Assembly (NCBI RefSeq): GCF_013409505.1
Contig: NZ_JACCBN010000001.1
Location: forward strand, 4,464,001 to 4,528,000
DNA: 64,000 nt
From: Actinomycetospora corticicola
Lineage (GTDB): Bacteria > Actinomycetota > Actinomycetes > Mycobacteriales > Pseudonocardiaceae
Direction: 5' to 3'
Shown one piece after another: positions 1-64,000 of this stretch (its first letter is position 1; each line of letters opens with the position of its first letter). The position numbers and the translations under genes are program-made. The notes below the pieces were generated by a model, which was not told where the DNA came from, did no database searches, and saw only the letters and a program-made list of their open reading frames with translations.

Positions 1-305
1 CCCGAGGAGAAGATGCCGGCGACGGCGAGGGTGGTGCCGAAGATGGCCATGCCGATGCCGCCGTCGCCCCAGAAGAGCTCCTCGTTGACGATCGGCAGCG
101 AGAGGCCGGTCTCGTCGCCCCAGAAGGACGCGAGCGTCTCGAAGTTGTAGAGCTCGATCTTCGCGGCCTCCTGCAGGACGGGCCACGGGGTGGCCTCGCG
201 CTCGTCCCACTCCTCGGCCGCGGGCCGGATCACCTCGGCGGCGAACCCGTGGGCCCAGTCCTTGAGGTCGGTGTGCTCCTCGGACAGTTCCATGGAGAAA
301 GTCAT
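1..305 (-). CDS. Acyl-CoA dehydrogenase, N-terminal part (truncated by window edge)
   Basis: The first 101 codons are visible; the gene runs off the left edge. The translation opens MTFSMELSEEHTDLKDWAHG and continues with a helical segment typical of the N-terminal domain of acyl-CoA dehydrogenases (flavoenzymes that oxidise acyl-CoA to 2-enoyl-CoA). The ATG at 305 follows an AAGG Shine-Dalgarno-like stretch that overlaps the stop of the upstream SCP2 gene, so the two are probably one operon read leftwards. A second ATG four codons in is possible but has no better RBS. Substrate class cannot be told from this fragment. Confidence 0.85.
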   Translation of the reverse strand, partial: MTFSMELSEEHTDLKDWAHGFAAEVIRPAAEEWDEREATPWPVLQEAAKIELYNFETLASFWGDETGLSLPIVNEELFWGDGGIGMAIFGTTLAVAGIFSS

Positions 306-315
306 GATCGCTGCC

Positions 316-864
316 TTACGCCGAGGGGATCGTGAACATCTTCTGCAGGGCGGTGGCGAAGCCGACGTCGCCCGAGACCTTGAGCTTGCGGGTCATGAAC
401 AGCGTGATCGGGTTGGCGTTGTTCGTGACCACCTTGAGGAACTCCGTGCCGTTCATGAACAGCTCGGTGCGGGGCTCCTCGTCGAGGCTGGTGGACACGT
501 TGCAGACGCCGTGCTGCATGGCGGTCTGGTAGTCGTCGCTGCCGCCGCCGGGCGCACCGGTCACGTGCCAGTGCACGACCTGGCGCTTCGAGCCGGCGCC
601 CTTCGACGAGTAGAACTCGCTCATCCGACCGAAGATCGCGTCGATGACGGGGCGGCGGGCGTCGGAGTTCATCACCGCCTCGAGCTGCGACTTGCTCGCG
701 CCCTTGACGAGCCGCGCGAACACCGAGGCGTCGACGGTCTTCGCACCCTCGGGCTCGGCCAGCGCGTCGCGCAGGGCCCCGACGAGCTCGTCGTCGGACA
801 GCTTCTTGAGGTCGACGCTGCGACCCAGCTCGTTGACGTCGATCTTCTCGGCCACGGTCTCCAC
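316..864 (-). CDS. SCP2 sterol-binding domain protein
   Basis: 182 codons from a GTG start at 864. Residues about 75-175 resemble an SCP2/sterol-carrier fold: a hydrophobic-pocket domain that binds lipids or acyl-CoA (segments VVHWHVTGAPGGG, TELFMNGTEFLKVV, ITLFMTRKLKVSGDVG). The closing K-x-S-G-D pattern is characteristic. The first 70 residues are helical and charged. It lies 10 bases upstream of an acyl-CoA dehydrogenase gene, and a TetR regulator is divergent, so a role in lipid or sterol-like substrate handling is inferred. The natural ligand is unknown. Confidence 0.82.
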   Translation of the reverse strand: METVAEKIDVNELGRSVDLKKLSDDELVGALRDALAEPEGAKTVDASVFARLVKGASKSQLEAVMNSDARRPVIDAIFGRMSEFYSSKGAGSKRQVVHWHVTGAPGGGSDDYQTAMQHGVCNVSTSLDEEPRTELFMNGTEFLKVVTNNANPITLFMTRKLKVSGDVGFATALQKMFTIPSA

Positions 865-907
865 TCCGACGTGAGGTTCCAGGTACCAGCGGTCCCGCTG
901 ACGTTCG

Positions 908-923
908 CTACTTTACGCAGTAG
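908..923. promoter_or_regulatory. Candidate TetR operator in divergent promoter
   Basis: Perfect inverted repeat CTACT-6 nt-AGTAG between the SCP2 operon (left) and the TetR gene (right). It sits just upstream of a TAAGAT hexamer at 928-933 that would be the -10 box of the TetR gene. Position and symmetry fit autoregulation by the adjacent TetR protein; binding is inferred. Confidence 0.5.
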
Positions 924-939
924 TAGATAAGATGCAAGC

Positions 940-1563
940 GTGACCTCCGGGACCCGCCGCCGCCTCGCGCCCGACGTGCGCCGTCGCCAGGTGCTCGACG
1001 CGGCCGTCGCGGTGTTCTCCGAGGAGGGCCTGCACGGGGCGTCGATGGACGCCATCGCGGCCCGGGCGGGCGTGTCGAAACCGCTGGTCTACGCCCACGG
1101 CGGCACGAAGGACGAGCTGTTCGCCGCGTGCCTGGCCCGGGAGGCGGACCGGCTCGTCTCGACGTTGACCACGGCCGCTCTTCCCGACGACGGGTCGGGG
1201 GCCTCCAGCGCGGACGCGCGGCTGCGGCGGGCCCTCCGGGCCTTCTTCGGCGCCGTCACCACGCACCGCCAGGGCTGGACGGTCCTCTACCGGCAGGCCT
1301 CGACCGGGGAGTTCGCCGGCACCGTCGACGCCGCCCGCCGCGGCATCGTCCGGCGCGCCGCGGAGCTGCTCGCCGCCGAGCTGGGCGGGTCGGCCGAGGC
1401 GGCGGAACCCGTCGCCCACACCCTGGTCGGCGCCGCCGAGGGGCTGACCGACTGGTGGCTCGGGGCGGAACGCCCGGCCGGTGACCAGGAACCCGCCGAC
1501 CTCCTGGCCGACATGCTCATGGCGGTGGTCTGGCCGGGACTGGACGCGCTGCGCCGGCCCTGA
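940..1563 (+). CDS. TetR/AcrR family transcriptional regulator
   Basis: 207 codons. Residues about 14-60 form the TetR helix-turn-helix (VLDAAVAVFSEEGLHGASMD, then ARAGVSKPLVYAHGGTKDEL). The usual HFGSK/HFPSK motif is HGGTK here. The C-terminal half is the helical ligand-binding domain. GTG at 940 is chosen because no other start fits the domain boundary; TAAGAT lies 6 bases before it, so the mRNA is probably leaderless. It is divergent from an SCP2/acyl-CoA dehydrogenase operon, its likely target. Codons for LPDDGSG come from a copy of the dispersed palindrome at 1181-1196. Confidence 0.9.
   Translation: MTSGTRRRLAPDVRRRQVLDAAVAVFSEEGLHGASMDAIAARAGVSKPLVYAHGGTKDELFAACLAREADRLVSTLTTAALPDDGSGASSADARLRRALRAFFGAVTTHRQGWTVLYRQASTGEFAGTVDAARRGIVRRAAELLAAELGGSAEAAEPVAHTLVGAAEGLTDWWLGAERPAGDQEPADLLADMLMAVVWPGLDALRRP
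1181..1196 (+). repeat. Dispersed palindromic motif (TTCCCGACGACGGGTC)
   Basis: Exact copy of the window-wide 12-bp palindrome core CCCGACGACGGG, here inside the TetR gene in a frame that reads P-D-D-G-S. Confidence 0.75.
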
Positions 1564-1579
1564 TCCCGTGGCAGCTCCC

Positions 1580-1619
1580 GTGGCAGCGAAGCGTCGTTGC
1601 TGTCATCCAGTGGCAGGTT
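1580..1619 (+). repeat. 40-bp dispersed 3'-end element, copy 1
   Basis: Matches the other-strand sequence at 49210-49249 at 38 of 40 positions; similarity continues a further 10-15 bases. It starts 16 bases after the TetR stop codon. The heptamer GTGGCAG occurs at 1568, 1580 and 1610. No strong hairpin is apparent within it. Function unknown. Confidence 0.75.
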
Positions 1620-1669
1620 TGCCGCATCGTCGGAGCGGCCCCGGTCCGGCGATCGCATTCTCTCGGTCC

Positions 1670-1772
1670 GTCTAGCTCTCGTGCGAGAGAGCCGGATACA
1701 CCGCGATCCCCCGTCGATCGCGCCGTCTACGGTTGTCTAGCCCAGGAGCGAGAGAACCCGATACGGCGCGAT
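1670..1772 (+). repeat. Pair of 38-bp direct repeats
   Basis: 1670-1707 and 1735-1772 share GTCTAGC, GCGAGAGA, GATAC and CGCGAT in the same order and spacing (period 65 bp). The first copy contains the palindrome CTCTCGTGCGAGAG. Confidence 0.6.
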
Positions 1773-1776
1773 GGCG

Positions 1777-1929
1777 CGCGAGATGTACATGGGGCAGGGT
1801 CGCGGGCTCGGGCCCATGCCTCACGTGGACCTCGCGGCGAGGGCGCGCACCCTCCGGATCACCGGCCGGCGCGAGGTTCACAACAAGCAGGTCTGCGGGC
1901 CGTCGGACATGCCTCACGTGAACCTCGCG
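1777..1929 (+). repeat. Two 60-bp units with inverted-repeat ends
   Basis: 1777-1836 and 1870-1929 align without gaps over 60 bp (period 93). The last 20 bases differ at one position. In the second unit the ends form a perfect 12-bp inverted repeat (CGCGAGGTTCAC and GTGAACCTCGCG). In the first unit the arms match at 9 of 12. Each unit could fold into a hairpin. Confidence 0.65.
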
Positions 1930-1957
1930 AACCGAGGTCGGGCTCACCGCCCCGAAT

Positions 1958-2000
1958 GAGCGGCACCTTCGCAGCATGTATGCGCGCGAGAGTGCCGTTC
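1958..2000. terminator. Bidirectional terminator hairpin, family member A
   Basis: Arms GAGCGGCACCTTCGC and GCGAGAGTGCCGTTC with some mismatches. It lies 20 bases beyond the stop of the leftward fprB gene. The same sequence family recurs at 20029-20071, and a shorter relative at 62567-62613, each time between convergent genes. Confidence 0.6.
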
Positions 2001-2019
2001 GCTCGGAACGGGGCCGACC

Positions 2020-3510
2020 TCAGCGCCGCGACAACCGCCCGAGCGCCCGGCGGACCGGGTTGCGCGAGGCACCGGAGCCCAGCACCCCGGCGGCCCCGTC
2101 GGCGATGAGTGACGCCACGGTCTCGGCCGCGTCAGCCTTGTTCGCGCCGATGCCACCGGACGCGCCACGCTTGATCCAGCCGACGACGTAGGTGCCCGGG
2201 AGGTCCTGCACCCGCCCCTCGACGTGCGGCACCGTTCCCGACGACGGGTCGAACGGCAGCCCCGGCACGGCGCGGCCGCGGTGGCCGATCGCCCGGACGA
2301 CGACGCCCGCCTCCACGACCTCCCCGCCCACCAGCCGGACCCCGGTCACGTGGTCGGCGCCCACGATCTCCTCGAGGGCGGCGTGGAAGCGCAGCACCAC
2401 CCGCCGTCGGGAAGAGGACAGCACTCGCGACGCCGAGAGCAGCGGGACGTCGCGCAGCAGGCTCGCCGTCTCCGCAGTCCCGGCAGCGGCGATCTCGGCG
2501 GCCACCCGCGGGTCGAGGTCGTCGACGACGACCTCCAGGTCGTCCCGGCGCAGCAGGCCGAGCAGTTCGCCGCGGGTCCAGGACGCATCACGCGGCCCGC
2601 GCCGACCGAGCACGAGGACCTCGGCGACGGCGCTGCCGCGCAGCGCGGACAGGGCACCCGGAGCTACGCCGGACAGGGCGGCCGGGTCGGCGGCGAGCAC
2701 GCGCGCGACGTCCAGCGAGACGTTGCCGGTGCCGACGACCACGACGCGTGGGCCGGACAGATCCACGGCGGACGCCGGGACCTCGGGGTGGCCGTTGTAC
2801 CAGTGCACGACCGTGGTCGAGGCGAGGTTGCCCGGCAGGTCCTCGCCGGGGACACCCAGGTCGCGGGACTCGGCGGCGCCGACGGCGTAGATCACCGCGT
2901 CGTACTGCCGGCCCAGCGACTCGACGGTCACGTCGCGCCCGACCTCGACGCCCAACCGCAGCGTCACCCGGTGATGGTCGTGGTAGCGGGCGAAGTGCTC
3001 GCCGACCTTCTTGGTGGACGCGTGGTCGGGCGCCACCCCGAAGCGGACGAGGCCGCCCGGCTCGCGGAGCCGGTCGATGATCGTCACGTGGGCCGTGGTG
3101 TGCAGGAGCAGGTCCTCCACCGCGTACATCGCGGCCGGCCCGCTGCCCACCACCGCCACGTCGAGGCGGGGGAAGTCGGCGGGCAGCACGCGGTCGAAGC
3201 GCACCGGGTCCCACGCGTGGAACAGCGGGGACCCGGCGAGCGCCGCCGGGGCGTCCCGATCCGCGTAGTACTCGGCGTTGACCTCGGCGTACTCCCACAG
3301 GGAGCCCACCAGGTTCTCCACGGGGAACACCGCGTCGACCGGGCAGACCTCGGCGCACGCCCCGCAGTCGATGCAGGCCCGCGGGTCGACGAAGAGCATG
3401 TCGGTCGACCCGAAGTCGGGCTCGCCCGGCGCGGGGTGGATGCAGTTGACCGGGCACGCCGAGACGCACGAGGCGTCGGCGCAGCACGACTGCGTGATCG
3501 CGAACGGCAC
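2020..3510 (-). CDS. fprB: Ferredoxin/ferredoxin-NADP reductase fusion (FprB-like)
   Basis: 496 residues. The N-terminal 60 residues are a bacterial-type ferredoxin with two cysteine clusters: C10, C15, C19, C23 and C46, C49, C52, C56 (CIDCGACAEVCP). Then comes an adrenodoxin-reductase-like flavoprotein: FAD-binding VVGSGPAAMY at about 121-129, NADP-binding VVVGTGNVSLDVAR, and a C-terminal GASGGIGANKADAAETV. It passes electrons between NADPH, FAD and its own iron-sulfur domain. GTG at 3510 has AGAGG upstream, overlapping the stop of the diiron oxygenase gene, so the two form an operon and FprB may be its reductant. A palindrome copy (2235-2250) encodes DPSSGT. Confidence 0.9.
   Translation of the reverse strand: MPFAITQSCCADASCVSACPVNCIHPAPGEPDFGSTDMLFVDPRACIDCGACAEVCPVDAVFPVENLVGSLWEYAEVNAEYYADRDAPAALAGSPLFHAWDPVRFDRVLPADFPRLDVAVVGSGPAAMYAVEDLLLHTTAHVTIIDRLREPGGLVRFGVAPDHASTKKVGEHFARYHDHHRVTLRLGVEVGRDVTVESLGRQYDAVIYAVGAAESRDLGVPGEDLPGNLASTTVVHWYNGHPEVPASAVDLSGPRVVVVGTGNVSLDVARVLAADPAALSGVAPGALSALRGSAVAEVLVLGRRGPRDASWTRGELLGLLRRDDLEVVVDDLDPRVAAEIAAAGTAETASLLRDVPLLSASRVLSSSRRRVVLRFHAALEEIVGADHVTGVRLVGGEVVEAGVVVRAIGHRGRAVPGLPFDPSSGTVPHVEGRVQDLPGTYVVGWIKRGASGGIGANKADAAETVASLIADGAAGVLGSGASRNPVRRALGRLSRR
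2235..2250 (+). repeat. Dispersed palindromic motif
   Basis: Exact copy of the 16-mer seen at 1181-1196, here antisense within fprB, where it reads D-P-S-S-G-T in the gene frame. Confidence 0.75.
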
Positions 3511-3521
3511 GGCTCGACCTC

Positions 3522-4427
3522 TTAGAGGATGTGCGCGGCGCGGTAGATCGCCCGCGCCGGACGCGTCAGCAGGCCGACGGATCCGAGGAACTCCATGAGC
3601 TCCGCGCAGCTCGACCGCAGCATCGCGCGGTGGTGCTGGTTGGCCTTGGCCTCGCGCAGCGCGCGCTTCGGGTCGAGCCCGGCGTTGGCGTAGACCTGCT
3701 TGTTCCACATGCTCGTGACGATGAAGAAGGCCGCGAACGCGACGAGCAGCGCCTGCACGCGGCGACGCACGGGGCCGACACCCTCGAGGCGCTCGCGGGT
3801 CTCCTCGCGGGCGAAGCGCATGTGCCGCGCCTCCTCGACCACGTGGATGTTGTTGATCGTGCGCGCGAACGGGGCGACGCGGTCGTCGCGCATCCAGTCG
3901 CGCTGCATGACGTCGAGGACCTCCTCGGCGACCAGGATCGACGCGTAGGCCGCCTCGCCGGTGGCCACGGCCTTGAACACCCGGCCGCCCTCGACGACGT
4001 GGCGGGCCGGGCGGTACGCCGGCGCGCCCAGCTTCTCCGCCCCGCGGGCGAACATGATCGAGTGGCGGCACTCGTCGGCGATCTCGGTGAGCGCCCACTG
4101 GAACGCCGGGTCCGTCGGGTCCTTCGCATAGAAGTCCCGGATGACCATCTGCTGCAGGATCATCTCGAACCAGATGCCGGTGCTGGCGACCGAGGCGGCC
4201 TCCTGCCGGGTCAGCGCCGCGCGCTGGGCCTCGGTCAGCTCGTCCCAGTAGGCCGTGCCGTAGAGCGTGCTCCACTCCGGGCTGCAGCCGTGGTGGGCCG
4301 GGTCCAGCGGGGTCTCCCAGTCGACCTCCTGGAGGGGGTCGTAGGACAGCTCGCCCGCCGAGCGCAGCAGACGCTCCGCGACGTCGTCCCGCCGCGTGGC
4401 GCTCGGGGTGTTCTCGACGGTGGTCAT
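3522..4427 (-). CDS. AurF-like diiron oxygenase
   Basis: 301 residues, all-helical, with iron-binding signatures of the AurF/p-aminobenzoate N-oxygenase family: TEIADECRHSIMFARG (ExxRH), EEVLDVMQRDW and HVVEEARHMRFAREE (EExxH). Such enzymes activate O2 at a carboxylate-bridged diiron centre. A hydrophobic segment (VQALLVAFAAFFIVTSMW) near residue 235 could be a membrane anchor or buried helix. ATG 4427 is preferred over GTG 4457 because GGAGGAG precedes it by 9 bases. It is followed 11 bases later by fprB, a plausible electron donor. The substrate is unknown. Confidence 0.85.
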   Translation of the reverse strand: MTTVENTPSATRRDDVAERLLRSAGELSYDPLQEVDWETPLDPAHHGCSPEWSTLYGTAYWDELTEAQRAALTRQEAASVASTGIWFEMILQQMVIRDFYAKDPTDPAFQWALTEIADECRHSIMFARGAEKLGAPAYRPARHVVEGGRVFKAVATGEAAYASILVAEEVLDVMQRDWMRDDRVAPFARTINNIHVVEEARHMRFAREETRERLEGVGPVRRRVQALLVAFAAFFIVTSMWNKQVYANAGLDPKRALREAKANQHHRAMLRSSCAELMEFLGSVGLLTRPARAIYRAAHIL

Positions 4428-4466
4428 GGTGCCGAACTCCTCCGTACCGACGGTCACTGTTACTTG

Positions 4467-4491
4467 CGGTTACCCGTACCAAAGGTAACCG
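4467..4491. promoter_or_regulatory. Operator-like palindrome upstream of the diiron oxygenase
   Basis: Perfect 8-bp arms CGGTTACC and GGTAACCG separated by 9 bases, 40 bases before the oxygenase start, with a further GTTAC half-site at 4460. Related GGTAA/TTACC sites lie before the FadE5-like gene at 12766-12796, so one regulator may control both. Confidence 0.6.
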
Positions 4492-4621
4492 ATACACCGT
4501 GTCCCACAGCGACCCACTGTCTCCGCCGTCACACCGCGACACGCCGATCGCCGTCTCTCCGGATGTATCGGACCTGATCTAGAGAGCGCCATACGCTCCG
4601 ATCGGACCCCCGGAGGTGGCC

Positions 4622-5812
4622 ATGGACCCGGTGCGCAACCCGTTCGCTCCCGGCGCGGGACAGCGACCCCCGGAGCTCGCCGGACGCGACCGGGAGCTGC
4701 ACGCCTTCGACGTCGTGCTCGAGCGGGTCGCCCGCGGACGGCCCGAACGCAGCCTCGTGCTCACCGGGCTGCGCGGCGTCGGCAAGACCGTGCTGCTCGG
4801 CGAGCTGCGCTCGATGGCCGTCCGGGCGGGCTGGGGGGCCGGGAAGATCGAGGCCCGGCCGGACGCCGACCTGCGCCGTCCGCTCTCGGCCGCCCTGCAC
4901 CGCGCGGTCCGCGACCTCGCCGTGCGCCACCGCGCCCCCGACCGGGTGGAGGAGACGCTCGGCGTCCTGAAGGCCTTCGCGCTCAAGGCGACCCCGCCGG
5001 ACGCCAAGCTCAAGGACCGCTGGCAGCCCGGGATCGACGCGCCCGTGCTGACCGGCCGCGCCGACTCCGGCGACATCGAGATCGACCTCGTCGAGCTGTT
5101 CGGCGTGGTGGCCGAGCTGGCGGCCGACGTCGGGGTCGGGGTCGCGCTGCTGATCGACGAGATGCAGGACCTGCAGCTCGACGACGTCTCCGCCCTGTGT
5201 GCGGCCTGCCACGAGCTCTCCCAGTCCGGCGCACCGCTCGTCGTCGTGGGCGCGGGCCTGCCGCACCTGCCCGCCGTGCTCTCGGCGTCGAAGTCGTACT
5301 CCGAGCGGCTCTTCCGGTACGTGCGGATCGGGCAGCTGGACCGGTCCGACGCCGACTTCGCGCTGACCGCCCCGGCGAAGCGGGAGGACGCCGAGCTGAC
5401 GCCGGCGGCCCTCGACGCGCTCTACGAGGTCTCCGGCGGCTACCCCTACTTCGTCCAGGCCTACGGCAAGGCGGCCTGGGACGCGGCGGTGCAGAGCCCC
5501 ATCGACGTCGACGACGTCCGGGTGGCCGCGCCGGACGCCGGCGCCGAGCTCGCCGTCGGCTTCTTCGGCTCCCGCTACGAGCGCGCCACGCCCGCCGAAC
5601 GCGAGTACCTGCAGGGCATGGCCGAGCTCGCCGAGGGTCGGGACGAGGCGGTGCAGACCGCGAAGCTCGCCGCCCACCTCGGCAAACGCGCCTCCTCGCT
5701 GTCCCCGGCGCGCGACAGCCTGCTGCGCAAGGGTCTGGTGTTCTCCGCCGAGCGCGGCTGGATCGCCTTCACCGTCCCGCACTTCGGGCGCTTCCTGCTC
5801 GGGCGGGACTGA
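4622..5812 (+). CDS. AAA/Orc1-Cdc6-like ATPase with C-terminal winged helix
   Basis: 396 residues. Walker A GLRGVGKT at 49-56, Walker B LLIDEMQDL near 176, then VVVGAGLPHLP (sensor-like). The C-terminal 100 residues (YLQGMAELAEG, KLAAHLGKRASSLSPARDSLLRKGLVF) look like a winged helix. This is the layout of ATPases found beside DNA-binding or toxin modules in actinobacteria, but here it stands alone. ATG 4622 follows GGAGG by 6 bases; the in-frame GTG at 4616 would sit inside that RBS. A strong hairpin ends the gene. Role unknown; not a phage or plasmid gene by context. Confidence 0.8.
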   Translation: MDPVRNPFAPGAGQRPPELAGRDRELHAFDVVLERVARGRPERSLVLTGLRGVGKTVLLGELRSMAVRAGWGAGKIEARPDADLRRPLSAALHRAVRDLAVRHRAPDRVEETLGVLKAFALKATPPDAKLKDRWQPGIDAPVLTGRADSGDIEIDLVELFGVVAELAADVGVGVALLIDEMQDLQLDDVSALCAACHELSQSGAPLVVVGAGLPHLPAVLSASKSYSERLFRYVRIGQLDRSDADFALTAPAKREDAELTPAALDALYEVSGGYPYFVQAYGKAAWDAAVQSPIDVDDVRVAAPDAGAELAVGFFGSRYERATPAEREYLQGMAELAEGRDEAVQTAKLAAHLGKRASSLSPARDSLLRKGLVFSAERGWIAFTVPHFGRFLLGRD

Positions 5813-5887
5813 GGTCGTGACTAGCCCGGACGAGTGAAGCTCCGCGGGGCGGTAACGAACGGCGGGCTCCGGACGACACCCCTCACG

Positions 5888-5934
5888 AGCCCCGTGGCGC
5901 TGCCGGACCCCCGACCTGGCAGGGCCACGGGGCT
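5888..5934. terminator. Terminator hairpin after the AAA ATPase
   Basis: 17-bp arms at 5888-5904 and 5918-5934 with one mismatch and a 13-base loop, 75 bases after the ATPase stop. No T tract, as usual for actinobacteria. Confidence 0.7.
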
Positions 5935-6028
5935 GCTTGCCGTCCAGGGTCGGAACGCATGCTGCGACACGCCCCGACGCGGCCCGCCCACCCGCCGAGG
6001 GATACCGACCTCCCCGTACGATTCGTGC

Positions 6029-6355
6029 GTGTCGGACACCCGGCTGGAAATCCAGATGCTGCACGACCGCGTGCTGGTCTCCCCCTCGGCCGCCGAGGGC
6101 GAGCGCCGCAGCACCGGAGGCATCGTCATCCCCGCGACGGCGTCGGTGTCGAAGCGGTTGAGCTGGGGGGACGTGTACGGCACCGGGAACCACGTGCGGA
6201 CCGTCAAGGTCGGCGACCGGGTCCTGTACGGGCCGGACGACCACGCCGAGGTGGAGGTCGACGGCAGGGCCTTCGTCGTGATGCGCGAGCGCGACGTGCA
6301 CGCCGTGGCCAGCGAGGACATCGAGCCGACCAGCGGGACGGGGCTGTACCTGTGA
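6029..6355 (+). CDS. GroES-like (Cpn10 fold) protein
   Basis: 108 residues with the Cpn10 layout: LHDRVLVSP, then GIVIPATASV, GDVYGTGNHVRTVKVGDRVL, and a closing RDVHAV. It lacks a clear copy of the GroES mobile loop and no groEL is nearby, so it may not be a true co-chaperonin. Small stand-alone GroES-like proteins are common in actinobacteria. GTG at 6029 has no RBS but TACGAT lies 6 bases upstream, so the mRNA is probably leaderless. The stop overlaps the next gene (GTGA), so it starts a three-gene operon with VanW-like and DUF1206 genes. Confidence 0.8.
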   Translation: MSDTRLEIQMLHDRVLVSPSAAEGERRSTGGIVIPATASVSKRLSWGDVYGTGNHVRTVKVGDRVLYGPDDHAEVEVDGRAFVVMRERDVHAVASEDIEPTSGTGLYL

Positions 6356-8334
6356 CGACACCGCCTTCTCCGGACTCCCCCGGGGACACCCGCCTCGACG
6401 CCGCCGGCGGCGACTCCGCGGAGTCCGACGCCGAGGCGACGCGGGCGATGTCGGCCGACACCGCGCCCCCACGCGCGGCGGGGTACGACCCCGACGCCGA
6501 GGCCACGGTGCAGATCCCGCCGGTCGCGGGTCCGCCGCAGGACGGAAGCGATGTTCCTGACGACGGGTCGGGGCGCGGCTCCCGCCGCAAGCTCCTCATC
6601 GCGGGCGCGGCCGTCGTCGGCCTCCTCGCCGTCCTCTACGTCGGCGACCTCCTCGTGTCGGCGACCGACGTGCCCCGCGGCGTCACCGTCGCCGGCGTCG
6701 AGATCGGCGGGATGAACCGCCTCGCCGCCCAGGAGACGCTGCGCACCGAGCTCGGGCCGCGCGTCTCCCGGCCGGTCACCCTCGTCGCGGGCGGTGGCCC
6801 CGAGGCCCGCACGACGACGCTCGACCCGCGCACCGCCGGGCTCGACCTCGACGTCGCGGCCACCATCGACGAGGCGGGCGAGCAGCCGCTCAACCCCTTC
6901 ACCCGGCTGTCGTCGCTCTTCGCCGACCGCGAGATCGCCCCGATCAGCAAGGGCAACCCGGTCGCGATCGGCCAGGCCGTCGACGCGGCCCGCCCGCAGC
7001 TCGACCGGCCCTCGACGGAGGGCACGATCCGCTTCGAGGGCGACCGCCCGGTCCCCGTGCCGTCGGTCCCCGGCGCGATCGTCGACAGCCGCACCGCACC
7101 GGACGTCGTCCTCGCCCACTGGCTCGACTCCGCCCCGGTCGGCCTGCCCGTCACCGAGCAGCCCGTCACGGTCACCCAGGACGGCATCGACACCGCAATG
7201 CGCGAGGTGGCGACGCCCGCCGTCGCCGGCCCGGCCTACGTCATCGGCGACGCGAAGAACGCGACGCTCTCACCGGAGGAGATCGGGTCGTTCCTCAAGT
7301 TCGACCCGGACGGGTCGGGCGGGCTGACGCCGCGGGTCGACGTGCCCGCCGCCGAGCGGGTCGCCGACCGCGACCTGGCCTCGACCGAGGCCGAGCCGAA
7401 GGACGCCACGTTCGCCTTCGAGGGCGCGGCGGCCACCGTGGTGCCCGCCGTCACCGGCCGCACCATCGACTACCCGAAGACCTTCGAGGGACTCGTCGAG
7501 GCGCTCGGGCGCGAGGCCGACCCCACCCCGCCGACGACCTTCACCCCGCCCCCGGTGCCGCCGGGTGCGACGCCGGCCGCCCCGCCGCCCGCGAACGGCC
7601 GCGCGGTGAACGCCGTCTACACCACCACGCCGCCGAAGGTCACCACCGAGGCGCTGCAGGCCCTCGGCCCCGCCACCGTGATCGGCGAGTTCCAGTCGGG
7701 CGGGTTCGCGGCCGACTCCGGGCAGAACATCAAGCGGGTCGCCGAGATCGTCAACGGCGCCACGATCAAGCCGGGCGAGACGTTCAGCCTCAACGGCTTC
7801 ACCGGTCCCCGTGACGCGGGTCAGGGCTTCGTCGAGGCGGGCATCATCGACGACGGGGTGCCCGGGCGCGGCATCGGCGGCGGGATCTCGCAGTTCGCGA
7901 CGACGCTGTACAACGCCTCCTACTTCGCCGGCCTGCAGCAGGTCGAGCACAAGGAGCACAGCTACTACATCAGCCGCTACCCGGCGGGCCGCGAGGCGAC
8001 CGTCTTCGAGGGCGCCATCGACCTCAAGTTCCGCAACGACGGGGACACCCCGGTGCTCATCCGCACGCAGTGGACCCCGGCGTCGATCAAGGTCCAGATC
8101 TACGGTCAGAAGCGCTACGACGTGACGTCGCAGACCGGCCCGCGCACCAACCCCGTGGCGCCCGGCACCCGCGACCTCTCGGACAACCCCAGGTGCAAGC
8201 CGTCCAAGGGCGTCGGCGGCTTCACCATCACCGACACCCGGGTCCTGAAGGACGTCCGCACGGGCGAGACGAAGTCCGAGCCGCGCACCGTCCGCTACAA
8301 CCCGGAACCCGAGATCACCTGCAACGGCGGATGA
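6352..8334 (+). CDS. VanW family, membrane-anchored peptidoglycan-binding-like protein
   Basis: 660 residues. Residues 1-78 are acidic and disordered, 81-99 form one membrane segment (LLIAGAAVVGLLAVLYVGDL), and the outer part has two YoaR-like repeats (about 105-420), a Pro-rich linker (PPTTFTPPPVPPGATPAAPP) and a VanW domain (about 440-600: ETFSLNGFTGPRDAGQGF, GGGISQFATTLYNASYFAGL). It probably acts at the cell wall; the exact VanW activity is not established. The GTG start overlaps the previous stop and its own stop overlaps the next ATG, so translation is coupled. A palindrome variant at 6554-6569 encodes PDDGSG. Confidence 0.88.
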   Translation: MTTPPSPDSPGDTRLDAAGGDSAESDAEATRAMSADTAPPRAAGYDPDAEATVQIPPVAGPPQDGSDVPDDGSGRGSRRKLLIAGAAVVGLLAVLYVGDLLVSATDVPRGVTVAGVEIGGMNRLAAQETLRTELGPRVSRPVTLVAGGGPEARTTTLDPRTAGLDLDVAATIDEAGEQPLNPFTRLSSLFADREIAPISKGNPVAIGQAVDAARPQLDRPSTEGTIRFEGDRPVPVPSVPGAIVDSRTAPDVVLAHWLDSAPVGLPVTEQPVTVTQDGIDTAMREVATPAVAGPAYVIGDAKNATLSPEEIGSFLKFDPDGSGGLTPRVDVPAAERVADRDLASTEAEPKDATFAFEGAAATVVPAVTGRTIDYPKTFEGLVEALGREADPTPPTTFTPPPVPPGATPAAPPPANGRAVNAVYTTTPPKVTTEALQALGPATVIGEFQSGGFAADSGQNIKRVAEIVNGATIKPGETFSLNGFTGPRDAGQGFVEAGIIDDGVPGRGIGGGISQFATTLYNASYFAGLQQVEHKEHSYYISRYPAGREATVFEGAIDLKFRNDGDTPVLIRTQWTPASIKVQIYGQKRYDVTSQTGPRTNPVAPGTRDLSDNPRCKPSKGVGGFTITDTRVLKDVRTGETKSEPRTVRYNPEPEITCNGG

Positions 8335-9212
8335 GCACCGAGCGGTCCGACGGCAACGGCGGCGGCGCGGAACGGGCCGCCCGGGAGGTCCGTGGCGCGC
8401 TCGAGGGCCTCGGGCGCGGCGGCGAGGGCGAGGCACCGGCCCGCGGGGTCGAGCTCCTCGGTCGCGTCGGGCTGGCCGCCTACGGGCTCGTCCACCTGCT
8501 CGTCGGGGGGATCGCGGTGCAGATCGCGCTCTCCGGGGGCGGTCAGGCCGACCAGCAGGGAGCGCTGAGCGCGATCGCCGGCGAGCCGTTCGGCGTCGTC
8601 GTGATCGTGGTGATCGTGCTCGGGCTGGTCGCGTTCGGCGTCTGGCAGAGCCTCGCCGCGATCGCCGGGTACCGGTGGGCCAGCGGGTGGGACCGCGCCC
8701 AGAAGCGGATCGGCAGCGGCGCCCGCGCCCTCGCCGTCCTGGGGGTGGCGGTCCTCGGGGTGCGGCTGCTCGTCACCGGGTCGTCCGGCTCGTCGACCGG
8801 TGGTTCGCAGGAGGCCACGGCGGGGGTGCTCGCCCTCCCGGGAGGACGGGTGCTGATCGCCCTCGTGGCCCTGGTCGTGCTGATCGCCGCCGGCGCCACG
8901 GCGTGGACCGGCATCCGGCGCGACTTCCTCGAGGAGCTGGACCGCTCCCGGCTGCCCGCCTCGGCGCAGCGCCCCACGGTGTGGCTCGGGGTGGCCGGGC
9001 ACGTGCTCCGCGCCGTCGCGTTCGCGGTGATGGGCGTGCTCTTCGGCCTGGCCGCGTTCACCGCCGACCCGCGTCAGGCGGGCGGGCTGGACGCGGCGCT
9101 CAAGACCCTCGCGGGGCAGCCGTTCGGGGTGTTCCTGCTGCTGGCGGTGGCCCTGGGCTTCATCGCGTTCGGCCTCTACCTGTTCGCGGAGGCCTGGGCG
9201 CGCCGGGTGTAG
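8331..9212 (+). CDS. DUF1206 integral membrane protein
   Basis: 293 residues with six predicted membrane helices in three repeated pairs. Each repeat carries a similar pattern (GRVGLAAYGLVHLLVGG, GHVLRAVAFAVMGVLFG; GEPFGVVVIVVIVLGLVAFG, GQPFGVFLLLAVALGFIAFG). This internal triplication is the hallmark of DUF1206. The first 40 residues are charged and cytoplasmic. The ATG overlaps the VanW stop (ATGA). The TAG stop is the first triplet of a symmetric terminator shared with argG. Function unknown; the operon suggests the envelope. Confidence 0.85.
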   Translation: MSTERSDGNGGGAERAAREVRGALEGLGRGGEGEAPARGVELLGRVGLAAYGLVHLLVGGIAVQIALSGGGQADQQGALSAIAGEPFGVVVIVVIVLGLVAFGVWQSLAAIAGYRWASGWDRAQKRIGSGARALAVLGVAVLGVRLLVTGSSGSSTGGSQEATAGVLALPGGRVLIALVALVVLIAAGATAWTGIRRDFLEELDRSRLPASAQRPTVWLGVAGHVLRAVAFAVMGVLFGLAAFTADPRQAGGLDAALKTLAGQPFGVFLLLAVALGFIAFGLYLFAEAWARRV

Positions 9213-9282
9213 GTGGCCTTCGGCCAGGTGAGCAGAAAGTGGGCCTATAGCCCCACTGAGTGCTCACCTGCGCGAAGCGCAC

Positions 9283-9285
<3 letters not shown>
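9210..9285. terminator. Symmetric bidirectional terminator spanning both stop codons
   Basis: 25-base arms (9210-9234 and 9261-9285) match at 21 positions and run exactly from the DUF1206 TAG to the argG TAG. The core pairs AGGTGAGCA with TGCTCACCT, and AGTGGG (9238-9243) with CCCACT (9252-9257). The mismatches let each arm form its own small hairpin (GGCCTTCGGCC and GCGCGAAGCGC). Confidence 0.8.
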
Positions 9286-10737
<1,452 letters not shown>

Positions 10738-10767
10738 TCACCCGAGTTCACCCGTGCTCCGAGAACG

Positions 10768-10815
10768 ACGAACGGGCCGTTCATCACGATGGATCGTGAT
10801 GAACGGCCCGTTCGT
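10768..10815. terminator. Perfect 23-bp-arm terminator hairpin
   Basis: Arms 10768-10790 and 10793-10815 are perfectly complementary with two bases between. It begins 17 bases after the stop of the leftward FadE5-like gene and separates it from argG. Confidence 0.8.
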
Positions 10816-10831
10816 GGATGGCAGGGGTCGA

Positions 10832-12691
10832 TCAGAACGCGGCGACGTCCAGATCCATCAGCGTGTTGTCGGCACCCTCGACGATCGCGCGGCGCGCGGT
10901 CAGCTCGGGCAGCACGTTCTTCGCGAAGAAGTGCGCGACGGCGATCTTGCCCTCGTAGAAGGCGGTGTCCTTCGCCGAGGCGCCGCGGTCGAGCGCCCCG
11001 ATGGCCACCTCGGCACCGCGCAGGAGCAGGTAGCCGATGAGCATGTCGCCGACCGAGAGCAGGAAGCGCACCGCGTGCTGGCCGACCTTGTAGAGGTTCC
11101 GCACGTCCTCCTGCGAGGAGGTCAGGTGGCCGATCATCGTGCCGAGCATCGCCTGCACGTCGGCGAGCGCGGTCGCGAGCAGCGCCCGGTCCTCCTTGAG
11201 CCGGCCGTTGCCGGCCTCGGACTCCAGGAACGTCTGGACGAGCCCGGCCACGTGCACGAGGGCCTGGCCGTTGTCCTTGACGATCTTGCGGAAGAAGAAG
11301 TCCTGCGACTGGATCGCCGTCGTGCCCTCGTACAGCGAGTCGATCTTGGCGTCACGGATGTACTGCTCGATGGGGTAGTCCTGCAGGTAGCCCGAGCCGC
11401 CCAGGGTCTGCAGCGACCCGATCAGCTGCTCCGAGGCCCGCTCCGAGCCGACGCCCTTGACGATCGGGAGCAGCAGGTCGTTGACCTTCTCCGCGAGCGC
11501 GACGTCCTCGGCGCTGACCGACCCGGCCTCGGCGTCGGGGGCCTCCCCGAGCCGCACCGTGTCCTGGTAGGTCGCCGTGAACGCGTAGACCGCCCGCAGC
11601 CCCTCGGCGTACGCCTTCTGCAGCATGAGGCTGCGGCGGACGTCGGGGTGGTTCGTGATCGGCACGCGCGGCGCGGCCTTGTTCGTCTGCTGCGTGAGGT
11701 CGGCGCCCTGGATGCGCTCCTTGGCGTACTCCAGCGCGTTCAGGTAGCCGGTGGAGAGCGTGCCGATGGCCTTCGTGCCGACCATCATCCGGGCGTACTC
11801 GATGACCTGGAACATCTGCGCGATGCCGTCGTGCACCTCGCCGAGCAGGAAGCCGGTGGCGGGGACGCCGTGGGCGCCGAAGGTGAGCTCGCAGGTCGCC
11901 GAGGCGTTGAGGCCCATCTTGTGCTCGACGTTCGTCACGAAGGCGCCGTTGCGCTCGCCCGGCTCGCCGGTCTGCGGGTCGAAGTGGAACTTCGGCACCA
12001 GGAAGAGGGAGAGGCCCTTGGTGCCCGGCTTCGCGCCCTCGGGGCGGGCCAGCACCAGGTGCATGATGTTCTCGACGAGGTCGTCGGAGTCCGCCGAGGT
12101 GATGAAGCGCTTCACGCCCTCGATCGACCAGGTGCCGTCGCCGTTGTCGCGGGCCTTCGTGCGGCCGGCGCCGACGTCCGACCCGGCGTCCGGCTCGGTC
12201 AGCACCATCGAGGCGCTCCAGCCGCGGTCGACCATCACCTGCGCCCAGTGCTTCTGCTGCTCGGTGCCGTTGCGGTAGATCACCGAGGCGAAGTTCGGGC
12301 CGGTCATGTACATGAACACCGGCGCGTTGGCGCCGAGGATCATCTCCGCGGCCGACCACTGGATCGACGGGGGCACGCCCATGCCGCCGATGGCGTTGTC
12401 GGCCGAGAGGCGCCACCACTCGGCGTCCCACATCGCGCGGTAGGACTTCTTGATGCCCTCGTCGAGGTGCGCGGTGTTCGTCTGCGGGTCGAAGCGCACC
12501 GGGTTGCGGTCGCCGGACTCGTAGGACTGCGCCAGCGGGCCCTCGGCGAGCGCCGCGGCCTCGTGGAGGAGGGCGCGGGCGGTCTCCTCGTCGGTCTCCG
12601 CGAACGGACCCTGCCCGAACCGGTCCTGCACGCGCAGGAGCTCGAACAGCGTGAACTCGATGTCGCGGACGTTGGCCTTGTAGTGGCTCAT
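10832..12691 (-). CDS. fadE5: Acyl-CoA dehydrogenase, FadE5-like
   Basis: 619 residues, the long acyl-CoA dehydrogenase class. The start [19 protein letters not shown] is typical of mycobacterial FadE5, which oxidises a broad range of acyl-CoAs in beta-oxidation. Flavin-contact and active-site regions are visible: [33 protein letters not shown], and [20 protein letters not shown]. The extra C-terminal domain ([20 protein letters not shown] onwards) is also FadE5-like. ATG 12691 has a GGAG-type RBS. The upstream GGTAA/TTACC sites suggest repression by a TetR-type regulator. It is divergent from the FUSC gene. Confidence 0.93.
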
Positions 12692-12765
12692 GACGTGGCT
12701 GCTCCGTGCTCCGTCGAGAAGGCCCTCCGGTGGTGACGCGGCGGGCTCGGGCCAGCGTACCGGCC

Positions 12766-12796
12766 GGTAACTGCAGGCTATTACCACCCGGTAACC
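12766..12796. promoter_or_regulatory. GGTAA/TTACC operator cluster between fadE5 and FUSC gene
   Basis: Inverted repeat GGTAA (12766) and TTACC (12781), followed by GGTAACC at 12790-12796. The half-site resembles the perfect palindrome at 4467-4491 before the AurF-like gene. Shared regulation is an inference. Confidence 0.5.
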
Positions 12797-12869
12797 GTGT
12801 CGAGAGTGGATCCCGCCTCCCCGGTCACGTGGGAGACTCCGCACCTCGAACGAGGGGAGCGACCCGGCC

Positions 12870-15296
12870 GTGGGCACGACGAGGGCGATCGAGTCGCTGC
12901 GCACCCTGCTGGTCACCGCCGACCCCGGCCTGGCCCGGCTGCGCCTCGCCTCCGTGGCGGTCGCGTCGATGGCCCTCGCCGCCGGACTGGTGGCCTGGGG
13001 ACGGTCCGCCCTCGTCCCCGACGAGCCCGTGACGGTCGTGCTCTTCGCGGGCGTCCTGGCGATGATCTCCAACCTGGCGGTCAACGAGAAGACGGTGGCG
13101 CGCCAGCGCGTCACCACCGCGCTGATGGTGCTGCCGGCGCTCGCGTCGACCACTGTCGGGACGCTGCTCTCGCCGTACCGCCTCGTCGCCGACGTGGTGT
13201 TCGTCGCCGTGATGATCGGCGCGGTCTACGTCCGCCGGTACGGCCCGCGCGGGTTCGCCCTGGGCATGGGCGCGTTCATGCCGTTCTTCTTCACCCAGTT
13301 CCTCCAGGCGAAGCCGCCGCAGATCCCGGCGCTCTGCGTCGCGGTGCTGATCGGCCTGGGGGTGACCCTGCTGCTGCGTGGGTTCCTCTTCGCCGAACGC
13401 CCGGAGCGCACGCTGCGCCGGCTGGTCGACGCCTTCCGCGCCCGCGCCCACGAGATGGTGCTGCGGGTCGACGACGTGCTCGCCGAGGCCCAGCAGGGCC
13501 AGGCACGGGGACCGGGCCACGAGCACGAGCAGGTCGGCGACGCCGTCCTGGAGCGGCTCTACCGGGCGCGGCGGCGCCTCAACGAGACCGCCCTGCTGGT
13601 GGAGGACCAGCTCGAGCACAGCGCCGCGGACCGGGTGTGGCCGGGACTGGAGAACGACCTGCTCGCGCTGCGGGTCGTCGACACCGAGCTGGGGCTCGAG
13701 CGGCTCGGCGTCGCCGTCCGCCGGCTCGTGCGCGCCGAGGACGCGCAGCAGGCGAGCCCGCTCGCGCTGACGGCGCTGCGCACCGGACTCACGCACCTCG
13801 CTCGCGCCACCGCCCGGCGGGTGCCCCACCAGGAGATCCTCGGCGAGCTCGCCGACGCGCGCGGCGCGGTCGCGGGCCTGGTCGCCGACACCAGCCGCGG
13901 CCACGAACGCGTCCAGCGCACCGCGTTCGGGGTCCGGCGGATCGCCGACTCGGTCGAGTACGCCCAGCGCGACCTGCCCGCCCGTCCCGGGGAGACGATG
14001 ACCGGGGGCATCGTGCTGCCCGGCGTGCCGCGGGCGCCGGCCGCGTCCCCGGTCGCCCTCGCGTCCGCGCCCCAGCCCGACGGCATCGCGCAGGGCCGTC
14101 CCGACGACGAGGCCTCCCGACGACGGGAGGGGTCGGATCCCGGCCCCGAGGACCCGTCGTCGGGAACGGGGAGCGGGGAGACGGACCGCGACCGCGGCCT
14201 CCTGCTCACCACCCGCCAGTCGATCCAGGTGGGTGTGGGGACCACGATCGCGATCGGGCTGGGCGAGCTGCTCGCCCCGTCGCGCTGGTACTGGGCGGTG
14301 ATCGCGTCCTTCGTCGTGTTCGCCAACACGGCCAGCCGCGGCGACCTGCTGTCGCGGGGGTGGGGCCGCGTCGTCGGCACCGTGGGCGGGGTCGCGGCCG
14401 GGATGGGCCTGGCCTTCCTCACCGCCGGGAACCAGGTGCTCTCGCTGGTCCTGCTGTTCGTGTGCGCGTTCCTCGCGCTGTACCTCGTGCGCGTGTCGCC
14501 GGGCATGCTGGCGTTCTGGATCACCGCCGTGCTCGCGCTGGTGTACGGGATCATCGGGCAGTTCAGCGTCCAGACCCTCGTGCTCCGCATCGAGGAGACG
14601 CTGGTCGGAGTGCTCGCAAGCGTGGTCGCGGCCTTCCTCGTGCTCCCCAAGGGGACCCGCGAGGCGTTCGGCGAGGCCGTGGAGGACTTCGTGGACACCG
14701 CGGACGGGGTGCTCGATGCGGCGGTGGCGACGATCCTCGGCCGGGGCCGCGGCGGGGCCGCCGCGCTCGAGGGCGCCCGCGACATGGACACCTCCCTGGC
14801 GACGCTGCGTGCCCGCACGAAGCCGCTGCTGGTCGACACCCCGAAGCGGCGCGGCCGCTCGAGCCACCGGCGCGCGTTGCGCGTGTTCACCGTCGTCGAC
14901 CACTACGCCCGCTCCCTCGCCCGGACCGCCGCCGACCTCGGGTCCGACCCGACGCCGGGGTGGGCGGCGACGCTCGAACCCGCTCTCGCCGCGGTGCGCG
15001 CGAACCTCGACGGGCTGCGTGACGTCGTGGTGCGCGGTCGGCGGCGCTCGGACGGCGCGCAGGTGCTGGTGCACTCCGCCGAGGACCTCGTCGACCGGGC
15101 CGAGGAGCAGGCCGCCCGCACCCAGGACCCCCGCCGTCGCAACGACGCCCTCGTGGTCACGCGACTGCTGCGCCGCATCGACCAGGCCGTCGTGGCGCTC
15201 GCGGTGGACCTGGGGGCCGCGGCGGACCCGGACGAGGATCAGTCGCCGAGCAGCCGGGCGAGCGCGGGGTTGGTGAACACCCGGTCCGGGTCGTAG
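12870..15296 (+). CDS. FUSC-family membrane protein (aromatic-acid-exporter-like)
   Basis: 808 residues. Two hydrophobic blocks (about 25-170 and 455-590), each with several helices, are separated and followed by long charged helical regions. This is the FUSC layout of putative aromatic-compound efflux proteins. The second block contains [20 protein letters not shown] and [20 protein letters not shown], which match the family well. The linker (residues about 395-435) holds two opposed copies of the dispersed palindrome (14114-14129, 14151-14166). GTG 12870 has a GAGGGGAG-like RBS. The 3' end overlaps the convergent oxidoreductase gene by 58 bases. Substrate unknown. Confidence 0.85.
14114..14166 (+). 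repeat. Two opposed copies of the dispersed palindrome
   Basis: 14114-14129 (CTCCCGACGACGGGAG, fully symmetric outside a 4-base centre) and 14151-14166 (reverse complement of the 16-mer at 1181). Both lie in the low-complexity linker of the FUSC gene. Confidence 0.75.
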
Positions 15297-16534
15297 TCGT
15301 CGCGCACCCGCGCGAAGTCCGCGAAGCGGGGGTAGGCCACGTCCACGTCCACGGCGTCGAAGTCGTGCCGGGTGCCCCAGTGCGGGCGACCGCCGTGCGC
15401 GCGCATCACCGACGCGGTCCGGGCGAGGACCGGGCCGGGGTCGGTCCCGCGCGGGACGCGGACCGCGATCCACCCGGTGGCGCGGCCGTGGGCCGGGTGC
15501 AGCCATCCCCGCTCGGCCGGCCCGACCCGCATGCGCACCGGCAGGCCGGTCTCGAGCCCGTCGGCGAGCTGGGCGAGCAGCGCCCGCAGGCTCCCGACCA
15601 GCACCTCGCGCGGCACCGCCCACTCGCTCTGCTCGTACCGGACGGCGGGCGGGTTCGACAGCACGCGGTGGCCGGTGCCGGTCGCGGACACCGTGCGGGC
15701 CAGCCGGGACACGACCCGGTTGAGCGACGGCGCGAGGCGGGGCAGGGCGCGCTCCACGACGACGGCTCCGCCCAGGGCGGTCCGTCCCGTCGCGCCCGCG
15801 CTGGTCACGCCGACGCCGCGCTCGGTCTCGTCCTCGTCGGTGGCCTCCGCGACCCCGGCCCACCGGGCGAGCGCCGTCGGCGACGACGGGAACAGGGCGG
15901 CCTCCGCCAGGTCGTGCGCCTCCCAGAACGCGGGGTCGAGGACCTCGTCGACGGGGCGTTGGGCCCGGGTGACCGTCATCGTCGCGGCGGGTACGACGGC
16001 GAGCTCGGCGTCCAGGATCACGCCGAGGGCGCCGAGGGCGGTCCGGGCGGCGTCGAGGTCGGCGCGGGGGACGTCGCGCACCCGGCCGCGGCCGTCGACC
16101 ACCCGCAGCGCGAGGACCTGCTCGGCGAGCGAGCCCCGGGACGCGGCGCTGCCGTGGGCGCCGACCGCGAGCGCACCGCCGAGGGTGGGGGCGCCGAGGT
16201 CGAGCGGTACCGGGAGCGCCAGGCCCCGCTCGGCCAGTCCGTCCTGGAGTTCGCCGATCGTGGTGCCGGCGCGGACGCGCACCACGGCGTGTCCGGTCGC
16301 CGCGCCGGGGCCGCCGGAGGCGGAGACACCGGTGATCCCGGCGAAGGCGGAGCAGTCGAGGTGGACCCCGTCGGTCACGGCGAGGTCGGAGAAGCCGTGC
16401 CCCGCCCCCACCGGCCGCACCGTCTGGCCGCGCTCCGCGGCCCGGCGCACCACGCCCGCGACGCCGGCGTCGTCGAGCGGGCGGGCGGTGGCGACGGGCC
16501 GGCAGCGTTGACCGCCCGACCAGTTCGTCCACAC
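15239..16534 (-). CDS. FAD-linked sugar-lactone oxidase (D-arabinono-1,4-lactone oxidase family)
   Basis: 431 residues. The N-terminal half is a VAO-type FAD-binding domain (VWTNWSGGQRC, RPVGAGHGFSDLAVTDGVHL, LGAPTLGGALAVGAHGSAAS). The C-terminal half is the aldonolactone-oxidase domain ending in GGRPHWGTRHDF and [15 protein letters not shown]. Relatives oxidise gulono-, arabinono- or alditol substrates with O2 or another acceptor. GTG 16534 is chosen since TAGGCT (complement of 16542-16547) lies 7 bases before it, suggesting a leaderless mRNA, and because the family motif begins here. The 3' end overlaps the FUSC gene tail by 58 bases. Confidence 0.88.
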   Translation of the reverse strand: MWTNWSGGQRCRPVATARPLDDAGVAGVVRRAAERGQTVRPVGAGHGFSDLAVTDGVHLDCSAFAGITGVSASGGPGAATGHAVVRVRAGTTIGELQDGLAERGLALPVPLDLGAPTLGGALAVGAHGSAASRGSLAEQVLALRVVDGRGRVRDVPRADLDAARTALGALGVILDAELAVVPAATMTVTRAQRPVDEVLDPAFWEAHDLAEAALFPSSPTALARWAGVAEATDEDETERGVGVTSAGATGRTALGGAVVVERALPRLAPSLNRVVSRLARTVSATGTGHRVLSNPPAVRYEQSEWAVPREVLVGSLRALLAQLADGLETGLPVRMRVGPAERGWLHPAHGRATGWIAVRVPRGTDPGPVLARTASVMRAHGGRPHWGTRHDFDAVDVDVAYPRFADFARVRDDYDPDRVFTNPALARLLGD

Positions 16535-16576
16535 GTCGCCCAGCCTAGGGGGCGCCCACGGGGTCGGAACGCACGA

Positions 16577-16618
16577 ACTCCCCCGCACCGCTGCGCCGGA
16601 CGCAGGGGACGGGGGAGT
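16577..16618. terminator. Terminator hairpin after DoxX gene
   Basis: ACTCCCCCG (16577) pairs with CGGGGGAGT (16610); 19 bases beyond the stop of the leftward DoxX gene. Confidence 0.55.
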
Positions 16619-16636
16619 CCGGGTGGAGCAGGGCCG

Positions 16637-17221
16637 TCAGGCCACGAAGCGGCCGATCGCCACGTCGACGGCGTCCTTCGCGGTCGCGCCGGCGGTCTCG
16701 GCCGCGGACTTCGCGCTGCCCGCGAAGTCGTGGTCCGAGGCCGACCCGGTGAGCTCGCGGGTCTGCTTGGCGACCTTCCGCGAGGCGCGACGCGCCCGCC
16801 AGCCCAGCGAGGGCTTCCCCTCGGTGTCCACCGCGGCGAGGATCAGCCCGCCGAGCAGCCCGAGGTTCTTGAGGAAGTGGATCTCCTGGGCGGGACGGTC
16901 CGCGCCGTCGGCCTCCCAGAAGGCGTGACCCACGACCGTCGTCGGGATGATGCTCGCGGCGAGGGCGAGCGAGGCGATCCGCGGGAACTTGCCCAGGGCG
17001 AGCAGGACGCCCGCGCCGATCTTGACGCCGGCGTCGATGCGCACCAGCTGGTCGGGCTCGGTCGGCGCCTGCGGCGGGAGCTTGTCACCGACCGCGTTCT
17101 CCGCCTGCCGGAGCTTCGGCGCGGCCATACCGACGCGGGGCTCGGGATTGAGCAGGGTGTCGATCCCGCCCTTGATGAACACCGCGGCCAACATCGGCCG
17201 GGCGAGACGGCGGACGAGCAT
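16637..17221 (-). CDS. DoxX family membrane protein
   Basis: 194 residues. DoxX-type signature at the N-terminus (RRLARPMLAAVFIKGGIDTL), then KIGAGVLLALGKFPRIASLALAA and HFLKNLGLLGGLILAAVD: about four membrane helices in the first 135 residues. The tail is charged (WRARRASRKVAKQTRELTGS) and then Ala-rich. Many actinobacterial DoxX proteins have this kind of tail. They are linked to redox or thiol stress membrane complexes, but the role here is unknown. ATG 17221 has a strong AGGAGG 8 bases upstream. Confidence 0.88.
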   Translation of the reverse strand: MLVRRLARPMLAAVFIKGGIDTLLNPEPRVGMAAPKLRQAENAVGDKLPPQAPTEPDQLVRIDAGVKIGAGVLLALGKFPRIASLALAASIIPTTVVGHAFWEADGADRPAQEIHFLKNLGLLGGLILAAVDTEGKPSLGWRARRASRKVAKQTRELTGSASDHDFAGSAKSAAETAGATAKDAVDVAIGRFVA

Positions 17222-17307
17222 GGGGAGGACCTCCTGCGATCAGGGACACCGTGCGCTGGCCGGGGCGATACCCCGCGCCGACGACGGGCACACCTGCCCC
17301 ACGACGG

Positions 17308-17344
17308 CCGGAGGGCCTCCCGCGGCGTGCGGGAGGCCCTCCGG
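17308..17344. terminator. Terminator hairpin, 16-bp perfect arms
   Basis: Arms 17308-17323 and 17329-17344 with a 5-base loop, downstream of the leftward hypothetical gene at 17397-17963. Confidence 0.75.
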
Positions 17345-17396
17345 GGCGTCGTCTCCGACCGGTGTTCCGGACACCCCCGACGGGTCCGGAACGGTG

Positions 17397-17963
17397 TCAG
17401 TGCCGCAGGACGTGCCGGCCGCCGGCCGGCTCCGCGTGCGGACGGCGACGGCGCTCCGCGCGGCGCCGCAGCTCCTCCTCGGCCGAGGCCACCGGGCCGA
17501 GGTCCGGCGCGACCGGCGGGACCGGCGCGACCGGGGGCGGCGGGACCTCGTCGACCGGCGCGAGGCGGCGACGGCCGCCGTCCTGCGCCGGGAAGGGCCC
17601 CGAGCCCGGGTGCGGCTCCGGGATGTACCCGTGCCGCTCCGCCGGGGCGTGCGCGGCGTGCCGGTAGCGGCCGCCCTCGTACCGGCGCTCCTCCCGCACC
17701 TCGTGCGCCACCGACCGGAAGATCGGCTCCGCCTCGAACGGGTCGCCGGGCGTGGCCGCGAGGGCCGGACGGAGCCGTTCCTGCCGGGCGCGCTGGTCGG
17801 CCAGGAAGCGCTCCCGGGCCCACTGTTCACGCGCCCGGGCGTCGGGCTCCACGCGCCGCGGCGCGCCCACCGGCTCCAGGCGCGCGGGCTCGTCGTACCG
17901 CCACGAACCCGTGTTGTCGAGACGCCACCCGCCGCGCACCGTCTCGTCGCGCCAGACCCACAT
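17397..17963 (-). CDS. Hypothetical Arg/Pro-rich protein
   Basis: 188 residues, no recognised domain. It opens MWVWRDETVRGGWRLDNTGS (aromatic-rich), has a central Arg/Glu-rich helical region (about 45-115) with HAPAERHGYIPEPHPG, a Pro/Val stretch (VPPPPVAPVPPVAP), and an Arg-rich end. No signal peptide or membrane segment. The ATG follows GGAGGTGGGGAAC, a good RBS, and a strong hairpin lies after the stop, so it is probably real. Codon bias matches the neighbours. Confidence 0.6.
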   Translation of the reverse strand: MWVWRDETVRGGWRLDNTGSWRYDEPARLEPVGAPRRVEPDARAREQWARERFLADQRARQERLRPALAATPGDPFEAEPIFRSVAHEVREERRYEGGRYRHAAHAPAERHGYIPEPHPGSGPFPAQDGGRRRLAPVDEVPPPPVAPVPPVAPDLGPVASAEEELRRRAERRRRPHAEPAGGRHVLRH

Positions 17964-18348
17964 GTTCCCCACCTCCGCCGTTGCACCACACGGTCCTGCG
18001 TCGCTGCGTCGAACGGTGGTGTCCGTTCGCCCGCGACATGAGGGGCAACGGCAGGGTGGCGGCGCACCTTTCGGGCGACGCGCCGAACGAATCGCGACAC
18101 GCCAGAAGACCCCCTGGTCGTGTGTCACTCCACCGGAGCAGAACCACATCCGTGTCGTTCGACGCCGCGATGCTCACCGGGCGTCAGGTCGACGCGCTCG
18201 ATCAGGCACCCGGGTGAGTCGCCCACCCCCGCGAGGCGCACACGGCGGGTCGTGCACCCCATCGAGCGGATGCGCACGGTCGTGGCACACCCCATCGAGG
18301 CAGGGGCCGGGGCCGCAGATGTCGCGGTCCGGAAGCCCAGCCGCGACG
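17964..18348. other. Divergent intergenic region with a 30-bp direct repeat
   Basis: No convincing gene. CGTGCACCCCATCGAG at 18251 recurs as CGTGGCACACCCCATCGAG at 18281-18299 (30 bp period), about 50 bases before the next gene, possibly a regulator site. Confidence 0.5.
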
Positions 18349-19995
18349 ATGGGAACCGTGAAATGCGTGGTGACCGGTGCGACCGGCTACATCGGCGGCC
18401 GGCTCGCGCCGCGGCTCGCGGCCGAGGGCCACGAGGTCCGCTGCGTGGTGCGGACCCCCGCGAAGATGCAGGACATCCCGTGGGCCCAGCAGGACGCCGT
18501 GGAGGTGGTCGCCGGGGACGTCCTCGACGAGGACTCCATACGCGCGGCCTGCGAGGGCGCCGACGTCCTGTTCTACCTCGTGCACTCGCTCTCCGAGTCG
18601 GGCTTCGCCGCCGTCGACCGCCGGGCCGCGCTGATCACCGCCCAGGCGGCCCGCGAGGCGGGCATCCGGCGGATCGTCTACCTCGGCGGCATCCACCCCG
18701 ACGACGTCGAGCTCTCCGAGCACCTCGCCTCGCGGACCGAGGTCGGCGAGGTGTTCCTGCGCTCCGGGGTGCCGACCGCGGTGCTGCAGGCCGCGGTGAT
18801 CCTCGGGTCGGGCTCGGCGAGCTTCGAGATGCTGCGCTACCTCACCGAGCGGCTCCCGGTGATGCTCACGCCGAGCTGGGTGCACCACCGCGTGCAGCCG
18901 ATCGCCATCCGCGACGTCCTGCACTACCTCGTGCACGCCGTGGACCTGCCCGCCGACGTGAACCGGACCTTCGACATCGGCGGACCCGACGTCCTGACCT
19001 ACCTGCAGATGATGGAGGGCTTCGCCGAGGTCGCGGGCCTGCCGCCACGCCGGATGCTGCCCGTCCCCGTCCTCACCCCGCGGCTGTCCTCGCACTGGGT
19101 CAACCTCGTGACGCCGGTGCCGCGCTCGACCGCCGTCCCGCTCATCGACTCGCTCGTCCACGAGGTCGTCGCCGCCGAGCACGACATCGACACCTACGTG
19201 GCCCCGCCCGCCGAGGGCCTCACCAGCTTCCGGCGCGCGGTCGACCTGGCGCTCACCCGCATCCGGGAGGGTCGGGTGGAGACGCGCTGGTCGGGGGCGA
19301 ACGCGCGCTACGCCCCGTCCGACCCGATGCCGTCGGACCTGCTGCCCTCCGACCCGGACTGGGCCGGCGGCACCGTCTACACCGACGTGCGCGAGCGCAC
19401 CTCCGCCGCGAGCGCCGACAACCTGTGGCGGGTCGTGATCGGGATCGGCGGCAACCGCGGCTGGTACTCGTTCCCGATCGGCTGGTGGGCCCGCGGCGTG
19501 ATCGACCGCCTCGTCGGTGGGGTCGGCCTGCGCCGCGGCCGGCGCGACGAGGACACCCTCAAGGTCGGCGACGCGCTCGACTGGTGGCGCGTGGAGGAGT
19601 GCCTCGAGGGCGGGGACGCCGGCCCGCGCTCGGTGCCCGACCTCGAGGACGGCGAGTACCTCCTGCGCCTGCGCGCGGAGATGAAGGCCCCCGGGCTCGC
19701 GTGGCTGGAGCTGCGGGTGGCACCCCGCCCGGAGGGCTCGATCTACCGCCAGCGCGCGATCTTCCTGCCCAAGGGGCTGTTCGGCCACGCCTACTGGTGG
19801 GTCATCGCGCCGTTCCACGTGCTCGTCTTCGGCGGGATGGAGCGACGCATCGTCGCGGCCGCGGAGCTCGCCGAGGGCAGCGGCCCGCTCGCCGTTCCCG
19901 ACGACGGGTTCGGTCCCCTCGCGGTGCTGCGCCGCCGCCGCCGGGAGCGTGCCCTGCGCGACGCCGAGAAGGCCCGCAGCCGCGTGGGCGCCTGA
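18349..19995 (+). CDS. NAD(P)H-binding SDR-like protein with C-terminal DUF2867-type domain
   Basis: 548 residues. The N-terminal Rossmann fold (VVTGATGYIGGRLAPRLAAE) is of the atypical extended SDR/NmrA-like kind and extends to about residue 300. The C-terminal 200 residues (DNLWRVVIGIGGNRGWYSFP, HAYWWVIAPFHVLVFGGM) are a DUF2867/SRPBCC-like domain, a fusion typical of actinobacteria. Substrate unknown. Start: ATG 18349, or GTG 18358 (MKCVVTG), the latter 7 bases after a GACGAT hexamer. The end contains a palindrome copy (19895-19910) encoding VPDDGF. Confidence 0.85.
   Translation: MGTVKCVVTGATGYIGGRLAPRLAAEGHEVRCVVRTPAKMQDIPWAQQDAVEVVAGDVLDEDSIRAACEGADVLFYLVHSLSESGFAAVDRRAALITAQAAREAGIRRIVYLGGIHPDDVELSEHLASRTEVGEVFLRSGVPTAVLQAAVILGSGSASFEMLRYLTERLPVMLTPSWVHHRVQPIAIRDVLHYLVHAVDLPADVNRTFDIGGPDVLTYLQMMEGFAEVAGLPPRRMLPVPVLTPRLSSHWVNLVTPVPRSTAVPLIDSLVHEVVAAEHDIDTYVAPPAEGLTSFRRAVDLALTRIREGRVETRWSGANARYAPSDPMPSDLLPSDPDWAGGTVYTDVRERTSAASADNLWRVVIGIGGNRGWYSFPIGWWARGVIDRLVGGVGLRRGRRDEDTLKVGDALDWWRVEECLEGGDAGPRSVPDLEDGEYLLRLRAEMKAPGLAWLELRVAPRPEGSIYRQRAIFLPKGLFGHAYWWVIAPFHVLVFGGMERRIVAAAELAEGSGPLAVPDDGFGPLAVLRRRRRERALRDAEKARSRVGA
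19895..19910 (+). repeat. Dispersed palindromic motif
   Basis: TTCCCGACGACGGGTT, reading V-P-D-D-G-F near the C-terminus of the SDR gene. Confidence 0.7.
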
Positions 19996-20028
19996 CCTGC
20001 TCCGTCCGGCCGCACCTCTCGGACGAAC

Positions 20029-20071
20029 GAACGGCACTCTCGCAGCATCTGTGTGCGCGAAAGTGCCGCTC
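20029..20071. terminator. Bidirectional terminator hairpin, family member B
   Basis: Arms GAACGGCACTCTCGC and GCGAAAGTGCCGCTC (13 of 15 pairs), between the SDR gene (rightward) and the aldo/keto reductase (leftward). About 50 bp resembles 1958-2000, including the loop AGCAT. Confidence 0.7.
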
Positions 20072-20091
20072 GCTCGGACCGGGGTGGGAGA

Positions 20092-20958
20092 TCAGCCCGC
20101 CGCGGCGTCCAGGCGCGTGACGGCCGCGCGAGGGAGCTCCAGCGTCCCGGCGGCGCAGTTCTCCTCGAGGTGCGCGAGCGAGGCGGTGCCCGGGATCGGC
20201 AGCATCACCGAGCTGCGCTGCAGGAGCCACGCGAGGGCGACCTGCGCGGGTGTCGCGTCGAGCTCGACGGCCGCGTCGTGCGCCGCGTTGCCCTCCTGCG
20301 CGAGGTTGCCGGCATCGGCCGGGGCCCACGGGATGAAGGCGATGCCGTGCTCCGTGCAGTGGCGCAGCTCGGCGTCGGAGGAGCGGTCGACGAGGTTGTA
20401 GCGGTTCTGCACCGACGCGACGTCGACGATCCGACCCGCCGCCTCGATCTGCTCGACCGACACCTGCGAGAGACCGACGTGGCGCACCTTGCCCTCACGC
20501 TGCAGGTCGGCGAGGAGGCCGAACTGCTCGTCGGCCGCCACGTGCGGGTCGACCCGGTGGAGCTGGAAGAGGTCGATGGTCTCCACGCCGAGGCGGCGCA
20601 GGCTCATCTCGCACTCCTGGCGCAGGTAGTCGGGCCGGCCGCAGGGGATCCAGCGGTTCGGTCCGGTGCGCAGCAGCCCGGCCTTCGTGGCGACGCGGAC
20701 GTCGCGGTACGGGTAGAGCGCCTCCCGGACGAGCTCCTCCGAGACGTAGGGCCCGTAGGAGTCGGCCGTGTCGATGAAGTCGACCCCGAGCTCGACCGCG
20801 CGCCGCAGGACGGCGAGCGCGTTGTCGGTGTCCTTCGGCGGGCCCCAGATGCCCTCCCCGGTCAGCCGCATCGCGCCGTAGCCGAGGCGCCGGACGGTGA
20901 ACTCGCCCCCCAGCCGGAACGTCCCGGCGGCGGTGGCCGGCGACTGCGTCGTCGTCAC
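20092..20958 (-). CDS. Aldo/keto reductase
   Basis: 288 residues, full-length AKR barrel. Catalytic tetrad positions: D63 and Y68 (FIDTADSYGP), K92 (VATKAG), H134 (FQLHRVD). NADPH-contact regions WLLQRSSVMLPIPGTAS are present near the C-terminus. These enzymes reduce aldehydes or ketones with NADPH; the substrate cannot be inferred. GTG 20958 follows GGAGAT by 5 bases. Its 3' end shares a terminator hairpin with the convergent SDR gene. Confidence 0.93.
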   Translation of the reverse strand: MTTTQSPATAAGTFRLGGEFTVRRLGYGAMRLTGEGIWGPPKDTDNALAVLRRAVELGVDFIDTADSYGPYVSEELVREALYPYRDVRVATKAGLLRTGPNRWIPCGRPDYLRQECEMSLRRLGVETIDLFQLHRVDPHVAADEQFGLLADLQREGKVRHVGLSQVSVEQIEAAGRIVDVASVQNRYNLVDRSSDAELRHCTEHGIAFIPWAPADAGNLAQEGNAAHDAAVELDATPAQVALAWLLQRSSVMLPIPGTASLAHLEENCAAGTLELPRAAVTRLDAAAG

Positions 20959-21116
20959 GTGGCATCTCCTTCCCCCCGCGAGAAGTCCCCGCGGACCGCC
21001 CAGGGTGCTCCCACCCGGCCACCCGCGCGCCCCACAGTGGTCGATCTCCCACGATGGGTTCGTCCGGCGGTCACATCGTTCGCCGATGCCGTCCGCTCAT
21101 GTCACACCGTCCGGTG

Positions 21117-22544
21117 TCACACCCTCGCGGGCGCGGTCTCCTCGGCGAAGGCGGCGGCCACCCGGTCCGCGCTCGCTCGGGCGCGCGCCGTCGTCGCGAC
21201 CACGCCGAGCACCCCGACGACGGCCGTGGCGCCGGCCGCGACGAACCACGCCGGCGGCAGCCCCGATCCGACGGTGGCCGCCGCGGCGACCACGGTGCCC
21301 GCGACCGCGACCCCGAGCGTCGAGCCGACCTGCCGGCTCGTCGACGCGACGGCCGCGGCCACCCCGGCCTGGGCCCGCGGCATGCCGCTCACGGCGGTGT
21401 TGGTGATCGGCGGGTTGACCATGCCGAAGCCGATCCCGAACAGCGCGAACACGCCGAGCAGCACCCACTCCGGGGTCGCCGGCCCGACCTGCGAGAGCGC
21501 GACCCCGGAGATCGTCATGGCGACCCCGGCGACGACGAGCGAGGGGCGGGCGCCGCGGGAGGCGACCAGCCGACCCGAGAGCGGGGCGCAGAGCGTCGAG
21601 GTGACGGCCGCGGGGAGCAGGGCCAGGCCCGCGGCGAGCGACGACAGCCCCCGGACCTCCTGCAGGTAGAGGGTGCACAGGAAGAGGAAGGACGCGAAGG
21701 CCGCGAACGCGCACACCGCGATGACCGTGGCCGCGGAGAACGGCACGCTCGCGAAGAAGCCGAGCTCGAGCAGCGGCTCCCGGCGGCGGCGCTCCCACCA
21801 GAGGAGGGCGGCGAGCGCGACGACCGCGACCACCCCGAGCCCGATGACGGCACCCGAGGCCCAGCCCAGTCGCGGGGCCTCGATCACGGCCGTCGTCACG
21901 GACCCGAGCAGGACGACGACGCAGAGCTGGCCCACGGGGTCGGGACGCCGGGCGTGCGCCGCCCGCGACTCCGGCACGTAGCGCGCGGTCAGCGCGATCG
22001 CCGCGAGCACGATCGGCACGTTGACCCAGAAGATCGCCCGCCAGCCGACCGTCTCGGTGAGCAGCCCGCCGAGTACCGGGCCCAGGCCGAGCGAGATCCC
22101 GACGACGGAGCCCCACACGCCGATGGCCCGCGCCCGCTCGCGCGGGTCGACGAAGACGTTCGTGACGATGGACAGCGCGATCGGGTTGAGCATCGTCCCG
22201 CCGAGGCCCTGGACGGCGCGGGCCGCGATCAGCCAGCCCACCGAGGGCGCGAGGCTGCAGAGCAGCGAGCCCAGACCGAAGACCGCGAGGCCGGTCTGGA
22301 ACGTCCGTCGTCGGCCGAGCCGGTCGCCGGTCGCGCCCGCCAGCATGAGGAAGCAGGCGAGGACGAGCGTGTAGGCGTCGACCGTCCACTGCAGTTCGGT
22401 GATCGAGGCGTCGAGGTCGGCGCGGATCGCCGGCAGCGCGACGTTGACGATCGTGTTGTCCATCGAGACCACGAGCAGGCTCGTGCAGCAGATGCCGAGC
22501 ACGAGCCAGCGGTGCCGGGGTCCGCCGCCGGAGTCGTTCGCCAT
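21117..22544 (-). CDS. MFS drug-efflux transporter, DHA2 (14-helix) type
   Basis: 475 residues, about 14 helices. Motif A is GDRLGRRRTFQTG, and motif C-like GSVVGISLGLGPVLGGLL lies in helix 5. The start region LVVSMDNTIVNVALPAI is the classic EmrB/QacA signature. It probably exports lipophilic toxic compounds by proton antiport. ATG 22544 is preferred to GTG 22550 because TACGCT (complement of 22552-22557) lies 7 bases before it, fitting a leaderless mRNA. It is divergent from another MFS gene. Confidence 0.92.
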   Translation of the reverse strand: MANDSGGGPRHRWLVLGICCTSLLVVSMDNTIVNVALPAIRADLDASITELQWTVDAYTLVLACFLMLAGATGDRLGRRRTFQTGLAVFGLGSLLCSLAPSVGWLIAARAVQGLGGTMLNPIALSIVTNVFVDPRERARAIGVWGSVVGISLGLGPVLGGLLTETVGWRAIFWVNVPIVLAAIALTARYVPESRAAHARRPDPVGQLCVVVLLGSVTTAVIEAPRLGWASGAVIGLGVVAVVALAALLWWERRRREPLLELGFFASVPFSAATVIAVCAFAAFASFLFLCTLYLQEVRGLSSLAAGLALLPAAVTSTLCAPLSGRLVASRGARPSLVVAGVAMTISGVALSQVGPATPEWVLLGVFALFGIGFGMVNPPITNTAVSGMPRAQAGVAAAVASTSRQVGSTLGVAVAGTVVAAAATVGSGLPPAWFVAAGATAVVGVLGVVATTARARASADRVAAAFAEETAPARV

Positions 22545-22588
22545 GCTCACGAGCGTAGGCCCCGGGGCGGGACGGACATCCCGGGACG

Positions 22589-22604
22589 TTCCCGACGGCG
22601 GGTG
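22589..22604 (+). repeat. Dispersed palindrome variant in an intergenic region
   Basis: TTCCCGACGGCGGGTG, the GACGGC variant, between two divergent MFS genes. It is one of the few copies outside a gene. Confidence 0.6.
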
Positions 22605-22640
22605 TCCCGACGGCCGTTGTTGAGCCTAAGTTCTGGACCC

Positions 22641-23894
22641 ATGGCAGCTCCGGGACTCCTCGAGCAGGCGCGGGGGCTCACCCGCGAGCAGCGCAACGCC
22701 TTCCTGGCGGCGTGGCTGGGCTGGGCGATGGACGCCTTCGACTTCTTCCTCGTCGTGTTCGTCCTGTCCGACATCGCGAAGGAGTTCGGCCGCTCCACGA
22801 CCGAGGTGGCCTTCCTCACGACGGTCACCCTGATCGCGCGACCGGTCGGGGCGTTCATCTTCGGGATCTGGGCCGACAAGAAGGGCCGCCGCATCCCGCT
22901 CATGGTCGACGTCCTCTTCTACTCGGCGATGGAGGTGCTCTCCGGGCTCGCGCCGACCTTCACCGTCCTCGTCGTCCTGCGCTTCCTCTTCGGCCTGGGC
23001 ATGGGCGGCGAGTGGGGGCTCGGGGCGTCGCTGGCCCTGGAGAAGATCCCGCCGGAGAAGCGCGGCTTCTGGTCGGGGCTGCTGCAGCAGGGCTACCCGG
23101 TGGGCTACCTGCTCGCGACCCTCGCCAACTTCGTGGTGACGCCGTACCTCGGCTGGCGCTGGCTGTTCGTGCTCGGCGCGATCCCGGCGCTGATCGCCTT
23201 CCTCATCCGCACCCGCGTCGGGGAGTCCGAGGCCTGGGAGCGCACCCAGGAGAAGGTGGAGCTCACGAAGGTCGGGCCGCGGCAGGTGTTCCTGCAGCCC
23301 GCCGTGCTCCGGCGCTTCGCCTACCTGATCGTGCTCATGACGCTGTTCAACTTCATGAGCCACGGCACGCAGGACTTCGTGCCGACCTTCCTCAAGGAGG
23401 ACTTCGCCGCCTCGACCGGCACGGTCACCGTCGTCGCGATCATCTACAACATCGGCGCGATCGTCGGCGGGGCGTACTTCGGGGCGCTCTCCGAACGCTT
23501 CGGGCGTCGGCGCACGGCCGCGGGCTGCGCGATCCTCGCGATCCCCGTCGCCTTCCTCTTCGCCTTCTCCCCGGCCCTCGGCCTGGTCACCCTCGGCGCC
23601 TTCCTGCTCCAGGTCCTCGTCCAGGGCGGCTGGGGGGTGGTGCCGGCCCACCTCGCGGAGCTCTCGCCGGACGAGGTCCGCGGCTTCTACCCGGGCGTGA
23701 CCTACCAGCTCGGCAACGCGATCGCGTCGTTCAACCTGCCGCTGCAGACGGCGCTGGCCGCCGCCTACAGCGGGTCGGTGGCGCTCGCGGCGGTCATCGT
23801 CCCGGTGCTCGTCCTGACGGCGGCGGCGCTCCTGCTGGGTCCGGAGGCCCGGGGGAAGGTGTTCGGCGAGGTGCCTTCGGCCCGTGTGCACTAA
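22641..23894 (+). CDS. MFS transporter, metabolite:H+ symporter (MHS/carboxylate) type
   Basis: 417 residues, 12 helices. Motifs: LGWAMDAFDFFLVVFVLSDI, DKKGRRIPLM (motif A), FGLGMGGEWGLGASLALEKI and ERFGRRRTAAG. WAMDAFDFF with GGEWG is typical of the sialate/lactate/aromatic-acid symporters (NanT, JEN1-like). It probably imports a carboxylate with protons. ATG 22641 has a TAAGTT hexamer 8 bases upstream and no RBS. The stop codon lies within the hairpin that also holds the cutA start. Confidence 0.9.
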   Translation: MAAPGLLEQARGLTREQRNAFLAAWLGWAMDAFDFFLVVFVLSDIAKEFGRSTTEVAFLTTVTLIARPVGAFIFGIWADKKGRRIPLMVDVLFYSAMEVLSGLAPTFTVLVVLRFLFGLGMGGEWGLGASLALEKIPPEKRGFWSGLLQQGYPVGYLLATLANFVVTPYLGWRWLFVLGAIPALIAFLIRTRVGESEAWERTQEKVELTKVGPRQVFLQPAVLRRFAYLIVLMTLFNFMSHGTQDFVPTFLKEDFAASTGTVTVVAIIYNIGAIVGGAYFGALSERFGRRRTAAGCAILAIPVAFLFAFSPALGLVTLGAFLLQVLVQGGWGVVPAHLAELSPDEVRGFYPGVTYQLGNAIASFNLPLQTALAAAYSGSVALAAVIVPVLVLTAAALLLGPEARGKVFGEVPSARVH

Positions 23895-23917
23895 TCCGTG
23901 TCATGGCACGGGTTAGT
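23890..23917. terminator. Hairpin containing the MFS stop and the cutA start
   Basis: Arms 23890-23900 and 23907-23917 form 11 pairs (one G-U as RNA) with loop TCATGG. The MFS stop (23892-23894) is in the left arm and the cutA ATG (23903) is in the loop. Confidence 0.65.
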
Positions 23918-24238
23918 ACTCACGGGCGCGAAGCGCACCTCCTGATCACCACCACCGACTCCGACGACGAGGCCGGGCGGCTCGCCCGCGGGCTCGTCGA
24001 GGCCCGGCTCGCCGCGTGCGTGCAGATCGTGGGGCCGGTCCGCAGCGTGTTCCGCTGGGAGGGGGCGGTGCAGGTCGAGCCGGAGTACCAGCTCGTCGTG
24101 AAGACGACGCGGGTGGCGGAGGTGACCGACTGGATCGTCGAGCACCACTCCTACGACGTGCCCGAGGTGATCGCGCTGCCCGTCGTCGGCGGGCACGAGA
24201 CGTATCTGACGTGGGTGGCGGACGAATCGTCCGGTTAG
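23903..24238 (+). CDS. cutA: CutA-like divalent-ion tolerance protein
   Basis: 111 residues, normal CutA length. Core motifs: LLITTTDSDDEAGRLARGLV, RLAACVQIVGPVRSVFRWEG, YQLVVKTTR, HHSYDVPEVIALPVVGGHETYLTWV. CutA forms trimers resembling PII proteins; a role in copper tolerance was first proposed in E. coli but the function is unsettled. The only in-frame start is ATG 23903, which has no RBS and lies in a hairpin loop. Codons 4-13 overlap a stretch resembling the argG/DUF1206 terminator arm. Eleven bases separate it from the next MFS gene. Confidence 0.88.
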   Translation: MARVSTHGREAHLLITTTDSDDEAGRLARGLVEARLAACVQIVGPVRSVFRWEGAVQVEPEYQLVVKTTRVAEVTDWIVEHHSYDVPEVIALPVVGGHETYLTWVADESSG

Positions 24239-24249
24239 CCTGGACAACG

Positions 24250-25479
24250 ATGTCCGTGGACCTCGGTACCGACGCCCTCCGTCGCGGCGACCCCGGGTTC
24301 CGACGTGTCTCGGTCGGGTTGTTCTTCGCCGGCTTCACGACCTTCGCGTTGCTCTACGCGACGCAGCCGCTGCTCCCGCGCCTCGTCGACGTGTTCGGGG
24401 TGTCCCCGGGGACGGCCTCGCTGTCGGTCTCGGTGACGACGGGCGGGCTCGCCCTGGCGATCATCCCGGCGTCGGCCCTCTCGGAGCGGTGGGGCCGGCG
24501 GCCGGTGATGCTCTGGTCGCTCGCGGGCGCGGTGGTGCTCGGGCTGGCCGCGTCGGTGGCGCCGTCGCTCTGGCTGCTGCTGGTGCTGCGGGGGTTGGAG
24601 GGCGTCGCGCTGGCCGGGCTGCCCGCCGTCGGGATGGCGTACCTGGCCGACGAGATCGACCGCGGGCACCTCGGCGGCGCGATGGGCCTCTACGTCGCCG
24701 GGAACTCGGTCGGCGGCTTCGGCGGGCGCGTCGTGGTGTCCGCGCTGAACGACCTCACCGGCTCGTGGCGGCTCGCCCTCGGCGGCATCGCGGCCGTGTC
24801 GGGCGTCTGCCTGCTCGTGTTCTGGCTGGTGCTGCCGCCCTCCCGCCGCTTCACCCCGACCCCCGTCGCACCCGCCGAGCTGGTCGGCGAGGTCCGTTCG
24901 CACCTGGCCGACCCGGTGCTGCGCCGCCTGTTCGCGGTCGGGCTACTGCTCATGGGCACCTTCGTCTGCGCCTACAACTACGTGGCGTTCCGCCTGCTCG
25001 GGCCGCCGTTCTCGCTGCCCGACCTCGTGGTCGGCTTCGTCTTCGTGCTCTACGCGGTGGGCACGGTGACCTCCACGGTCGCCGGTCGGATCTCGGGGCG
25101 CCTCGGCGCCCGGACGACCGTGCTCGCGGCCTGCGCCGTGGCGGCGGTCGGCGCGCTCGCGATGCTCGCCCCGGTGCTCGCGCTGGTGATCGGCGGCCTG
25201 GCCCTGCTCACGGTGGGGTTCTTCGCCGGCCACGCGGTGGCGTCGGCCTGGGTGGGGCGACGCGCCGAGCACGGGCGGGCCGTCGCCTCCGGGATGTACC
25301 TGTTCAGCTACTACGTCGGATCGTCCGTGGGCGGCACGCTCGGGGGCGTCGTCTTCGGGGTCGCGGGATGGTCGGCGACCGTCGGGTTCCTCGTGGTGCT
25401 CCTCGCGGCGACGGCCGTGGTGGTGCGCCCGTTGTCGTCCCGCTCCTCCGCCGCGCGAGGGGAACCCGCACGCGCGTAG
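24250..25479 (+). CDS. MFS transporter (YnfM-like, 12 helices)
   Basis: 409 residues, 12 helices. Motifs: LYATQPLLPRLVDVFGVSPG, SERWGRRPVMLWSLAG (motif A), GLPAVGMAYLADEI and GLYVAGNSVGGFGGRVV. The LYATQPLLP start and NSVGGFGGR are those of the YnfM/arabinose-efflux-like subfamily. Substrate unknown. ATG 24250 lies 11 bases after the cutA stop, so it may be co-transcribed with cutA or start from TAGCCT 8 bases upstream. Confidence 0.9.
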   Translation: MSVDLGTDALRRGDPGFRRVSVGLFFAGFTTFALLYATQPLLPRLVDVFGVSPGTASLSVSVTTGGLALAIIPASALSERWGRRPVMLWSLAGAVVLGLAASVAPSLWLLLVLRGLEGVALAGLPAVGMAYLADEIDRGHLGGAMGLYVAGNSVGGFGGRVVVSALNDLTGSWRLALGGIAAVSGVCLLVFWLVLPPSRRFTPTPVAPAELVGEVRSHLADPVLRRLFAVGLLLMGTFVCAYNYVAFRLLGPPFSLPDLVVGFVFVLYAVGTVTSTVAGRISGRLGARTTVLAACAVAAVGALAMLAPVLALVIGGLALLTVGFFAGHAVASAWVGRRAEHGRAVASGMYLFSYYVGSSVGGTLGGVVFGVAGWSATVGFLVVLLAATAVVVRPLSSRSSAARGEPARA

Positions 25480-25519
25480 GAGGTCCGGATCGTCCCCTCG
25501 CGTGCGGCACACTCGCCGT

Positions 25520-26527
25520 ATGGACGCCGCGCTCGACCTCCGCGGAGACCTCGACGCCGCCCGCGACGGGGACCCGACCGCCTTCGACCGGTTGGTCGCG
25601 CCGCTGCACCGTGAGCTGCACGCCCACTGCTACCGCATGCTCGGGTCGGTGCACGACGCCGACGACGCGCTCCAGGACGCGCTGCTGCGGGCGTGGCGGG
25701 CCGTCGGGCGGTTCGAGGGACGAAGCGCGCTGCGGTCCTGGCTCTACACGGTCACCACGCGGACCTGCCTGGACCTCGTCGAGGCCCGGGGCCGCCGGGC
25801 CCTGCCGATGGACCTCGGCCCGTCGTCGTCCGAGCCCGTCCTCGACGACGCCCCGGTCGAGGTCGCCTGGCTGACGCCCTACCCCGACGCGGCGCTCGCC
25901 GTCGAGGAACGCGAGTCGGTGGAGCTCGCCTTCGTCGCGGCCCTGCAGCACCTGCCCGGCAACCAGCGGGCCGCCCTGCTGCTCTTCGAGGTGCTCGGCT
26001 TCTCCGCCGCGGAGATCGCGACGACGATGGACACCTCCACCGCGTCGGTGAACTCCGCCCTGCAGCGGGCCCGGCGCATCGTCGCGGAGAAGGTCCCGCC
26101 GGTGTCGCAGGCCCGCACGCTCGCCGACCTCGACGACGCCCGCCTGCGAGCCGTGGTCGCCGGCTACGCGTCCGCCCTCGAGCAGGGCGACGCCGACCGC
26201 CTCGTCGCGCTGCTCACCGAGGACGTCACGTGGTCGATGCCGCCGCTGCCCGGCTGGTACGCCGGACGCGGCCCCGTCGAGGCCTTCACCCGGGCGGTGC
26301 CCCTCGGGTCGTGCGGGACGTGGCGCACCGTGGTGACCAGCGCGAACGGTCAGCCCGCGGTGGCGCTCTACCTGTGCGGGCCCGCGGTCTCACCCCCCGA
26401 CGACGGGTCCTACCGCGCGTGGTCGATCACCGTGCTGACCCTGCGCGGCGAGCGGATCGCAGACCTGACGTCGTTCCTCGGGACCGAGCACTTCGCGGCA
26501 GCGGGACTGCCGCTCGTGCTCGACTGA
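25520..26527 (+). CDS. ECF sigma factor with C-terminal SnoaL-like domain
   Basis: 335 residues. Sigma-2 region (about 20-85: LVAPLHRELHAHCYRMLGSV, DADDALQDALLRAWR), sigma-4 region (about 140-195: LPGNQRAALLLFEVLGFSAA, SVNSALQRARR) and a SnoaL/NTF2-like domain (about 205-330) with VVAGYASALEQGDADRLVAL. This matches the SigX5/TIGR02960-type factors, which have the C-terminal domain fused instead of a separate anti-sigma factor. ATG 25520 has no RBS; CACACT lies 6 bases before. A palindrome copy (26394-26409) encodes PPDDGSY in the SnoaL part. Its TGA is directly followed by the reverse stop of the next gene (TGATCA). Confidence 0.92.
   Translation: MDAALDLRGDLDAARDGDPTAFDRLVAPLHRELHAHCYRMLGSVHDADDALQDALLRAWRAVGRFEGRSALRSWLYTVTTRTCLDLVEARGRRALPMDLGPSSSEPVLDDAPVEVAWLTPYPDAALAVEERESVELAFVAALQHLPGNQRAALLLFEVLGFSAAEIATTMDTSTASVNSALQRARRIVAEKVPPVSQARTLADLDDARLRAVVAGYASALEQGDADRLVALLTEDVTWSMPPLPGWYAGRGPVEAFTRAVPLGSCGTWRTVVTSANGQPAVALYLCGPAVSPPDDGSYRAWSITVLTLRGERIADLTSFLGTEHFAAAGLPLVLD
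26394..26409 (+). repeat. Dispersed palindromic motif
   Basis: CCCCCGACGACGGGTC with the exact 12-bp core, reading P-P-D-D-G-S in the ECF sigma factor gene. Confidence 0.7.
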
Positions 26528-26686
26528 TCAGCGCCCCTCGTTGGGCTCGAGGTGCTCCTCGGAGGAGGCCTCGCCGGCGGGGAACACGTCGGAGACCGCG
26601 GGGCGGTCCGGCTCGGCCGACTCACCGGTCAGCTGCTCGGCGGGCGGGACGACCGTCGCCGGATCGGTCTGCTTCTCGTCGCTCAT
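26528..26686 (-). CDS. Small acidic hypothetical protein (52 residues)
   Basis: 52 residues, MSDEKQTDPATVVPPAEQLT at the start and EEHLEPNEGR at the end; rich in Glu, Pro and Asp, with no hydrophobic segment. The ATG at 26686 has GAGAGGA about 6 bases upstream, and codon bias is normal. The stop touches the ECF sigma gene stop (TGATCA). No homologous family is recognised. Coding status is inferred from RBS, bias and packing. Confidence 0.55.
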   Translation of the reverse strand: MSDEKQTDPATVVPPAEQLTGESAEPDRPAVSDVFPAGEASSEEHLEPNEGR

Positions 26687-26762
26687 GGTGGGTCCTCTCG
26701 TGGTGGTGGACCCAGGCGGCTACCCGCGTGACGTGGCACCGGTCACCTGTCCGATCGGTCGG

Positions 26763-27311
26763 TCATGCCTCCGGCGCGAACACACGCAGGAGGTCGGCGA
26801 GCAGGCCGTAGTAACCGACGAGCGCCGTCACCTCCACGAGCCGGGCCTCCCCGAGGACGTCGGTCCAGGCGCGGTAGGTGTCGTCGTCGACCGGGTCGTG
26901 GTGCAGGAGCGCCCGGGCCGCGGTGTCAGCGGTGCGCTCGACGGGGTCGGGCCACGGGACGACGGCGTCGGCGGCGAGTCCGGCGAGCTCGTCGTCGGTC
27001 AGGCCGGCCCGGCGGGCGATCGGCTCGTGGGTGGCCCGCTCGAAGCGGCTGTCCCGCACCCCGGCCACCCGGAGGATCACCAGCTCGCGGGCCCGGTCGG
27101 ACAGCTCTCCGCCGTAGCGCAGCGCCGCCCCCAGGGCCTGCAACGGTCCCCCGACGGCGGAGTGGCGCAGCATTGCGTCGAACGGGCCGCGCAGCGACCC
27201 GTCGTCGTGCACGAGGCCGCTGCCCGCCCGGGGACCGGAGGCGATGGCGTCGTACACGGCCCGGGCGGCCGGGTCCAGCTCGTCGGGACGGAGGCGCGAG
27301 GGACGGGTCAC
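26763..27311 (-). CDS. Carboxymuconolactone decarboxylase/AhpD-fold protein
   Basis: 182 residues, helical, with a CMD-family core (LSDRARELVILRVAGVRDSR, ATHEPIARRAGLTDDELAGL). The CxxC pair of AhpD-type peroxidases is absent (VRDSRFE at that position, with no Cys), so peroxidase activity is unlikely. It may be a decarboxylase-like or lactonase-like protein of unknown substrate. GTG 27311 has CACGAT 6 bases upstream (leaderless type). It is divergent from a quinone-oxidoreductase-like gene 77 bases away. Confidence 0.82.
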   Translation of the reverse strand: MTRPSRLRPDELDPAARAVYDAIASGPRAGSGLVHDDGSLRGPFDAMLRHSAVGGPLQALGAALRYGGELSDRARELVILRVAGVRDSRFERATHEPIARRAGLTDDELAGLAADAVVPWPDPVERTADTAARALLHHDPVDDDTYRAWTDVLGEARLVEVTALVGYYGLLADLLRVFAPEA

Positions 27312-27388
27312 GGGGTCATCGTGCCGGGAAGCATCCGCGCCCGGCTCCGGTTGCCGGGAGCAGGTGTCACGACGACCAGGAGCAGACC

Positions 27389-28294
27389 ATGCGCGCAGCG
27401 CGCTTCCACCGCTACGGCGGCCCCGAGGTCCTCACCGTGGAGGACGCGCCCGAGCCCCACGCCGGTCCGGGCTCCGTCCGCATCCGGGTGCGGGCGGCGA
27501 GCGTCAACCCGATCGACCGGCTGGTGCGCGCCGGGGCGCTGGCGGAGGTCCTGCCCCTCGAGCTGCCCGTGATCCCGGGTCGCGACGCTGCGGGCGTCGT
27601 CGACGAGGTCGGTCCGGACGTCAGGGGCGTGTCCGCGGGCGACCTCGTGTTCGGGCTCGGCGGCATCGCCGACACCACCGCCGAGTTCGCGGTGCTGACC
27701 GCGTGGGCCGCGGTCCCGCCGACCTGGAGCGTCGAAGAGGCCGCCGCCGCCGGGCTCGGCTCCGTGACCGCCCTCCGGGCCCTGGCGCCGTTCGGTGACC
27801 TCCGGGGGCGCACCCTGCTGGTCGACGGAGCGTCCGGAGCCGTGGGCACCGCCGCGGCGGCGGCCGCGCTGCACGCGGGCGCCACTGTGATCGGCACCGC
27901 GCGCGAGGCCAACCACGAGCCCCTGCGCGCCGCCGGCGTCGTCCCGACCACCTACGGCCCCGGCCTGCCCGAGCGGGTCCGTGCCCTCGCGCCCCAGGGG
28001 GTCGACGCGGCCCTGCACGCTGCGGCCTCCGACGCCCTGCCCGATCTGGTCGATCTCGTCGGCGGCGACCCGACGCGCGTGGTCACCGTCATCGACCGGG
28101 AGGGCGCCGCCCGCCTCGGGACACACCTCGTGGACGCCGCGAACGACTCCTCCGTGCTGGCCGCGGCCGCCGAGCTCGGGCGGGACGGCCACTACCGTCC
28201 CCGCGTCGCCCACGTGCTGCCGCTGGACGACATCGCGAAGGCTCACGAGCTCGCCGCCGGTAGCAGCGGCAAGGTCGTGGTCACCGTGCCCTGA
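27389..28294 (+). CDS. Zinc-independent quinone oxidoreductase-like MDR
   Basis: 301 residues. MDR fold: N-terminal GroES-like part (ARFHRYGGPEVLTVEDAPEP, VRAASVNPIDRLVRAGAL, PGRDAAGVVDEVG) and Rossmann part (LLVDGASGAVGTAAAAAALH). The zinc ligands of alcohol dehydrogenases are missing, as in QOR-type enzymes that reduce quinones or enones with NADPH. ATG 27389 has AGGAG 6 bases upstream. It ends at a hairpin shared with dnaB. Confidence 0.92.
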   Translation: MRAARFHRYGGPEVLTVEDAPEPHAGPGSVRIRVRAASVNPIDRLVRAGALAEVLPLELPVIPGRDAAGVVDEVGPDVRGVSAGDLVFGLGGIADTTAEFAVLTAWAAVPPTWSVEEAAAAGLGSVTALRALAPFGDLRGRTLLVDGASGAVGTAAAAAALHAGATVIGTAREANHEPLRAAGVVPTTYGPGLPERVRALAPQGVDAALHAAASDALPDLVDLVGGDPTRVVTVIDREGAARLGTHLVDAANDSSVLAAAAELGRDGHYRPRVAHVLPLDDIAKAHELAAGSSGKVVVTVP

Positions 28295-28322
28295 GGCCGG
28301 GCCGACCTGATCGTGCGCCCGA

Positions 28323-28340
28323 GCCGACGCGTTCGTCGGC
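28323..28340. terminator. Short terminator hairpin between convergent QOR and dnaB
   Basis: GCCGACG-cgtt-CGTCGGC, between the ends of the rightward oxidoreductase and leftward dnaB. Confidence 0.5.
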
Positions 28341-28356
28341 CCGGGGCACGGGCCGA

Positions 28357-30975
28357 TCAGCCCCGGGCGAGGTCGGCGAAGCGGCTGTAGTGCAGCTGGT
28401 GGGCGATCGGGATCGTCGCCGTGGGCCCGTTGCGGTGCTTGGCCAGGATGATGTCGGCTTCGCCCGCGCGGGGGTCGTCCCGCTCGAAGGCGTCGGGTCG
28501 GTTGATCAGCATGACCATGTCGGCGTCCTGCTCCAGCGACCCGGACTCACGGAGGTCGGAGAGCTGCGGCTTCTTGTCGGTGCGCTGCTCCGGACCACGG
28601 TTGAGCTGGCTCATCGCGACCAGCGGGATCTCCAGCTCCTTCGCCAGCAGCTTCAGCTGACGCGAGAACTCCGAGACCTCCTGCTGACGGCTCTCGACCT
28701 TCTTGCCGGAGGTCATCAGCTGCATGTAGTCGAGGATGATCAGCCGCAGGTCGTGGCGCTGCTTGAGCCGCCGGGCCTTCGCGCGGATCTCCATGATCGT
28801 CATGTTCGGCGAGTCGTCGATGAACAACGGTGCCTCGGAGATCTCGCTCATGCGGCGGGCCAGCCGGGTCCAGTCGTCGTCGGTCATCGTGCCGGCGCGC
28901 ATGTCGGCCAGCCGGATCTTCGCCTCGGCCGAGAGCATGCGCATGACGATCTCGGTGCGGCTCATCTCCAGCGAGAACACGGCGCTCGTGAGCCCGTGCT
29001 TGACGCTCGCCGACCGCGCGAAGTCGAGGCCGAGCGTTGAGTTGTGGGTGGGGACCATGGCGCGCCCCGCGAGGTACAGGTGGTCGGTGTTGTCCACCTC
29101 GACGCACCGCACCGGAACCGAGGACACGGGACGGACCGCGGTCACGTAGCGGCGCCTCGTCCGCACGTCGGAGGTGGCGGGGCACCGCTCCTTGTGCGCC
29201 AGCCGCTTCCGCTCGAGCCGGAAGACCTCCTCCGTGGTGCTGAACGTGAGGAGGTAGGACGTGCTCGAGGCGTCGGTCCGACCACGGACCGCCTTCGTCG
29301 TCATCGAGCAGCGGTACCCGAGCGAGACGACCAGCTCGGCCACGTCCTCGGCGAGCCGCCGGTGGGTCACCGCGAACTGGATCGCGCCCTTCGGCAGCAC
29401 CGTGCCGTCGGAGTCGAGGAGCCCGGCGAGCAGGGCGCGGCGCTGGGCCTCGGAGGCACGCAGGTACGGCATCGGGATGTGCTTGTCGCCGAGCACGCCC
29501 AGGGTGCGGAGCCGCCCCTGCACCGTGCCGTAGGCGTGGTGGCAGGCCTGGCAGCGGACGAGACCCGAGGTCGGTGCACCGCAGTCCGGGCACGTCGGAG
29601 CGGCCACCGGCGCCGAGACGAACCGGGCCCTCCCGCCGCACGACTGCCCGCAGGTCCGCACCTGGGACGTCGCCGGCACGAACGTGGTCCCGCAGACGAC
29701 ACACACCCGCTCGGCCGGGCCCGATCCCGCGGGCAGCCGGAGCCCGTACCGCATCGGCGTGCCCAGCTCCGGCGCGAGGAGTCCCTCGGTCTCGATCAGC
29801 GCCGCGACCTCCGGATCCGCGCTCGTGAAACTCGCGCTCGCGGCGGTGCCGTCGCCGAGCCAGATGCCGAGCGCGTAGGGCGGCACGAGCAGGTCCTGCT
29901 CGGGCAGCTCCAGCGCCCGGCAGGTGTCCACGGAGTGGTTGAGGCGGGCGTCGGCCGTGGGGGTGCGGAGGGTCGCCGCGATCTCCTCGGTGGTGCGCAC
30001 GGCCGCGGGCACCCGCTCCGAGCGGCGGGAGGCGCGGGTATCGGTGAGCCACTGGTGCCGGGCGTCCGCGACGATCGTGGTGCCGTCGGAGAACGTGACC
30101 TCGAAGCAGGGACGACCGGCGAGGACGTCGGTCGCGGCGACGACCAGCGTCGGCCGACCGTCGGCGTCGAGCAGGTGGTCGCCGACCGCGACGTCGCCCA
30201 TGGTCGTCCAGCCCGTGGGCGTGGGCAGCGGCGTGTCGAGGGCGAGGGCCTTCCCAATTCCAGGCCTGGCCGCCACGATGATCATCTGCCCGGCGTGCAG
30301 GCCGTTCGTCACGTCGTCGAGGTCGGCGAACCCGGTGGGCACGCCGAAGGACACCCCGCCGCGCGAGGCGATGGCGTCGATCTCGTCCATCGTGGGCTGG
30401 AGGACGTCCTCGAGGGCCACGTAGTCCTCGGTGACCCGGCGGTCGGTCACCTCGTACACGGCGGCCTGGGCCCGGTCGACGATGTCGTCGGTGTCGGCTC
30501 CGTCCCCACCGTTGTAGCCGAGCTGGACGATGCGTGTCCCCGCCTCGACGAGGCGCCGCAGCACGGCCCGGTCGGCGACGATCTCGGCGTAGTACGACGC
30601 GTTCGCCGCCGTGGGGACGCTGGCGATGAGCGTGTGCAGGTACGGCGCGCCCCCGATGCGGAGCAGCTCGCCCCGCCGTTCGAGGTCGGCCGAGACGGTG
30701 ACGGCGTCGGCCGGCTCGCCGCGGCCGTAGAGGTCCAGCACGCACTCGTAGACCGTCTGGTGGGCCGGCCGGTAGAAGTCGTCGGGCTTCAGCAGTTCGA
30801 TGACGTCGGCGATGGCGTCCTTGCTGAGCAGCACGGCGCCGAGCACCGACTGCTCGGCCGCGATGTCCTGCGGGGGCTGCCGGTCGAACTCCGGACGGCC
30901 CTCGCCGTCACCCGACCGCTGGCCCTTGAAGCCGCCGTCGCGTCCGCCCGCGCCCCGCTCGTCGAGCACCGCCAC
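28357..30975 (-). CDS. dnaB: Replicative DNA helicase DnaB, interrupted by an intein
   Basis: 872 residues as translated, of which 469 remain after removal of a 403-residue intein (residues 243-645). The N-extein has the DnaB N-domain (PQDIAAEQSVLGAVLLSKDA) and the Walker A start ARPGIGK. The C-extein opens STLGLDFARSAS and has FSLEMSRTEIVMRM, LIILDYMQLM (Walker B) and SQLNRGPEQR, ending ILAKHRNGPT and LHYSRFADL. DnaB is the hexameric 5'-3' helicase of the replication fork. The intein splits Walker A between K and S, so unspliced protein would be inactive. GTG 30975 follows GGGAGGAG by 6 bases. It lies downstream of rplI in the usual order. Confidence 0.97.
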   Translation of the reverse strand: MAVLDERGAGGRDGGFKGQRSGDGEGRPEFDRQPPQDIAAEQSVLGAVLLSKDAIADVIELLKPDDFYRPAHQTVYECVLDLYGRGEPADAVTVSADLERRGELLRIGGAPYLHTLIASVPTAANASYYAEIVADRAVLRRLVEAGTRIVQLGYNGGDGADTDDIVDRAQAAVYEVTDRRVTEDYVALEDVLQPTMDEIDAIASRGGVSFGVPTGFADLDDVTNGLHAGQMIIVAARPGIGKALALDTPLPTPTGWTTMGDVAVGDHLLDADGRPTLVVAATDVLAGRPCFEVTFSDGTTIVADARHQWLTDTRASRRSERVPAAVRTTEEIAATLRTPTADARLNHSVDTCRALELPEQDLLVPPYALGIWLGDGTAASASFTSADPEVAALIETEGLLAPELGTPMRYGLRLPAGSGPAERVCVVCGTTFVPATSQVRTCGQSCGGRARFVSAPVAAPTCPDCGAPTSGLVRCQACHHAYGTVQGRLRTLGVLGDKHIPMPYLRASEAQRRALLAGLLDSDGTVLPKGAIQFAVTHRRLAEDVAELVVSLGYRCSMTTKAVRGRTDASSTSYLLTFSTTEEVFRLERKRLAHKERCPATSDVRTRRRYVTAVRPVSSVPVRCVEVDNTDHLYLAGRAMVPTHNSTLGLDFARSASVKHGLTSAVFSLEMSRTEIVMRMLSAEAKIRLADMRAGTMTDDDWTRLARRMSEISEAPLFIDDSPNMTIMEIRAKARRLKQRHDLRLIILDYMQLMTSGKKVESRQQEVSEFSRQLKLLAKELEIPLVAMSQLNRGPEQRTDKKPQLSDLRESGSLEQDADMVMLINRPDAFERDDPRAGEADIILAKHRNGPTATIPIAHQLHYSRFADLARG
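29041..30249 (-). other. DnaB intein, class 3-like, with LAGLIDADG endonuclease and zinc knuckles
   Basis: 403 residues inserted at GIGK/STL. Residue 1 is Ala, not Cys or Ser. Block B reads ADARHQW (His65, Trp67), block F PVRCVEVDN (Cys382), block G VPTHN (Thr401, His402, Asn403), and +1 is Ser: the Trp-Cys-Thr set that defines class 3 inteins. The two endonuclease motifs are LGIWLGDGTA and LLAGLLDSDG. Between them lie two Cys4 clusters, at DnaB positions C425/C428/C442/C446 and C462/C465/C475/C478. The motifs look intact, so splicing and homing may both work. Confidence 0.9.
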
Positions 30976-31177
30976 CGATCGCTCCTCCCACCCGTCCCGA
31001 CCGGACCGAAGGCCCCGTCGAACTCACGTTCGCACGAGGGTCCGACAATCACCGCCGTCCACCGCCGGTGCGCACGCTAGGGCCGCCCGCACCGGGTCCG
31101 CGAGGCGGTGGTGTGCACGCCCCTGTGCACGGAGTGGGGACGGACGACCATGCACAGGCCCCCGAGGTGGGCGCACC

Positions 31178-31251
31178 TGGGGACAACCTGTTGGCAACCT
31201 CCTCAGATTCGCCGTTCTCGCAGCTCACAGCGTTGTGCGCCCTGGGGACAA
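31178..31251 (-). promoter_or_regulatory. Two DnaA-box-like sites upstream of dnaB
   Basis: TTGTCCCCA on the minus strand at 31178-31186 and 31243-31251, in similar context (GCGC, then one to three bases, then TGGGGACAAC on the plus strand). One mismatch from TTGTCCACA. A role in DnaA control of dnaB is only inferred. Confidence 0.35.
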
Positions 31252-31264
31252 CAAGTGGACCGGC

Positions 31265-31301
31265 ATGTCGCCGCACGACATCACCGGCGTGTCGCGACAC
31301 G
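31265..31301. promoter_or_regulatory. Two palindromes upstream of dnaB
   Basis: ATGTCG-5 nt-CGACAT (31265-31281) and the perfect 14-bp palindrome CGTGTCGCGACACG (31288-31301). Possibly operator sites; no regulator identified. Confidence 0.4.
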
Positions 31302-31486
31302 GATACGGGACGTGGCGGCGACCGGCCGACGACCGGCGCCGGACGGTGCGGTGACCGCCGGGTGACCTCTCGTCGCGGCGCTCCTCAAACCGCACGATCG
31401 GGTCCGCCCGGGCTTGAGACCCCTCACCGATCGGCGGCCGGATTCCGGCGTGTCGGAGCGCCCCGCGACGGACCCCGGACACACGT

Positions 31487-31520
31487 CGGGCCCCGGACCG
31501 ACGATGCGGTCCGGGGCCCG
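31487..31520. terminator. rplI terminator
   Basis: Perfect 14-bp arms (31487-31500 and 31507-31520) with loop ACGATG, 20 bases after the rplI stop. Confidence 0.8.
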
Positions 31521-31539
31521 AGGTGGGTCCTGCGAGGGA

Positions 31540-31992
31540 TCAGGTGCCCTGCACGGCCAGCGGCAGCTCGACGCGGACGTCGGGGTGGAGCCGGACGTGC
31601 ACCGAGTGCGACCCGGTGGACTTGATGTGCCCCGAGATCTCGACGAGACGCTTGTCGAGGTTGGGGCCGCCCGCGGACTTGACCGCGGAGACGATGTCGG
31701 CGGCGCTGATCGAACCGAACAGCTTGCCGCCCTCGCCGGCCGACTTGGCGGCGACGGTGACCTTGCCGAGACCCTGGATCTCGCCCGCGATCTCGCGGGC
31801 GTGGTCGAGGTCGCGGATCCGCTTCCCCTCCTGGGTGCGGCGGATGGTCTCGACCTGCTTCATCGCGCCACGGGTGGCGACGATGGCCAGCCCGCGGGGC
31901 AGCAGGAAGTTGCGTCCGTAGCCGTCCTTGACGTCCACGAGGTCACCGGGGCCACCGAGGTTGGCGACGTCGGCGGTGAGGATGAGCTTCAT
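31540..31992 (-). CDS. rplI: 50S ribosomal protein L9
   Basis: 150 residues, normal length. The N-terminal rRNA-binding domain has the L9 signature ([34 protein letters not shown]), then the long connecting helix and the C-terminal domain. ATG 31992 follows an AAGGGG-type RBS. It follows rpsR by 17 bases in the rpsF-ssb-rpsR-rplI operon and ends at a strong hairpin, so dnaB has its own promoter or is reached by readthrough. Confidence 0.98.
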
Positions 31993-32009
31993 CGCGTGGG
32001 TCCCCTTCC

Positions 32010-32246
32010 TCAGCGAGCGGTCGACGTGTAGGGCAGCAGCGCCATCTCACGCGAGTTCTTCACGGCGACGGCAACGTCACGCTGGTGCTGCGAGCAGTTG
32101 CCCGAGACCCGGCGGGCGCGGATCTTGCCGCGGTCCGAGATGTACTTGCGGAGGAGGTTGGTGTCCTTGTAGTCGATCAGCTGGTTCTTGTCCTTGCAGA
32201 ACGCGCAGACCTTCTTCTTGGGCTTGCGCACCGGCGGCTTCGCCAT
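32010..32246 (-). CDS. rpsR: 30S ribosomal protein S18 (zinc-type)
   Basis: 78 residues. It retains zinc-ligand candidates C14, C17, C51 and H54 (VCAFCKDK and NCSQHQ), so it is the zinc-binding form. Actinobacteria often carry a second, zinc-free S18 made under zinc limitation; none is in this window. Signature [20 protein letters not shown]. It binds S6 in the small-subunit platform. Confidence 0.98.
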
Positions 32247-32288
32247 GGTGTTTCTTTCTCCTAGCCGAATTCTGGGGATTGGCGTACG

Positions 32289-32846
32289 TCAGAAGGGGGG
32301 CTCGTCGTCGTACCCGCCGTTGCCGGACGAGCCGGCCACGGGCGCGGAGGCCCACGGGTCGTCGGCCGGGCCGGACTGGCCACCGCCGCCGTACCCGCCA
32401 CCACCGCCGCCGCCGGAGTAACCACCGCCGCCGTTGGAGGCGCCGAAGCCACCTCCACCGCCGCCGGGGCCGCCGCCGGAGCGGCTGGCCTTGGTCACCG
32501 ACGCGGTCGCGTACCGCAGCGAGGGGCCGACCTCGTCGACCTCGAGCTCGATGACGGTGCGCTTCTCCCCTTCACGGGTCTCGAACGAGCGCTGCTTGAG
32601 GCGACCGGACACGATCACACGCGCTCCGCGGGTCAGCGACTCCGCGACGTTCTCGGCGGCCTGGCGCCAGATGTTGCAGCGCAGGAAGAGCGCCTCCCCG
32701 TCCTTCCACTCGCCGCTCTGGCGGTCGAAGGTGCGGGGGGTCGACGCGACGGTGAAGTTCGCGACGGCGGCGCCCGACGGCGTGAACCGCAGCTCCGGGT
32801 CGGCGGTGAGGTTGCCGACCACGGTGATGACCGTGTCGCCGGCCAT
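32289..32846 (-). CDS. ssb: Single-stranded DNA-binding protein
   Basis: 185 residues. OB fold at 1-110 ([40 protein letters not shown]), then a Gly-rich linker (about 120-170) and the acidic tip DDEPPF that recruits partner proteins. The ATG overlaps the rpsF stop (TAATG), so translation is coupled. The Gly-rich linker gives strongly biased GGN repeats at 32385-32470. Confidence 0.98.
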
Positions 32847-33169
32847 TAGCTCGCGCCGGCCTTGCCCCGACGCGCTCCGGCGTTCGGGTCACGACGCATG
32901 ACCTTGGTGCGCAGCACCGACTCGTTCAGCGCGAGCTGCCGGTCCATCTCCTTGATGGTGGCGGGCTCACAGTTGACGTCGAGGACGGCGTAGATGCCCT
33001 CGGCGTTCTTCTCGATCTCGAAGGCGAGACGTCGACGGCCCCAGACCTCGACGTTCTCGACGGTGCCGCCGTCCTTGCGGATGACGTTGAGGAACGTCTC
33101 CAGGGACGGGGCGACGGTGCGCTCGTCGAGACTGGGCTCGAGGATGACGACCATTTCGTAGTGGCGCAC
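32846..33169 (-). CDS. rpsF: 30S ribosomal protein S6
   Basis: 107 residues: [20 protein letters not shown], then [20 protein letters not shown], with the usual basic C-terminus. GTG 33169 is chosen over GTG 33178 because AGGAGGTGA lies 9 bases before it, whereas the farther GTG overlaps that RBS; the family N-terminus (MRHYEM) agrees. It pairs with S18. First gene of the operon. Confidence 0.97.
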
Positions 33170-33264
33170 GAGTACCACTCACCTCCTATGGACTGGTGGC
33201 CACGGACGATCCGTGGCAGGAGGGAACTCGGTCCGACCAGTCTACGGGCGACCCCGGATACGAC

Positions 33265-33300
33265 CTCGGGCGGGCCGGGGAAGACCCCGACCCGCCCGAG
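33265..33300. terminator. Terminator hairpin before rpsF
   Basis: Arms CTCGGGCGGG and CCCGCCCGAG with an inner CGGGG/CCCCG pair, 28 bases after the stop of the leftward secreted-protein gene. Confidence 0.8.
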
Positions 33301-33327
33301 TTGGTCCCTCGTGGGCTCCGACGCAGC

Positions 33328-34341
33328 TCAGCGGCGCGTGGTTCCCATCAGTTCGGTCTCGTCCGCCCCGACCCGCGGGAAGCCCACGGCCGGCGACCGC
33401 GGGGCCTCGCCGTGGAGCGCGGTGAGCTCCTCCATCGAGGCGACGGTGTAGTCGTCGTCCTCCGGCTCGTTCCCGACGACGGGTGCGGCCGGCGCGGCCG
33501 CGGCGCTCGCGCCGGCGGCGCGGCGGAGCACCATCGAGCGGACGACGAACGCGGCGACCCCGGCGAGGGCGAGGACCGCGAGCATCACCGGCACGCCCAT
33601 GCCGCCGGAGAGACCGTCGACCGGCAGGGCCTGGACCTGGCTGGCGGTGGTCACCGCGCTGGCCGGGTCGTAGCCGAGGTACGCGGGCGCACCGGCCTTG
33701 AGCCCGGGGAACGCGGAGCCGAGCAGCTGTCCGGGGTCGTAGGCCGCGAGCCCGGCGGGGGCGGACGCGGGCGCCGCGCCGAGGAACGACGAGGGCAGGC
33801 CGTTGAACGACGGCGCGAACGCCGGGGCCGCGGCGGCCAGCGCCGCCGGGGGCAGCGCGGGCGCCGGGGCGACGGCGGGCGGGACGGCGGCCGGGGCGAC
33901 GGCCGCCGCGGTCGGGCTGGCAGCGGCGGCGGCCGACGGCTGCGGGGCGGCCTCCGGGGCCACGGCCCGACCGGCGGACGCGGCGGCGCTCGCGAGCGGC
34001 GCGGCCGGCGGCACGGCGGCGGCCGCAGCGGTCGCCACCGGCTCGACGAGCTGGACCTGCACGCGGCAGAGCAGCCCGGTCAGCGGCTGGGTGATCGACT
34101 GCAGCGGGCCGGCGGCCGAGGTGATCGGCACGAGGAACGAGCCGCCCAGCGGCTTGGTCACCTGGACGGTGTCGCCCGGGCTGGCCTGGACCGTCTGGCC
34201 ACAGCGGGCCGGGACGACGTCGCCCGGCGCGGCGGGAGCCGACGGCGCTGCCAGGGCGGCGCCACCTCCGAGCAACAGCGACCCCGTGAGGACACCCCCG
34301 GCCGCAGCGACCGACACCAGACGCGAGAACCGCGCACCCAT
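33328..34341 (-). CDS. Secreted/anchored Ala-Pro-rich hypothetical protein
   Basis: 337 residues. Signal peptide at 1-32 (RLVSVAAAGGVLTGSLLLGG, cleavage near ALA-AP). A small domain with two cysteines follows (CGQTVQASPGDTVQV to LCRVQVQL). A long Ala/Pro low-complexity stretch (about 105-235) leads to a C-terminal membrane segment (VPVMLAVLALAGVAAFVVRS) near 268-287 and a cytoplasmic tail. It looks like a wall-spanning surface protein. No family recognised. Position between the GT87 gene and rpsF. Palindrome copy at 33470-33485 reads PVVGN. Confidence 0.72.
   Translation of the reverse strand: MGARFSRLVSVAAAGGVLTGSLLLGGGAALAAPSAPAAPGDVVPARCGQTVQASPGDTVQVTKPLGGSFLVPITSAAGPLQSITQPLTGLLCRVQVQLVEPVATAAAAAVPPAAPLASAAASAGRAVAPEAAPQPSAAAAASPTAAAVAPAAVPPAVAPAPALPPAALAAAAPAFAPSFNGLPSSFLGAAPASAPAGLAAYDPGQLLGSAFPGLKAGAPAYLGYDPASAVTTASQVQALPVDGLSGGMGVPVMLAVLALAGVAAFVVRSMVLRRAAGASAAAAPAAPVVGNEPEDDDYTVASMEELTALHGEAPRSPAVGFPRVGADETELMGTTRR
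33470..33485 (+). repeat. Dispersed palindromic motif
   Basis: TTCCCGACGACGGGTG, antisense in the secreted-protein gene, reading A-P-V-V-G-N in the gene frame. Confidence 0.7.
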
Positions 34342-34460
34342 CAGCAGGACCCCTTACTCAGACCAACGCTGCCCGAACGAGCTCCCCCGGCCCAGCACAT
34401 GCCCCGTGCGCGGATCCGGGAGGGAGACGCCCGAGTTCCCCAACGACGCGTTGGTCCGGA

Positions 34461-34478
34461 GGTGACGCGGACGTCACC
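34461..34478. promoter_or_regulatory. Palindrome upstream of the secreted-protein gene
   Basis: GGTGACG-cgga-CGTCACC, 120 bases before the leftward start at 34341; operator or weak hairpin between two leftward genes. Confidence 0.4.
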
Positions 34479-34542
34479 GAATCCGTCGCCCGGGGCGACG
34501 GCGGGTGCCGTCGGCCCTGGGCCGCCCGGGCCCCGTCGTTCC

Positions 34543-36147
34543 CTATCGAGTGGTGCGCGCGGGCGGACGGTCGCCCGCCGGGGTGCCGGGGACCCCCGGT
34601 CCCCGGTCGCGGAGCCGCCGGAACCAGGCCGTGTCGGGCGCACCGTCGAGGCACCCGCCGTCGGGATCGGCACCGATCTCGGACGGGCCGGGATGCCCGG
34701 GACGCCGCCGCACCGGGTCGAGCTCGGGACGGAGCACGCTGCGCACGATCAGGGCCGCGACCGCGATCACCGCCAGGTCGCGCACCACCACGGCGCCGTA
34801 GAACCACGGCGCCGGCAGGCCCTTGTTGGCGGTGCCGAGGTAGTAGTACATCCGCGGCACCCAGACGAACGCGTCGATCGCCATCCAGATCAGCAGCGGC
34901 TTCCAGCGGGGGTACGCGAGCACCGCCAGCGGGATCAGCCACAGCGAGTACTGCGGGCTCCACACCTTGTTCGTCAGCAGGAACGCCGCGACCACCAGGA
35001 ACGCGATCGACGCCAGCCGGGGGCGCACCGGCGCCCGCCAGACGAGGAGCGCAATTGCGACGCAGCAGAGCACGAACAGCACCGCGGTCACGGCGTTGAG
35101 CACCGTGGGGGCCTGGCCGGACGCGAGCGGTCCGTCGAACCCCGACCAGCCGGTGAGGCCGGCGACGATGTTGTAGAGCGAGTCCGGGTCGGCTGCCCGC
35201 GTGGAATTGAGTCGGAAGAACTCCCACCAACCGGCCGGCGCCAGCACCGCGACCGGGGCGTTCGCCACCGCCCAGGCGCCGACCCCGGTCAGCGCGACCG
35301 TCCACCAGGCGCGCATCCGGCCCGCCCGGAGGCAGAGCAGGAGCAGCGGGAACAGCAGGAAGAGCGGGTAGAGCTTGGCCGCGGCCCCGAGCCCGAGCAG
35401 GACGCCGGCCAGGGCCGGCCGTCGCCGCGCCCAGGCGAGCATCCCGAGGGTCGCCCCGGCGACGGCCAGGGTGTCGAAGTTGGTGAAGGCGTGCACGGCC
35501 ACCAGCGGCGAGACGGCGGCGATCGCGGCGTCCCAGGGACGTCCCGGGCGTAGCCGCACCATCGCCCACACGACGCCGAGCCACGCCAGCGCCAACCAGA
35601 AGGCCGAGAGGTCGAAGTAGACGACGACGGGCAGCGCGGCCGGGAGCCCGAGCGCGAGCCACCCCGCCGTCAGGCGTGCGTTCATCCACTGGAAGAACCC
35701 CGTGAGCACCGGGTACTCCATGTAGCGCACCTGGCTCGTGCCGTCGTCGCGCTGGTCGACCCAGCTCGTCACGTACGGGATCCCGCCCTGGTCGAGCCGC
35801 TCGGCGGTGTAGAGCGGGACGGTGTCGGAGTAGCACATCGCCACGTACTGCCGGCTGTCCCGCCAGTCGAGCTGGAGCTGACCCGAGTCGTCCACGTACT
35901 GCTGCAGGCACGGCGACTTCGCGAACCAGCCGAGCGCCAGCACGATCGTCGCGAGCAGCAGCACCACGCGCAGCGGGGTGAAGAAGCGCGCCCGCCCGAC
36001 GACGGCGTGGGCCCCGACCGGACCGCCGACGGCGGCGCTCGCCGCCCGGACGAACCCGTCGTCGTGCGCGGGGAGGACCCGGGACGCGGCGTCGAGCGAC
36101 TCGGGATCGTGCGCGCGGCTGCGGGTGGGCGGGGCGTCAGCGGACAC
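34543..36147 (-). CDS. GT87-type polyprenol-phosphate mannosyltransferase-like membrane protein
   Basis: 534 residues with about 10-12 membrane helices. The GT87 (DUF2029) family uses polyprenyl-phosphate-mannose to build outer glycans (lipoarabinomannan-type in mycobacteria). Visible elements: first helix [20 protein letters not shown], an outside loop with [32 protein letters not shown] and [19 protein letters not shown]. It starts 20 bases after the ponA stop, so it is probably co-transcribed. In M. tuberculosis a similar gene (Rv0051) also follows ponA1. A palindrome variant at 34652-34667 reads PDGGC. Confidence 0.85.
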
Positions 36148-36167
36148 AGGTGTCCCGGGCGAGCGGG

Positions 36168-38849
36168 TCAGTTGAATCCGTTGGGGAACAGGCCACCGCC
36201 ACCGTTGTTCGGCTGGTTCCCGCCGTCCCCGTTGTTCCCGCCGTTGTCGCCGTTGTTCCCACCGTTGTCGCCGTTGTTGCCGCCGTTGTCCCCGTTGTTG
36301 TTGCCACGGTTGTTGTTGCCACCGTTGTCGCCGTTGTTGTTGCCACCGTTGTCGCCGTTGCCCCCGTAGTTCACGCAGACCCCGTCGACGCAGTACTGGC
36401 CGTCCTTCTGGCCGTCGGGGTTATTCGGGTCCTGGCCGTCCGGCGGCTTCGGCGGGGCGATGGGCGTGCCGATGGCCTTGAAGTCCGAGAACTGCTCCAC
36501 CGGCTCGGTGCGCAGCGCGGAGTTCATGTACTTCTGCCAGATCTGCCCCGGGACGCCGCGGCCGTAGATCGGCGCGCCCCCCGAGGTCTTGATCGGCGAA
36601 TTGTCGTCGGTCCCGACCCACACCGCCGTCGACAGCTGCGGCGTGTAGCCGATCGTCCAGGCGTCGTTGTTCTGGCCCTTCACCGACGACTGGACGGTGC
36701 CGGTCTTCGAGGCGACCGGACGCCCCGCCGACAGCGGGATCTGGGAGTGCGAGGCGACGTCGAGCATGGACTCGGTGACGTTGCGGGCGAGCTGCTGGCT
36801 GATGCGCTGCTCGCCGGGGGTCGCACCGCCGTCGAAGAGCACGCGCCCGTCCGCCGTCGTCACGCGGGTGACCATGTGGGGCTTGCGGTAGACGCCGTCG
36901 GCGGCGAAGGTCGCGTACGCCGAGGCCATGTCGCCCGGCTTGACCTCCTTGTCACCGATCGAGATGCCGCCGCTCGGGTTCGGCAGCGGCGCGGTGACGC
37001 CCACCTGGTGGGCGGCGTCGGCGACCTTCTCCGGCCCGACCTGGACGCCCAGCTGGTAGAAGACGGTGTTGATCGAGAGCGTCATCGCCGTCTTGAGGTC
37101 GCAGTTCGGGCAGCTCTCGCCGTCGGAGTTCTCGACCTTGGTGCCGGCGATCGTCTGCGGGGTCGTCCCGTCGAAGGTGCTGCCCAGGCCGATCGGCGGG
37201 TTCTTCTCGAGCCCGGCGAGCAGCACGAACGGCTTGAACGACGATCCGGGCTGACGCGAGGTCTGGGCGTAGTCGAAGCCCTGCCCGTCGTCGCCGCCGT
37301 AGTAGGCCCGGATCGACCCGGACTGCGGGTCCACCGACACGAGCGCGGTCCGCAGGTTGGCCGGCTGCCCGTCGAGCGTCTTGTCGGCCGCGTCCGCCGC
37401 CTGCTGCTGGAGCTTGGGGTCGATGGTGGTCTCGACCTTCAGCCCCTCCTGGTTCACCTGCTGCTCGGTGATGCCGTAGGAGGCGAGCTCGTCCTTGACC
37501 GCGGTGACGATGTGGCCGCGGTCGTTGCCGGGGATGCCGGTGCGGGCCTTCGCGGGCGGGATGGTCGTCGGGAAGACGGCGGCCTGGCGGTCGGCGCGGG
37601 AGAGCCAGTTCTGCTCGACCATGCCGTCGAGCACGTAGCTCCACCGCTGCTGGGACCCGCCGCGGTCGACCGCGGGGTCCCACTTCGACGGGGCCTGGAT
37701 CAGACCCGCGAGCATCGCGCCCTCGCTGGGGGAGAGCGTCGCGACGTCCCGGCCGAAGTACGCCTGGGCGGCGGCCTGGATGCCGTACGCGCCGCGCCCG
37801 AAGTAGATCGTGTTCAGGTAGTTCTCGAGGATCTGGTCCTTCGACTCCTCCTGGTTGATCTTCGCCGCGATGACCACCTCGCGGTACTTGCGCCAGTAGG
37901 AGTGCTCGTCGCCCACCAGCACGTTCTTGACGTACTGCTGGGTGATCGTCGATCCGCCGCCGACCCCGCCCTGGGCCTGGTTCCAGGCCGCGCGCGCGAT
38001 GCCGATGGGGTCGAAACCGTAGTTGGTGTAGAAGCTGCGGTCCTCGGCGGAGGCGACCGCGTGCTGGACCGGCAGCGGCACCTGCGAGAGCGGCACCTTG
38101 ATGCGGTTGCCCTCGGCCTGCGCGAGGCTCGCGAGGGTCGAGCCGTCGGAGTAGGCGATGGTCGCGACCTGGTTGTTGGTCGCGTCGTCGGGGCTCGGGA
38201 TGCGGAAGAAGATCCAGCCGATCGCGAAGGCGAGGATCGGCCCCAGCACGAGCAGGGCGACCAGCACGTAGATCACGCGGCGGATCCGCCTGCCGCGCCG
38301 CTTCGGGTCCGGCTCGGACCCGTCGTCGTCACCCCGTCCGGGCGGCGGCGTGCCCGGCGGCGGGGTGCGCACCCCGATGCGGCCGGGTGCGGCCGTGCCC
38401 TGCACGACGTCGGTGGCCGCGGTCGGCGCCGTGCCCGGCCGGCCGCCGGCGCGGGCTCCGGCGCTCGCACGGGTGGGCGCCGCCGCGGAGGCGGTGGCCA
38501 GCGGGCGGGACCCGTCGTGGGTCAGGAGCTGCGGCTCGCGCCGCTGCTCGCCGCCGGGGAACGGTCCGCCCACGCGCGTCGGGCGGGGGCCGGGCTGCCC
38601 GTTCCCGACGGCGGGTCGGCCCGGGTCCGCGCCGGGGGTCGGCCCGACGCGCGTCGGTGCCGGCCCGGGGCCCTGACCGTTCTGCGGGGGTCGGCCGTTC
38701 GGCGCGCCCGGACCCGGTCGACCGGCCGGCGGGGCGGCCGACCACCCGGGCGGGAGGTTGCCGCGCGGACCGGCGGGCGGGCGCGGTGCGGCGCTCGGCG
38801 GCGCGGAGCCGCCGACGGGACGACGGTCGTCACGACGGTCGTCGGTCAC
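36168..38849 (-). CDS. ponA: Class A penicillin-binding protein (transglycosylase/transpeptidase)
   Basis: 893 residues. Cytoplasmic Pro/Gly-rich tail 1-188, membrane helix about 192-214 ([20 protein letters not shown]), GT51 domain with EDRSFY 269-274 and GGSTITQQ 298-305, transpeptidase with SxxK S536-K539 (SSFK), SIN 592-594, KTG 715-717. All catalytic motifs are intact. It polymerises and cross-links peptidoglycan. Residues about 830-893 are an Asn/Gly/Asp repeat encoded by an 18/15-bp tandem array. GTG 38849 follows GGGAGG. Equivalent to PonA1 in mycobacterial gene order. Confidence 0.95.
36200..36366 (-). repeat. Tandem 15/18-bp repeat coding an Asn-Gly-Asp tail of PonA
   Basis: Repeated blocks of GGCAACAACGGCGACAAC type on the minus strand, giving [12 protein letters not shown] units. 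Likely length-variable between strains. Confidence 0.75.
38602..38617 (+). repeat. Dispersed palindrome variant
   Basis: TTCCCGACGGCGGGTC (GACGGC variant) in the cytoplasmic tail of PonA, reading P-A-V-G-N. Confidence 0.6.
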
Positions 38850-38914
38850 GTGGCGCCTCCCCGGGGGACTGCTCGGCCGGTCACGGTCTCGACCTCGTCA
38901 CGCCCACCGCGGCG

Positions 38915-39322
38915 TCAGGGCGATGCCGTGCGACGCCGACGGCGACCCGATCGCGAGGCGTCGTCCGCTCCCAAGACGTAGGACTGTACGAGGTGGTTCC
39001 ATCGACACGTACGGCAGACCTCCACCACGTGCACCGTGAACTCTCCCGCCGCGTCGTCCAACCGAGCGATCTCGTCGGCCGAACGGGCGGAACCGGACAC
39101 CGGACCGAGGCGGTCGCCGAAGACCCAGGAGACGTTCACCAGCTCGTCGCGGCGGCACAGCGGGCACGGGGTGGGGGTGGCGGTCCCGTGGTACGAGGCG
39201 GCCTGGAGCAGGTAGGCCCCCGCGTCGCAGGCGTCCTCGGTGGAGGTGCGCCCGGCGGCCACGTCGGCGAGGTGCGCGCGGCGCTGCAGCGCGTAGTCGA
39301 CGACCTGGCGGGGATTTCGCAC
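38915..39322 (-). CDS. DUF5318 protein
   Basis: 135 residues. Signature: RQVVDYALQRRAHLADVAAG, PTPCPLCRRDELVNVSWVFG, then VEVCRTCRWNHLVQSYVLG. Two CxxC pairs (CPLC, CRTC) probably bind one zinc. The family is confined to actinobacteria and accompanies ponA; function unknown. GTG 39322 gives the family N-terminus and has TACGCT (complement of 39330-39335) 7 bases upstream, so leaderless. Divergent from the PadR gene. Confidence 0.88.
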   Translation of the reverse strand: MRNPRQVVDYALQRRAHLADVAAGRTSTEDACDAGAYLLQAASYHGTATPTPCPLCRRDELVNVSWVFGDRLGPVSGSARSADEIARLDDAAGEFTVHVVEVCRTCRWNHLVQSYVLGADDASRSGRRRRRTASP

Positions 39323-39400
39323 GGACTCCAGCGTAGCCAGCGACCGGGCGGAGCGCGTCGGTCCCGTTGTGACGAGATCGTCGAGCGGGACGCCGCGATG

Positions 39401-39413
39401 TATCGCCGCGATA
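39401..39413. promoter_or_regulatory. Candidate PadR operator
   Basis: TATCG-CCG-CGATA, with flanking ATGT...ATAT that resembles PadR-type sites, 43 bases before the PadR start in the divergent promoter region. Confidence 0.45.
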
Positions 39414-39455
39414 TGGTCGAGGAGATCGGTCCGGGTCGAGGTGGAGGGAGGGCGT

Positions 39456-40043
39456 GTGCTGGAACTCGCCGTCCTGGGCCTCCTCCACGAGGCCCCGATG
39501 CACGGGTACGAGCTGCGTAAACAGCTCCACGCGCGGCTCGGACCGCTCCGGGCGTTCTCCTGGGGATCGCTGTACCCGACCCTGCGCCGCCTGCAACGCG
39601 CCGCCCTCATCGCGGAGCAGGCGCCGGCGGGGGACGAGCGCGTGAGCTGGGGACGTCAGGGCCGGCGGAGCCGCAAGGTCTACGAGATCACCGCCGAGGG
39701 CAAGGACCGGCTCGACGAGCTGCTCGGCGAGACCGGTCCCCAGGCCTACGACGACGACGGGTTCGGCGTCCACCTGGCCTTCTTCTCCCGCACCCCCGCC
39801 GAGGTGCGCATGCGCATCCTCGAGGGCCGCCGTCGTCGGGTCGAGGAGCGCCGCGAGGGGCTCCGCTCGACGATCACCCGCGCGGGGGAGCAGATCGACC
39901 GCTACACCCGTGAACTGCACCGCATCGGCTTGGACACCACCGAGCGAGAGGTCCGCTGGCTCGACGAGCTCATCGACCACGAACGGTCGTTGGGCCGCAG
40001 CGCCCCCGACGAGGCGACGGGCCGGACCCGTCGTCCGGAATGA
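39456..40043 (+). CDS. PadR family transcriptional regulator
   Basis: 195 residues. Winged helix at 1-80 (VLGLLHEAPMHGYELRKQLH, FSWGSLYPTLRRLQRAALIA), then the Vir-type C-terminal coiled domain (VRMRILEGRRRRVEERREGL). GTG 39456 is chosen because GGAGGGAGG precedes it by 4-5 bases and the family starts here. It lies 16 bases before ino1, as in M. tuberculosis (Rv0047c next to ino1), so it probably regulates inositol synthesis and itself. Near the end (40025-40040) a palindrome variant with one change reads TRRPE. Confidence 0.92.
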   Translation: MLELAVLGLLHEAPMHGYELRKQLHARLGPLRAFSWGSLYPTLRRLQRAALIAEQAPAGDERVSWGRQGRRSRKVYEITAEGKDRLDELLGETGPQAYDDDGFGVHLAFFSRTPAEVRMRILEGRRRRVEERREGLRSTITRAGEQIDRYTRELHRIGLDTTEREVRWLDELIDHERSLGRSAPDEATGRTRRPE

Positions 40044-40059
40044 GTGAAGGAGACCATCC

Positions 40060-41133
40060 ATGGGTCAGGTCCGAGTGGCCGTCGTCGGCGTGGGCAACTG
40101 TGCCGCGTCGCTGGTCCAGGGCGTCACGTACTACGCCGACGCCGACCCGGCCGCCCGCGTGCCGGGTCTCATGCACGTCGACTTCGGCGGCTACCACGTC
40201 CGCGACCTGACGTTCGTCGCCGCGTTCGACGTGGACGCGAAGAAGGTCGGTCAGGACCTCGCCGAGGCCATCACGGCGAGCGAGAACAACACGATCAAGA
40301 TCGCCGACGTCCCGCCGACCGGGGTGATCGTGCAGCGCGGCCACACCCTCGACGGTCTCGGCCGCTACTACCGCGAGACGATCACCGAGGCCGACGACGA
40401 GCCGGTGGACGTCGTCGCGGCGCTGCGGGAGGCGCGCGCCGACGTGCTCGTGTCCTACCTGCCGGTGGGCTCGGAGGACGCGGACAAGTTCTACGCCCAG
40501 TGCGCGATCGACGCGGGCGTCGCCTTCGTCAACGCCCTGCCCGTGTTCATCGCGTCCGACCCCGTGTGGGCGCAGAAGTTCACCGACGCCGGCGTCCCGA
40601 TCGTGGGCGACGACATCAAGTCGCAGGTCGGCGCCACGATCACCCACCGGGTGCTGGCCAAGCTGTTCGAGGACCGCGGTGTCCAGCTGGACCGGACGAT
40701 GCAGCTGAACGTCGGCGGCAACATGGACTTCAAGAACATGCTCGAGCGGGAGCGGCTGGAGTCGAAGAAGGTCTCGAAGACCCAGTCGGTGACCTCGCAG
40801 GTCGACCGCGAGATGGGCAAGGGCAACGTCCACATCGGCCCGTCGGACCACGTGCCGTGGCTCGACGACCGCAAGTGGGCCTACGTCCGCCTCGAGGGGC
40901 GCGCGTTCGGCGACGTGCCGCTGTCCCTGGAGTACAAGCTCGAGGTCTGGGACTCCCCGAACTCGGCCGGCATCATCATCGACGCCGTCCGCGCCGCGAA
41001 GATCGCCCTCGACCGCGGCATCGGCGGCCCGCTGCTCGCCCCGTCGTCGTACTTCATGAAGTCGCCGCCCGAGCAGTACCGGGACTCCGTGGCGTACGAC
41101 AAGGTCGAGTCCTTCATCCGCGGCGAGGACTGA
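40060..41133 (+). CDS. ino1: Inositol-3-phosphate synthase
   Basis: 357 residues, the short actinobacterial type. It makes 1L-myo-inositol-3-phosphate from glucose-6-phosphate with NAD, the first step to phosphatidylinositol and mycothiol. NAD-binding [14 protein letters not shown], then [67 protein letters not shown] lies 7 bases before the ATG. Followed by a strong hairpin. Confidence 0.97.
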
Positions 41134-41156
41134 CGGTTCCACCTCCCCCGGGTTGA

Positions 41157-41280
41157 GCGAAGGGCCCCATCGGTCGAATAGGCCGGCCATGGGCGCCCAC
41201 CGCCATCCCGTAGCGCCCGCACCTTGACGGAACGAAGGGCCCCATCGGTCGAATAGATCGACCGTTGGGGCCCTTCGTTC
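41157..41280 (+). terminator. ino1 terminator region with duplicated left arm
   Basis: The hairpin at 41230-41280 has 23-base arms (41230-41252 and 41258-41280) with one mismatch. The left-arm sequence also occurs at 41157-41181 with 24 identical bases but no matching right arm. A related short version lies behind leuS. Confidence 0.75.
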
Positions 41281-41290
41281 GTCCCGGGGC

Positions 41291-42244
41291 TCAGCCGATC
41301 ACGACGGCGGGCCGCGGGCGCAGCCGGGCCTGCTCGAGGGCGGCGCGGAGCTTGCGTCGGACGGCAGCCGGGTCCTCACGCAGCTCCCTCGGCGTGACGG
41401 GCACGACCACGATCCCCGCGGCGACCATCGCCGCCTGCCGCCGCATGGTGGCGTCGAAGGTCGACAGGTCCGCGTGGTGCGCGAAGGAGTTCAGCTCGAT
41501 CGCGAGCGCGACGCCGTCGAGGAAGCCGTCGGCCACGACCTTCGTCCCAACGGGCAGGCGGAGGGCGACGTTCCAGCGGATGTCGGCGAACTCCGGCATC
41601 GCACCGACGAGCTCACGCAGCCATCCCTCTGCCGCCGACCGGATGCCGTCCTCGAGCTCGACGACGACCTGACGGACGAGGGCCGCCCCGCGACAGGAGC
41701 CCGCCTCGAGTTCGGCGCGCAGGGCCGAGACGGTGACCCTGCCGCGTTGCACCGCCTCGCAGAGCAGCGCCCGGACGTCGTCGATCCGCATCAGTCGGCG
41801 GGCGGCATCGATCAGGGCGCGGGCGAGCGGAGCGCACCGGATGCCGTTCCGGATCACGGGATTCGGGGGCATCCGCGCGGTCCGCTCGACGAGGAGGAAG
41901 CCCTCGGAGCGCCGTCGCTGCTCGTGCGGGATGAGGACGTGGACCTCGTCGTGGTCGGGGACCCGTTCGAGTCCGAAGAGCCGGCAGGCGGCGAGGCCGG
42001 TGACCAGCGCGGCGTCGCCGGTCACGAGGAGGGCGGCGACCAACCGTTGATAGGTGGTGAGCGCACCGCGGGTCAGGGCGATCAGGCCCTGGAGCGGTCG
42101 CCACCACACGCCGCCGGCCTTGCGGCACCGGAAGGCGATCGTGCTCGACGGGACGCCGAGCGTGAGGAGGGTTCGGACGAGGATGAGCTGCTGGGGGGCG
42201 GCATCGGACACCGCAGCCCAGTCGACCTTGGCACGTGGGGGCAC
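41291..42244 (-). CDS. AbiEi-like N-terminal plus DUF559-like nuclease-fold protein
   Basis: 317 residues. The N-terminal 90 residues (LVRTLLTLGVPSSTIAFRCR, WWRPLQGLIALTRGALTTYQ, TGLAACRLFGL) resemble the AbiEi antitoxin-type winged helix. The C-terminal part (VGTKVVADGFLDGVALAIEL, FDATMRRQAAMVAAGIVVVP) resembles the DUF559/Vsr-like endonuclease core. Such single genes are common and multi-copy in actinobacteria; no toxin partner is adjacent. GTG 42244 gives the expected N-terminus; no RBS. It interrupts an otherwise conserved order between ino1 and leuS, flanked by related terminator sequences. Confidence 0.7.
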   Translation of the reverse strand: MPPRAKVDWAAVSDAAPQQLILVRTLLTLGVPSSTIAFRCRKAGGVWWRPLQGLIALTRGALTTYQRLVAALLVTGDAALVTGLAACRLFGLERVPDHDEVHVLIPHEQRRRSEGFLLVERTARMPPNPVIRNGIRCAPLARALIDAARRLMRIDDVRALLCEAVQRGRVTVSALRAELEAGSCRGAALVRQVVVELEDGIRSAAEGWLRELVGAMPEFADIRWNVALRLPVGTKVVADGFLDGVALAIELNSFAHHADLSTFDATMRRQAAMVAAGIVVVPVTPRELREDPAAVRRKLRAALEQARLRPRPAVVIG

Positions 42245-42315
42245 ATGGGTGTTGACGCAGCCCGGACGCTCACGGATCCACCGTTCTCGGCCAGGGGCGC
42301 CCATGGGCGGCTCTA

Positions 42316-42339
42316 TTGAGCGAAGGGACCCATCGCTCA
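42316..42339. terminator. leuS terminator
   Basis: GAGCGA-9 nt-TCGCTC hairpin about 25 bases after the leuS stop; its left part resembles the ino1 terminator repeat. Confidence 0.5.
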
Positions 42340-42360
42340 GGACGGCTGGCAGGGAGGGAG

Positions 42361-45288
42361 CTACGGGACGACGTTCACCAGCCGCCCCGGGACCACGATC
42401 ACCTTCCGCGGCTCGGCGCCCGCGAGGAGCTCCACGACCTTCTCGTCGGCCAGGGCCGCGGCGCGCACCTCGTCCTCGCCGGCCGACGCCGCCACGGTGA
42501 CCCGCGACCGCACCTTGCCCTTGACCTGGATCGGGTACTCGACGGACTCCTCGACCAGCAGGGCCGGGTCCGCGACCGGGAAGTCCGCGTAGGCCAGCGT
42601 CGAGGTGTGGCCGAGCTTCGACCACAGCTCCTCGGCCAGGTGCGGGCACAGCGGCGCGAGCATGAGCACCAGCGGCTCGGCGACCGACCGGGGGCACCCG
42701 CCGTCGGGGTAGGCCTTGGTCAGGTGGTTCGACAGCTCGATGAGCTTCGCGGCGCCGGTGTTGTAGTGCAGCGACGGAAAGTCGGTGCGGACGCCGTCGA
42801 TCGTGCGGTGGAGCAGGCGCAGCGTGTCGTCCGACGGTTCGGCGTCCGACACCCGCAGCGACCCGTCGTTCTCGTCGACGAACAGCCGCCAGACGCGCTG
42901 CAGGAAGCGCTGCGAGCCGACCACGTCGCGGGTCGACCAGGGGCGCGAGGCCTCCATCGGGCCGGTCGACATCTCGTAGAGCCGGAAGGTGTCGGCGCCG
43001 TAGGCGGCGCACATGTCGTCCGGGGTCACCACGTTGCGCAGCGACTTGCCCATCTTCCCGTACTCCCGGGAGACGGGTTCGCCGTTCCACGTGAATCCGC
43101 CGTCGGGACCCTCGACGACCTCCTCGGCCGGCACGTACACGCCGCGCGCGTCGGTGTAGGCCCACGCCTGGATGTAGCCCTGGTTGAACAGGCGGCGGAA
43201 CGGCTCGGAGGCGGACACGTGGCCGAGGTCGAACAGCACCTTCTGCCAGAACCGGGCGTAGAGCAGGTGCAGCACCGCGTGCTCGACGCCGCCGACGTAC
43301 AGGTCGACACCGCCCGGGTCGGCGGGGCCGAACACGTCCGGCCGCGGGCCGAGCCAGAACCGCTCGACGTCGGGGTCGACGAAGCGCTGGTCGTTGGTCG
43401 GGTCCAGGTAGCGCAGGTGGTACCAGCAGGAGCCGGCCCACTGCGGCATCGTGTTCGTCTCGCGCACGTACTCCGACCAGGCGCGCTCGTCGTCCGAGTC
43501 GAGGTCGGCGGAGAAGGTCGTCCACTCCGTGGCGCGGGCCAGGGGCGACTCCGGCGACGAGTCCCGGTCGTCGGGCGCGAACGACTTGGGCGAGTAGTCG
43601 TCGACGTCGGGCAGCAGCACCGGCAGGTCGGAGTCGGGCAGCGCGCGCGGGATCGACGGCCCGCCGTCGGACTCGCCGCCGGCCGCGTAGGCGACGGGGA
43701 ACGGCTCGCCCCAGTAGCGCTGACGACTGAACAGCCAGTCGCGCAGCTTGTACTGCACGACCGCCTCGCCGTCGCCGCGCTCGGCGAGCCACCCGATGAT
43801 CGTCGACTTCGCCTCGTCGACGCCGAGCCCGTTCAGCGAGATCTCGTCGTTGGCCGAGTTGATCGCCGCGCCCGCGCCGACGTACGCCTGCCCGTCGAAG
43901 TCCTCCGGCGGCTGCACGGTCCGCGTGATCGGCAGCCCGAAGACGGTCGCGAAGTCCCAGTCGCGCTGGTCCTGACCGGGCACGGCCATGATCGCACCGG
44001 TGCCGTAGCCCATGAGCACGTAGTCGGCGACGAACACCGGCAGCGGCTCGCCGTTCACCGGGTTGGTCGCCCACGCCCCGGTGAAGACGCCGGTCTTGTC
44101 GCGGGCCTCCTGGCGCTCGAGGTCGGAGCGCGAGGCCACGACGCTGCGGTAGCCGGCCACGGCGTCGGCCGGCGTCTCGGCGCCCCCGGTCCAGCGTCCG
44201 TCCAGCTCCTCGCCGGTGCCGGGCTGCGGCCACGCCGCGGGCAGGATCGCGTCGACCAACGGGTGCTCCGGGGCCAGGACGAGGTAGGTCGCGCCGAACA
44301 GGGTGTCGGGGCGGGTGGTGAAGACCTCGATGGCGTTCCCGCCGGGGGCGGCGAAGCGCACGGTCGCCCCCTGCGAGCGGCCGATCCAGTTCCGCTGCAT
44401 GGCCTTCACCGAGTCCGGCCAGTCGACGCCGTCGAGGTCGTCGGCCAGGCGGTCGGCGTACGCGGTGATCCGCATCATCCACTGGCGCAGGTTGCGCCGG
44501 AAGACGGGGAAGTTGCCCCGCTCGGAGCGCCCGTCGGCGGTGACCTCCTCGTTGGAGAGCACCGTGCCCAGGGCCGGGCACCAGTTCACGGGCGCGTCGG
44601 CGAGGTAGGCCAGGCGGTAGGAGTCCAGCACCCGGTCCTGCTGCGGCCGCGACAGCTCGGACCACGACCCGCCGTCAGGAAGAGAACGCGTGCCCGCCGC
44701 GAACTCCGCCTCCAGCTCCGTGATCGGGCGGGCGCGGTTCGCCGCACGGTCGAACCACGACCCGTGGATCTGCAGGAAGATCCACTGCGTCCAGCGGTAG
44801 AACTCGACGTCGGTGGTGGAGACCGACCGGCGCTTGTCGTGCGCCAGCCCCAGACGACGGATCTGGGCGCGGTAGCGCTCGACGTTCGCCTCGGTGGTCG
44901 TGCGCGGGTGCGTCCCGGTCTGCACCGCGTACTGCTCGGCGGGCAGCCCGAAGGCGTCGAAGCCCATCGTGTGCAGCACGGTGCGGCCGGTCATGCGCAG
45001 GAAGCGGCCGAGGACGTCGGTGCCGATGAAGCCCAGCGGGTGCCCGACGTGCAGGCCTGCGCCGCTGGGGTACGGGAACATGTCCATCAGGTAGAACTTC
45101 TCGGCCGGGTCCAGCGTGCGGCCGTCGGACAGCGGGCCGGAGGGGTTCGGCGTCTCGAACGTGCCCTCGGCCTCCCAGCGGTCCTGCCAGCGGGCCTCGA
45201 TCTCGTTCGCCAGCGCGGCGGTGTACCGGTACGGCGGCACGGCCGCCCCGCCGTTCTCCCGGCGGGCGACGTCGGGCTGGGCGGTCAC
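42361..45288 (-). CDS. leuS: Leucyl-tRNA synthetase
   Basis: 975 residues. Class I signature at 80-83 (HVGH, in [16 protein letters not shown]), the CP1 editing region ([20 protein letters not shown] and [14 protein letters not shown]), and KMGKS near 743, the KMSKS loop. It charges tRNA-Leu. Start GTG 45288 follows AGGAGG by 6 bases; an upstream GTG pair overlaps that RBS. Two palindrome variants (42697-42708, 44666-44681) encode PDGG in surface loops. Confidence 0.98.
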
Positions 45289-45391
45289 GGCGTTCCTCCT
45301 GGTCACCACAGGCCTCCGGCGCGATCCACAGCCGGGGCGGGGCCGGGTCCCGCAGGACCGGCGATACGACCGTCGAGCCTACTCTGGGGGC

Positions 45392-45886
45392 ATGGTCGTC
45401 CCCGTGCTGGCCGCCGTGCTCCTGGTCGCGAGCCTCGTCGTCGCCGTCGTCGGTGTGCTCGCCGCGCTCCAGCGGCTCCCGCGCAACCGTGTCATCGGCG
45501 TGCGCACCGGCTGGACGATGGCCCGTGTCGACGCCTTCCGCCGCGCCAACCGGGTCGCCGCGCCCGCCTTCACGGGCGCCGGCGGGCTCGGGCTCGTCGC
45601 CGGGGTCACCGCGCTGCTCAGCCCGGTGACCGCCGCCGCCGTCACGCTGCTCGTGGTCGGTGCCGTCGGCCTGCTCGTGCTGCTCGGGGTCGGCGGCGTC
45701 CTCGGCGGCCGCTACGCCGAGGCCGACCGCGAGGCCACGCTCGAGGCCGAGAACCGGCCCGCGCAGCCCTGCTCCGTCCCTGTTCCCGACGGAGCAACCG
45801 AGCACGCCGATAGGGGGTGTGGTGCGGAGACGCGCTCGGCCTGCGCCGGCTCGTGCGCGATCTGCCCGAAGGGCGCCGGCGCCTGA
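45392..45886 (+). CDS. SdpI family membrane protein with Cys-rich tail
   Basis: 164 residues. Three helices: VVPVLAAVLLVASLVVAVVG, then LPRNRVIGVRTGWTMARVDA (SdpI motif), AGGLGLVAGVTALLSP, and VTLLVVGAVGLLVLLGVGGV. SdpI is an immunity/sensor protein in Bacillus, but these short actinobacterial versions have no known role. The C-terminal 40 residues are unusual: six cysteines (CSV, CGAETRSACAGSCAICPKGA). ATG 45392 has TACTCT 6 bases upstream (leaderless type). Divergent from leuS. Confidence 0.8.
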   Translation: MVVPVLAAVLLVASLVVAVVGVLAALQRLPRNRVIGVRTGWTMARVDAFRRANRVAAPAFTGAGGLGLVAGVTALLSPVTAAAVTLLVVGAVGLLVLLGVGGVLGGRYAEADREATLEAENRPAQPCSVPVPDGATEHADRGCGAETRSACAGSCAICPKGAGA

Positions 45887-45887
45887 C

Positions 45888-46388
45888 TCACCAGCCCCAA
45901 GAGCCGGGCCCGCCCTTGAACGGGCCGACGACGTCCTGCGTGATCCACCCGCCGTAGAACCCTCCGGGCTGGGGCACCACCCGCTCACCGTCGAGGGTGA
46001 TCTCGTCGAGGGGTGCGGGGTACAGCGCGACCCGGTCGGCGAGCTCGGGATAGGTGGCGCTGACGTCGCCCTCCGGGTACCACCACCCGACGTCGTCGAG
46101 CGTCGTCCCCGGCAGGACCAGGTCGACGTACCGGGCCGTGCCCTTCCACTCGCACACGGTACGGCGCGTCGCGGGCCGCAGCACGCCGTCGGCGAAGGCG
46201 GTGCGGGGCAGGTAGAAGGTCGGCGGGTGGCTGGTCTCGAGCACGCGCACTAGGTCGTCGGTGTTCACCACGACCGTCCCCGCGTGCGTGATCACGCAGC
46301 GCCGCGCGTCCCGCTCCGCCCGCGGGGGGCGGGGGTAGTCCCACACCGACTCCTGGCCGGGTCCCGGGGTCTCACGCGTGATCCGCAC
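45888..46388 (-). CDS. DUF427 family protein
   Basis: 166 residues. DUF427 beta-fold motifs: SVWDYPRPPRAERDARRCVI, PPTFYLPRTAFADGVLRPAT, TVCEWKGTARYVDLVLPG. DUF427 proteins are small and widespread in actinobacteria, of unknown function. GTG 46388 has TAGCGT (complement of 46397-46402) 8 bases upstream, the leaderless pattern. Its stop lies within 2 bases of the convergent SdpI gene stop. Confidence 0.88.
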   Translation of the reverse strand: MRITRETPGPGQESVWDYPRPPRAERDARRCVITHAGTVVVNTDDLVRVLETSHPPTFYLPRTAFADGVLRPATRRTVCEWKGTARYVDLVLPGTTLDDVGWWYPEGDVSATYPELADRVALYPAPLDEITLDGERVVPQPGGFYGGWITQDVVGPFKGGPGSWGW

Positions 46389-46479
46389 GCCTGCGGACGC
46401 TACGCCGGACGCCGACCCCCCGCCGGGAGCGAGCGGACCGTTGGCACACGGGGAGGCGGCCTCGCCCGGAACGAGGAGA

Positions 46480-47085
46480 TCAGTTCCGCGTCGGCTCCGA
46501 CACGTGCGTGGCCAGCAGGGCCAGCGGCACCCCCTGGCGGCGCAGGACACCGCCCCACAGGTCGTACCGGGCGGGGGCGAGCACGTCGTCGGGCAGCGCG
46601 GGGACGACGAACCAGTCGCCGCGCGAGATCTCGCCCGCGAGCTGACCGCGGTCCCAGCCCGAGTAGCCCGCGAACACCCGCAGCCCCCGCACCCGGGGGG
46701 CCAGCGCACCGGGGTCGCCGTCGAGGTCGACCAGCGCCACCGGACCGCGCACCCCGACCACGCCGGGCGTCCCCGCCGGGTCCTCCCCGGTCCGCAGCGC
46801 CGCGAGGCACAGCGCGGTCTTCTGCTCGACGGGCCCGCCGACGAACACCGCGCTCGGCCGGCTCGTGTGCGGGCCCCACGTGGGCAGCACGTCGGAGACC
46901 GCGACCTCGCTCGGCCGGTTGAGGATCACGCCGAGCGTGCCCTCGCGACGGTGGTCGATGACGAACACGACCGTCCGCACGAAGTTCGAGTCGGTGAGGG
47001 AGGGGGCGGCGACCAGGAGCGAGCCGGCCTCGACCGAGTACGCCGACCGCTCGGCAGGCTCTCCGCGGGTTCCCTCGGCCACCAC
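46480..47085 (-). CDS. YqgE/AlgH family protein
   Basis: 201 residues. Motifs: AGSLLVAAPSLTDSNFVRTV, VIDHRREGTLGVILNRPSEV, VFVGGPVEQKTALCL, VFAGYSGWDRGQLAGEI. All are standard for UPF0301/AlgH. Function not settled. GTG 47085 and GTG 47082 are both possible; CACGAT (complement of 47089-47094) is 6 bases before 47082, which favours 47082 for a leaderless mRNA. Confidence 0.92.
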   Translation of the reverse strand: MVAEGTRGEPAERSAYSVEAGSLLVAAPSLTDSNFVRTVVFVIDHRREGTLGVILNRPSEVAVSDVLPTWGPHTSRPSAVFVGGPVEQKTALCLAALRTGEDPAGTPGVVGVRGPVALVDLDGDPGALAPRVRGLRVFAGYSGWDRGQLAGEISRGDWFVVPALPDDVLAPARYDLWGGVLRRQGVPLALLATHVSEPTRN

Positions 47086-47227
47086 CCCATCGTGACACCA
47101 CCGTCCGCGCGCGGTCAGCCCGCCCGGCCCCCTTCGCCGCGCACGTCACCTGTCCGGACGGGGAGGTCGTCCGGACGGAGGACCGCGCTCTCCCTGTGGC
47201 GGGGGAGTCCGCGTAGCGTGGGTCGTC

Positions 47228-48688
47228 GTGCCCGTTTCGACCGACCGGAACCTGCCTCCCCGGCGTGCGCGCACCAGTCGTCGGGAGCTCGCCGCGCATC
47301 CCGGTTTCCTCCGGCTGCTCACCGTCCGGCTCGGCGCCCAGTGGGGCGACGGGGTCTTCCAGGCGGCGCTCGGCGGCGCGGTCCTGTTCAACCCGGAGCG
47401 CCAGTCCGACCCGGTGCTCGTGGCCCTCGGCCTCGCCGTCGTGCTGCTGCCGTACTCCCTCGTCGGCCCGTTCGCGGGCGCCCTGCTCGACCGCTGGGAC
47501 CGCCGCCGGGTCTTCCTCGTCGCGGGCGGGGTCCGGGCCCTGCTCACCCTCGGCACCGCGGCGGTGGTCGCGGCCGGCGTGACCGGCCCCGCCCTCTACC
47601 TCGGCGCCCTCACCACGATCGGCGTCAGCCGGTTCGTCCAGGCCGGGCTCTCCGCCGCCCTGCCGCACGTGGTGGCCCCGCGTCGCCTGGTCGCCGCGAA
47701 CTCGCTGGTCACCACCAGCGGCGCGGTGGCCGCCGCGTTCGGCGCCGCCTGCGCGTTCGGGCTCACGGGGCTGATCGGCGCGGGCGACGCGCAGTCCGGG
47801 ATCGCCGCCGCGGCCGCCGTCCTCGGGTCGCTCGTGATCGTCGCGGTGGCGGTCGGGTTCCGGCCGGGCTCGCTCGGTCCGGACGACCCGTCGGAGGCCG
47901 CCCGGGCGATGAAGGCGGTGGCCCTGGGTCTCGCCGACGGCGCACGCGCCGCGCGGGAGGCGCCGGGCGTCGTGGCGGCGTTCTGGGCCGTCGCGGCCCA
48001 CCGCCTCGCCTTCGGCGTCGCGACGCTCGTGATGCTCCTGCTGATGCGCAACGGGCTCACCGACTGGGGCCCGCTGCGCGCCGGGGTCGCCGGGCTCGGC
48101 GAGACCGTGGTGGCGGCCGCCGCCGGACTCGGCGTCGCCGCGGTGGTGACGCCCTGGCTCACCGCCCGGATCGGGCGACCCGCGACGGTGCGGGTGATGC
48201 TCGGGCTCGCCGTCGCGGCGCTGCTCACGCTCGGCCTGCCGATGACCCTCCCGACGATCCTGGGGGCCGCCTTCGTGCTCGGCCTCGTCGGCCAGGCCAT
48301 CAAGCTGTGCGCCGACGCCGCCGTGCAGCGCGAGGTCGACGACGCCCGCCGCGGCCGGGTGTTCGCGCTCTCCGACACCGTCTTCAACGTCACCTACGTG
48401 TCGGCCGTGGCCGTCGCGGCGCTGCTCAGCCCGCCGGACGGCCGCTCGGCCGCCCTCGTCGTGGTCGCGGCCGCGCTCTACCTCCTCGGACTCGGGGTGC
48501 ACGAGATCGCGCTGCGTCGCGGCGTGCCGGTGGGGGACACCCGCGGTCCCGACGGCGGGGCCGCCGTCCCCGCTCAGGGCGGCACCCACCCGGAGGTGTC
48601 CTCGGCGATCTCGACGTCGGCCGTCCCGTCCGCGTCGGTGTCGGCCAGCAGCACGTCCCACCGCTCCGCGGCCCCCGACACCCCGTAG
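47228..48688 (+). CDS. MFS transporter
   Basis: 486 residues, 12 helices. N-terminal RLGAQWGDGVFQAALGGAVL, motif A-like DRWDRRRVFLVAGG, then GVSRFVQAGLSAALPHVVAP, and ADAAVQREVDDARRGRVFAL between helices 10 and 11. It resembles the MFS_3/efflux group in which a GDGVFQ start is usual. Substrate unknown. GTG 47228 has TAGCGT 8 bases upstream. The tail after residue 440 is hydrophilic and the last 115 bases overlap the convergent repeat-protein gene. A palindrome variant at 48548-48559 encodes PDGG. Confidence 0.88.
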   Translation: MPVSTDRNLPPRRARTSRRELAAHPGFLRLLTVRLGAQWGDGVFQAALGGAVLFNPERQSDPVLVALGLAVVLLPYSLVGPFAGALLDRWDRRRVFLVAGGVRALLTLGTAAVVAAGVTGPALYLGALTTIGVSRFVQAGLSAALPHVVAPRRLVAANSLVTTSGAVAAAFGAACAFGLTGLIGAGDAQSGIAAAAAVLGSLVIVAVAVGFRPGSLGPDDPSEAARAMKAVALGLADGARAAREAPGVVAAFWAVAAHRLAFGVATLVMLLLMRNGLTDWGPLRAGVAGLGETVVAAAAGLGVAAVVTPWLTARIGRPATVRVMLGLAVAALLTLGLPMTLPTILGAAFVLGLVGQAIKLCADAAVQREVDDARRGRVFALSDTVFNVTYVSAVAVAALLSPPDGRSAALVVVAAALYLLGLGVHEIALRRGVPVGDTRGPDGGAAVPAQGGTHPEVSSAISTSAVPSASVSASSTSHRSAAPDTP

Positions 48689-49152
48689 GCCGCCTCGGCG
48701 CGGCCGTCCCCGTCGTGGTCGACGAGCAGCTGGTCGGCCCGGCCGTCGCCGTCGAGGTCGCAGACCACCTCGCGGCCGGCCGGATCGTGGTCGACCTCCG
48801 CCCACCCGCCGTCGGGAAGCCCGTCGCCGTCGGTGTCGATCGTCGCCGTCGTCGAGCCGGCGCGGCCGCGGACGTCGGTGAACGCCACCGCGCGGGCCAC
48901 CGAGGCGTCCCAGAGCCCCCGGCCGGAGGGGTCAGCGAACGCGCGCTCGGGGCGCCCGTCGTCGTCGAGGTCGAGCACCGCGCGGTCGGCCACCCCGTCG
49001 CCGTCGGTGTCCCACAGCGCGTCGTCGACCCGGCCGTCACCGTCGAAGTCGAGCGCGACGGCGTCGGGAGCGGCTCCGCCCAGCGCCCGGTCGGCCGGGG
49101 AGCGGTGGTGGTGGACCGGTCCGCGCCCGGTGCCGAACCGATAGGTGATCAC
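48574..49152 (-). CDS. DxDxDG calcium-motif repeat protein
   Basis: 192 residues, strongly acidic. About eight DxDxDG loops of EF-hand/thrombospondin-3 type: DFDGDGRVDD, DTDGDGVADR, DLDDDGRPER, DTDGDGLPDG, DLDGDGRADQ, DHDGDGRAEA, DTDADGTADV. Each loop would bind calcium. No signal peptide is seen in the frame, and the first residues (MITYRFGTGRGPVHHHRSPA) are not hydrophobic, so it may be cytoplasmic or exported in another way. The 3' end overlaps the MFS gene by 115 bases. Palindrome variant 48803-48818 encodes LPDGGW. No further family assignment. Confidence 0.78.
   Translation of the reverse strand: MITYRFGTGRGPVHHHRSPADRALGGAAPDAVALDFDGDGRVDDALWDTDGDGVADRAVLDLDDDGRPERAFADPSGRGLWDASVARAVAFTDVRGRAGSTTATIDTDGDGLPDGGWAEVDHDPAGREVVCDLDGDGRADQLLVDHDGDGRAEAAYGVSGAAERWDVLLADTDADGTADVEIAEDTSGWVPP
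48803..48818 (-). repeat. Dispersed palindrome variant
   Basis: CACCCGCCGTCGGGAA in the repeat-protein gene, reading L-P-D-G-G. Confidence 0.55.
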
Positions 49153-49209
49153 ACCGGCTCGGACGGCGGCGCCGCCCGATCGGTTCCACCGCCGGTCGAC
49201 GATGGGGAG

Positions 49210-49249
49210 AACCTGCCACTGGACGACAGCAACGACGCTCCGCTGCCAC
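49210..49249 (-). repeat. 40-bp dispersed 3'-end element, copy 2
   Basis: 38 of 40 bases match copy 1 (1580-1619) on the opposite strand. It begins 15 bases after the pcnA stop, in the same orientation relative to its gene as copy 1 is to TetR. Confidence 0.75.
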
Positions 49250-49264
49250 CCGGAGGAGGGCCAC

Positions 49265-50761
49265 CTACGACTCGACGATCCCCTCGGCCCGCGCCCACGC
49301 CAGTAGTTCCGCCTCGGCCTCGTCCCGGTCGAGCGGGCCGCGCTCCAGGCGCACGTCCTTGAGGTGCCGCCACGCCCTCCCGACGACGGGTCCGGGCTCG
49401 ACCCCGAGCAGCTCCATGATCGCGTTGCCGTCGAGGTCCGGGCGCACGCGCGCGAGGTCCTCCTCGGCCGAGATCTGCGCGATCCGCTCCTCGAGGTCGT
49501 CGTAGGTCCGCTGCAGGGCGGCCGCACGGCGCTTGTTGCGGGTGGTGGAGTCCGACCGGACCAGCCGGTGCAGGCGCTCCAGCAGCGGGCCGGCGTCGGT
49601 GACGTAGCGCCGGACGGCGGAGTCGGTCCACTCGCCCTTGCCGTAGCCGTGGAAGCGCAGGTGCAGGAACACCAGCTGGGAGACGTCGTCGATCAGCTGC
49701 TTCGGGTAGCGCAGCTCGCGCAGCCGCTTGCGGGTCATCTTCGCGCCGACCACCTCGTGGTGGTGGAAGCTGACCCGGTTGCCCGGCTCCACCCGACGGG
49801 TGGCGGGCTTGCCGATGTCGTGCAGCAGCGCGGCGAGGCGCAGGGTGAGGTCCGGGCCGTCGGTCTCCCGGTCGATCGCCTGCTCCATGACCGTCAGCGA
49901 GTGCTCGTAGACGTCCTTGTGCTGGGCGTGCTCGTCGATCTCCAGGCGCATGGCCGGCACCTCGGGCAGGACCACGTCGGCGAGCCCGGTGTCGACCATC
50001 AGCTCGATGCCCGCCCGCGGGTGCGCCCCGAGGAGCAGCTTCGAGAGCTCCGCCTGGACGCGCTCCGCGGTGATCCGGTCCAGCTGCGGCGCCAGGGCCG
50101 TCATCGCCTCCCGCACCCGGGGGGCGACGGTGAAGCCGAGCTGCGAGACGAAGCGGGCCGCGCGCAGCAGGCGCAGCGGGTCGTCGTCGAAGGAGCGTTC
50201 GGGCTCGATCGGGGTGTCGAGCACGCCCCGCGCCAGCGCCGCGAGGCCGCCGCAGGGGTCGACGAACGTGCGGTCGGGCAGCGAGACGGCCATCGCGTTG
50301 GCGGTGAAGTCCCGCCGCACCAGGTCGCCCTCGACGCTGTCGCCGAACGCCACGACGGGGTTGCGGGACACGCCGTCGTAGGTGTCCGCCCGGAAGGTCG
50401 TGACCTCCAGGGTCACCCCGTGGCGGGCGAGTCCGATCGTCCCGAACTCGATCCCCGTGTCCCAGACGGCCTCGGCCCAGCCGGAGAGGATCTTCTTGAC
50501 CTGCGCCGGACGCGCGTCGGTGGTGAAGTCCAGGTCGCTCGACAGGCGCCCGAGCAGCGCGTCGCGGACGCTCCCGCCGACCAGGTAGAGCCGGTGTCCG
50601 GCGTCGGCGAAGCGCCGGCCGAGCTCGTCGGCGACGGGGGAGTAGCGCAACAGCTCCACCACGGCAGTCTGACCGGCGTCCCCGGGCTCGTGCTGCGGGT
50701 CCGAGGTCTTCCCGACGGCGGGTCCGAGGTCCGGACGGGCACGGTGGGTTGCGGCGGGCAC
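49265..50761 (-). CDS. pcnA: CCA tRNA nucleotidyltransferase (class II poly-A-polymerase-like) with HD domain
   Basis: 498 residues. Nucleotidyltransferase signature GHRLYLVGGSVRDALLGRLS and DLDFTTDARP at about 55-85, RRDFTANAMAVSL, RLLRAARFVSQLGFTV, and an HD domain from about residue 285 (AALLHDIGKPATR). It adds or repairs the CCA end of tRNA. GTG 50761 has TAGGCT (complement of 50770-50775) 8 bases upstream. The first 30 residues contain a palindrome variant (50710-50725, GPAVGK). Another copy (49377-49392) encodes PVVG near the C-terminus. Equivalent to Rv3907c. Confidence 0.95.
   Translation of the reverse strand: MPAATHRARPDLGPAVGKTSDPQHEPGDAGQTAVVELLRYSPVADELGRRFADAGHRLYLVGGSVRDALLGRLSSDLDFTTDARPAQVKKILSGWAEAVWDTGIEFGTIGLARHGVTLEVTTFRADTYDGVSRNPVVAFGDSVEGDLVRRDFTANAMAVSLPDRTFVDPCGGLAALARGVLDTPIEPERSFDDDPLRLLRAARFVSQLGFTVAPRVREAMTALAPQLDRITAERVQAELSKLLLGAHPRAGIELMVDTGLADVVLPEVPAMRLEIDEHAQHKDVYEHSLTVMEQAIDRETDGPDLTLRLAALLHDIGKPATRRVEPGNRVSFHHHEVVGAKMTRKRLRELRYPKQLIDDVSQLVFLHLRFHGYGKGEWTDSAVRRYVTDAGPLLERLHRLVRSDSTTRNKRRAAALQRTYDDLEERIAQISAEEDLARVRPDLDGNAIMELLGVEPGPVVGRAWRHLKDVRLERGPLDRDEAEAELLAWARAEGIVES
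49377..49392 (+). repeat. Dispersed palindromic motif
   Basis: CTCCCGACGACGGGTC, exact core, antisense in pcnA, reading G-P-V-V-G. Confidence 0.7.
50710..50725 (+). repeat. Dispersed palindrome variant
   Basis: TTCCCGACGGCGGGTC at the 5' end of pcnA, reading G-P-A-V-G-K. Confidence 0.6.
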
Positions 50762-50876
50762 GGCGGGTCAGCCTATCGCGGGCACCGCGCGCGGACGGCC
50801 ACCACCACCGTGTGAGGGCTCCGCGTCGGGCCTCGTCCCCACCCCGCCGGGCGCCCGTCGGTCGTACCATCACTGA

Positions 50877-51362
50877 ATGCCCCCGTCGCCACGTCGACCC
50901 GCCGACCGCCGTCGGCGCGGTCCGCGGCGGCGGATGCGGACGGTCGACGAGTTCTCCGCGGGCGGCCTGGTCGTCGACGCCGAGCGGGGGTGCGCCGCGC
51001 TCATCGGCCGGCTCGACCGGCGCGGCCGGCTGCTGTGGTCGCTGCCGAAGGGCCACATCGAGGAGGGCGAGACGGCCGAGCAGGCGGCGGTGCGTGAGGT
51101 CGAGGAGGAGACCGGCATCATCGCGACCGTGCAGGCCCCGCTCGGCAGCATCGACTACTGGTTCGTCGCCGAGGACCGTCGGGTGCACAAGACGGTGCAG
51201 CACTTCCTGCTCGCGGCGCGCGGCGGGGAGCTCTCCGACGAGGACGTCGAGGTCACGGAGGTGGCCTGGGTGCCGCTCACCGAGCTCGGCTCGCGGCTCG
51301 CCTACGCCGACGAACGCCGACTCGTGCGGCTGGCGGCGGAGATCCTGGAGGAGTCCGCGTGA
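50877..51362 (+). CDS. mutT4: MutT4-like Nudix hydrolase
   Basis: 161 residues. The Nudix box is [20 protein letters not shown] followed by EETGI (GX5EX7REUXEEXGU), complete. An Arg-rich N-terminal 20 residues precede the fold. It would hydrolyse a nucleoside-diphosphate-linked substrate; gene order matches Rv3908 (MutT4). ATG 50877 has TACCAT 6 bases upstream, so leaderless. The stop overlaps the next start (GTGA). Divergent from pcnA. Confidence 0.92.
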
Positions 51363-53626
51363 TCGCAGGAGGGGCCCGGCGGACCCTCCTGCCCCTCGCG
51401 GTCGCGGTCCTCTGCCTCGTCCTGACGGCGGGTGCGTGGGCCCCGGCGGCCCGCGCCGCCCCGGCGCAGGGCCCGTCGTCGGGACCGGTGGCGCTGGCGC
51501 TCGACCTCGCCCCCCGCGTCGTCGGGCCGGGGACCACCGAGCTGACCGTCACCGGCCGGTTGACCAACCAGGGGGCCGTCCCGGTCCGCGACCTCGGGAT
51601 CCGGGCGCAGCGGGGCGCTGCGGTGGCCGACGACGGCGAGGTCGACCAGGCGCTCGTCGGAGCGATCTCGCCCGATCCCGCCGCCGTCGCACCGCCCCTC
51701 ACGCCGGTGGCCGCCCAGCTCGACCCCGGCGACTCCCTGCCGGTGACGTTGCGCGTCCCGCTCACCGCGCTCGCCCTGACCGCGCCCGGCGTCTTCCCCG
51801 TGGTCGTCGAGGTGAACGGCACCCCCGGCGACGGACCGCCGGAGCGGGTCGCCGCGAAGCGCTTCCTGCTGCCGGTCACCGGCCTCCCGGGCCGGCCCGC
51901 GGCCGCGCCCCGGACGCCCACCGCGGTGTCGCTGCTCTACCCGCTCACCGACCGGCCGCGCCGGCTCCCGGTCCCACCCGGTGCCCCCACCCTGCTCGCC
52001 GACGACTCGCTCGCCGCGTCCTTCGCCCCGACCGGACGTCTCGGCGGGCTGGTCACGGCCCTCACCCGTGCTGCGCCGCTCGGCAGCCCCGCGGCGGCCG
52101 CGACGTGTCTCGCCGTCGACGCCGACCTCCTGGAGACCGCCCGCGACATGAGCGGGGGCTACCAGGTGACGAGCCCGACCGGGCCCCGACCGGGGGCCGG
52201 TGCCGCCGTCGCCGGGCAGTGGCTCGCGTCCGTCCGCGCCGCGGCGGCCGGGCGCTGCGTGGTCGCGCTGCCCTACGCGGACGCCGACCTGCTCGCCACC
52301 AGCCGCGGCAACATGAGCGACCTGACCACGGCCGCGCGCACGCTCGGCGCCCAGCGCACCGCCGACCTGCTCGGGGTCACGCCGGTGCCCGACACCACGG
52401 TGCCCGCGGGCGGGCTGCTCGACGAGCGCAGCCTCGCCGACCTCGCGGGAGGCGGCGCCCGCGCCCTCGTGGTGGACGGCTCCACGCTGACCGGCGGTGT
52501 CCCGGCGGGTGGGGTGGGCCGCTTCCCCGGGGCCGTGGGCGGGAGCAGCCCGCTGGCGGTCGCGACCGACCCGACGGCCGCCCGCGCGCTCGACCGGGGC
52601 CCGGACACGGCCGCGCCCACCGGGGGGTCGACCGCCGCGGACGGTGCCCTCGCCACCCAGGACGCCCTGGCCGTCGTCGCGCTGCGGGCCCTCGCCCCGA
52701 CCCCCGCCGCGGCGCCGGTCCTGCTCGCCCCGCCCGCCGACTGGGACGTCGACGGGGACGCCGCCGCCGCGCTGCTGGCGGGGCTCACCGACCTGACCGG
52801 CCGCGGGCTGGTCACCCCCGTCGACGCCGGCACCCTCGTCGCACGCGCCGCGGCGGACCCGGCCACCCCCGCGGTCGCCCTCGGGCCCGGCGACCGCGCC
52901 GCCGTGTCGGACCAGTCGTCCGCCGTCCTCGACGAGATCCGCGGCGTGCGCGACGACCAGCGCGACCTCCTCGCGGCGAGCCGCCAGGACCGGGCCGGCT
53001 CGCCGACCCCGGCCGAGTACGTCTCGACCCTCACCGGCGCCCTGCTCCGCAGCCTCTCCGCCGCCGGGCGGGGCGACCCCGCCCTGCAGCAGGCGGCCGC
53101 CACGGACGTCGCCGCCCAGATGCGCACGCTGCGCGGCCTGGTGCGGGTCATCCAGCCCGCCGGCACCTACTCGCTCGGCTCCAGTGACGCCCCGCTGCTG
53201 CTCACCGTCGAGAACCAGTTGCCGGTCGCGGTCGACGTCACCGTGGTCCTCGAACCGACCCCGGGGGTCCGGGCGTCCCCGGTCGCCGTGCGCCAGGTGC
53301 CCGCCTTCGGCAGCTACCAGTTCCAGGTCGCGCTCGACGTGGAACGCGCCGGCCAGTTCACCATCGACGCGACCGCCCGCACGCCCGGCGGCGAGACCCT
53401 CGGCCCCACGGCTCGTCTCCTGCTGCGATCCACCGCCTACGGCACGATCACGGTGTGGTTGACCGCGTCCGCAGCCGTCGTGCTGGTGATCCTGGCGAGC
53501 CTGCGGGTGGCGCTGCGGGTCCGGGCGGCCCGACGCGAGCGCAGGTCCCGACGCAGGCGACGCCCCGGGACGCCGACGGACCCCGACCCGTCGACGACGG
53601 ACGACCGCACGCTGCAGGCCCGATGA
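51359..53626 (+). CDS. DUF6049 exported membrane protein
   Basis: 755 residues. Signal peptide 1-36 ([20 protein letters not shown], cleavage after ARA), a large extracytoplasmic part rich in Ala, Pro and Asp, one membrane helix near the end ([20 protein letters not shown]), and an Arg-rich cytoplasmic tail. The outer part has NEW3-like beta segments ([20 protein letters not shown]). The family always precedes murJ in actinobacteria (Rv3909) and its role is unknown; a wall-synthesis partner is inferred. Start overlaps mutT4 stop and the end overlaps the murJ start (ATGA). Palindrome copy 51470-51485 reads GPSSGP. Confidence 0.88.
51470..51485 (-). repeat. Dispersed palindromic motif
   Basis: GGCCCGTCGTCGGGAC with exact 12-bp core, just after the signal peptide of the DUF6049 protein. 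Confidence 0.65.
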
Positions 53627-56136
53627 CCGGCCGCTCCGGGCGCGGGACCGACACCCCCGCGACGCACGACGCCGACGGGCACGTCGTCGTGCCACCGCCG
53701 CCCGCGCCGGTCGACGACCCGCCCCCGGCCCGCCGTCCCCCGGGACCGCCCGTGCCGCCCGTGCCGCCCGGCCCGGCCGCCCACCCCGGTCAGCCCGTTC
53801 CTCCTGGCCACGCCGGTCAGCCCGTTCCGCCCGGCCAGGCCGCCCACTCCGGTCAGCCCGGCCGCCCCGGTCCGGCCGGGCCGCCCCGTACGCCCGGCGA
53901 CGACCCCGAGGCCCACACCCGGCCCACCGCCACTCCCGGACCGGCCGGGGCGCCGGGCGGAATCCCGTCCGGGGGTCCGCCTCCGCTCGCGCCGGTCGGC
54001 CCCGACGCCGGGCACCCGTCCCCGCCGCCGCCCGGTCGGCCCGCTGGCCCGCCCGCCCCGCCTCCGGGGCGTCCCGCGGGTCCGCCGCCGGTGCCGCCTC
54101 CCGCCGCACCGTCAGGTCGGCCCGGTCCCGCCGCGTCCCGGACGCCGCCCGCACCCCCGCGGGCCGCCGTGCCACCACTCGGTGCCGCCCCCCTGCCCGG
54201 GCCGACACCGTCGCCCGGCCCGCTCCCGTCCGGCCCCGCCGCCGCAGGCCCCCCGCGGCCCGTCGACCCGGGGGCCACGCGGCCGATCTCGGCCCGCGAC
54301 GCGGTCACGGTGCCCGCCCGGGCGCTCCCGGCCGACGCCCCGCCGCGCACCGGCCGCCCGCCCGCCCGGGTCGAGGAGGCGACGACACGACTCGGCGCGC
54401 TGCCCGGCGTGGACGCCGCGACCGTCCGTGCGGCGCCGCTGGCCTCCTGGACGGTGGGCGACTCGCCCGACGAGACCGTCCTCCTGCCCCGGCCGCCCCT
54501 CGAGCAGGACGCGCCCGCGGTCCCGGCGCCGCGGTCCCCGAGCGACGACCGGGACGACTCGTCGTTGGTCAAGGCCTCCGGCGGCATGGCGATCGCCACC
54601 CTCGTGAGCCGCCTGACCGGCTTCCTGCGCACCCTCGCGCTGGCCGCGACGCTCGGGCTCGGCCTGGTCGGCAGCTCGTTCAACATCGCGAACACGCTGC
54701 CGAACATCATCTTCGAGCTGCTGCTCGGCGGCGTGCTCACGAGCGTCGTCATCCCGGTGCTCGTCCGTGCGGCGAAGGAGGACGGCGACGACGGGGACGC
54801 CTTCGCCCAGAAGCTGCTCTCCGGGGCGGCGGTGGCCCTGTTCGTCGCGACCACCGCGGCGACGATCGCGGCCCCGTTGCTGGTCCGGCCCTACATCTCC
54901 GACCCGCAGGACGTCGAACTCGCGGCCCGCTTCGCCTACCTCCTGTTGCCCCAGATCTTCTTCTACGGGATGGGCGCGCTGTTCGGGGCGATCCTCAACG
55001 CCCGGGCGGTGTTCGGACCCGCGGCCTGGGCGCCCGTGCTCAACAACGTCGTCTGCCTGATCGCCCTCGCGATCTACTGGGTGCTCCCGAGCCCGCCCGG
55101 GGACGGCATCAGCACCACGCAGCTGCTCGTCGTGGGCGTCGGCAGCACGCTCGGCATCGTCCTGCAGGCCGCCGTGATGCTGCCGGCCATGCGCCGCACC
55201 GGCTTCCACTGGCGGTGGCGCTTCGGGTGGGACCAGCGGCTGTCGGCCTTCGGGGGTCTCGCCGCCTGGGTCGTCGGTTACGTGGTGGTCAGCCAGATCG
55301 GCCTCACCGTGATCACCCGCGTCGCGTTCGCCGCGGACGCCGGCGGTCCTGCGATCTACTCGTACGCCTGGCTGCTCATCCAGGTGCCCTACGGCGTGCT
55401 CGGGGTCTCGCTGCTGACCGCCCTGATGCCCCGGATGAGCGCGGCCGCCGCGAACGGCCGGATCGACCAGGTGGTGGCCGACCTCTCGCTCGGCTCCCGC
55501 CTCTCCACGGTCACGCTGCTCCCGATCAGCGCCATCCTCACCGTCTTCGGCACCCCGCTCGGCGTCGCGATGTTCTCGCTCGGCAAGTCGGGGGCCGCGT
55601 CCGCGGGCACCCTGGGCACCGCGCTCGCCTGCTCGGCGTTCGGGCTGCTGCCGATGGCCGTGACCATGCTCCAGCTGCGCGTGTTCTACGCGATGGCCGA
55701 CGCCCGCACCCCGACGCTGATCATGGTCATGATGACGGCGGTGAAGGTGCCGCTCGCGTACCTCTGCCCCGTCCTGCTGGCCCCCGACCAGGTGGTCCTC
55801 GGGCTCGCGGCGGTCAACGCCTTCGGGTTCGTGGTGGGGCTCGTCGTCGGCGACGTCTGGCTGCGCATCCGGTTGGGTCGGCTCGACACCCGCCGCGTGC
55901 TGCGCACCATGATGCTGACGGGGCTGGCCTCGGTGATGGCCGTGCTCGTCGCGGTCATGCTCGTGACGCTCCTGGAGCGGGTGCTGCCGGGCGGCGGGAC
56001 CGTCGCCCACGCCTGGCTCACGGTGACCGTCGGCGGGGTGGTGTCCCTGCTCGTGGTCGTCGTCGCCATGCGGCTGCTCCGCGTGCCGGAGCTCGACCCG
56101 GTGGTGTCCCGGCTGCGGCGGCTCGTCGGCCGCTGA
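53623..56136 (+). CDS. murJ: Lipid II flippase MurJ with a long Pro-rich N-terminus
   Basis: 837 residues. The first ~310 are a Pro/Gly/Ala-rich, probably disordered cytoplasmic region with PVPPGHAGQPVPPGQ-type repeats. The MurJ core (about 313-837) has 14 helices: SGGMAIATLVSRLTGFLRTL, FNIANTLPNIIFELLLGGVL, YGMGALFGAILNARAVFGPA. It flips lipid II across the membrane. In M. tuberculosis the equivalent protein (Rv3910) carries its pseudokinase in the same chain; here that part is the next gene. Start ATG 53623 overlaps the DUF6049 stop. Confidence 0.94.
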   Translation: MTGRSGRGTDTPATHDADGHVVVPPPPAPVDDPPPARRPPGPPVPPVPPGPAAHPGQPVPPGHAGQPVPPGQAAHSGQPGRPGPAGPPRTPGDDPEAHTRPTATPGPAGAPGGIPSGGPPPLAPVGPDAGHPSPPPPGRPAGPPAPPPGRPAGPPPVPPPAAPSGRPGPAASRTPPAPPRAAVPPLGAAPLPGPTPSPGPLPSGPAAAGPPRPVDPGATRPISARDAVTVPARALPADAPPRTGRPPARVEEATTRLGALPGVDAATVRAAPLASWTVGDSPDETVLLPRPPLEQDAPAVPAPRSPSDDRDDSSLVKASGGMAIATLVSRLTGFLRTLALAATLGLGLVGSSFNIANTLPNIIFELLLGGVLTSVVIPVLVRAAKEDGDDGDAFAQKLLSGAAVALFVATTAATIAAPLLVRPYISDPQDVELAARFAYLLLPQIFFYGMGALFGAILNARAVFGPAAWAPVLNNVVCLIALAIYWVLPSPPGDGISTTQLLVVGVGSTLGIVLQAAVMLPAMRRTGFHWRWRFGWDQRLSAFGGLAAWVVGYVVVSQIGLTVITRVAFAADAGGPAIYSYAWLLIQVPYGVLGVSLLTALMPRMSAAAANGRIDQVVADLSLGSRLSTVTLLPISAILTVFGTPLGVAMFSLGKSGAASAGTLGTALACSAFGLLPMAVTMLQLRVFYAMADARTPTLIMVMMTAVKVPLAYLCPVLLAPDQVVLGLAAVNAFGFVVGLVVGDVWLRIRLGRLDTRRVLRTMMLTGLASVMAVLVAVMLVTLLERVLPGGGTVAHAWLTVTVGGVVSLLVVVVAMRLLRVPELDPVVSRLRRLVGR

Positions 56137-56288
56137 GCGGCACCGTCCACGGACGGGTTGCTCCGTCGTGACAGGTCTCGCGCCCGGGCCTGCGTCCACG
56201 ACGGGGGACCCGCCGTCCCGTACTCTCGCCGGTGACGTGCTCCCCGGGGTGGGAGTCGCGCGGGTGGGGCGAACCCGGAGGTGACGGG

Positions 56289-58250
56289 GTGGACGAGGCG
56301 GTGAGCGCACGGCGCGTGCCGAGCCCGTCCCCCGCGCGGACGGGATCCGGGGCCGTCGCCGATCCGGCCGAGGACGCCGCCGCCGTCGAGACCGACGCCG
56401 CGACCGGGACCAACGGCACGAACGGGACGCGCGCGACCACGCCCGACCACGAGCCCGGTCGGGACGCGGACGGCGACGCCGACGAGGACTCCCCGACGAC
56501 GGCGGTCCCGCCGGTGGCCTCGCCGTCCACGCCCGCCGGGTCGACCGGGTCGAAGCCCGCACCCGGGATCGACGGACCCACCACCTTCCTGCCCGACGCC
56601 GCCCGGCGCGGCGGCACCGGGGGCCGGACCGCGAGCCGCACCGGGTCGTCCCGGGGCGGCCGACGACCCACCCCGCCGCCGGGTCCGCGCCCGCCGTCGT
56701 CGGGACCGATCCCGGTCGGTCCCCGCGGCGCCCTCGTCCCCGGCACCGTGATCGCCGACCGCTACCGGCTCGTGGCCGAGGTCGGCCGCGACCGCGCCGC
56801 CGACGCCGCCCTGTGGAAGGCGCGGGACACCACGCTCGAGCGGGACGTGGCGATGACGCTGCTGGTCGGCGGCTGGCAGGCCGACGCCCGCGCGTCCTCC
56901 GCGCTCTCCCGCGCGACCCGGTCCGCGCACTTCGCGCACCGCCACGCCGCCCGCGTCCTCGACGTCATCCAGCCCGGCTCGAGCCGTCTGCCCACCGGGG
57001 TGCTGGGCGCCGCCGTGGCGGAATGGACGCCCGGCCGCGACCTCGCGGAGCTCGTCGCGGGGGGTCCGCTCTCGCCGAGCGCCGCCCTGCGGGTCGTCGA
57101 GCCGCTGGCGCAGGCGGTCGCGGACGCCCACCGGGCCGGGCTGGTCCTCGGTCTCGACCACCCGCAGCGGGTGCGGGTCACCGCGCGGGCGAGCGCCCGC
57201 CTGGCGTTCCCCATGCCGCGCGGCGACGCGGAGGTCGACGACGACGTCCGCGGACTCGGCGCGATCCTCTACCTGCTGCTGACCGGACGCTGGCCCTCCA
57301 CCGACGGCTCGACCCCGGCCGGGCTGACGGCCGCCCCGCGCACGTCCGCCGGCGGGATCGCCCCGGTCCGGGACCTGCGCCCCGCCCTCCCCGTGGGGCT
57401 CGCCGCGCTGGTCGACCGCACGCTCGACGCCACCGGCGGGATCCGTACCGCCGCGGCGGTCCACGGGCTCGTCCGGCAGCTGCGCGAGGGCGCCGAGGAC
57501 GACGGTGTGCTGCTGCCGCTCACCGAGGACGGCGTCCAGCTCGCGGACGACGACGGGGCGGTGTGGCACCCCGACGACTCCGAGGGCGAGCGCCGGGACC
57601 CCGACACCCGCCGCAAGCTGCGGATCGGGGTCACCCTGCTCGTGGTGGCGGTGCTGGCGATCGTCGCCTTCGTGGCCTTCCAGGCCGTCTCGCTGCTCGG
57701 CGGGGGCCCGTCGTCGGGACCTCCGCTGGTCATCCCGACCTCCGCCGCTCCCGCGCCCGCCCCCACCGCGGCGCAGAACCCGGCCGTGCCGGCGGTCCCG
57801 GCCGCACCGGGCACGCCCGTGCAGCTCGCGAGCATCGCCGTCTACGACCCCTCGGGAAACCCCGACAACCCCGACCGGGTCGGTCGTGCGGCCGACAACG
57901 ACCCGTCGACGACGTGGTCGACCTCGGACTACCGGCAGCAGTTCCCGGCCCTCAAGCCCGGCATCGGACTGATGACGACCTTCCGGGCCCCGAGTCGGCC
58001 CACGCAGGTGATCGTGCGGTCCCCGAGCCCCGGCACCACCATCGAGATCCGGTCCGCGGCCGCGCCGAACCTGCCGCTGGCGCAGACCCAGCTGCTCGGC
58101 ACCGGCACCGTCTCCGGGGACACCCTCACGATCCCGCTGCAGGCCGGGGCGCCCACCTCGAACCTGCTGGTCTGGATCACGGCGCTGGGCCAGTCCGACG
58201 GCCAGTACGCCAGCGAGATCGCCGAGGTGACGGTGATCGGCGGGAGCTGA
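56289..58250 (+). CDS. Membrane-anchored pseudokinase with a C-terminal sugar-binding-like domain
   Basis: 653 residues. Disordered 1-150, kinase-like 155-420 (GTVIADRYRLVAEVGRDRA), membrane helix about 445-470 (GVTLLVVAVLAIVAFVAFQA), and an outer discoidin-like domain from about 510 (SIAVYDPSGNPDNPD, NDPSTTWSTSDYRQQF). The beta-3 Lys is replaced (RDVAMTLL), and the HRD and DFG motifs are lost (HRAGLVLGLDHPQRVRV). So it should not phosphorylate. The equivalent part of Rv3910 binds FhaA in mycobacteria. GTG 56289 follows GGAGGTGA by a few bases. It sits 152 bases after murJ. Confidence 0.88.
   Translation: MDEAVSARRVPSPSPARTGSGAVADPAEDAAAVETDAATGTNGTNGTRATTPDHEPGRDADGDADEDSPTTAVPPVASPSTPAGSTGSKPAPGIDGPTTFLPDAARRGGTGGRTASRTGSSRGGRRPTPPPGPRPPSSGPIPVGPRGALVPGTVIADRYRLVAEVGRDRAADAALWKARDTTLERDVAMTLLVGGWQADARASSALSRATRSAHFAHRHAARVLDVIQPGSSRLPTGVLGAAVAEWTPGRDLAELVAGGPLSPSAALRVVEPLAQAVADAHRAGLVLGLDHPQRVRVTARASARLAFPMPRGDAEVDDDVRGLGAILYLLLTGRWPSTDGSTPAGLTAAPRTSAGGIAPVRDLRPALPVGLAALVDRTLDATGGIRTAAAVHGLVRQLREGAEDDGVLLPLTEDGVQLADDDGAVWHPDDSEGERRDPDTRRKLRIGVTLLVVAVLAIVAFVAFQAVSLLGGGPSSGPPLVIPTSAAPAPAPTAAQNPAVPAVPAAPGTPVQLASIAVYDPSGNPDNPDRVGRAADNDPSTTWSTSDYRQQFPALKPGIGLMTTFRAPSRPTQVIVRSPSPGTTIEIRSAAAPNLPLAQTQLLGTGTVSGDTLTIPLQAGAPTSNLLVWITALGQSDGQYASEIAEVTVIGGS
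57705..57720 (-). repeat. Dispersed palindromic motif
   Basis: GGCCCGTCGTCGGGAC with exact core, just outside the membrane helix of the pseudokinase, reading G-P-S-S-G-P. Confidence 0.65.
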
Positions 58251-58329
58251 GCTCCCGCGGGTCGGCCCGTTCCCACGGGTTCGGTCAAACCGCCCCTGCC
58301 CCACGCAGCGGCCGCCTAGCGTCCGCGGG

Positions 58330-58995
58330 GTGGACGACCCCCGCTCCGACGAGGCGCTGCTCGCCGCGCACGTCGCGGGGGACCCGACGGCCTTCGAGGA
58401 GCTGGTCCGGCGGTACTCCGAGCGGCTGTGGGCGTTCGCCACCCGCATCCTGCGCGACTCGCACGACGCGTCGGACGTGGTGCAGGAGGCCTTCATCTCC
58501 GCGTACCGCAACGCGTCCCGCTGGCGCGGCGAGGCCACCGTCACCACCTGGCTGCACCGCATCGTCCACCACGCGAGCCTCGACCGGCTGCGACGCCGGC
58601 GCAGCCGCCCCGCCGAGCCCCTCACCGACGCGCTCGACCTGCCGCTGCACCGCGACCCGATCCTCGACCGGGAGCGGGTGCTCGCCGTCGAGGAGGCCCT
58701 CGGACGACTGCCGCTGCCGCAGCGGGCCGCCGTCGTGCTCCTGGACATGGAGGGCATGACGGTGGCCGAGGCGGCCGCGGTGCTGGAGATCAAGGAGGGC
58801 ACGGTGAAGAGCCGCGCCGCGCGGGGCCGCTACCGCCTCGCGCAGCTGCTCGGCCACCTGCGCCCGGAGCACGACACCGCCGCGCACTGGTCCGACGGGC
58901 GACCGACGGCGAGGATCGCCGGGAACGATCCGACCCCCGGCGACGTCCAAGCCCCGGGAGGCCGGACGCGCAGCCCGTCAGGAGGAGACCGATGA
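58330..58995 (+). CDS. sigM: ECF RNA polymerase sigma factor SigM
   Basis: 221 residues. Sigma-2 (about 15-80: LVRRYSERLWAFATRILRDS, DASDVVQEAFISAYR) and sigma-4 (about 120-170: LPLPQRAAVVLLDMEGMTVA, EIKEGTVKSRAARGRYRLAQ). Position between the murJ/pseudokinase genes and trxB is that of mycobacterial SigM (Rv3911), which answers thiol-oxidative stress. GTG 58330 has TAGCGT 7 bases upstream. Its stop overlaps the anti-sigma ATG (ATGA). A disordered tail of about 45 residues follows sigma-4. Confidence 0.93.
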   Translation: MDDPRSDEALLAAHVAGDPTAFEELVRRYSERLWAFATRILRDSHDASDVVQEAFISAYRNASRWRGEATVTTWLHRIVHHASLDRLRRRRSRPAEPLTDALDLPLHRDPILDRERVLAVEEALGRLPLPQRAAVVLLDMEGMTVAEAAAVLEIKEGTVKSRAARGRYRLAQLLGHLRPEHDTAAHWSDGRPTARIAGNDPTPGDVQAPGGRTRSPSGGDR

Positions 58996-59708
58996 CCGAC
59001 CCGACGCCCGGCGCCCGCGCCCGCGGCGGGGACGTCCCGGAGGCCGGGGACATCGAGGACGCCGTCGGTCGGCACGGCGCCGGCGGGTCCCCCCGCCCCG
59101 GCGAGGAGCACCTCTTCGCCGCCCTCGACCGCACCCGGGCCGACCTCGCGGCCACCCCCCGCCCGACGGCCCCCGCCGGCCTCACCGGGGCCCTGCTGGC
59201 GGCGGTCGCGGCGGAGCGGGACGCCGGGCCGGCACCGGCGGTCGAGCCCCGTCCTGCCGACACCCCGGGACGACGCCGCCCGGGGCGCCGGTGGCTGGCG
59301 GCGGGCACCGTCGGGGTGGCCGCCGCGGCGGCGGTGCTCGCCGTCGTGGTGCTCGGCGGGGGCGGCACCGCCCCGTCCCCCGCCCCGGCGCCGACGGCCG
59401 CCCCCGCGCCCGGCCCCGGGTCGCCCGTCGTCCTCGCCTCCGCGGACCTGCCGCAGGCCCTGCGCTCCGCTGTCGGCGCCCGCGACGGGACGGCCGACCC
59501 CGCCGCCCGGGCGGGCTGTCTGGTCGCGCACGGGCTCCCTGCGGGCACCGTCCCCCTCGGCAGCCGGGCCGTCGTGCTGGACGGACGGCCCGGCACGCTC
59601 TACGTGCTCGGCACCGGACGGGCGGCCCGGTTCCGGCTCCTCGTCGTGGGCCCGGACTGCGCGCCGGGGTCCCCGGACACCCTCGGGGACGTGACGGTGG
59701 GCGGGTGA
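58992..59708 (+). CDS. rsmA: Membrane-bound anti-sigma factor (RsmA-like)
   Basis: 238 residues. A cytoplasmic part 1-98 ([20 protein letters not shown]), one membrane helix about 103-122 ([20 protein letters not shown]), and an outer domain (about 140-238) with two cysteines (AGCLVAHG and PDCAPG) that could form a disulfide. No zinc HxxxCxxC motif. Overlap with sigM by ATGA is typical of a sigma/anti-sigma pair; gene order matches Rv3912. Confidence 0.82.
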
Positions 59709-59745
59709 GTGGGGTGGGCGACACGGCGTGGGGAATCCTGGGGCC

Positions 59746-60780
59746 GTGGGCGACGTTTCAGCGGACGTGAGTGAGCAGACCATCCACGACGTCATCATCG
59801 TGGGTTCGGGACCGGCCGGGTACACCGCGGCGACGTATGCGGCCCGCGCCCAGCTCGACGTCGTGGTCTTCGAGGGCAGCCAGTTCGGCGGAGCCCTGAT
59901 GACCACCACCGAGGTCGAGAACTATCCCGGCTTCGTCGAGGGCATCATGGGCCCGGAGCTGATGGACCAGATGCGGCGGCAGGCCGAGCGCTTCGGCGCG
60001 GACCTGCGGCCCGCGGACGTCGACGGGCTCGACCTGTCCGGCGAGGTCAAGACGGTGAGCGTCGGCAAGGAGCGGCACTCCGCCCGCGCCGTCATCCTCG
60101 CGATGGGCTCCGCGCCCCGCTACGTCGACGTGCCCGGTGAGGAGCGCCTCCTGGGCCACGGCGTCAGCGCCTGTGCGACCTGTGACGGGTTCTTCTTCCG
60201 CGACCACGACATCGTGGTGGTCGGCGGCGGTGACTCCGCGATGGAGGAGGCGACCTTCCTCACCCGGTTCGCCCGTTCGGTGACGATCGTGCACCGCCGC
60301 GAGGAGTTCCGGGCCTCCGGGATCATGCTGGAGCGGGCCCGCGCCAACGAGAAGATCCGCTTCCGGACGAACGCCGTGGTCACCGAGGTGCTCGGCGAGA
60401 ACTCCGTGACGGGGGTCCGGGTGCGCGACGTCGTCACCGGCGAGGAGGACACCCTGGAGGCGAGCGGCATGTTCGTGGCGATCGGCCACGACCCGCGCTC
60501 GCAGCTGGTCGCGGGTCAGATCGACCTCGACGACGAGGGGTACGTGCAGGTCGCGCACCCCAGCACCTACACCAACCTGTCGGGGGTGTTCGCCTGCGGC
60601 GACCTCACCGACAAGACCTACCAGCAGGCCATCACCGCGGCCGGTAGCGGCTGCACGGCCTCGATCGACGCCGAGCGCTGGCTGGCCGAGAACCCGGCGA
60701 CGTCCGTCCCGGACACCTCGCCGAAGCCCGGCGCCGGCACCGAGCTCACCCCCGAGCTCGACGCCGTCCCGGCGTCCTGA
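59746..60780 (+). CDS. trxB: Thioredoxin reductase
   Basis: 344 residues. FAD-binding [12 protein letters not shown] at 19-30, redox pair CATC 143-146 ([11 protein letters not shown]), NADPH-binding [15 protein letters not shown], and C-terminal [21 protein letters not shown]. It reduces thioredoxin with NADPH. GTG 59746 is chosen; ATG/GTG alternatives exist upstream (GTG 59728) and downstream (GTG 59767). It lies between the sigM pair and trxA, as in mycobacteria (trxB2-trxC). Confidence 0.96.
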
Positions 60781-60814
60781 CCGTCCCGATCCGTTCCGTC
60801 CGAGAGGAGCCCCC

Positions 60815-61141
60815 ATGGGCAGCCCGATCAACGTCACCGACGCCACGTTCTCCGACGAGGTGCTGAACAGCGACAAGCCGGTCGTCGTCGACTTCTGGGC
60901 GACCTGGTGCGGCCCGTGCAAGATGGTCGCCCCGGTGCTCGAGGAGATCGCCCAGGAGCACGGGGACAAGATCACCGTCGCCAAGCTGGACATCGACCAG
61001 AACCAGGCGACCGCGCGTGACTACCAGGTCATGTCGATCCCGACCATGATCGTGTTCCAGGGCGGCAAGCCGGTGAAGCAGATCGTGGGCGCGAAGCCGA
61101 AGGCCGCGCTGCTCAACGACCTCTCCGACGTGCTGGCCTGA
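60815..61141 (+). CDS. trxA: Thioredoxin
   Basis: 108 residues. Active site WCGPCK at 31-36, with DFWATWCGPCKMVAPVLEEI, cis-Pro in VMSIPTMIVFQGGKP. It is the electron carrier of TrxB. ATG 60815 follows GAGAGGAG. A strong hairpin ends the operon. Confidence 0.98.
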   Translation: MGSPINVTDATFSDEVLNSDKPVVVDFWATWCGPCKMVAPVLEEIAQEHGDKITVAKLDIDQNQATARDYQVMSIPTMIVFQGGKPVKQIVGAKPKAALLNDLSDVLA

Positions 61142-61158
61142 TTGCCGTACACCTCCCC

Positions 61159-61193
61159 GACGCCGGGCCCGGACCTCGTCCGGGCCCGGCGTC
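61159..61193. terminator. trxA terminator
   Basis: Perfect 16-bp arms (61159-61174 and 61178-61193) with a 3-base loop, 18 bases after the trxA stop. Confidence 0.85.
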
Positions 61194-61387
61194 GTCGTGT
61201 GTGCGGGGTGGTCGAACCCGAACCGTGACCCTCCGGCGCGGGCCCGCTGCCGGGTGTGCGCGGGGCGACAGGGCACAATGAGGCTCGGGTGAACCGGCGT
61301 GACTCGTCGGCGGTGCGACACCGTTGCCGCCTGGAGCGAGGGTCGGCGATCACCGTCGCAGTGACCGGACAGGACGGGAGCAACCGA

Positions 61388-62548
61388 ATGCAGCTGCTCA
61401 GCCGCGGCGACACCGGTCCGGCGGTCGCCGAGGTCCGCGCAGCGCTCGAGGGCCTGGGCCTGCTCGAGCCCGCCGATGCCGCGCACTCCGTCTTCGACGC
61501 CGCGCTGTTCGACTCCGCGCTCGAGGACGCCGTGCGGGCCTTCCAGCAGAACCGCGCCCTGATCACCGACGGTGTCGTCGGGCCGGCCACGTACCGCGCC
61601 CTGCGCGACGCCCGTTGGTCGCTGGGCGACCGCATGCTCTGCCTGCAGATGGGCAACATGATGACCGGGGACGACGTGTTCGCCCTCCAGGAGCGCCTGC
61701 TGGAGCTGGGATACGACTCCGGGCGCGCCGACGGGGCGTTCGGCCGGCAGACCGAGCAGGCGCTGCGTAGCTTCCAGCGCGACTACGGGATGGCGCCCGA
61801 CGGCATCTGCGGACCCCGCACGCTGCGTCACCTCGGCTACCTGGGCCGCAAGGTCACCGGGGGCCGCCCGGGCCTGCTGCGGGAGCAGGAGCGCCTGCAC
61901 CGCGCCGGTCCGCGCCTCTCCGGCAAGCGCATCGTGATCGATCCGGGTCACGGCGGCGCCCACCCCGGCGGGGTCGTCGGAGAGGTCACCGAGGCCGGAC
62001 TGGTGTCCGACATCGCCCGGCGGCTCGAGGGCCGGATGTCCGCGGCCGGCATGGAGGCGCTGCTCTCCCACGGCCCGCAGGACTGCCCGAGCGACGCCGA
62101 GCGCGCGGCCTTCGCGAACTCCGCCGGCGCGGACGTCGTGCTCTCGCTGCACGTCGACGCGAACCCGAGCACCGCCGCGAACGGGCTCGCCGCCTTCCAC
62201 TTCGGCACCGGCACCGGTGCCACCTCCACGGTCGGTGAGGCCCTCGCGGGCTACATCCACCGCGAGCTGCTCGCCCGCACCCGGATGACCGACTGCGGGG
62301 TCCACCCGCGGCCGTGGGAGCTGCTGCGGCTGACCCGCATGCCCGCCGTCCGGGTCGAGATCGGGTACCTCACCAACGCCGCCGACCGCGCGGCGCTGCT
62401 CGACCCGGCGTTCCGCGACGTCGTCGCCGAGGGGATCCTGGTCGCGGTCAAGCGGCTCTACCTGCTGGGGCAGAACGACAAGCCCACCGGCACGTTCACG
62501 TTCTCGGACATCCTCCAGCGCGAGGAAGGCAGCCCGATCGGCGCCTAG
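61388..62548 (+). CDS. cwlM: N-acetylmuramoyl-L-alanine amidase family protein CwlM
   Basis: 386 residues, no signal peptide. Two PG_binding_1 domains (about 5-72 and 93-150: FQQNRALITDGVVGPATYRA, FQRDYGMAPDGICGPRTLRH) and an Amidase_3 domain (about 181-372). Zinc-site residues are present: H188 (IDPGHGG), E202 (EVTEAGL), H255 (LSLHVDAN); the likely catalytic Glu is in VRVEIGYLTN. Mycobacterial CwlM is a cytoplasmic MurA activator. ATG 61388 has GGGAG 7 bases before; a CACAAT hexamer at 61273 may be the promoter, giving a leader of about 105 bases. Confidence 0.93.
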   Translation: MQLLSRGDTGPAVAEVRAALEGLGLLEPADAAHSVFDAALFDSALEDAVRAFQQNRALITDGVVGPATYRALRDARWSLGDRMLCLQMGNMMTGDDVFALQERLLELGYDSGRADGAFGRQTEQALRSFQRDYGMAPDGICGPRTLRHLGYLGRKVTGGRPGLLREQERLHRAGPRLSGKRIVIDPGHGGAHPGGVVGEVTEAGLVSDIARRLEGRMSAAGMEALLSHGPQDCPSDAERAAFANSAGADVVLSLHVDANPSTAANGLAAFHFGTGTGATSTVGEALAGYIHRELLARTRMTDCGVHPRPWELLRLTRMPAVRVEIGYLTNAADRAALLDPAFRDVVAEGILVAVKRLYLLGQNDKPTGTFTFSDILQREEGSPIGA

Positions 62549-62566
62549 TGCGCTTCGCCCGCTCGA

Positions 62567-62613
62567 ACGAACGGCACTTCCGCTCACATAGAAGCTGCGG
62601 AAGTGCCGTTCGT
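62567..62613. terminator. Bidirectional terminator hairpin, family member C
   Basis: Perfect 17-bp arms (62567-62583 and 62597-62613), containing CGAACGGCACTT as in members A and B, between cwlM and the convergent GNAT gene. Confidence 0.85.
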
Positions 62614-62638
62614 GCGTTCAGGGGTGCCGCCGGACGGC

Positions 62639-63313
62639 CTACCGCGGCGCCGGTGCGCCCACCGGGGCGGCGGGCGCCGTCGTCACGGTCACCGAGCCGA
62701 GGAGCTGGGCGATCGCCGCCTCGACGTCCTCCTTCCAGGAGAACCCGGTGCGCAGCTCGAGGCGCAGGCGCGGCCAGCGGTGGTGCGGCGCGACGGTCTT
62801 GAAGCCGACGGCGCGCAGGAACGCGGCGGGCAGCACGCAGGTGGGGCCGTCCTCCGCGGTGCGGCCGTGGGCCTCGCCGCGCGGTCGGGCGGACGCGTCA
62901 CCGAAGGCCTCCACGGCCTTCACCCCGCGGCGGGAGAGGTCCCGCACGACGTCCTGCACCAGCAGACGTCCGATGCCCACCTCGGCGAAGTCGGGCACCA
63001 CGTGCAGGCCGCAGAGCAGGACGGCGTCCGGGCCCACCGGGGCCGTGGGGAACGCCGCGGCGCGGGGCACGGCGGCCGGCGGGGCGTAGAGGGCGTAGCC
63101 GGCGGGGACGCCGTCGACGTGGGCGATCCGGCCGCAGGAGCCCCACTCGAGCAGGACGCCGGAGACCCAGGCCTCCTTCTCGAGCTCCAGGGTGCCGAAC
63201 TCCTCGGCCTGGCTGCCCAGGTGCGGCGGGAGCTCCCAGTAGACGCATCGACGGCAGCCCTTGGGCAGCTCCTCGATGTTGTCGAGGGTGATCCCCACGC
63301 ACTCTCGCGACAC
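62639..63313 (-). CDS. GNAT-fold N-acetyltransferase-like protein
   Basis: 224 residues. N-terminal part with four cysteines (ECVGIT, GCRRCVYWELPP), then a GNAT core: VLLCGLHVVPDFAEVGIGRL, VQDVVRDLSRRGVKAVEAFG. Acetyl-CoA binding motif is VVPDFAEVGIGRLLV. It corresponds to Rv3916c in gene order. GTG 63313 (or 63319) gives the usual start. Target unknown. A promoter (below) lies about 70 bases upstream. Confidence 0.83.
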   Translation of the reverse strand: MSRECVGITLDNIEELPKGCRRCVYWELPPHLGSQAEEFGTLELEKEAWVSGVLLEWGSCGRIAHVDGVPAGYALYAPPAAVPRAAAFPTAPVGPDAVLLCGLHVVPDFAEVGIGRLLVQDVVRDLSRRGVKAVEAFGDASARPRGEAHGRTAEDGPTCVLPAAFLRAVGFKTVAPHHRWPRLRLELRTGFSWKEDVEAAIAQLLGSVTVTTAPAAPVGAPAPR

Positions 63314-63388
63314 CGACACTCCGTTCACCCGACTCCGCACGGTCCGGCCCGGGCGGCGCAGCACTGCGTCACCCACCCGGCCTTGGCA

Positions 63389-63417
63389 TACGTACTCTCC
63401 CGCGCCGCTCACGACAA
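63389..63417 (-). promoter_or_regulatory. Promoter of the GNAT gene
   Basis: On the minus strand, -35 TTGTCG (63412-63417), spacer 17 bases, -10 TACGTA (63389-63394). Transcription would start near 63382, leaving a leader of about 70 bases. Confidence 0.45.
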
Positions 63418-63568
63418 TACGGGCGACCGGACGGGGGAAGCGGGCACCGGGGCGGCCGGAGCGACGGATGGTCGACGCCCGGGTGACGACGCTCGCTGAA
63501 TCCGGTGCGCCCCGGCGCGTACAGTCGCGCTGATCCCCCGTCGTGAAGATGATCACGGAGAGTCGCTG

Positions 63569-64000
63569 ATGACGCCGTCGTCCCCCGCCCCCCGACCCGA
63601 CGCCCTCCACGGGGCCGGCGCGGCGGCGGCGGGCGCGGCGGCAGGCACCACCGGCGACCCCCACCTCGACCGCTACGCCGCCCGCACCACGGGGATGACG
63701 GCCTCGGAGATCCGGGCGCTGTTCGCCGTGGCCAGCCGCCCCGAGGTGGTCTCGCTGGCCGGCGGGATGCCGAACCTGGCGGCGCTGCCGCTGGACTCGC
63801 TCGCCGTCGAGGTCGGTGACCTGGTCGCGACCGAGGGCCAGGGCGCGCTGCAGTACGGCTCCGCGCAGGGCGTCCCGGTCCTGCGCGAGCAGATCGGTGA
63901 GGTGATGGCCTTCGAGGCCGGCTCGCTCGCCGCGACCGGCGGGTTCGCGCCGGACGACGTGGTCGTCACGGTCGGCTCGCAGTCCGCGCTCGACATGCTG
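63569..64000 (+). CDS. PLP-dependent aminotransferase, N-terminal part (truncated by window edge)
   Basis: 144 codons visible. After an Ala-rich start, TGMTASEIRALFAVASRPEV, VSLAGGMPNLAALPL and LQYGSAQGVPVLREQIGEVM show a class I/II aminotransferase of the 2-aminoadipate/valine-pyruvate-like type. VVVTVGSQSALDML begins the PLP-phosphate region. ATG 63569 has GGAGA about 6 bases upstream. The PLP lysine lies beyond the edge. Genes next in order are probably parB and parA. Confidence 0.88.
   Translation, partial: MTPSSPAPRPDALHGAGAAAAGAAAGTTGDPHLDRYAARTTGMTASEIRALFAVASRPEVVSLAGGMPNLAALPLDSLAVEVGDLVATEGQGALQYGSAQGVPVLREQIGEVMAFEAGSLAATGGFAPDDVVVTVGSQSALDML

Follow-up and report, generated by a model that had tools for sequence, protein, structure and literature searches.

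The chromosome of Actinomycetospora corticicola (6.17 Mb) carries 2,138 copies of the asymmetric word KTCHBGACGNCGRG, as compared to 20 for the reversed-pattern control. This word is likely a tag by which DNA of the bacterium's own kind is recognised, since it is held intact between sister species, silent codon positions included, and is nearly absent from prophage DNA. Among the possible kinds of tag, one of the uptake-sequence type is tentatively favoured over a Chi-like signal.

The repeat had been described in the first-pass annotation as a 12-bp palindrome, and neither the symmetry nor the length was borne out. The reverse complement of the 12-bp core is CCCGTCGTCGGG and the core is thus non-palindromic, with an A nearly fixed in core position 5 while any base is tolerated in the mirror position 8. 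The true unit behind the core is the motif KTCHBGACGNCGRG(T), in which letter preferences span 14-15 bp in the order K-T-C-(C/a/t)-(C/t/g)-G-A-C-G-N-C-G-(G/a)-G-(T). Eight of these letters are nearly fixed and further ones are preferred. Single changes in positions 3, 6, 7, 8, 9 and 11 are rare or near the level in the motif-poor congener G010, and the second letter is merely preferred, the alternatives there being likewise in excess over G010. Pair tables of the stem letters of the core displayed no compensating changes and hence no hairpin covariation. An initial attempt at iterative motif refinement drifted into coding background and was discarded.

The tolerant 14-bp form was found 21 times in the window, that is, the whole 64-kb stretch of DNA analysed. 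The copy at 1181..1194 (+) lies on the same strand as the TetR-type regulator gene that holds it (940-1563, +) and reads LPDDG, and the oxidoreductase gene 2020-3510 (-) holds one antisense copy at 2235..2248 (+) and one on its own strand at 2400..2413 (-). Other antisense copies are located at 4958..4971 (-) in gene 4616-5812 (+), at 33470..33483 (+) in gene 33328-34341 (-), at 57707..57720 (-) in gene 56289-58250 (+), at the 3′ ends of genes 39456-40043 (+) and 59767-60780 (+) (40027..40040 and 60768..60781, both -) and at the 5′ end of the poly(A) polymerase gene 49265-50761 (-) (50709..50722, +). Gene 18367-19995 (+) contains an antisense copy at 18985..18998 (-) and another near its 3′ end at 19895..19908 (+). 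Copies were also found within a VanW-domain gene (6352-8334, +) at 6554..6567 (+), within gene 42361-45288 (-) at 44668..44681 (-) and within gene 47228-48688 (+) at 48546..48559 (+). Called intergenic are 22589..22602 (+), 48805..48818 (-), in this case by a simple gene predictor, and 38602..38615 (+), the last upstream of the penicillin-binding protein gene 36168-38573 (-). Two inverted pairs are formed by 14098..14111 (+), in the FUSC gene 12870-15296 (+), with 14153..14166 (-), 55 bp apart, and by 51419..51432 (+), in gene 51359-53626 (+), with 51472..51485 (-), 53 bp apart. Exact 12-bp cores outside the tolerant pattern occur at 14116..14127 (+), 26396..26407 (+) and 49379..49390 (+), the latter in the same poly(A) polymerase gene.

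All ten exact cores listed in the first-pass annotation were recovered, seven on the forward and three on the reverse strand, as were its looser copies at 6554, 40025 and 44666. Its seven one-change variants all exist, one of them at 50711 and not 50712, and two more, at 2400 and 24622, had been overlooked. Its claim of a repeat far above chance stood in every shuffle: dinucleotide shuffles of the window gave a mean of 0.34 exact cores (largest 2 in 100 shuffles) and synonymous-codon shuffles of its predicted genes 1.0 (largest 4 in 200 shuffles), compared to the 10 seen. In the sampled genes, synonymous shuffles gave 30.1 copies (sd 4.7, 20 shuffles) and 374 were observed in CDS.

Genome-wide, the exact 12-bp core was found 813 times versus 14 for the reversed pattern, and the word was split evenly between the strands (1,067 and 1,071), as it was in two sampled 400-kb regions (73/81 and 71/65). 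It occurs in genes and spacers and is used in all six reading frames, in line with the earlier description of copies read in different frames, and spacers are about twofold richer (0.59 vs 0.30 per kb). Some copies form close inverted pairs. The genic copies comprise 277 sense and 196 antisense (p 0.0002 for the sense excess), an excess that probably reflects codon use; as both are common, an RNA-level element was rejected. In the genus sample of 18 genomes, including our own (G000), five species are motif-rich, with four relatives carrying 1,615-1,707 copies; three other congeners are intermediate (289-570 copies), making eight motif-bearing species, and ten are motif-poor (57-120). In the motif-poor G010, the lists of the ten top-ranking 9-, 10- and 12-mers showed no other prominent enriched word. 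Pieces of G015 and G009 yielded 35 copies, of which 11 have T in position 1, versus 297 of 499 (p 0.001), and 11 have A in position 4, versus 68 of 499 (p 0.01); part of the 35 is background that leans the same way (T in 3 and A in 6 of 12 motif-poor sites). A core-genome bias of the word was tested for and none was seen. Genes absent from both compared relatives had 5 copies in 21 kb (0.24/kb), nearly the density of genes common to both (0.28/kb), and coding bases unaligned to G015 were denser (28 in 60 kb vs 81 in 297 kb); both observations count against an uptake function.

The word is conserved as DNA, silent codon positions included. Third codon positions under the fixed letters were conserved between sister species in 244 of 264 cases, compared to 1505 of 1967 in the flanks, and all nine held letters were kept in the close relative G014 at 66 of 96 sites; sliding that mask aside lowered the fraction to 0.30. 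Amino acid changes were more frequent in motif codons (41/139) than in flanking codons (81/517). With six frames in use and amino acids changed more often under the motif, a cause at the level of the peptide was rejected, and the synonymous shuffles and third-position conservation likewise argue against it, so that on this point the first-pass annotation was right; a reader acting on DNA, as it proposed, is also the right kind of explanation. Copies turn over mainly by substitution: of 136 sites compared with G014, 64 were kept, 40 were unaligned, 28 were lost without a deleted base and 4 with one, where the 28 of 32 lost sites refers to deletions in the aligned 14 positions, insertions on the G014 side falling outside the screen. 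In the more distant G015, sites were kept no better than slid masks (16/90 vs 0.159), which also speaks against uptake.

Prophage DNA is nearly devoid of the word, with one copy in a 40-kb piece where about 14 were expected. The tile first noticed had no copies (7.1 expected) and was the only such tile among 70, and a further 20 kb, examined afterwards, had one (7.1 expected). Copies on the same strand also avoid each other. Pairs 120-3000 bp apart numbered 199 where 244.3 (sd 10.5) were expected, a depletion seen separately in two disjoint portions of the genome (z -3.4 and -2.7) and vanishing beyond 3 kb, whereas opposite-strand pairs at 120-3000 bp were at or above expectation. From this same-strand spacing, the word may be read in a polar manner.

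Our tentative preference, with considerable doubt, is that the word tags self-DNA in the way of an uptake sequence. A receptor would bind the word on DNA released by relatives, and tagged DNA would have preference in import and recombination; point mutation together with this bias would let the tag spread. A protein presumably reads the word, its bias would act during DNA exchange, and the ComEA/ComEC of the genome itself are the putative import route. To our knowledge, transformation has not been reported in Actinomycetospora. The genomic profile, without strand bias and with a spacer excess and inverted pairs, matches that of uptake sequences, for which no strand bias, a spacer excess and some close inverted pairs are described in portions of PMC1939737 and in PMC2346458 (part 1). 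Micrococcus luteus, also an actinomycete, transforms by means of ComEA/ComEC and Flp pili according to sections of PMC6370729 and PMC12849477. ComEC was found in 16 of the 18 genomes, with a ComEA-like gene adjoining it in our own; it is equally present in motif-poor congeners, which counts against uptake, as does the failure to see the known receptor type, a minor pilin of a type IV pilus, N_methyl pilins being found in 0/18 genomes and PilM_2 in one (G013, a weak match). As these type IV pilin and PilM markers are lacking, the word is not classed as a DUS. A scan with letter patterns over 23% of our own genome and 0.4 Mb of G014 yielded no Flp/Tad genes. Uptake in Haemophilus is independent of the orientation of the sequence (parts of PMC1939737), and an uptake function therefore does not predict the same-strand spacing.

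Such spacing is what a Chi-like signal would account for, in which an enzyme processing DNA ends, such as RecBCD, reads one strand, stops degrading and starts recombination; each orientation would serve breaks from one side, and each strand would thus need its own series. The observed depletion at 120-3000 bp is indeed confined to same-strand pairs. The near-absence from prophage DNA is in its favour, as are RecC in 17 of 18 genomes and the row of recC, recB and recD, with RecB, RecC and RecD domains, in our own. We nevertheless hold this reading to be rather unlikely. Chi words elsewhere have 5-8 letters. A word of 14-15 bp with eight nearly fixed letters contrasts with the 8-letter Chi of E. 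coli, as given in an excerpt of PMC7644769. Motif-poor congeners also have RecC, G010 among them without a comparable enriched word, and the RecC of motif-rich species (identity 0.67-0.69 to that of motif-poor ones) is no more diverged than that of intermediate species (0.66-0.68). In the first 805 residues of RecC, 101 positions are fixed differently in motif-rich and motif-poor species (4 rich, 2 intermediate and 4 poor rows). RecC as a reader of new specificity is at most a lead, since the intermediate species carry most of the motif-rich letters and since residue 85 of the alignment, one of few rich-only changes, falls in a motif copy within recC.

Less probable still are sites of a clade-specific nucleoid or chromosome-organising protein, for which thousands of specific sites in genes and spacers, twice as dense in the latter, would be suitable. 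Against this, 1.4 Mb of chromosome displayed no clear positional or strand pattern, strand-blind spacing was near random (CV 1.07 and 0.91), and without a drive it would be hard to see how selection could maintain upwards of 2,000 individual sites. As to the chromosome-organising protein suggested earlier, a KOPS-type guide is not supported, the strands being balanced, and other organisers are possible. The earlier suggestion of a modification protein found no support in the two methyltransferase families examined, and a HIP1-like word, made and kept by a methyltransferase with linked mismatch repair, is very improbable here. The precedent is HIP1, an established word of high iteration associated with orphan methyltransferases (part of PMC4390886), but the present word is long and asymmetric, and neither of two large methyltransferase families matches its distribution among species; C5 methyltransferases (PF00145) were found in 2 of 5 motif-rich and also in 4 motif-poor species, and N6_N4_Mtase (PF01555) in 1 of 5 motif-rich species. 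Small mobile palindromes inserting across the genome in the manner of REP, also proposed at first, can hardly be credited. Alignment gaps relative to the distant G015 do occur more often at sites than at a distance of 30-90 bp (CDS 27/79 vs 0.128; noncoding 6/9 vs 0.377), but relative to the close G014 there is no clear excess (CDS 7/75 vs 0.070; noncoding 0/15 vs 0.237). The asymmetry, the absence of stem covariation, the 28 of 32 sites lost without a deleted base and the REP-associated transposase Y1_Tnp being found in 0/18 genomes all argue against them.

Returning to the self-DNA tag, this may, although with yet more reservation than for the uptake type as such, be the first genome-wide one of an actinomycete: 14-15 bp long, arisen within one genus, read on a single strand and acting over about 3 kb, marking resident versus phage DNA, working with ComEA/ComEC or RecBCD without type IV pilins, and neither DUS nor Chi. 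Literature searches for the letters of the core gave no match, and none combined DNA uptake sequence, Actinobacteria, overrepresentation and natural transformation; among the matches listed, those on Actinomycetospora repeats concerned other subjects and none dealt with uptake words of actinomycetes. We know of uptake-type tags with thousands of copies from two Gram-negative families only. If a high-GC actinomycete has a tag of this sort, the origin of the tag could be traced stepwise through congeners whose dose is near background, intermediate or full, and the per-strand spacing rule opens the polarity of reading to testing. Should DNA exchange be governed by the tag, which DNA these bacteria accept would depend on it.

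The word shares with DUS (Neisseriaceae) and USS (Pasteurellaceae) that it is short, non-palindromic, limited to a clade and present in more than 1,000 copies, without strand bias, genic and spacer-enriched, partly in inverted pairs and turning over mainly by substitution. It differs in its letters and its actinomycete host, in that no N_methyl pilins were found and PilM was seen in 1/18 genomes, and in a same-strand spacing not expected from uptake that is blind to orientation. Like Chi of RecBCD/AddAB it is spread over the whole chromosome of a bacterium with RecBCD genes, the polar reading being suggested here by spacing, but it has 14-15 bp against about 8 and is not enriched in RecC-bearing motif-poor congeners. 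Like HIP1 of cyanobacteria it is highly iterated, clade-limited and found in genes and spacers, whereas HIP1 is an 8-bp palindrome with methyltransferases and the Actinomycetospora word is asymmetric and does not track PF00145 or PF01555. REP/RAYT elements are likewise short and dispersed, and at first sight the word seemed equally capable of forming a hairpin; it however lacks stem covariation, no Y1_Tnp gene was found, and its sites change mainly by substitution. From KOPS, the orientation of which follows the replication arms, it differs in being strand-balanced, both genome-wide and in the two 400-kb regions.

The Actinomycetospora corticicola genome (G000) is a single contig of 6,166,488 bases, in which the window spans G000:C1:4464001-4528000, and the ten exact 12-bp cores reported by the first-pass annotation were recovered in the window at 1183, 2237, 14116, 14153, 19897, 26396, 33472, 49379, 51472 and 57707, against a mean of 0.34 in the dinucleotide-shuffled window. 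Letter preferences were taken from counts of single-letter variants in 800 kb of G000 and, for comparison, 418 kb of G010, a congener poor in the motif. Changed letters were rare or near the G010 level at positions 3, 6, 7, 8, 9 and 11, all bases were accepted at position 10, and positions 1, 4, 5, 13 and 15 took a restricted set of letters. Positions 12 and 14 were slightly leaky (at 14, A 17 vs 1 and C 40 vs 7), and position 2 was merely preferred, with A, C and G at 32, 88 and 99 in G000 and 3, 29 and 26 in G010. The core had been described as a palindrome, but the letters that would pair show no joint variation and the palindrome or hairpin was abandoned. All later counts rest on the 14-bp pattern KTCHBGACGNCGRG, picked from the first 800 kb, which fixes position 2 so that looser copies are undercounted and some are scored as lost.

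The word is real, belongs to the DNA level, is limited to a clade and is conserved between sister species. The 1,316 predicted G000 genes sampled (1.23 Mb) hold 374 copies, whereas synonymous shuffles within genes gave 30.1 (sd 4.7, maximum 40, 20 runs) and shuffling of whole codons gave 14. The sister species A. chiangmaiensis DSM 45062 (G014) aligned over 69% of a 400-kb region at 88% identity and kept all nine fixed pattern letters at 66/96 sites, against 0.30 for a mask slid aside. Third codon positions under the fixed letters were identical in 244/264 cases versus 1,505/1,967 alongside (p 1.6e-10). In the more distant G015, sites were kept no better than background (16/90 vs 0.159, slid mask), as expected if this species has few copies, and ungapped sites that differed from G000 changed the amino acid in 41/139 motif codons versus 81/517 flanking codons.

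The genome-wide count in G000 was 2,138, consistent with the 2,198 expected from 499 sites in 1.4 Mb. Among all 18 genomes of the genus, G001 followed with 1,707, G016 with 1,702, G014 with 1,665 and G006 with 1,615; G015 (570), G009 (521) and G013 (289, in an assembly 59% complete) were intermediate, and the remaining ten had 57-120 copies each. The reversed pattern gave 5-27 per genome. DNA identity to G000 places the motif-bearing species together: over query bases ~3,940-5,440, G001 reached 90%, G006 84%, G013 80% and the ten motif-poor species 75-77%, and longer alignments gave 88, 87, 80 and 80% for G014, G016, G015 and G009. In one better conserved gene the motif-poor species were 84-87% identical to G000. 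Across 296 phylum-wide genomes, a sample with no further genome of this genus, G000 had 397 copies of a 14-base form and no other genome more than 4, and 68 loci from other genera (1.34 Mb) held 15 motif copies and 4 reversed.

In 1.8 Mb of G000 samples and G014, 473 of 625 sites were intragenic, 128 were intergenic and 24 straddled a gene border (0.59 per kb outside genes vs 0.30 inside). Gene borders, here as in the shuffles, were drawn by a simple purpose-made codon-usage predictor; gene starts are therefore inexact, and part of what is scored as intergenic may be coding. The intragenic sites were 277 sense and 196 antisense. Strands were even genome-wide and in both 400-kb regions (73/81, 71/65), and small tiles varied around this balance. 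Neighbouring sites were oppositely oriented in 353/593 cases versus 303 (sd 12) by permutation, and pairs less than 60 bp apart were in excess overall (26 vs 13 expected). Same-strand pairs at 120-3000 bp were depleted in G000 (199 vs 244 expected, sd 10.5), which was seen again in one sampled part with tiles (z -3.4), in a second, non-overlapping part (z -2.7) and in G014 (z -2.6), the last being partly homologous to the second part. The depletion vanished beyond 3 kb, and opposite-strand pairs were at or above expectation. This suggests a polar reading with a reach of ~3 kb, in which a copy renders a second one redundant on its own strand only. Inverted motif pairs 25-27 bp apart separate two convergent gene pairs, at G000:C1:1504520 and G000:C1:4620350, and could be terminator hairpins. 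Four matches to a DnaA-box word lie in G000:C1:4524001-4624000, a possible origin, and the regions sampled contained no others. An F6 sRNA (Rfam RF01791) lies at 5883-5938 on the + strand of the window (53.5 bits vs a cut-off of 46).

Insertion, raised earlier in the form of small mobile palindromes, may apply to individual sites but is not the main route of change, as alignment gaps were commoner at sites than nearby in G015 (CDS 27/79 vs 0.128, noncoding 6/9 vs 0.377) but not in G014 (CDS 7/75 vs 0.070, noncoding 0/15 vs 0.237). Y1_Tnp was found in 0/18 genus genomes. In G014, 64 of 136 G000 sites were kept, 28 were lost without a deleted base, 4 with one and 40 were unaligned, a count that screened for deleted bases only. 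Many losses were one or two substitutions, and in 11/28 the sole pattern-breaking change, by hand count, fell within the first two letters, a tolerant part of the word. A modification protein had also been proposed, and neither PF00145 (6/18 genomes) nor PF01555 (4/18) tracks the motif. G000 has a C5 DNA methyltransferase gene at G000:C1:291217-292230 on the + strand, of a family that is patchy (6/18).

The word likely marks self DNA. Of the 70 tiles of 20 kb from G000, a single one was motif-free and proved to be prophage, with terminase, portal, head protease, capsid and connector families and 73.7% G+C. As it had been picked out for its zero, a further 20 kb of the same prophage was then counted and contained 1 copy versus ~7 expected (hand Poisson P ~0.007). 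The nearly motif-free prophage, whose genes include capsid E, was sampled without its ends as L239, L222 and L240 (G000:C1:2992001-3032000). Against depletion in foreign DNA, genes without a counterpart in either relative had near-normal density (5 in 21 kb), and site counts did not track codon-usage deviation over 70 tiles. A role in DNA uptake is the favoured but tentative reading, at somewhat less than even chances. ComEC is present in 16/18 genus genomes and in G000 adjoins a ComEA-like gene (L007:16420-17268, + strand), which has a motif copy close to its 5' end (core at G000:C1:136459). The pilin receptor markers looked for were not found, and for this reason the word is not classed as a DUS: N_methyl pilins were in 0/18 genus genomes and PilM_2 in 1/18, the sole match (L118, G013:C324) being weak at 22.2 bits within a 743-aa frame. 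In Micrococcus luteus, transformation is served by Flp/Tad genes according to PMC6370729 and PMC12849477; a scan of 23% of the G000 genome by letter patterns found none, a result of little weight. Next after uptake comes a Chi-like signal, for which RecC is present in 17/18 genus genomes, although the length of the word keeps it from being classed as Chi. The G000 recC (L061:16481-19756, - strand) has a motif copy close to its 5' end.

The core letters had no match in the literature searched. Accounts of HIP1 (PMC4390886) and DUS dialects (PMC3630211) were also consulted. Uptake sequences, as described in PMC1939737 and PMC2346458, have more than 1000 copies, lack orientation bias, are intragenic with an excess in spacers and form few inverted repeats, and in copy number, orientation, gene and spacer placement and inverted repeats the G000 word shares these traits.
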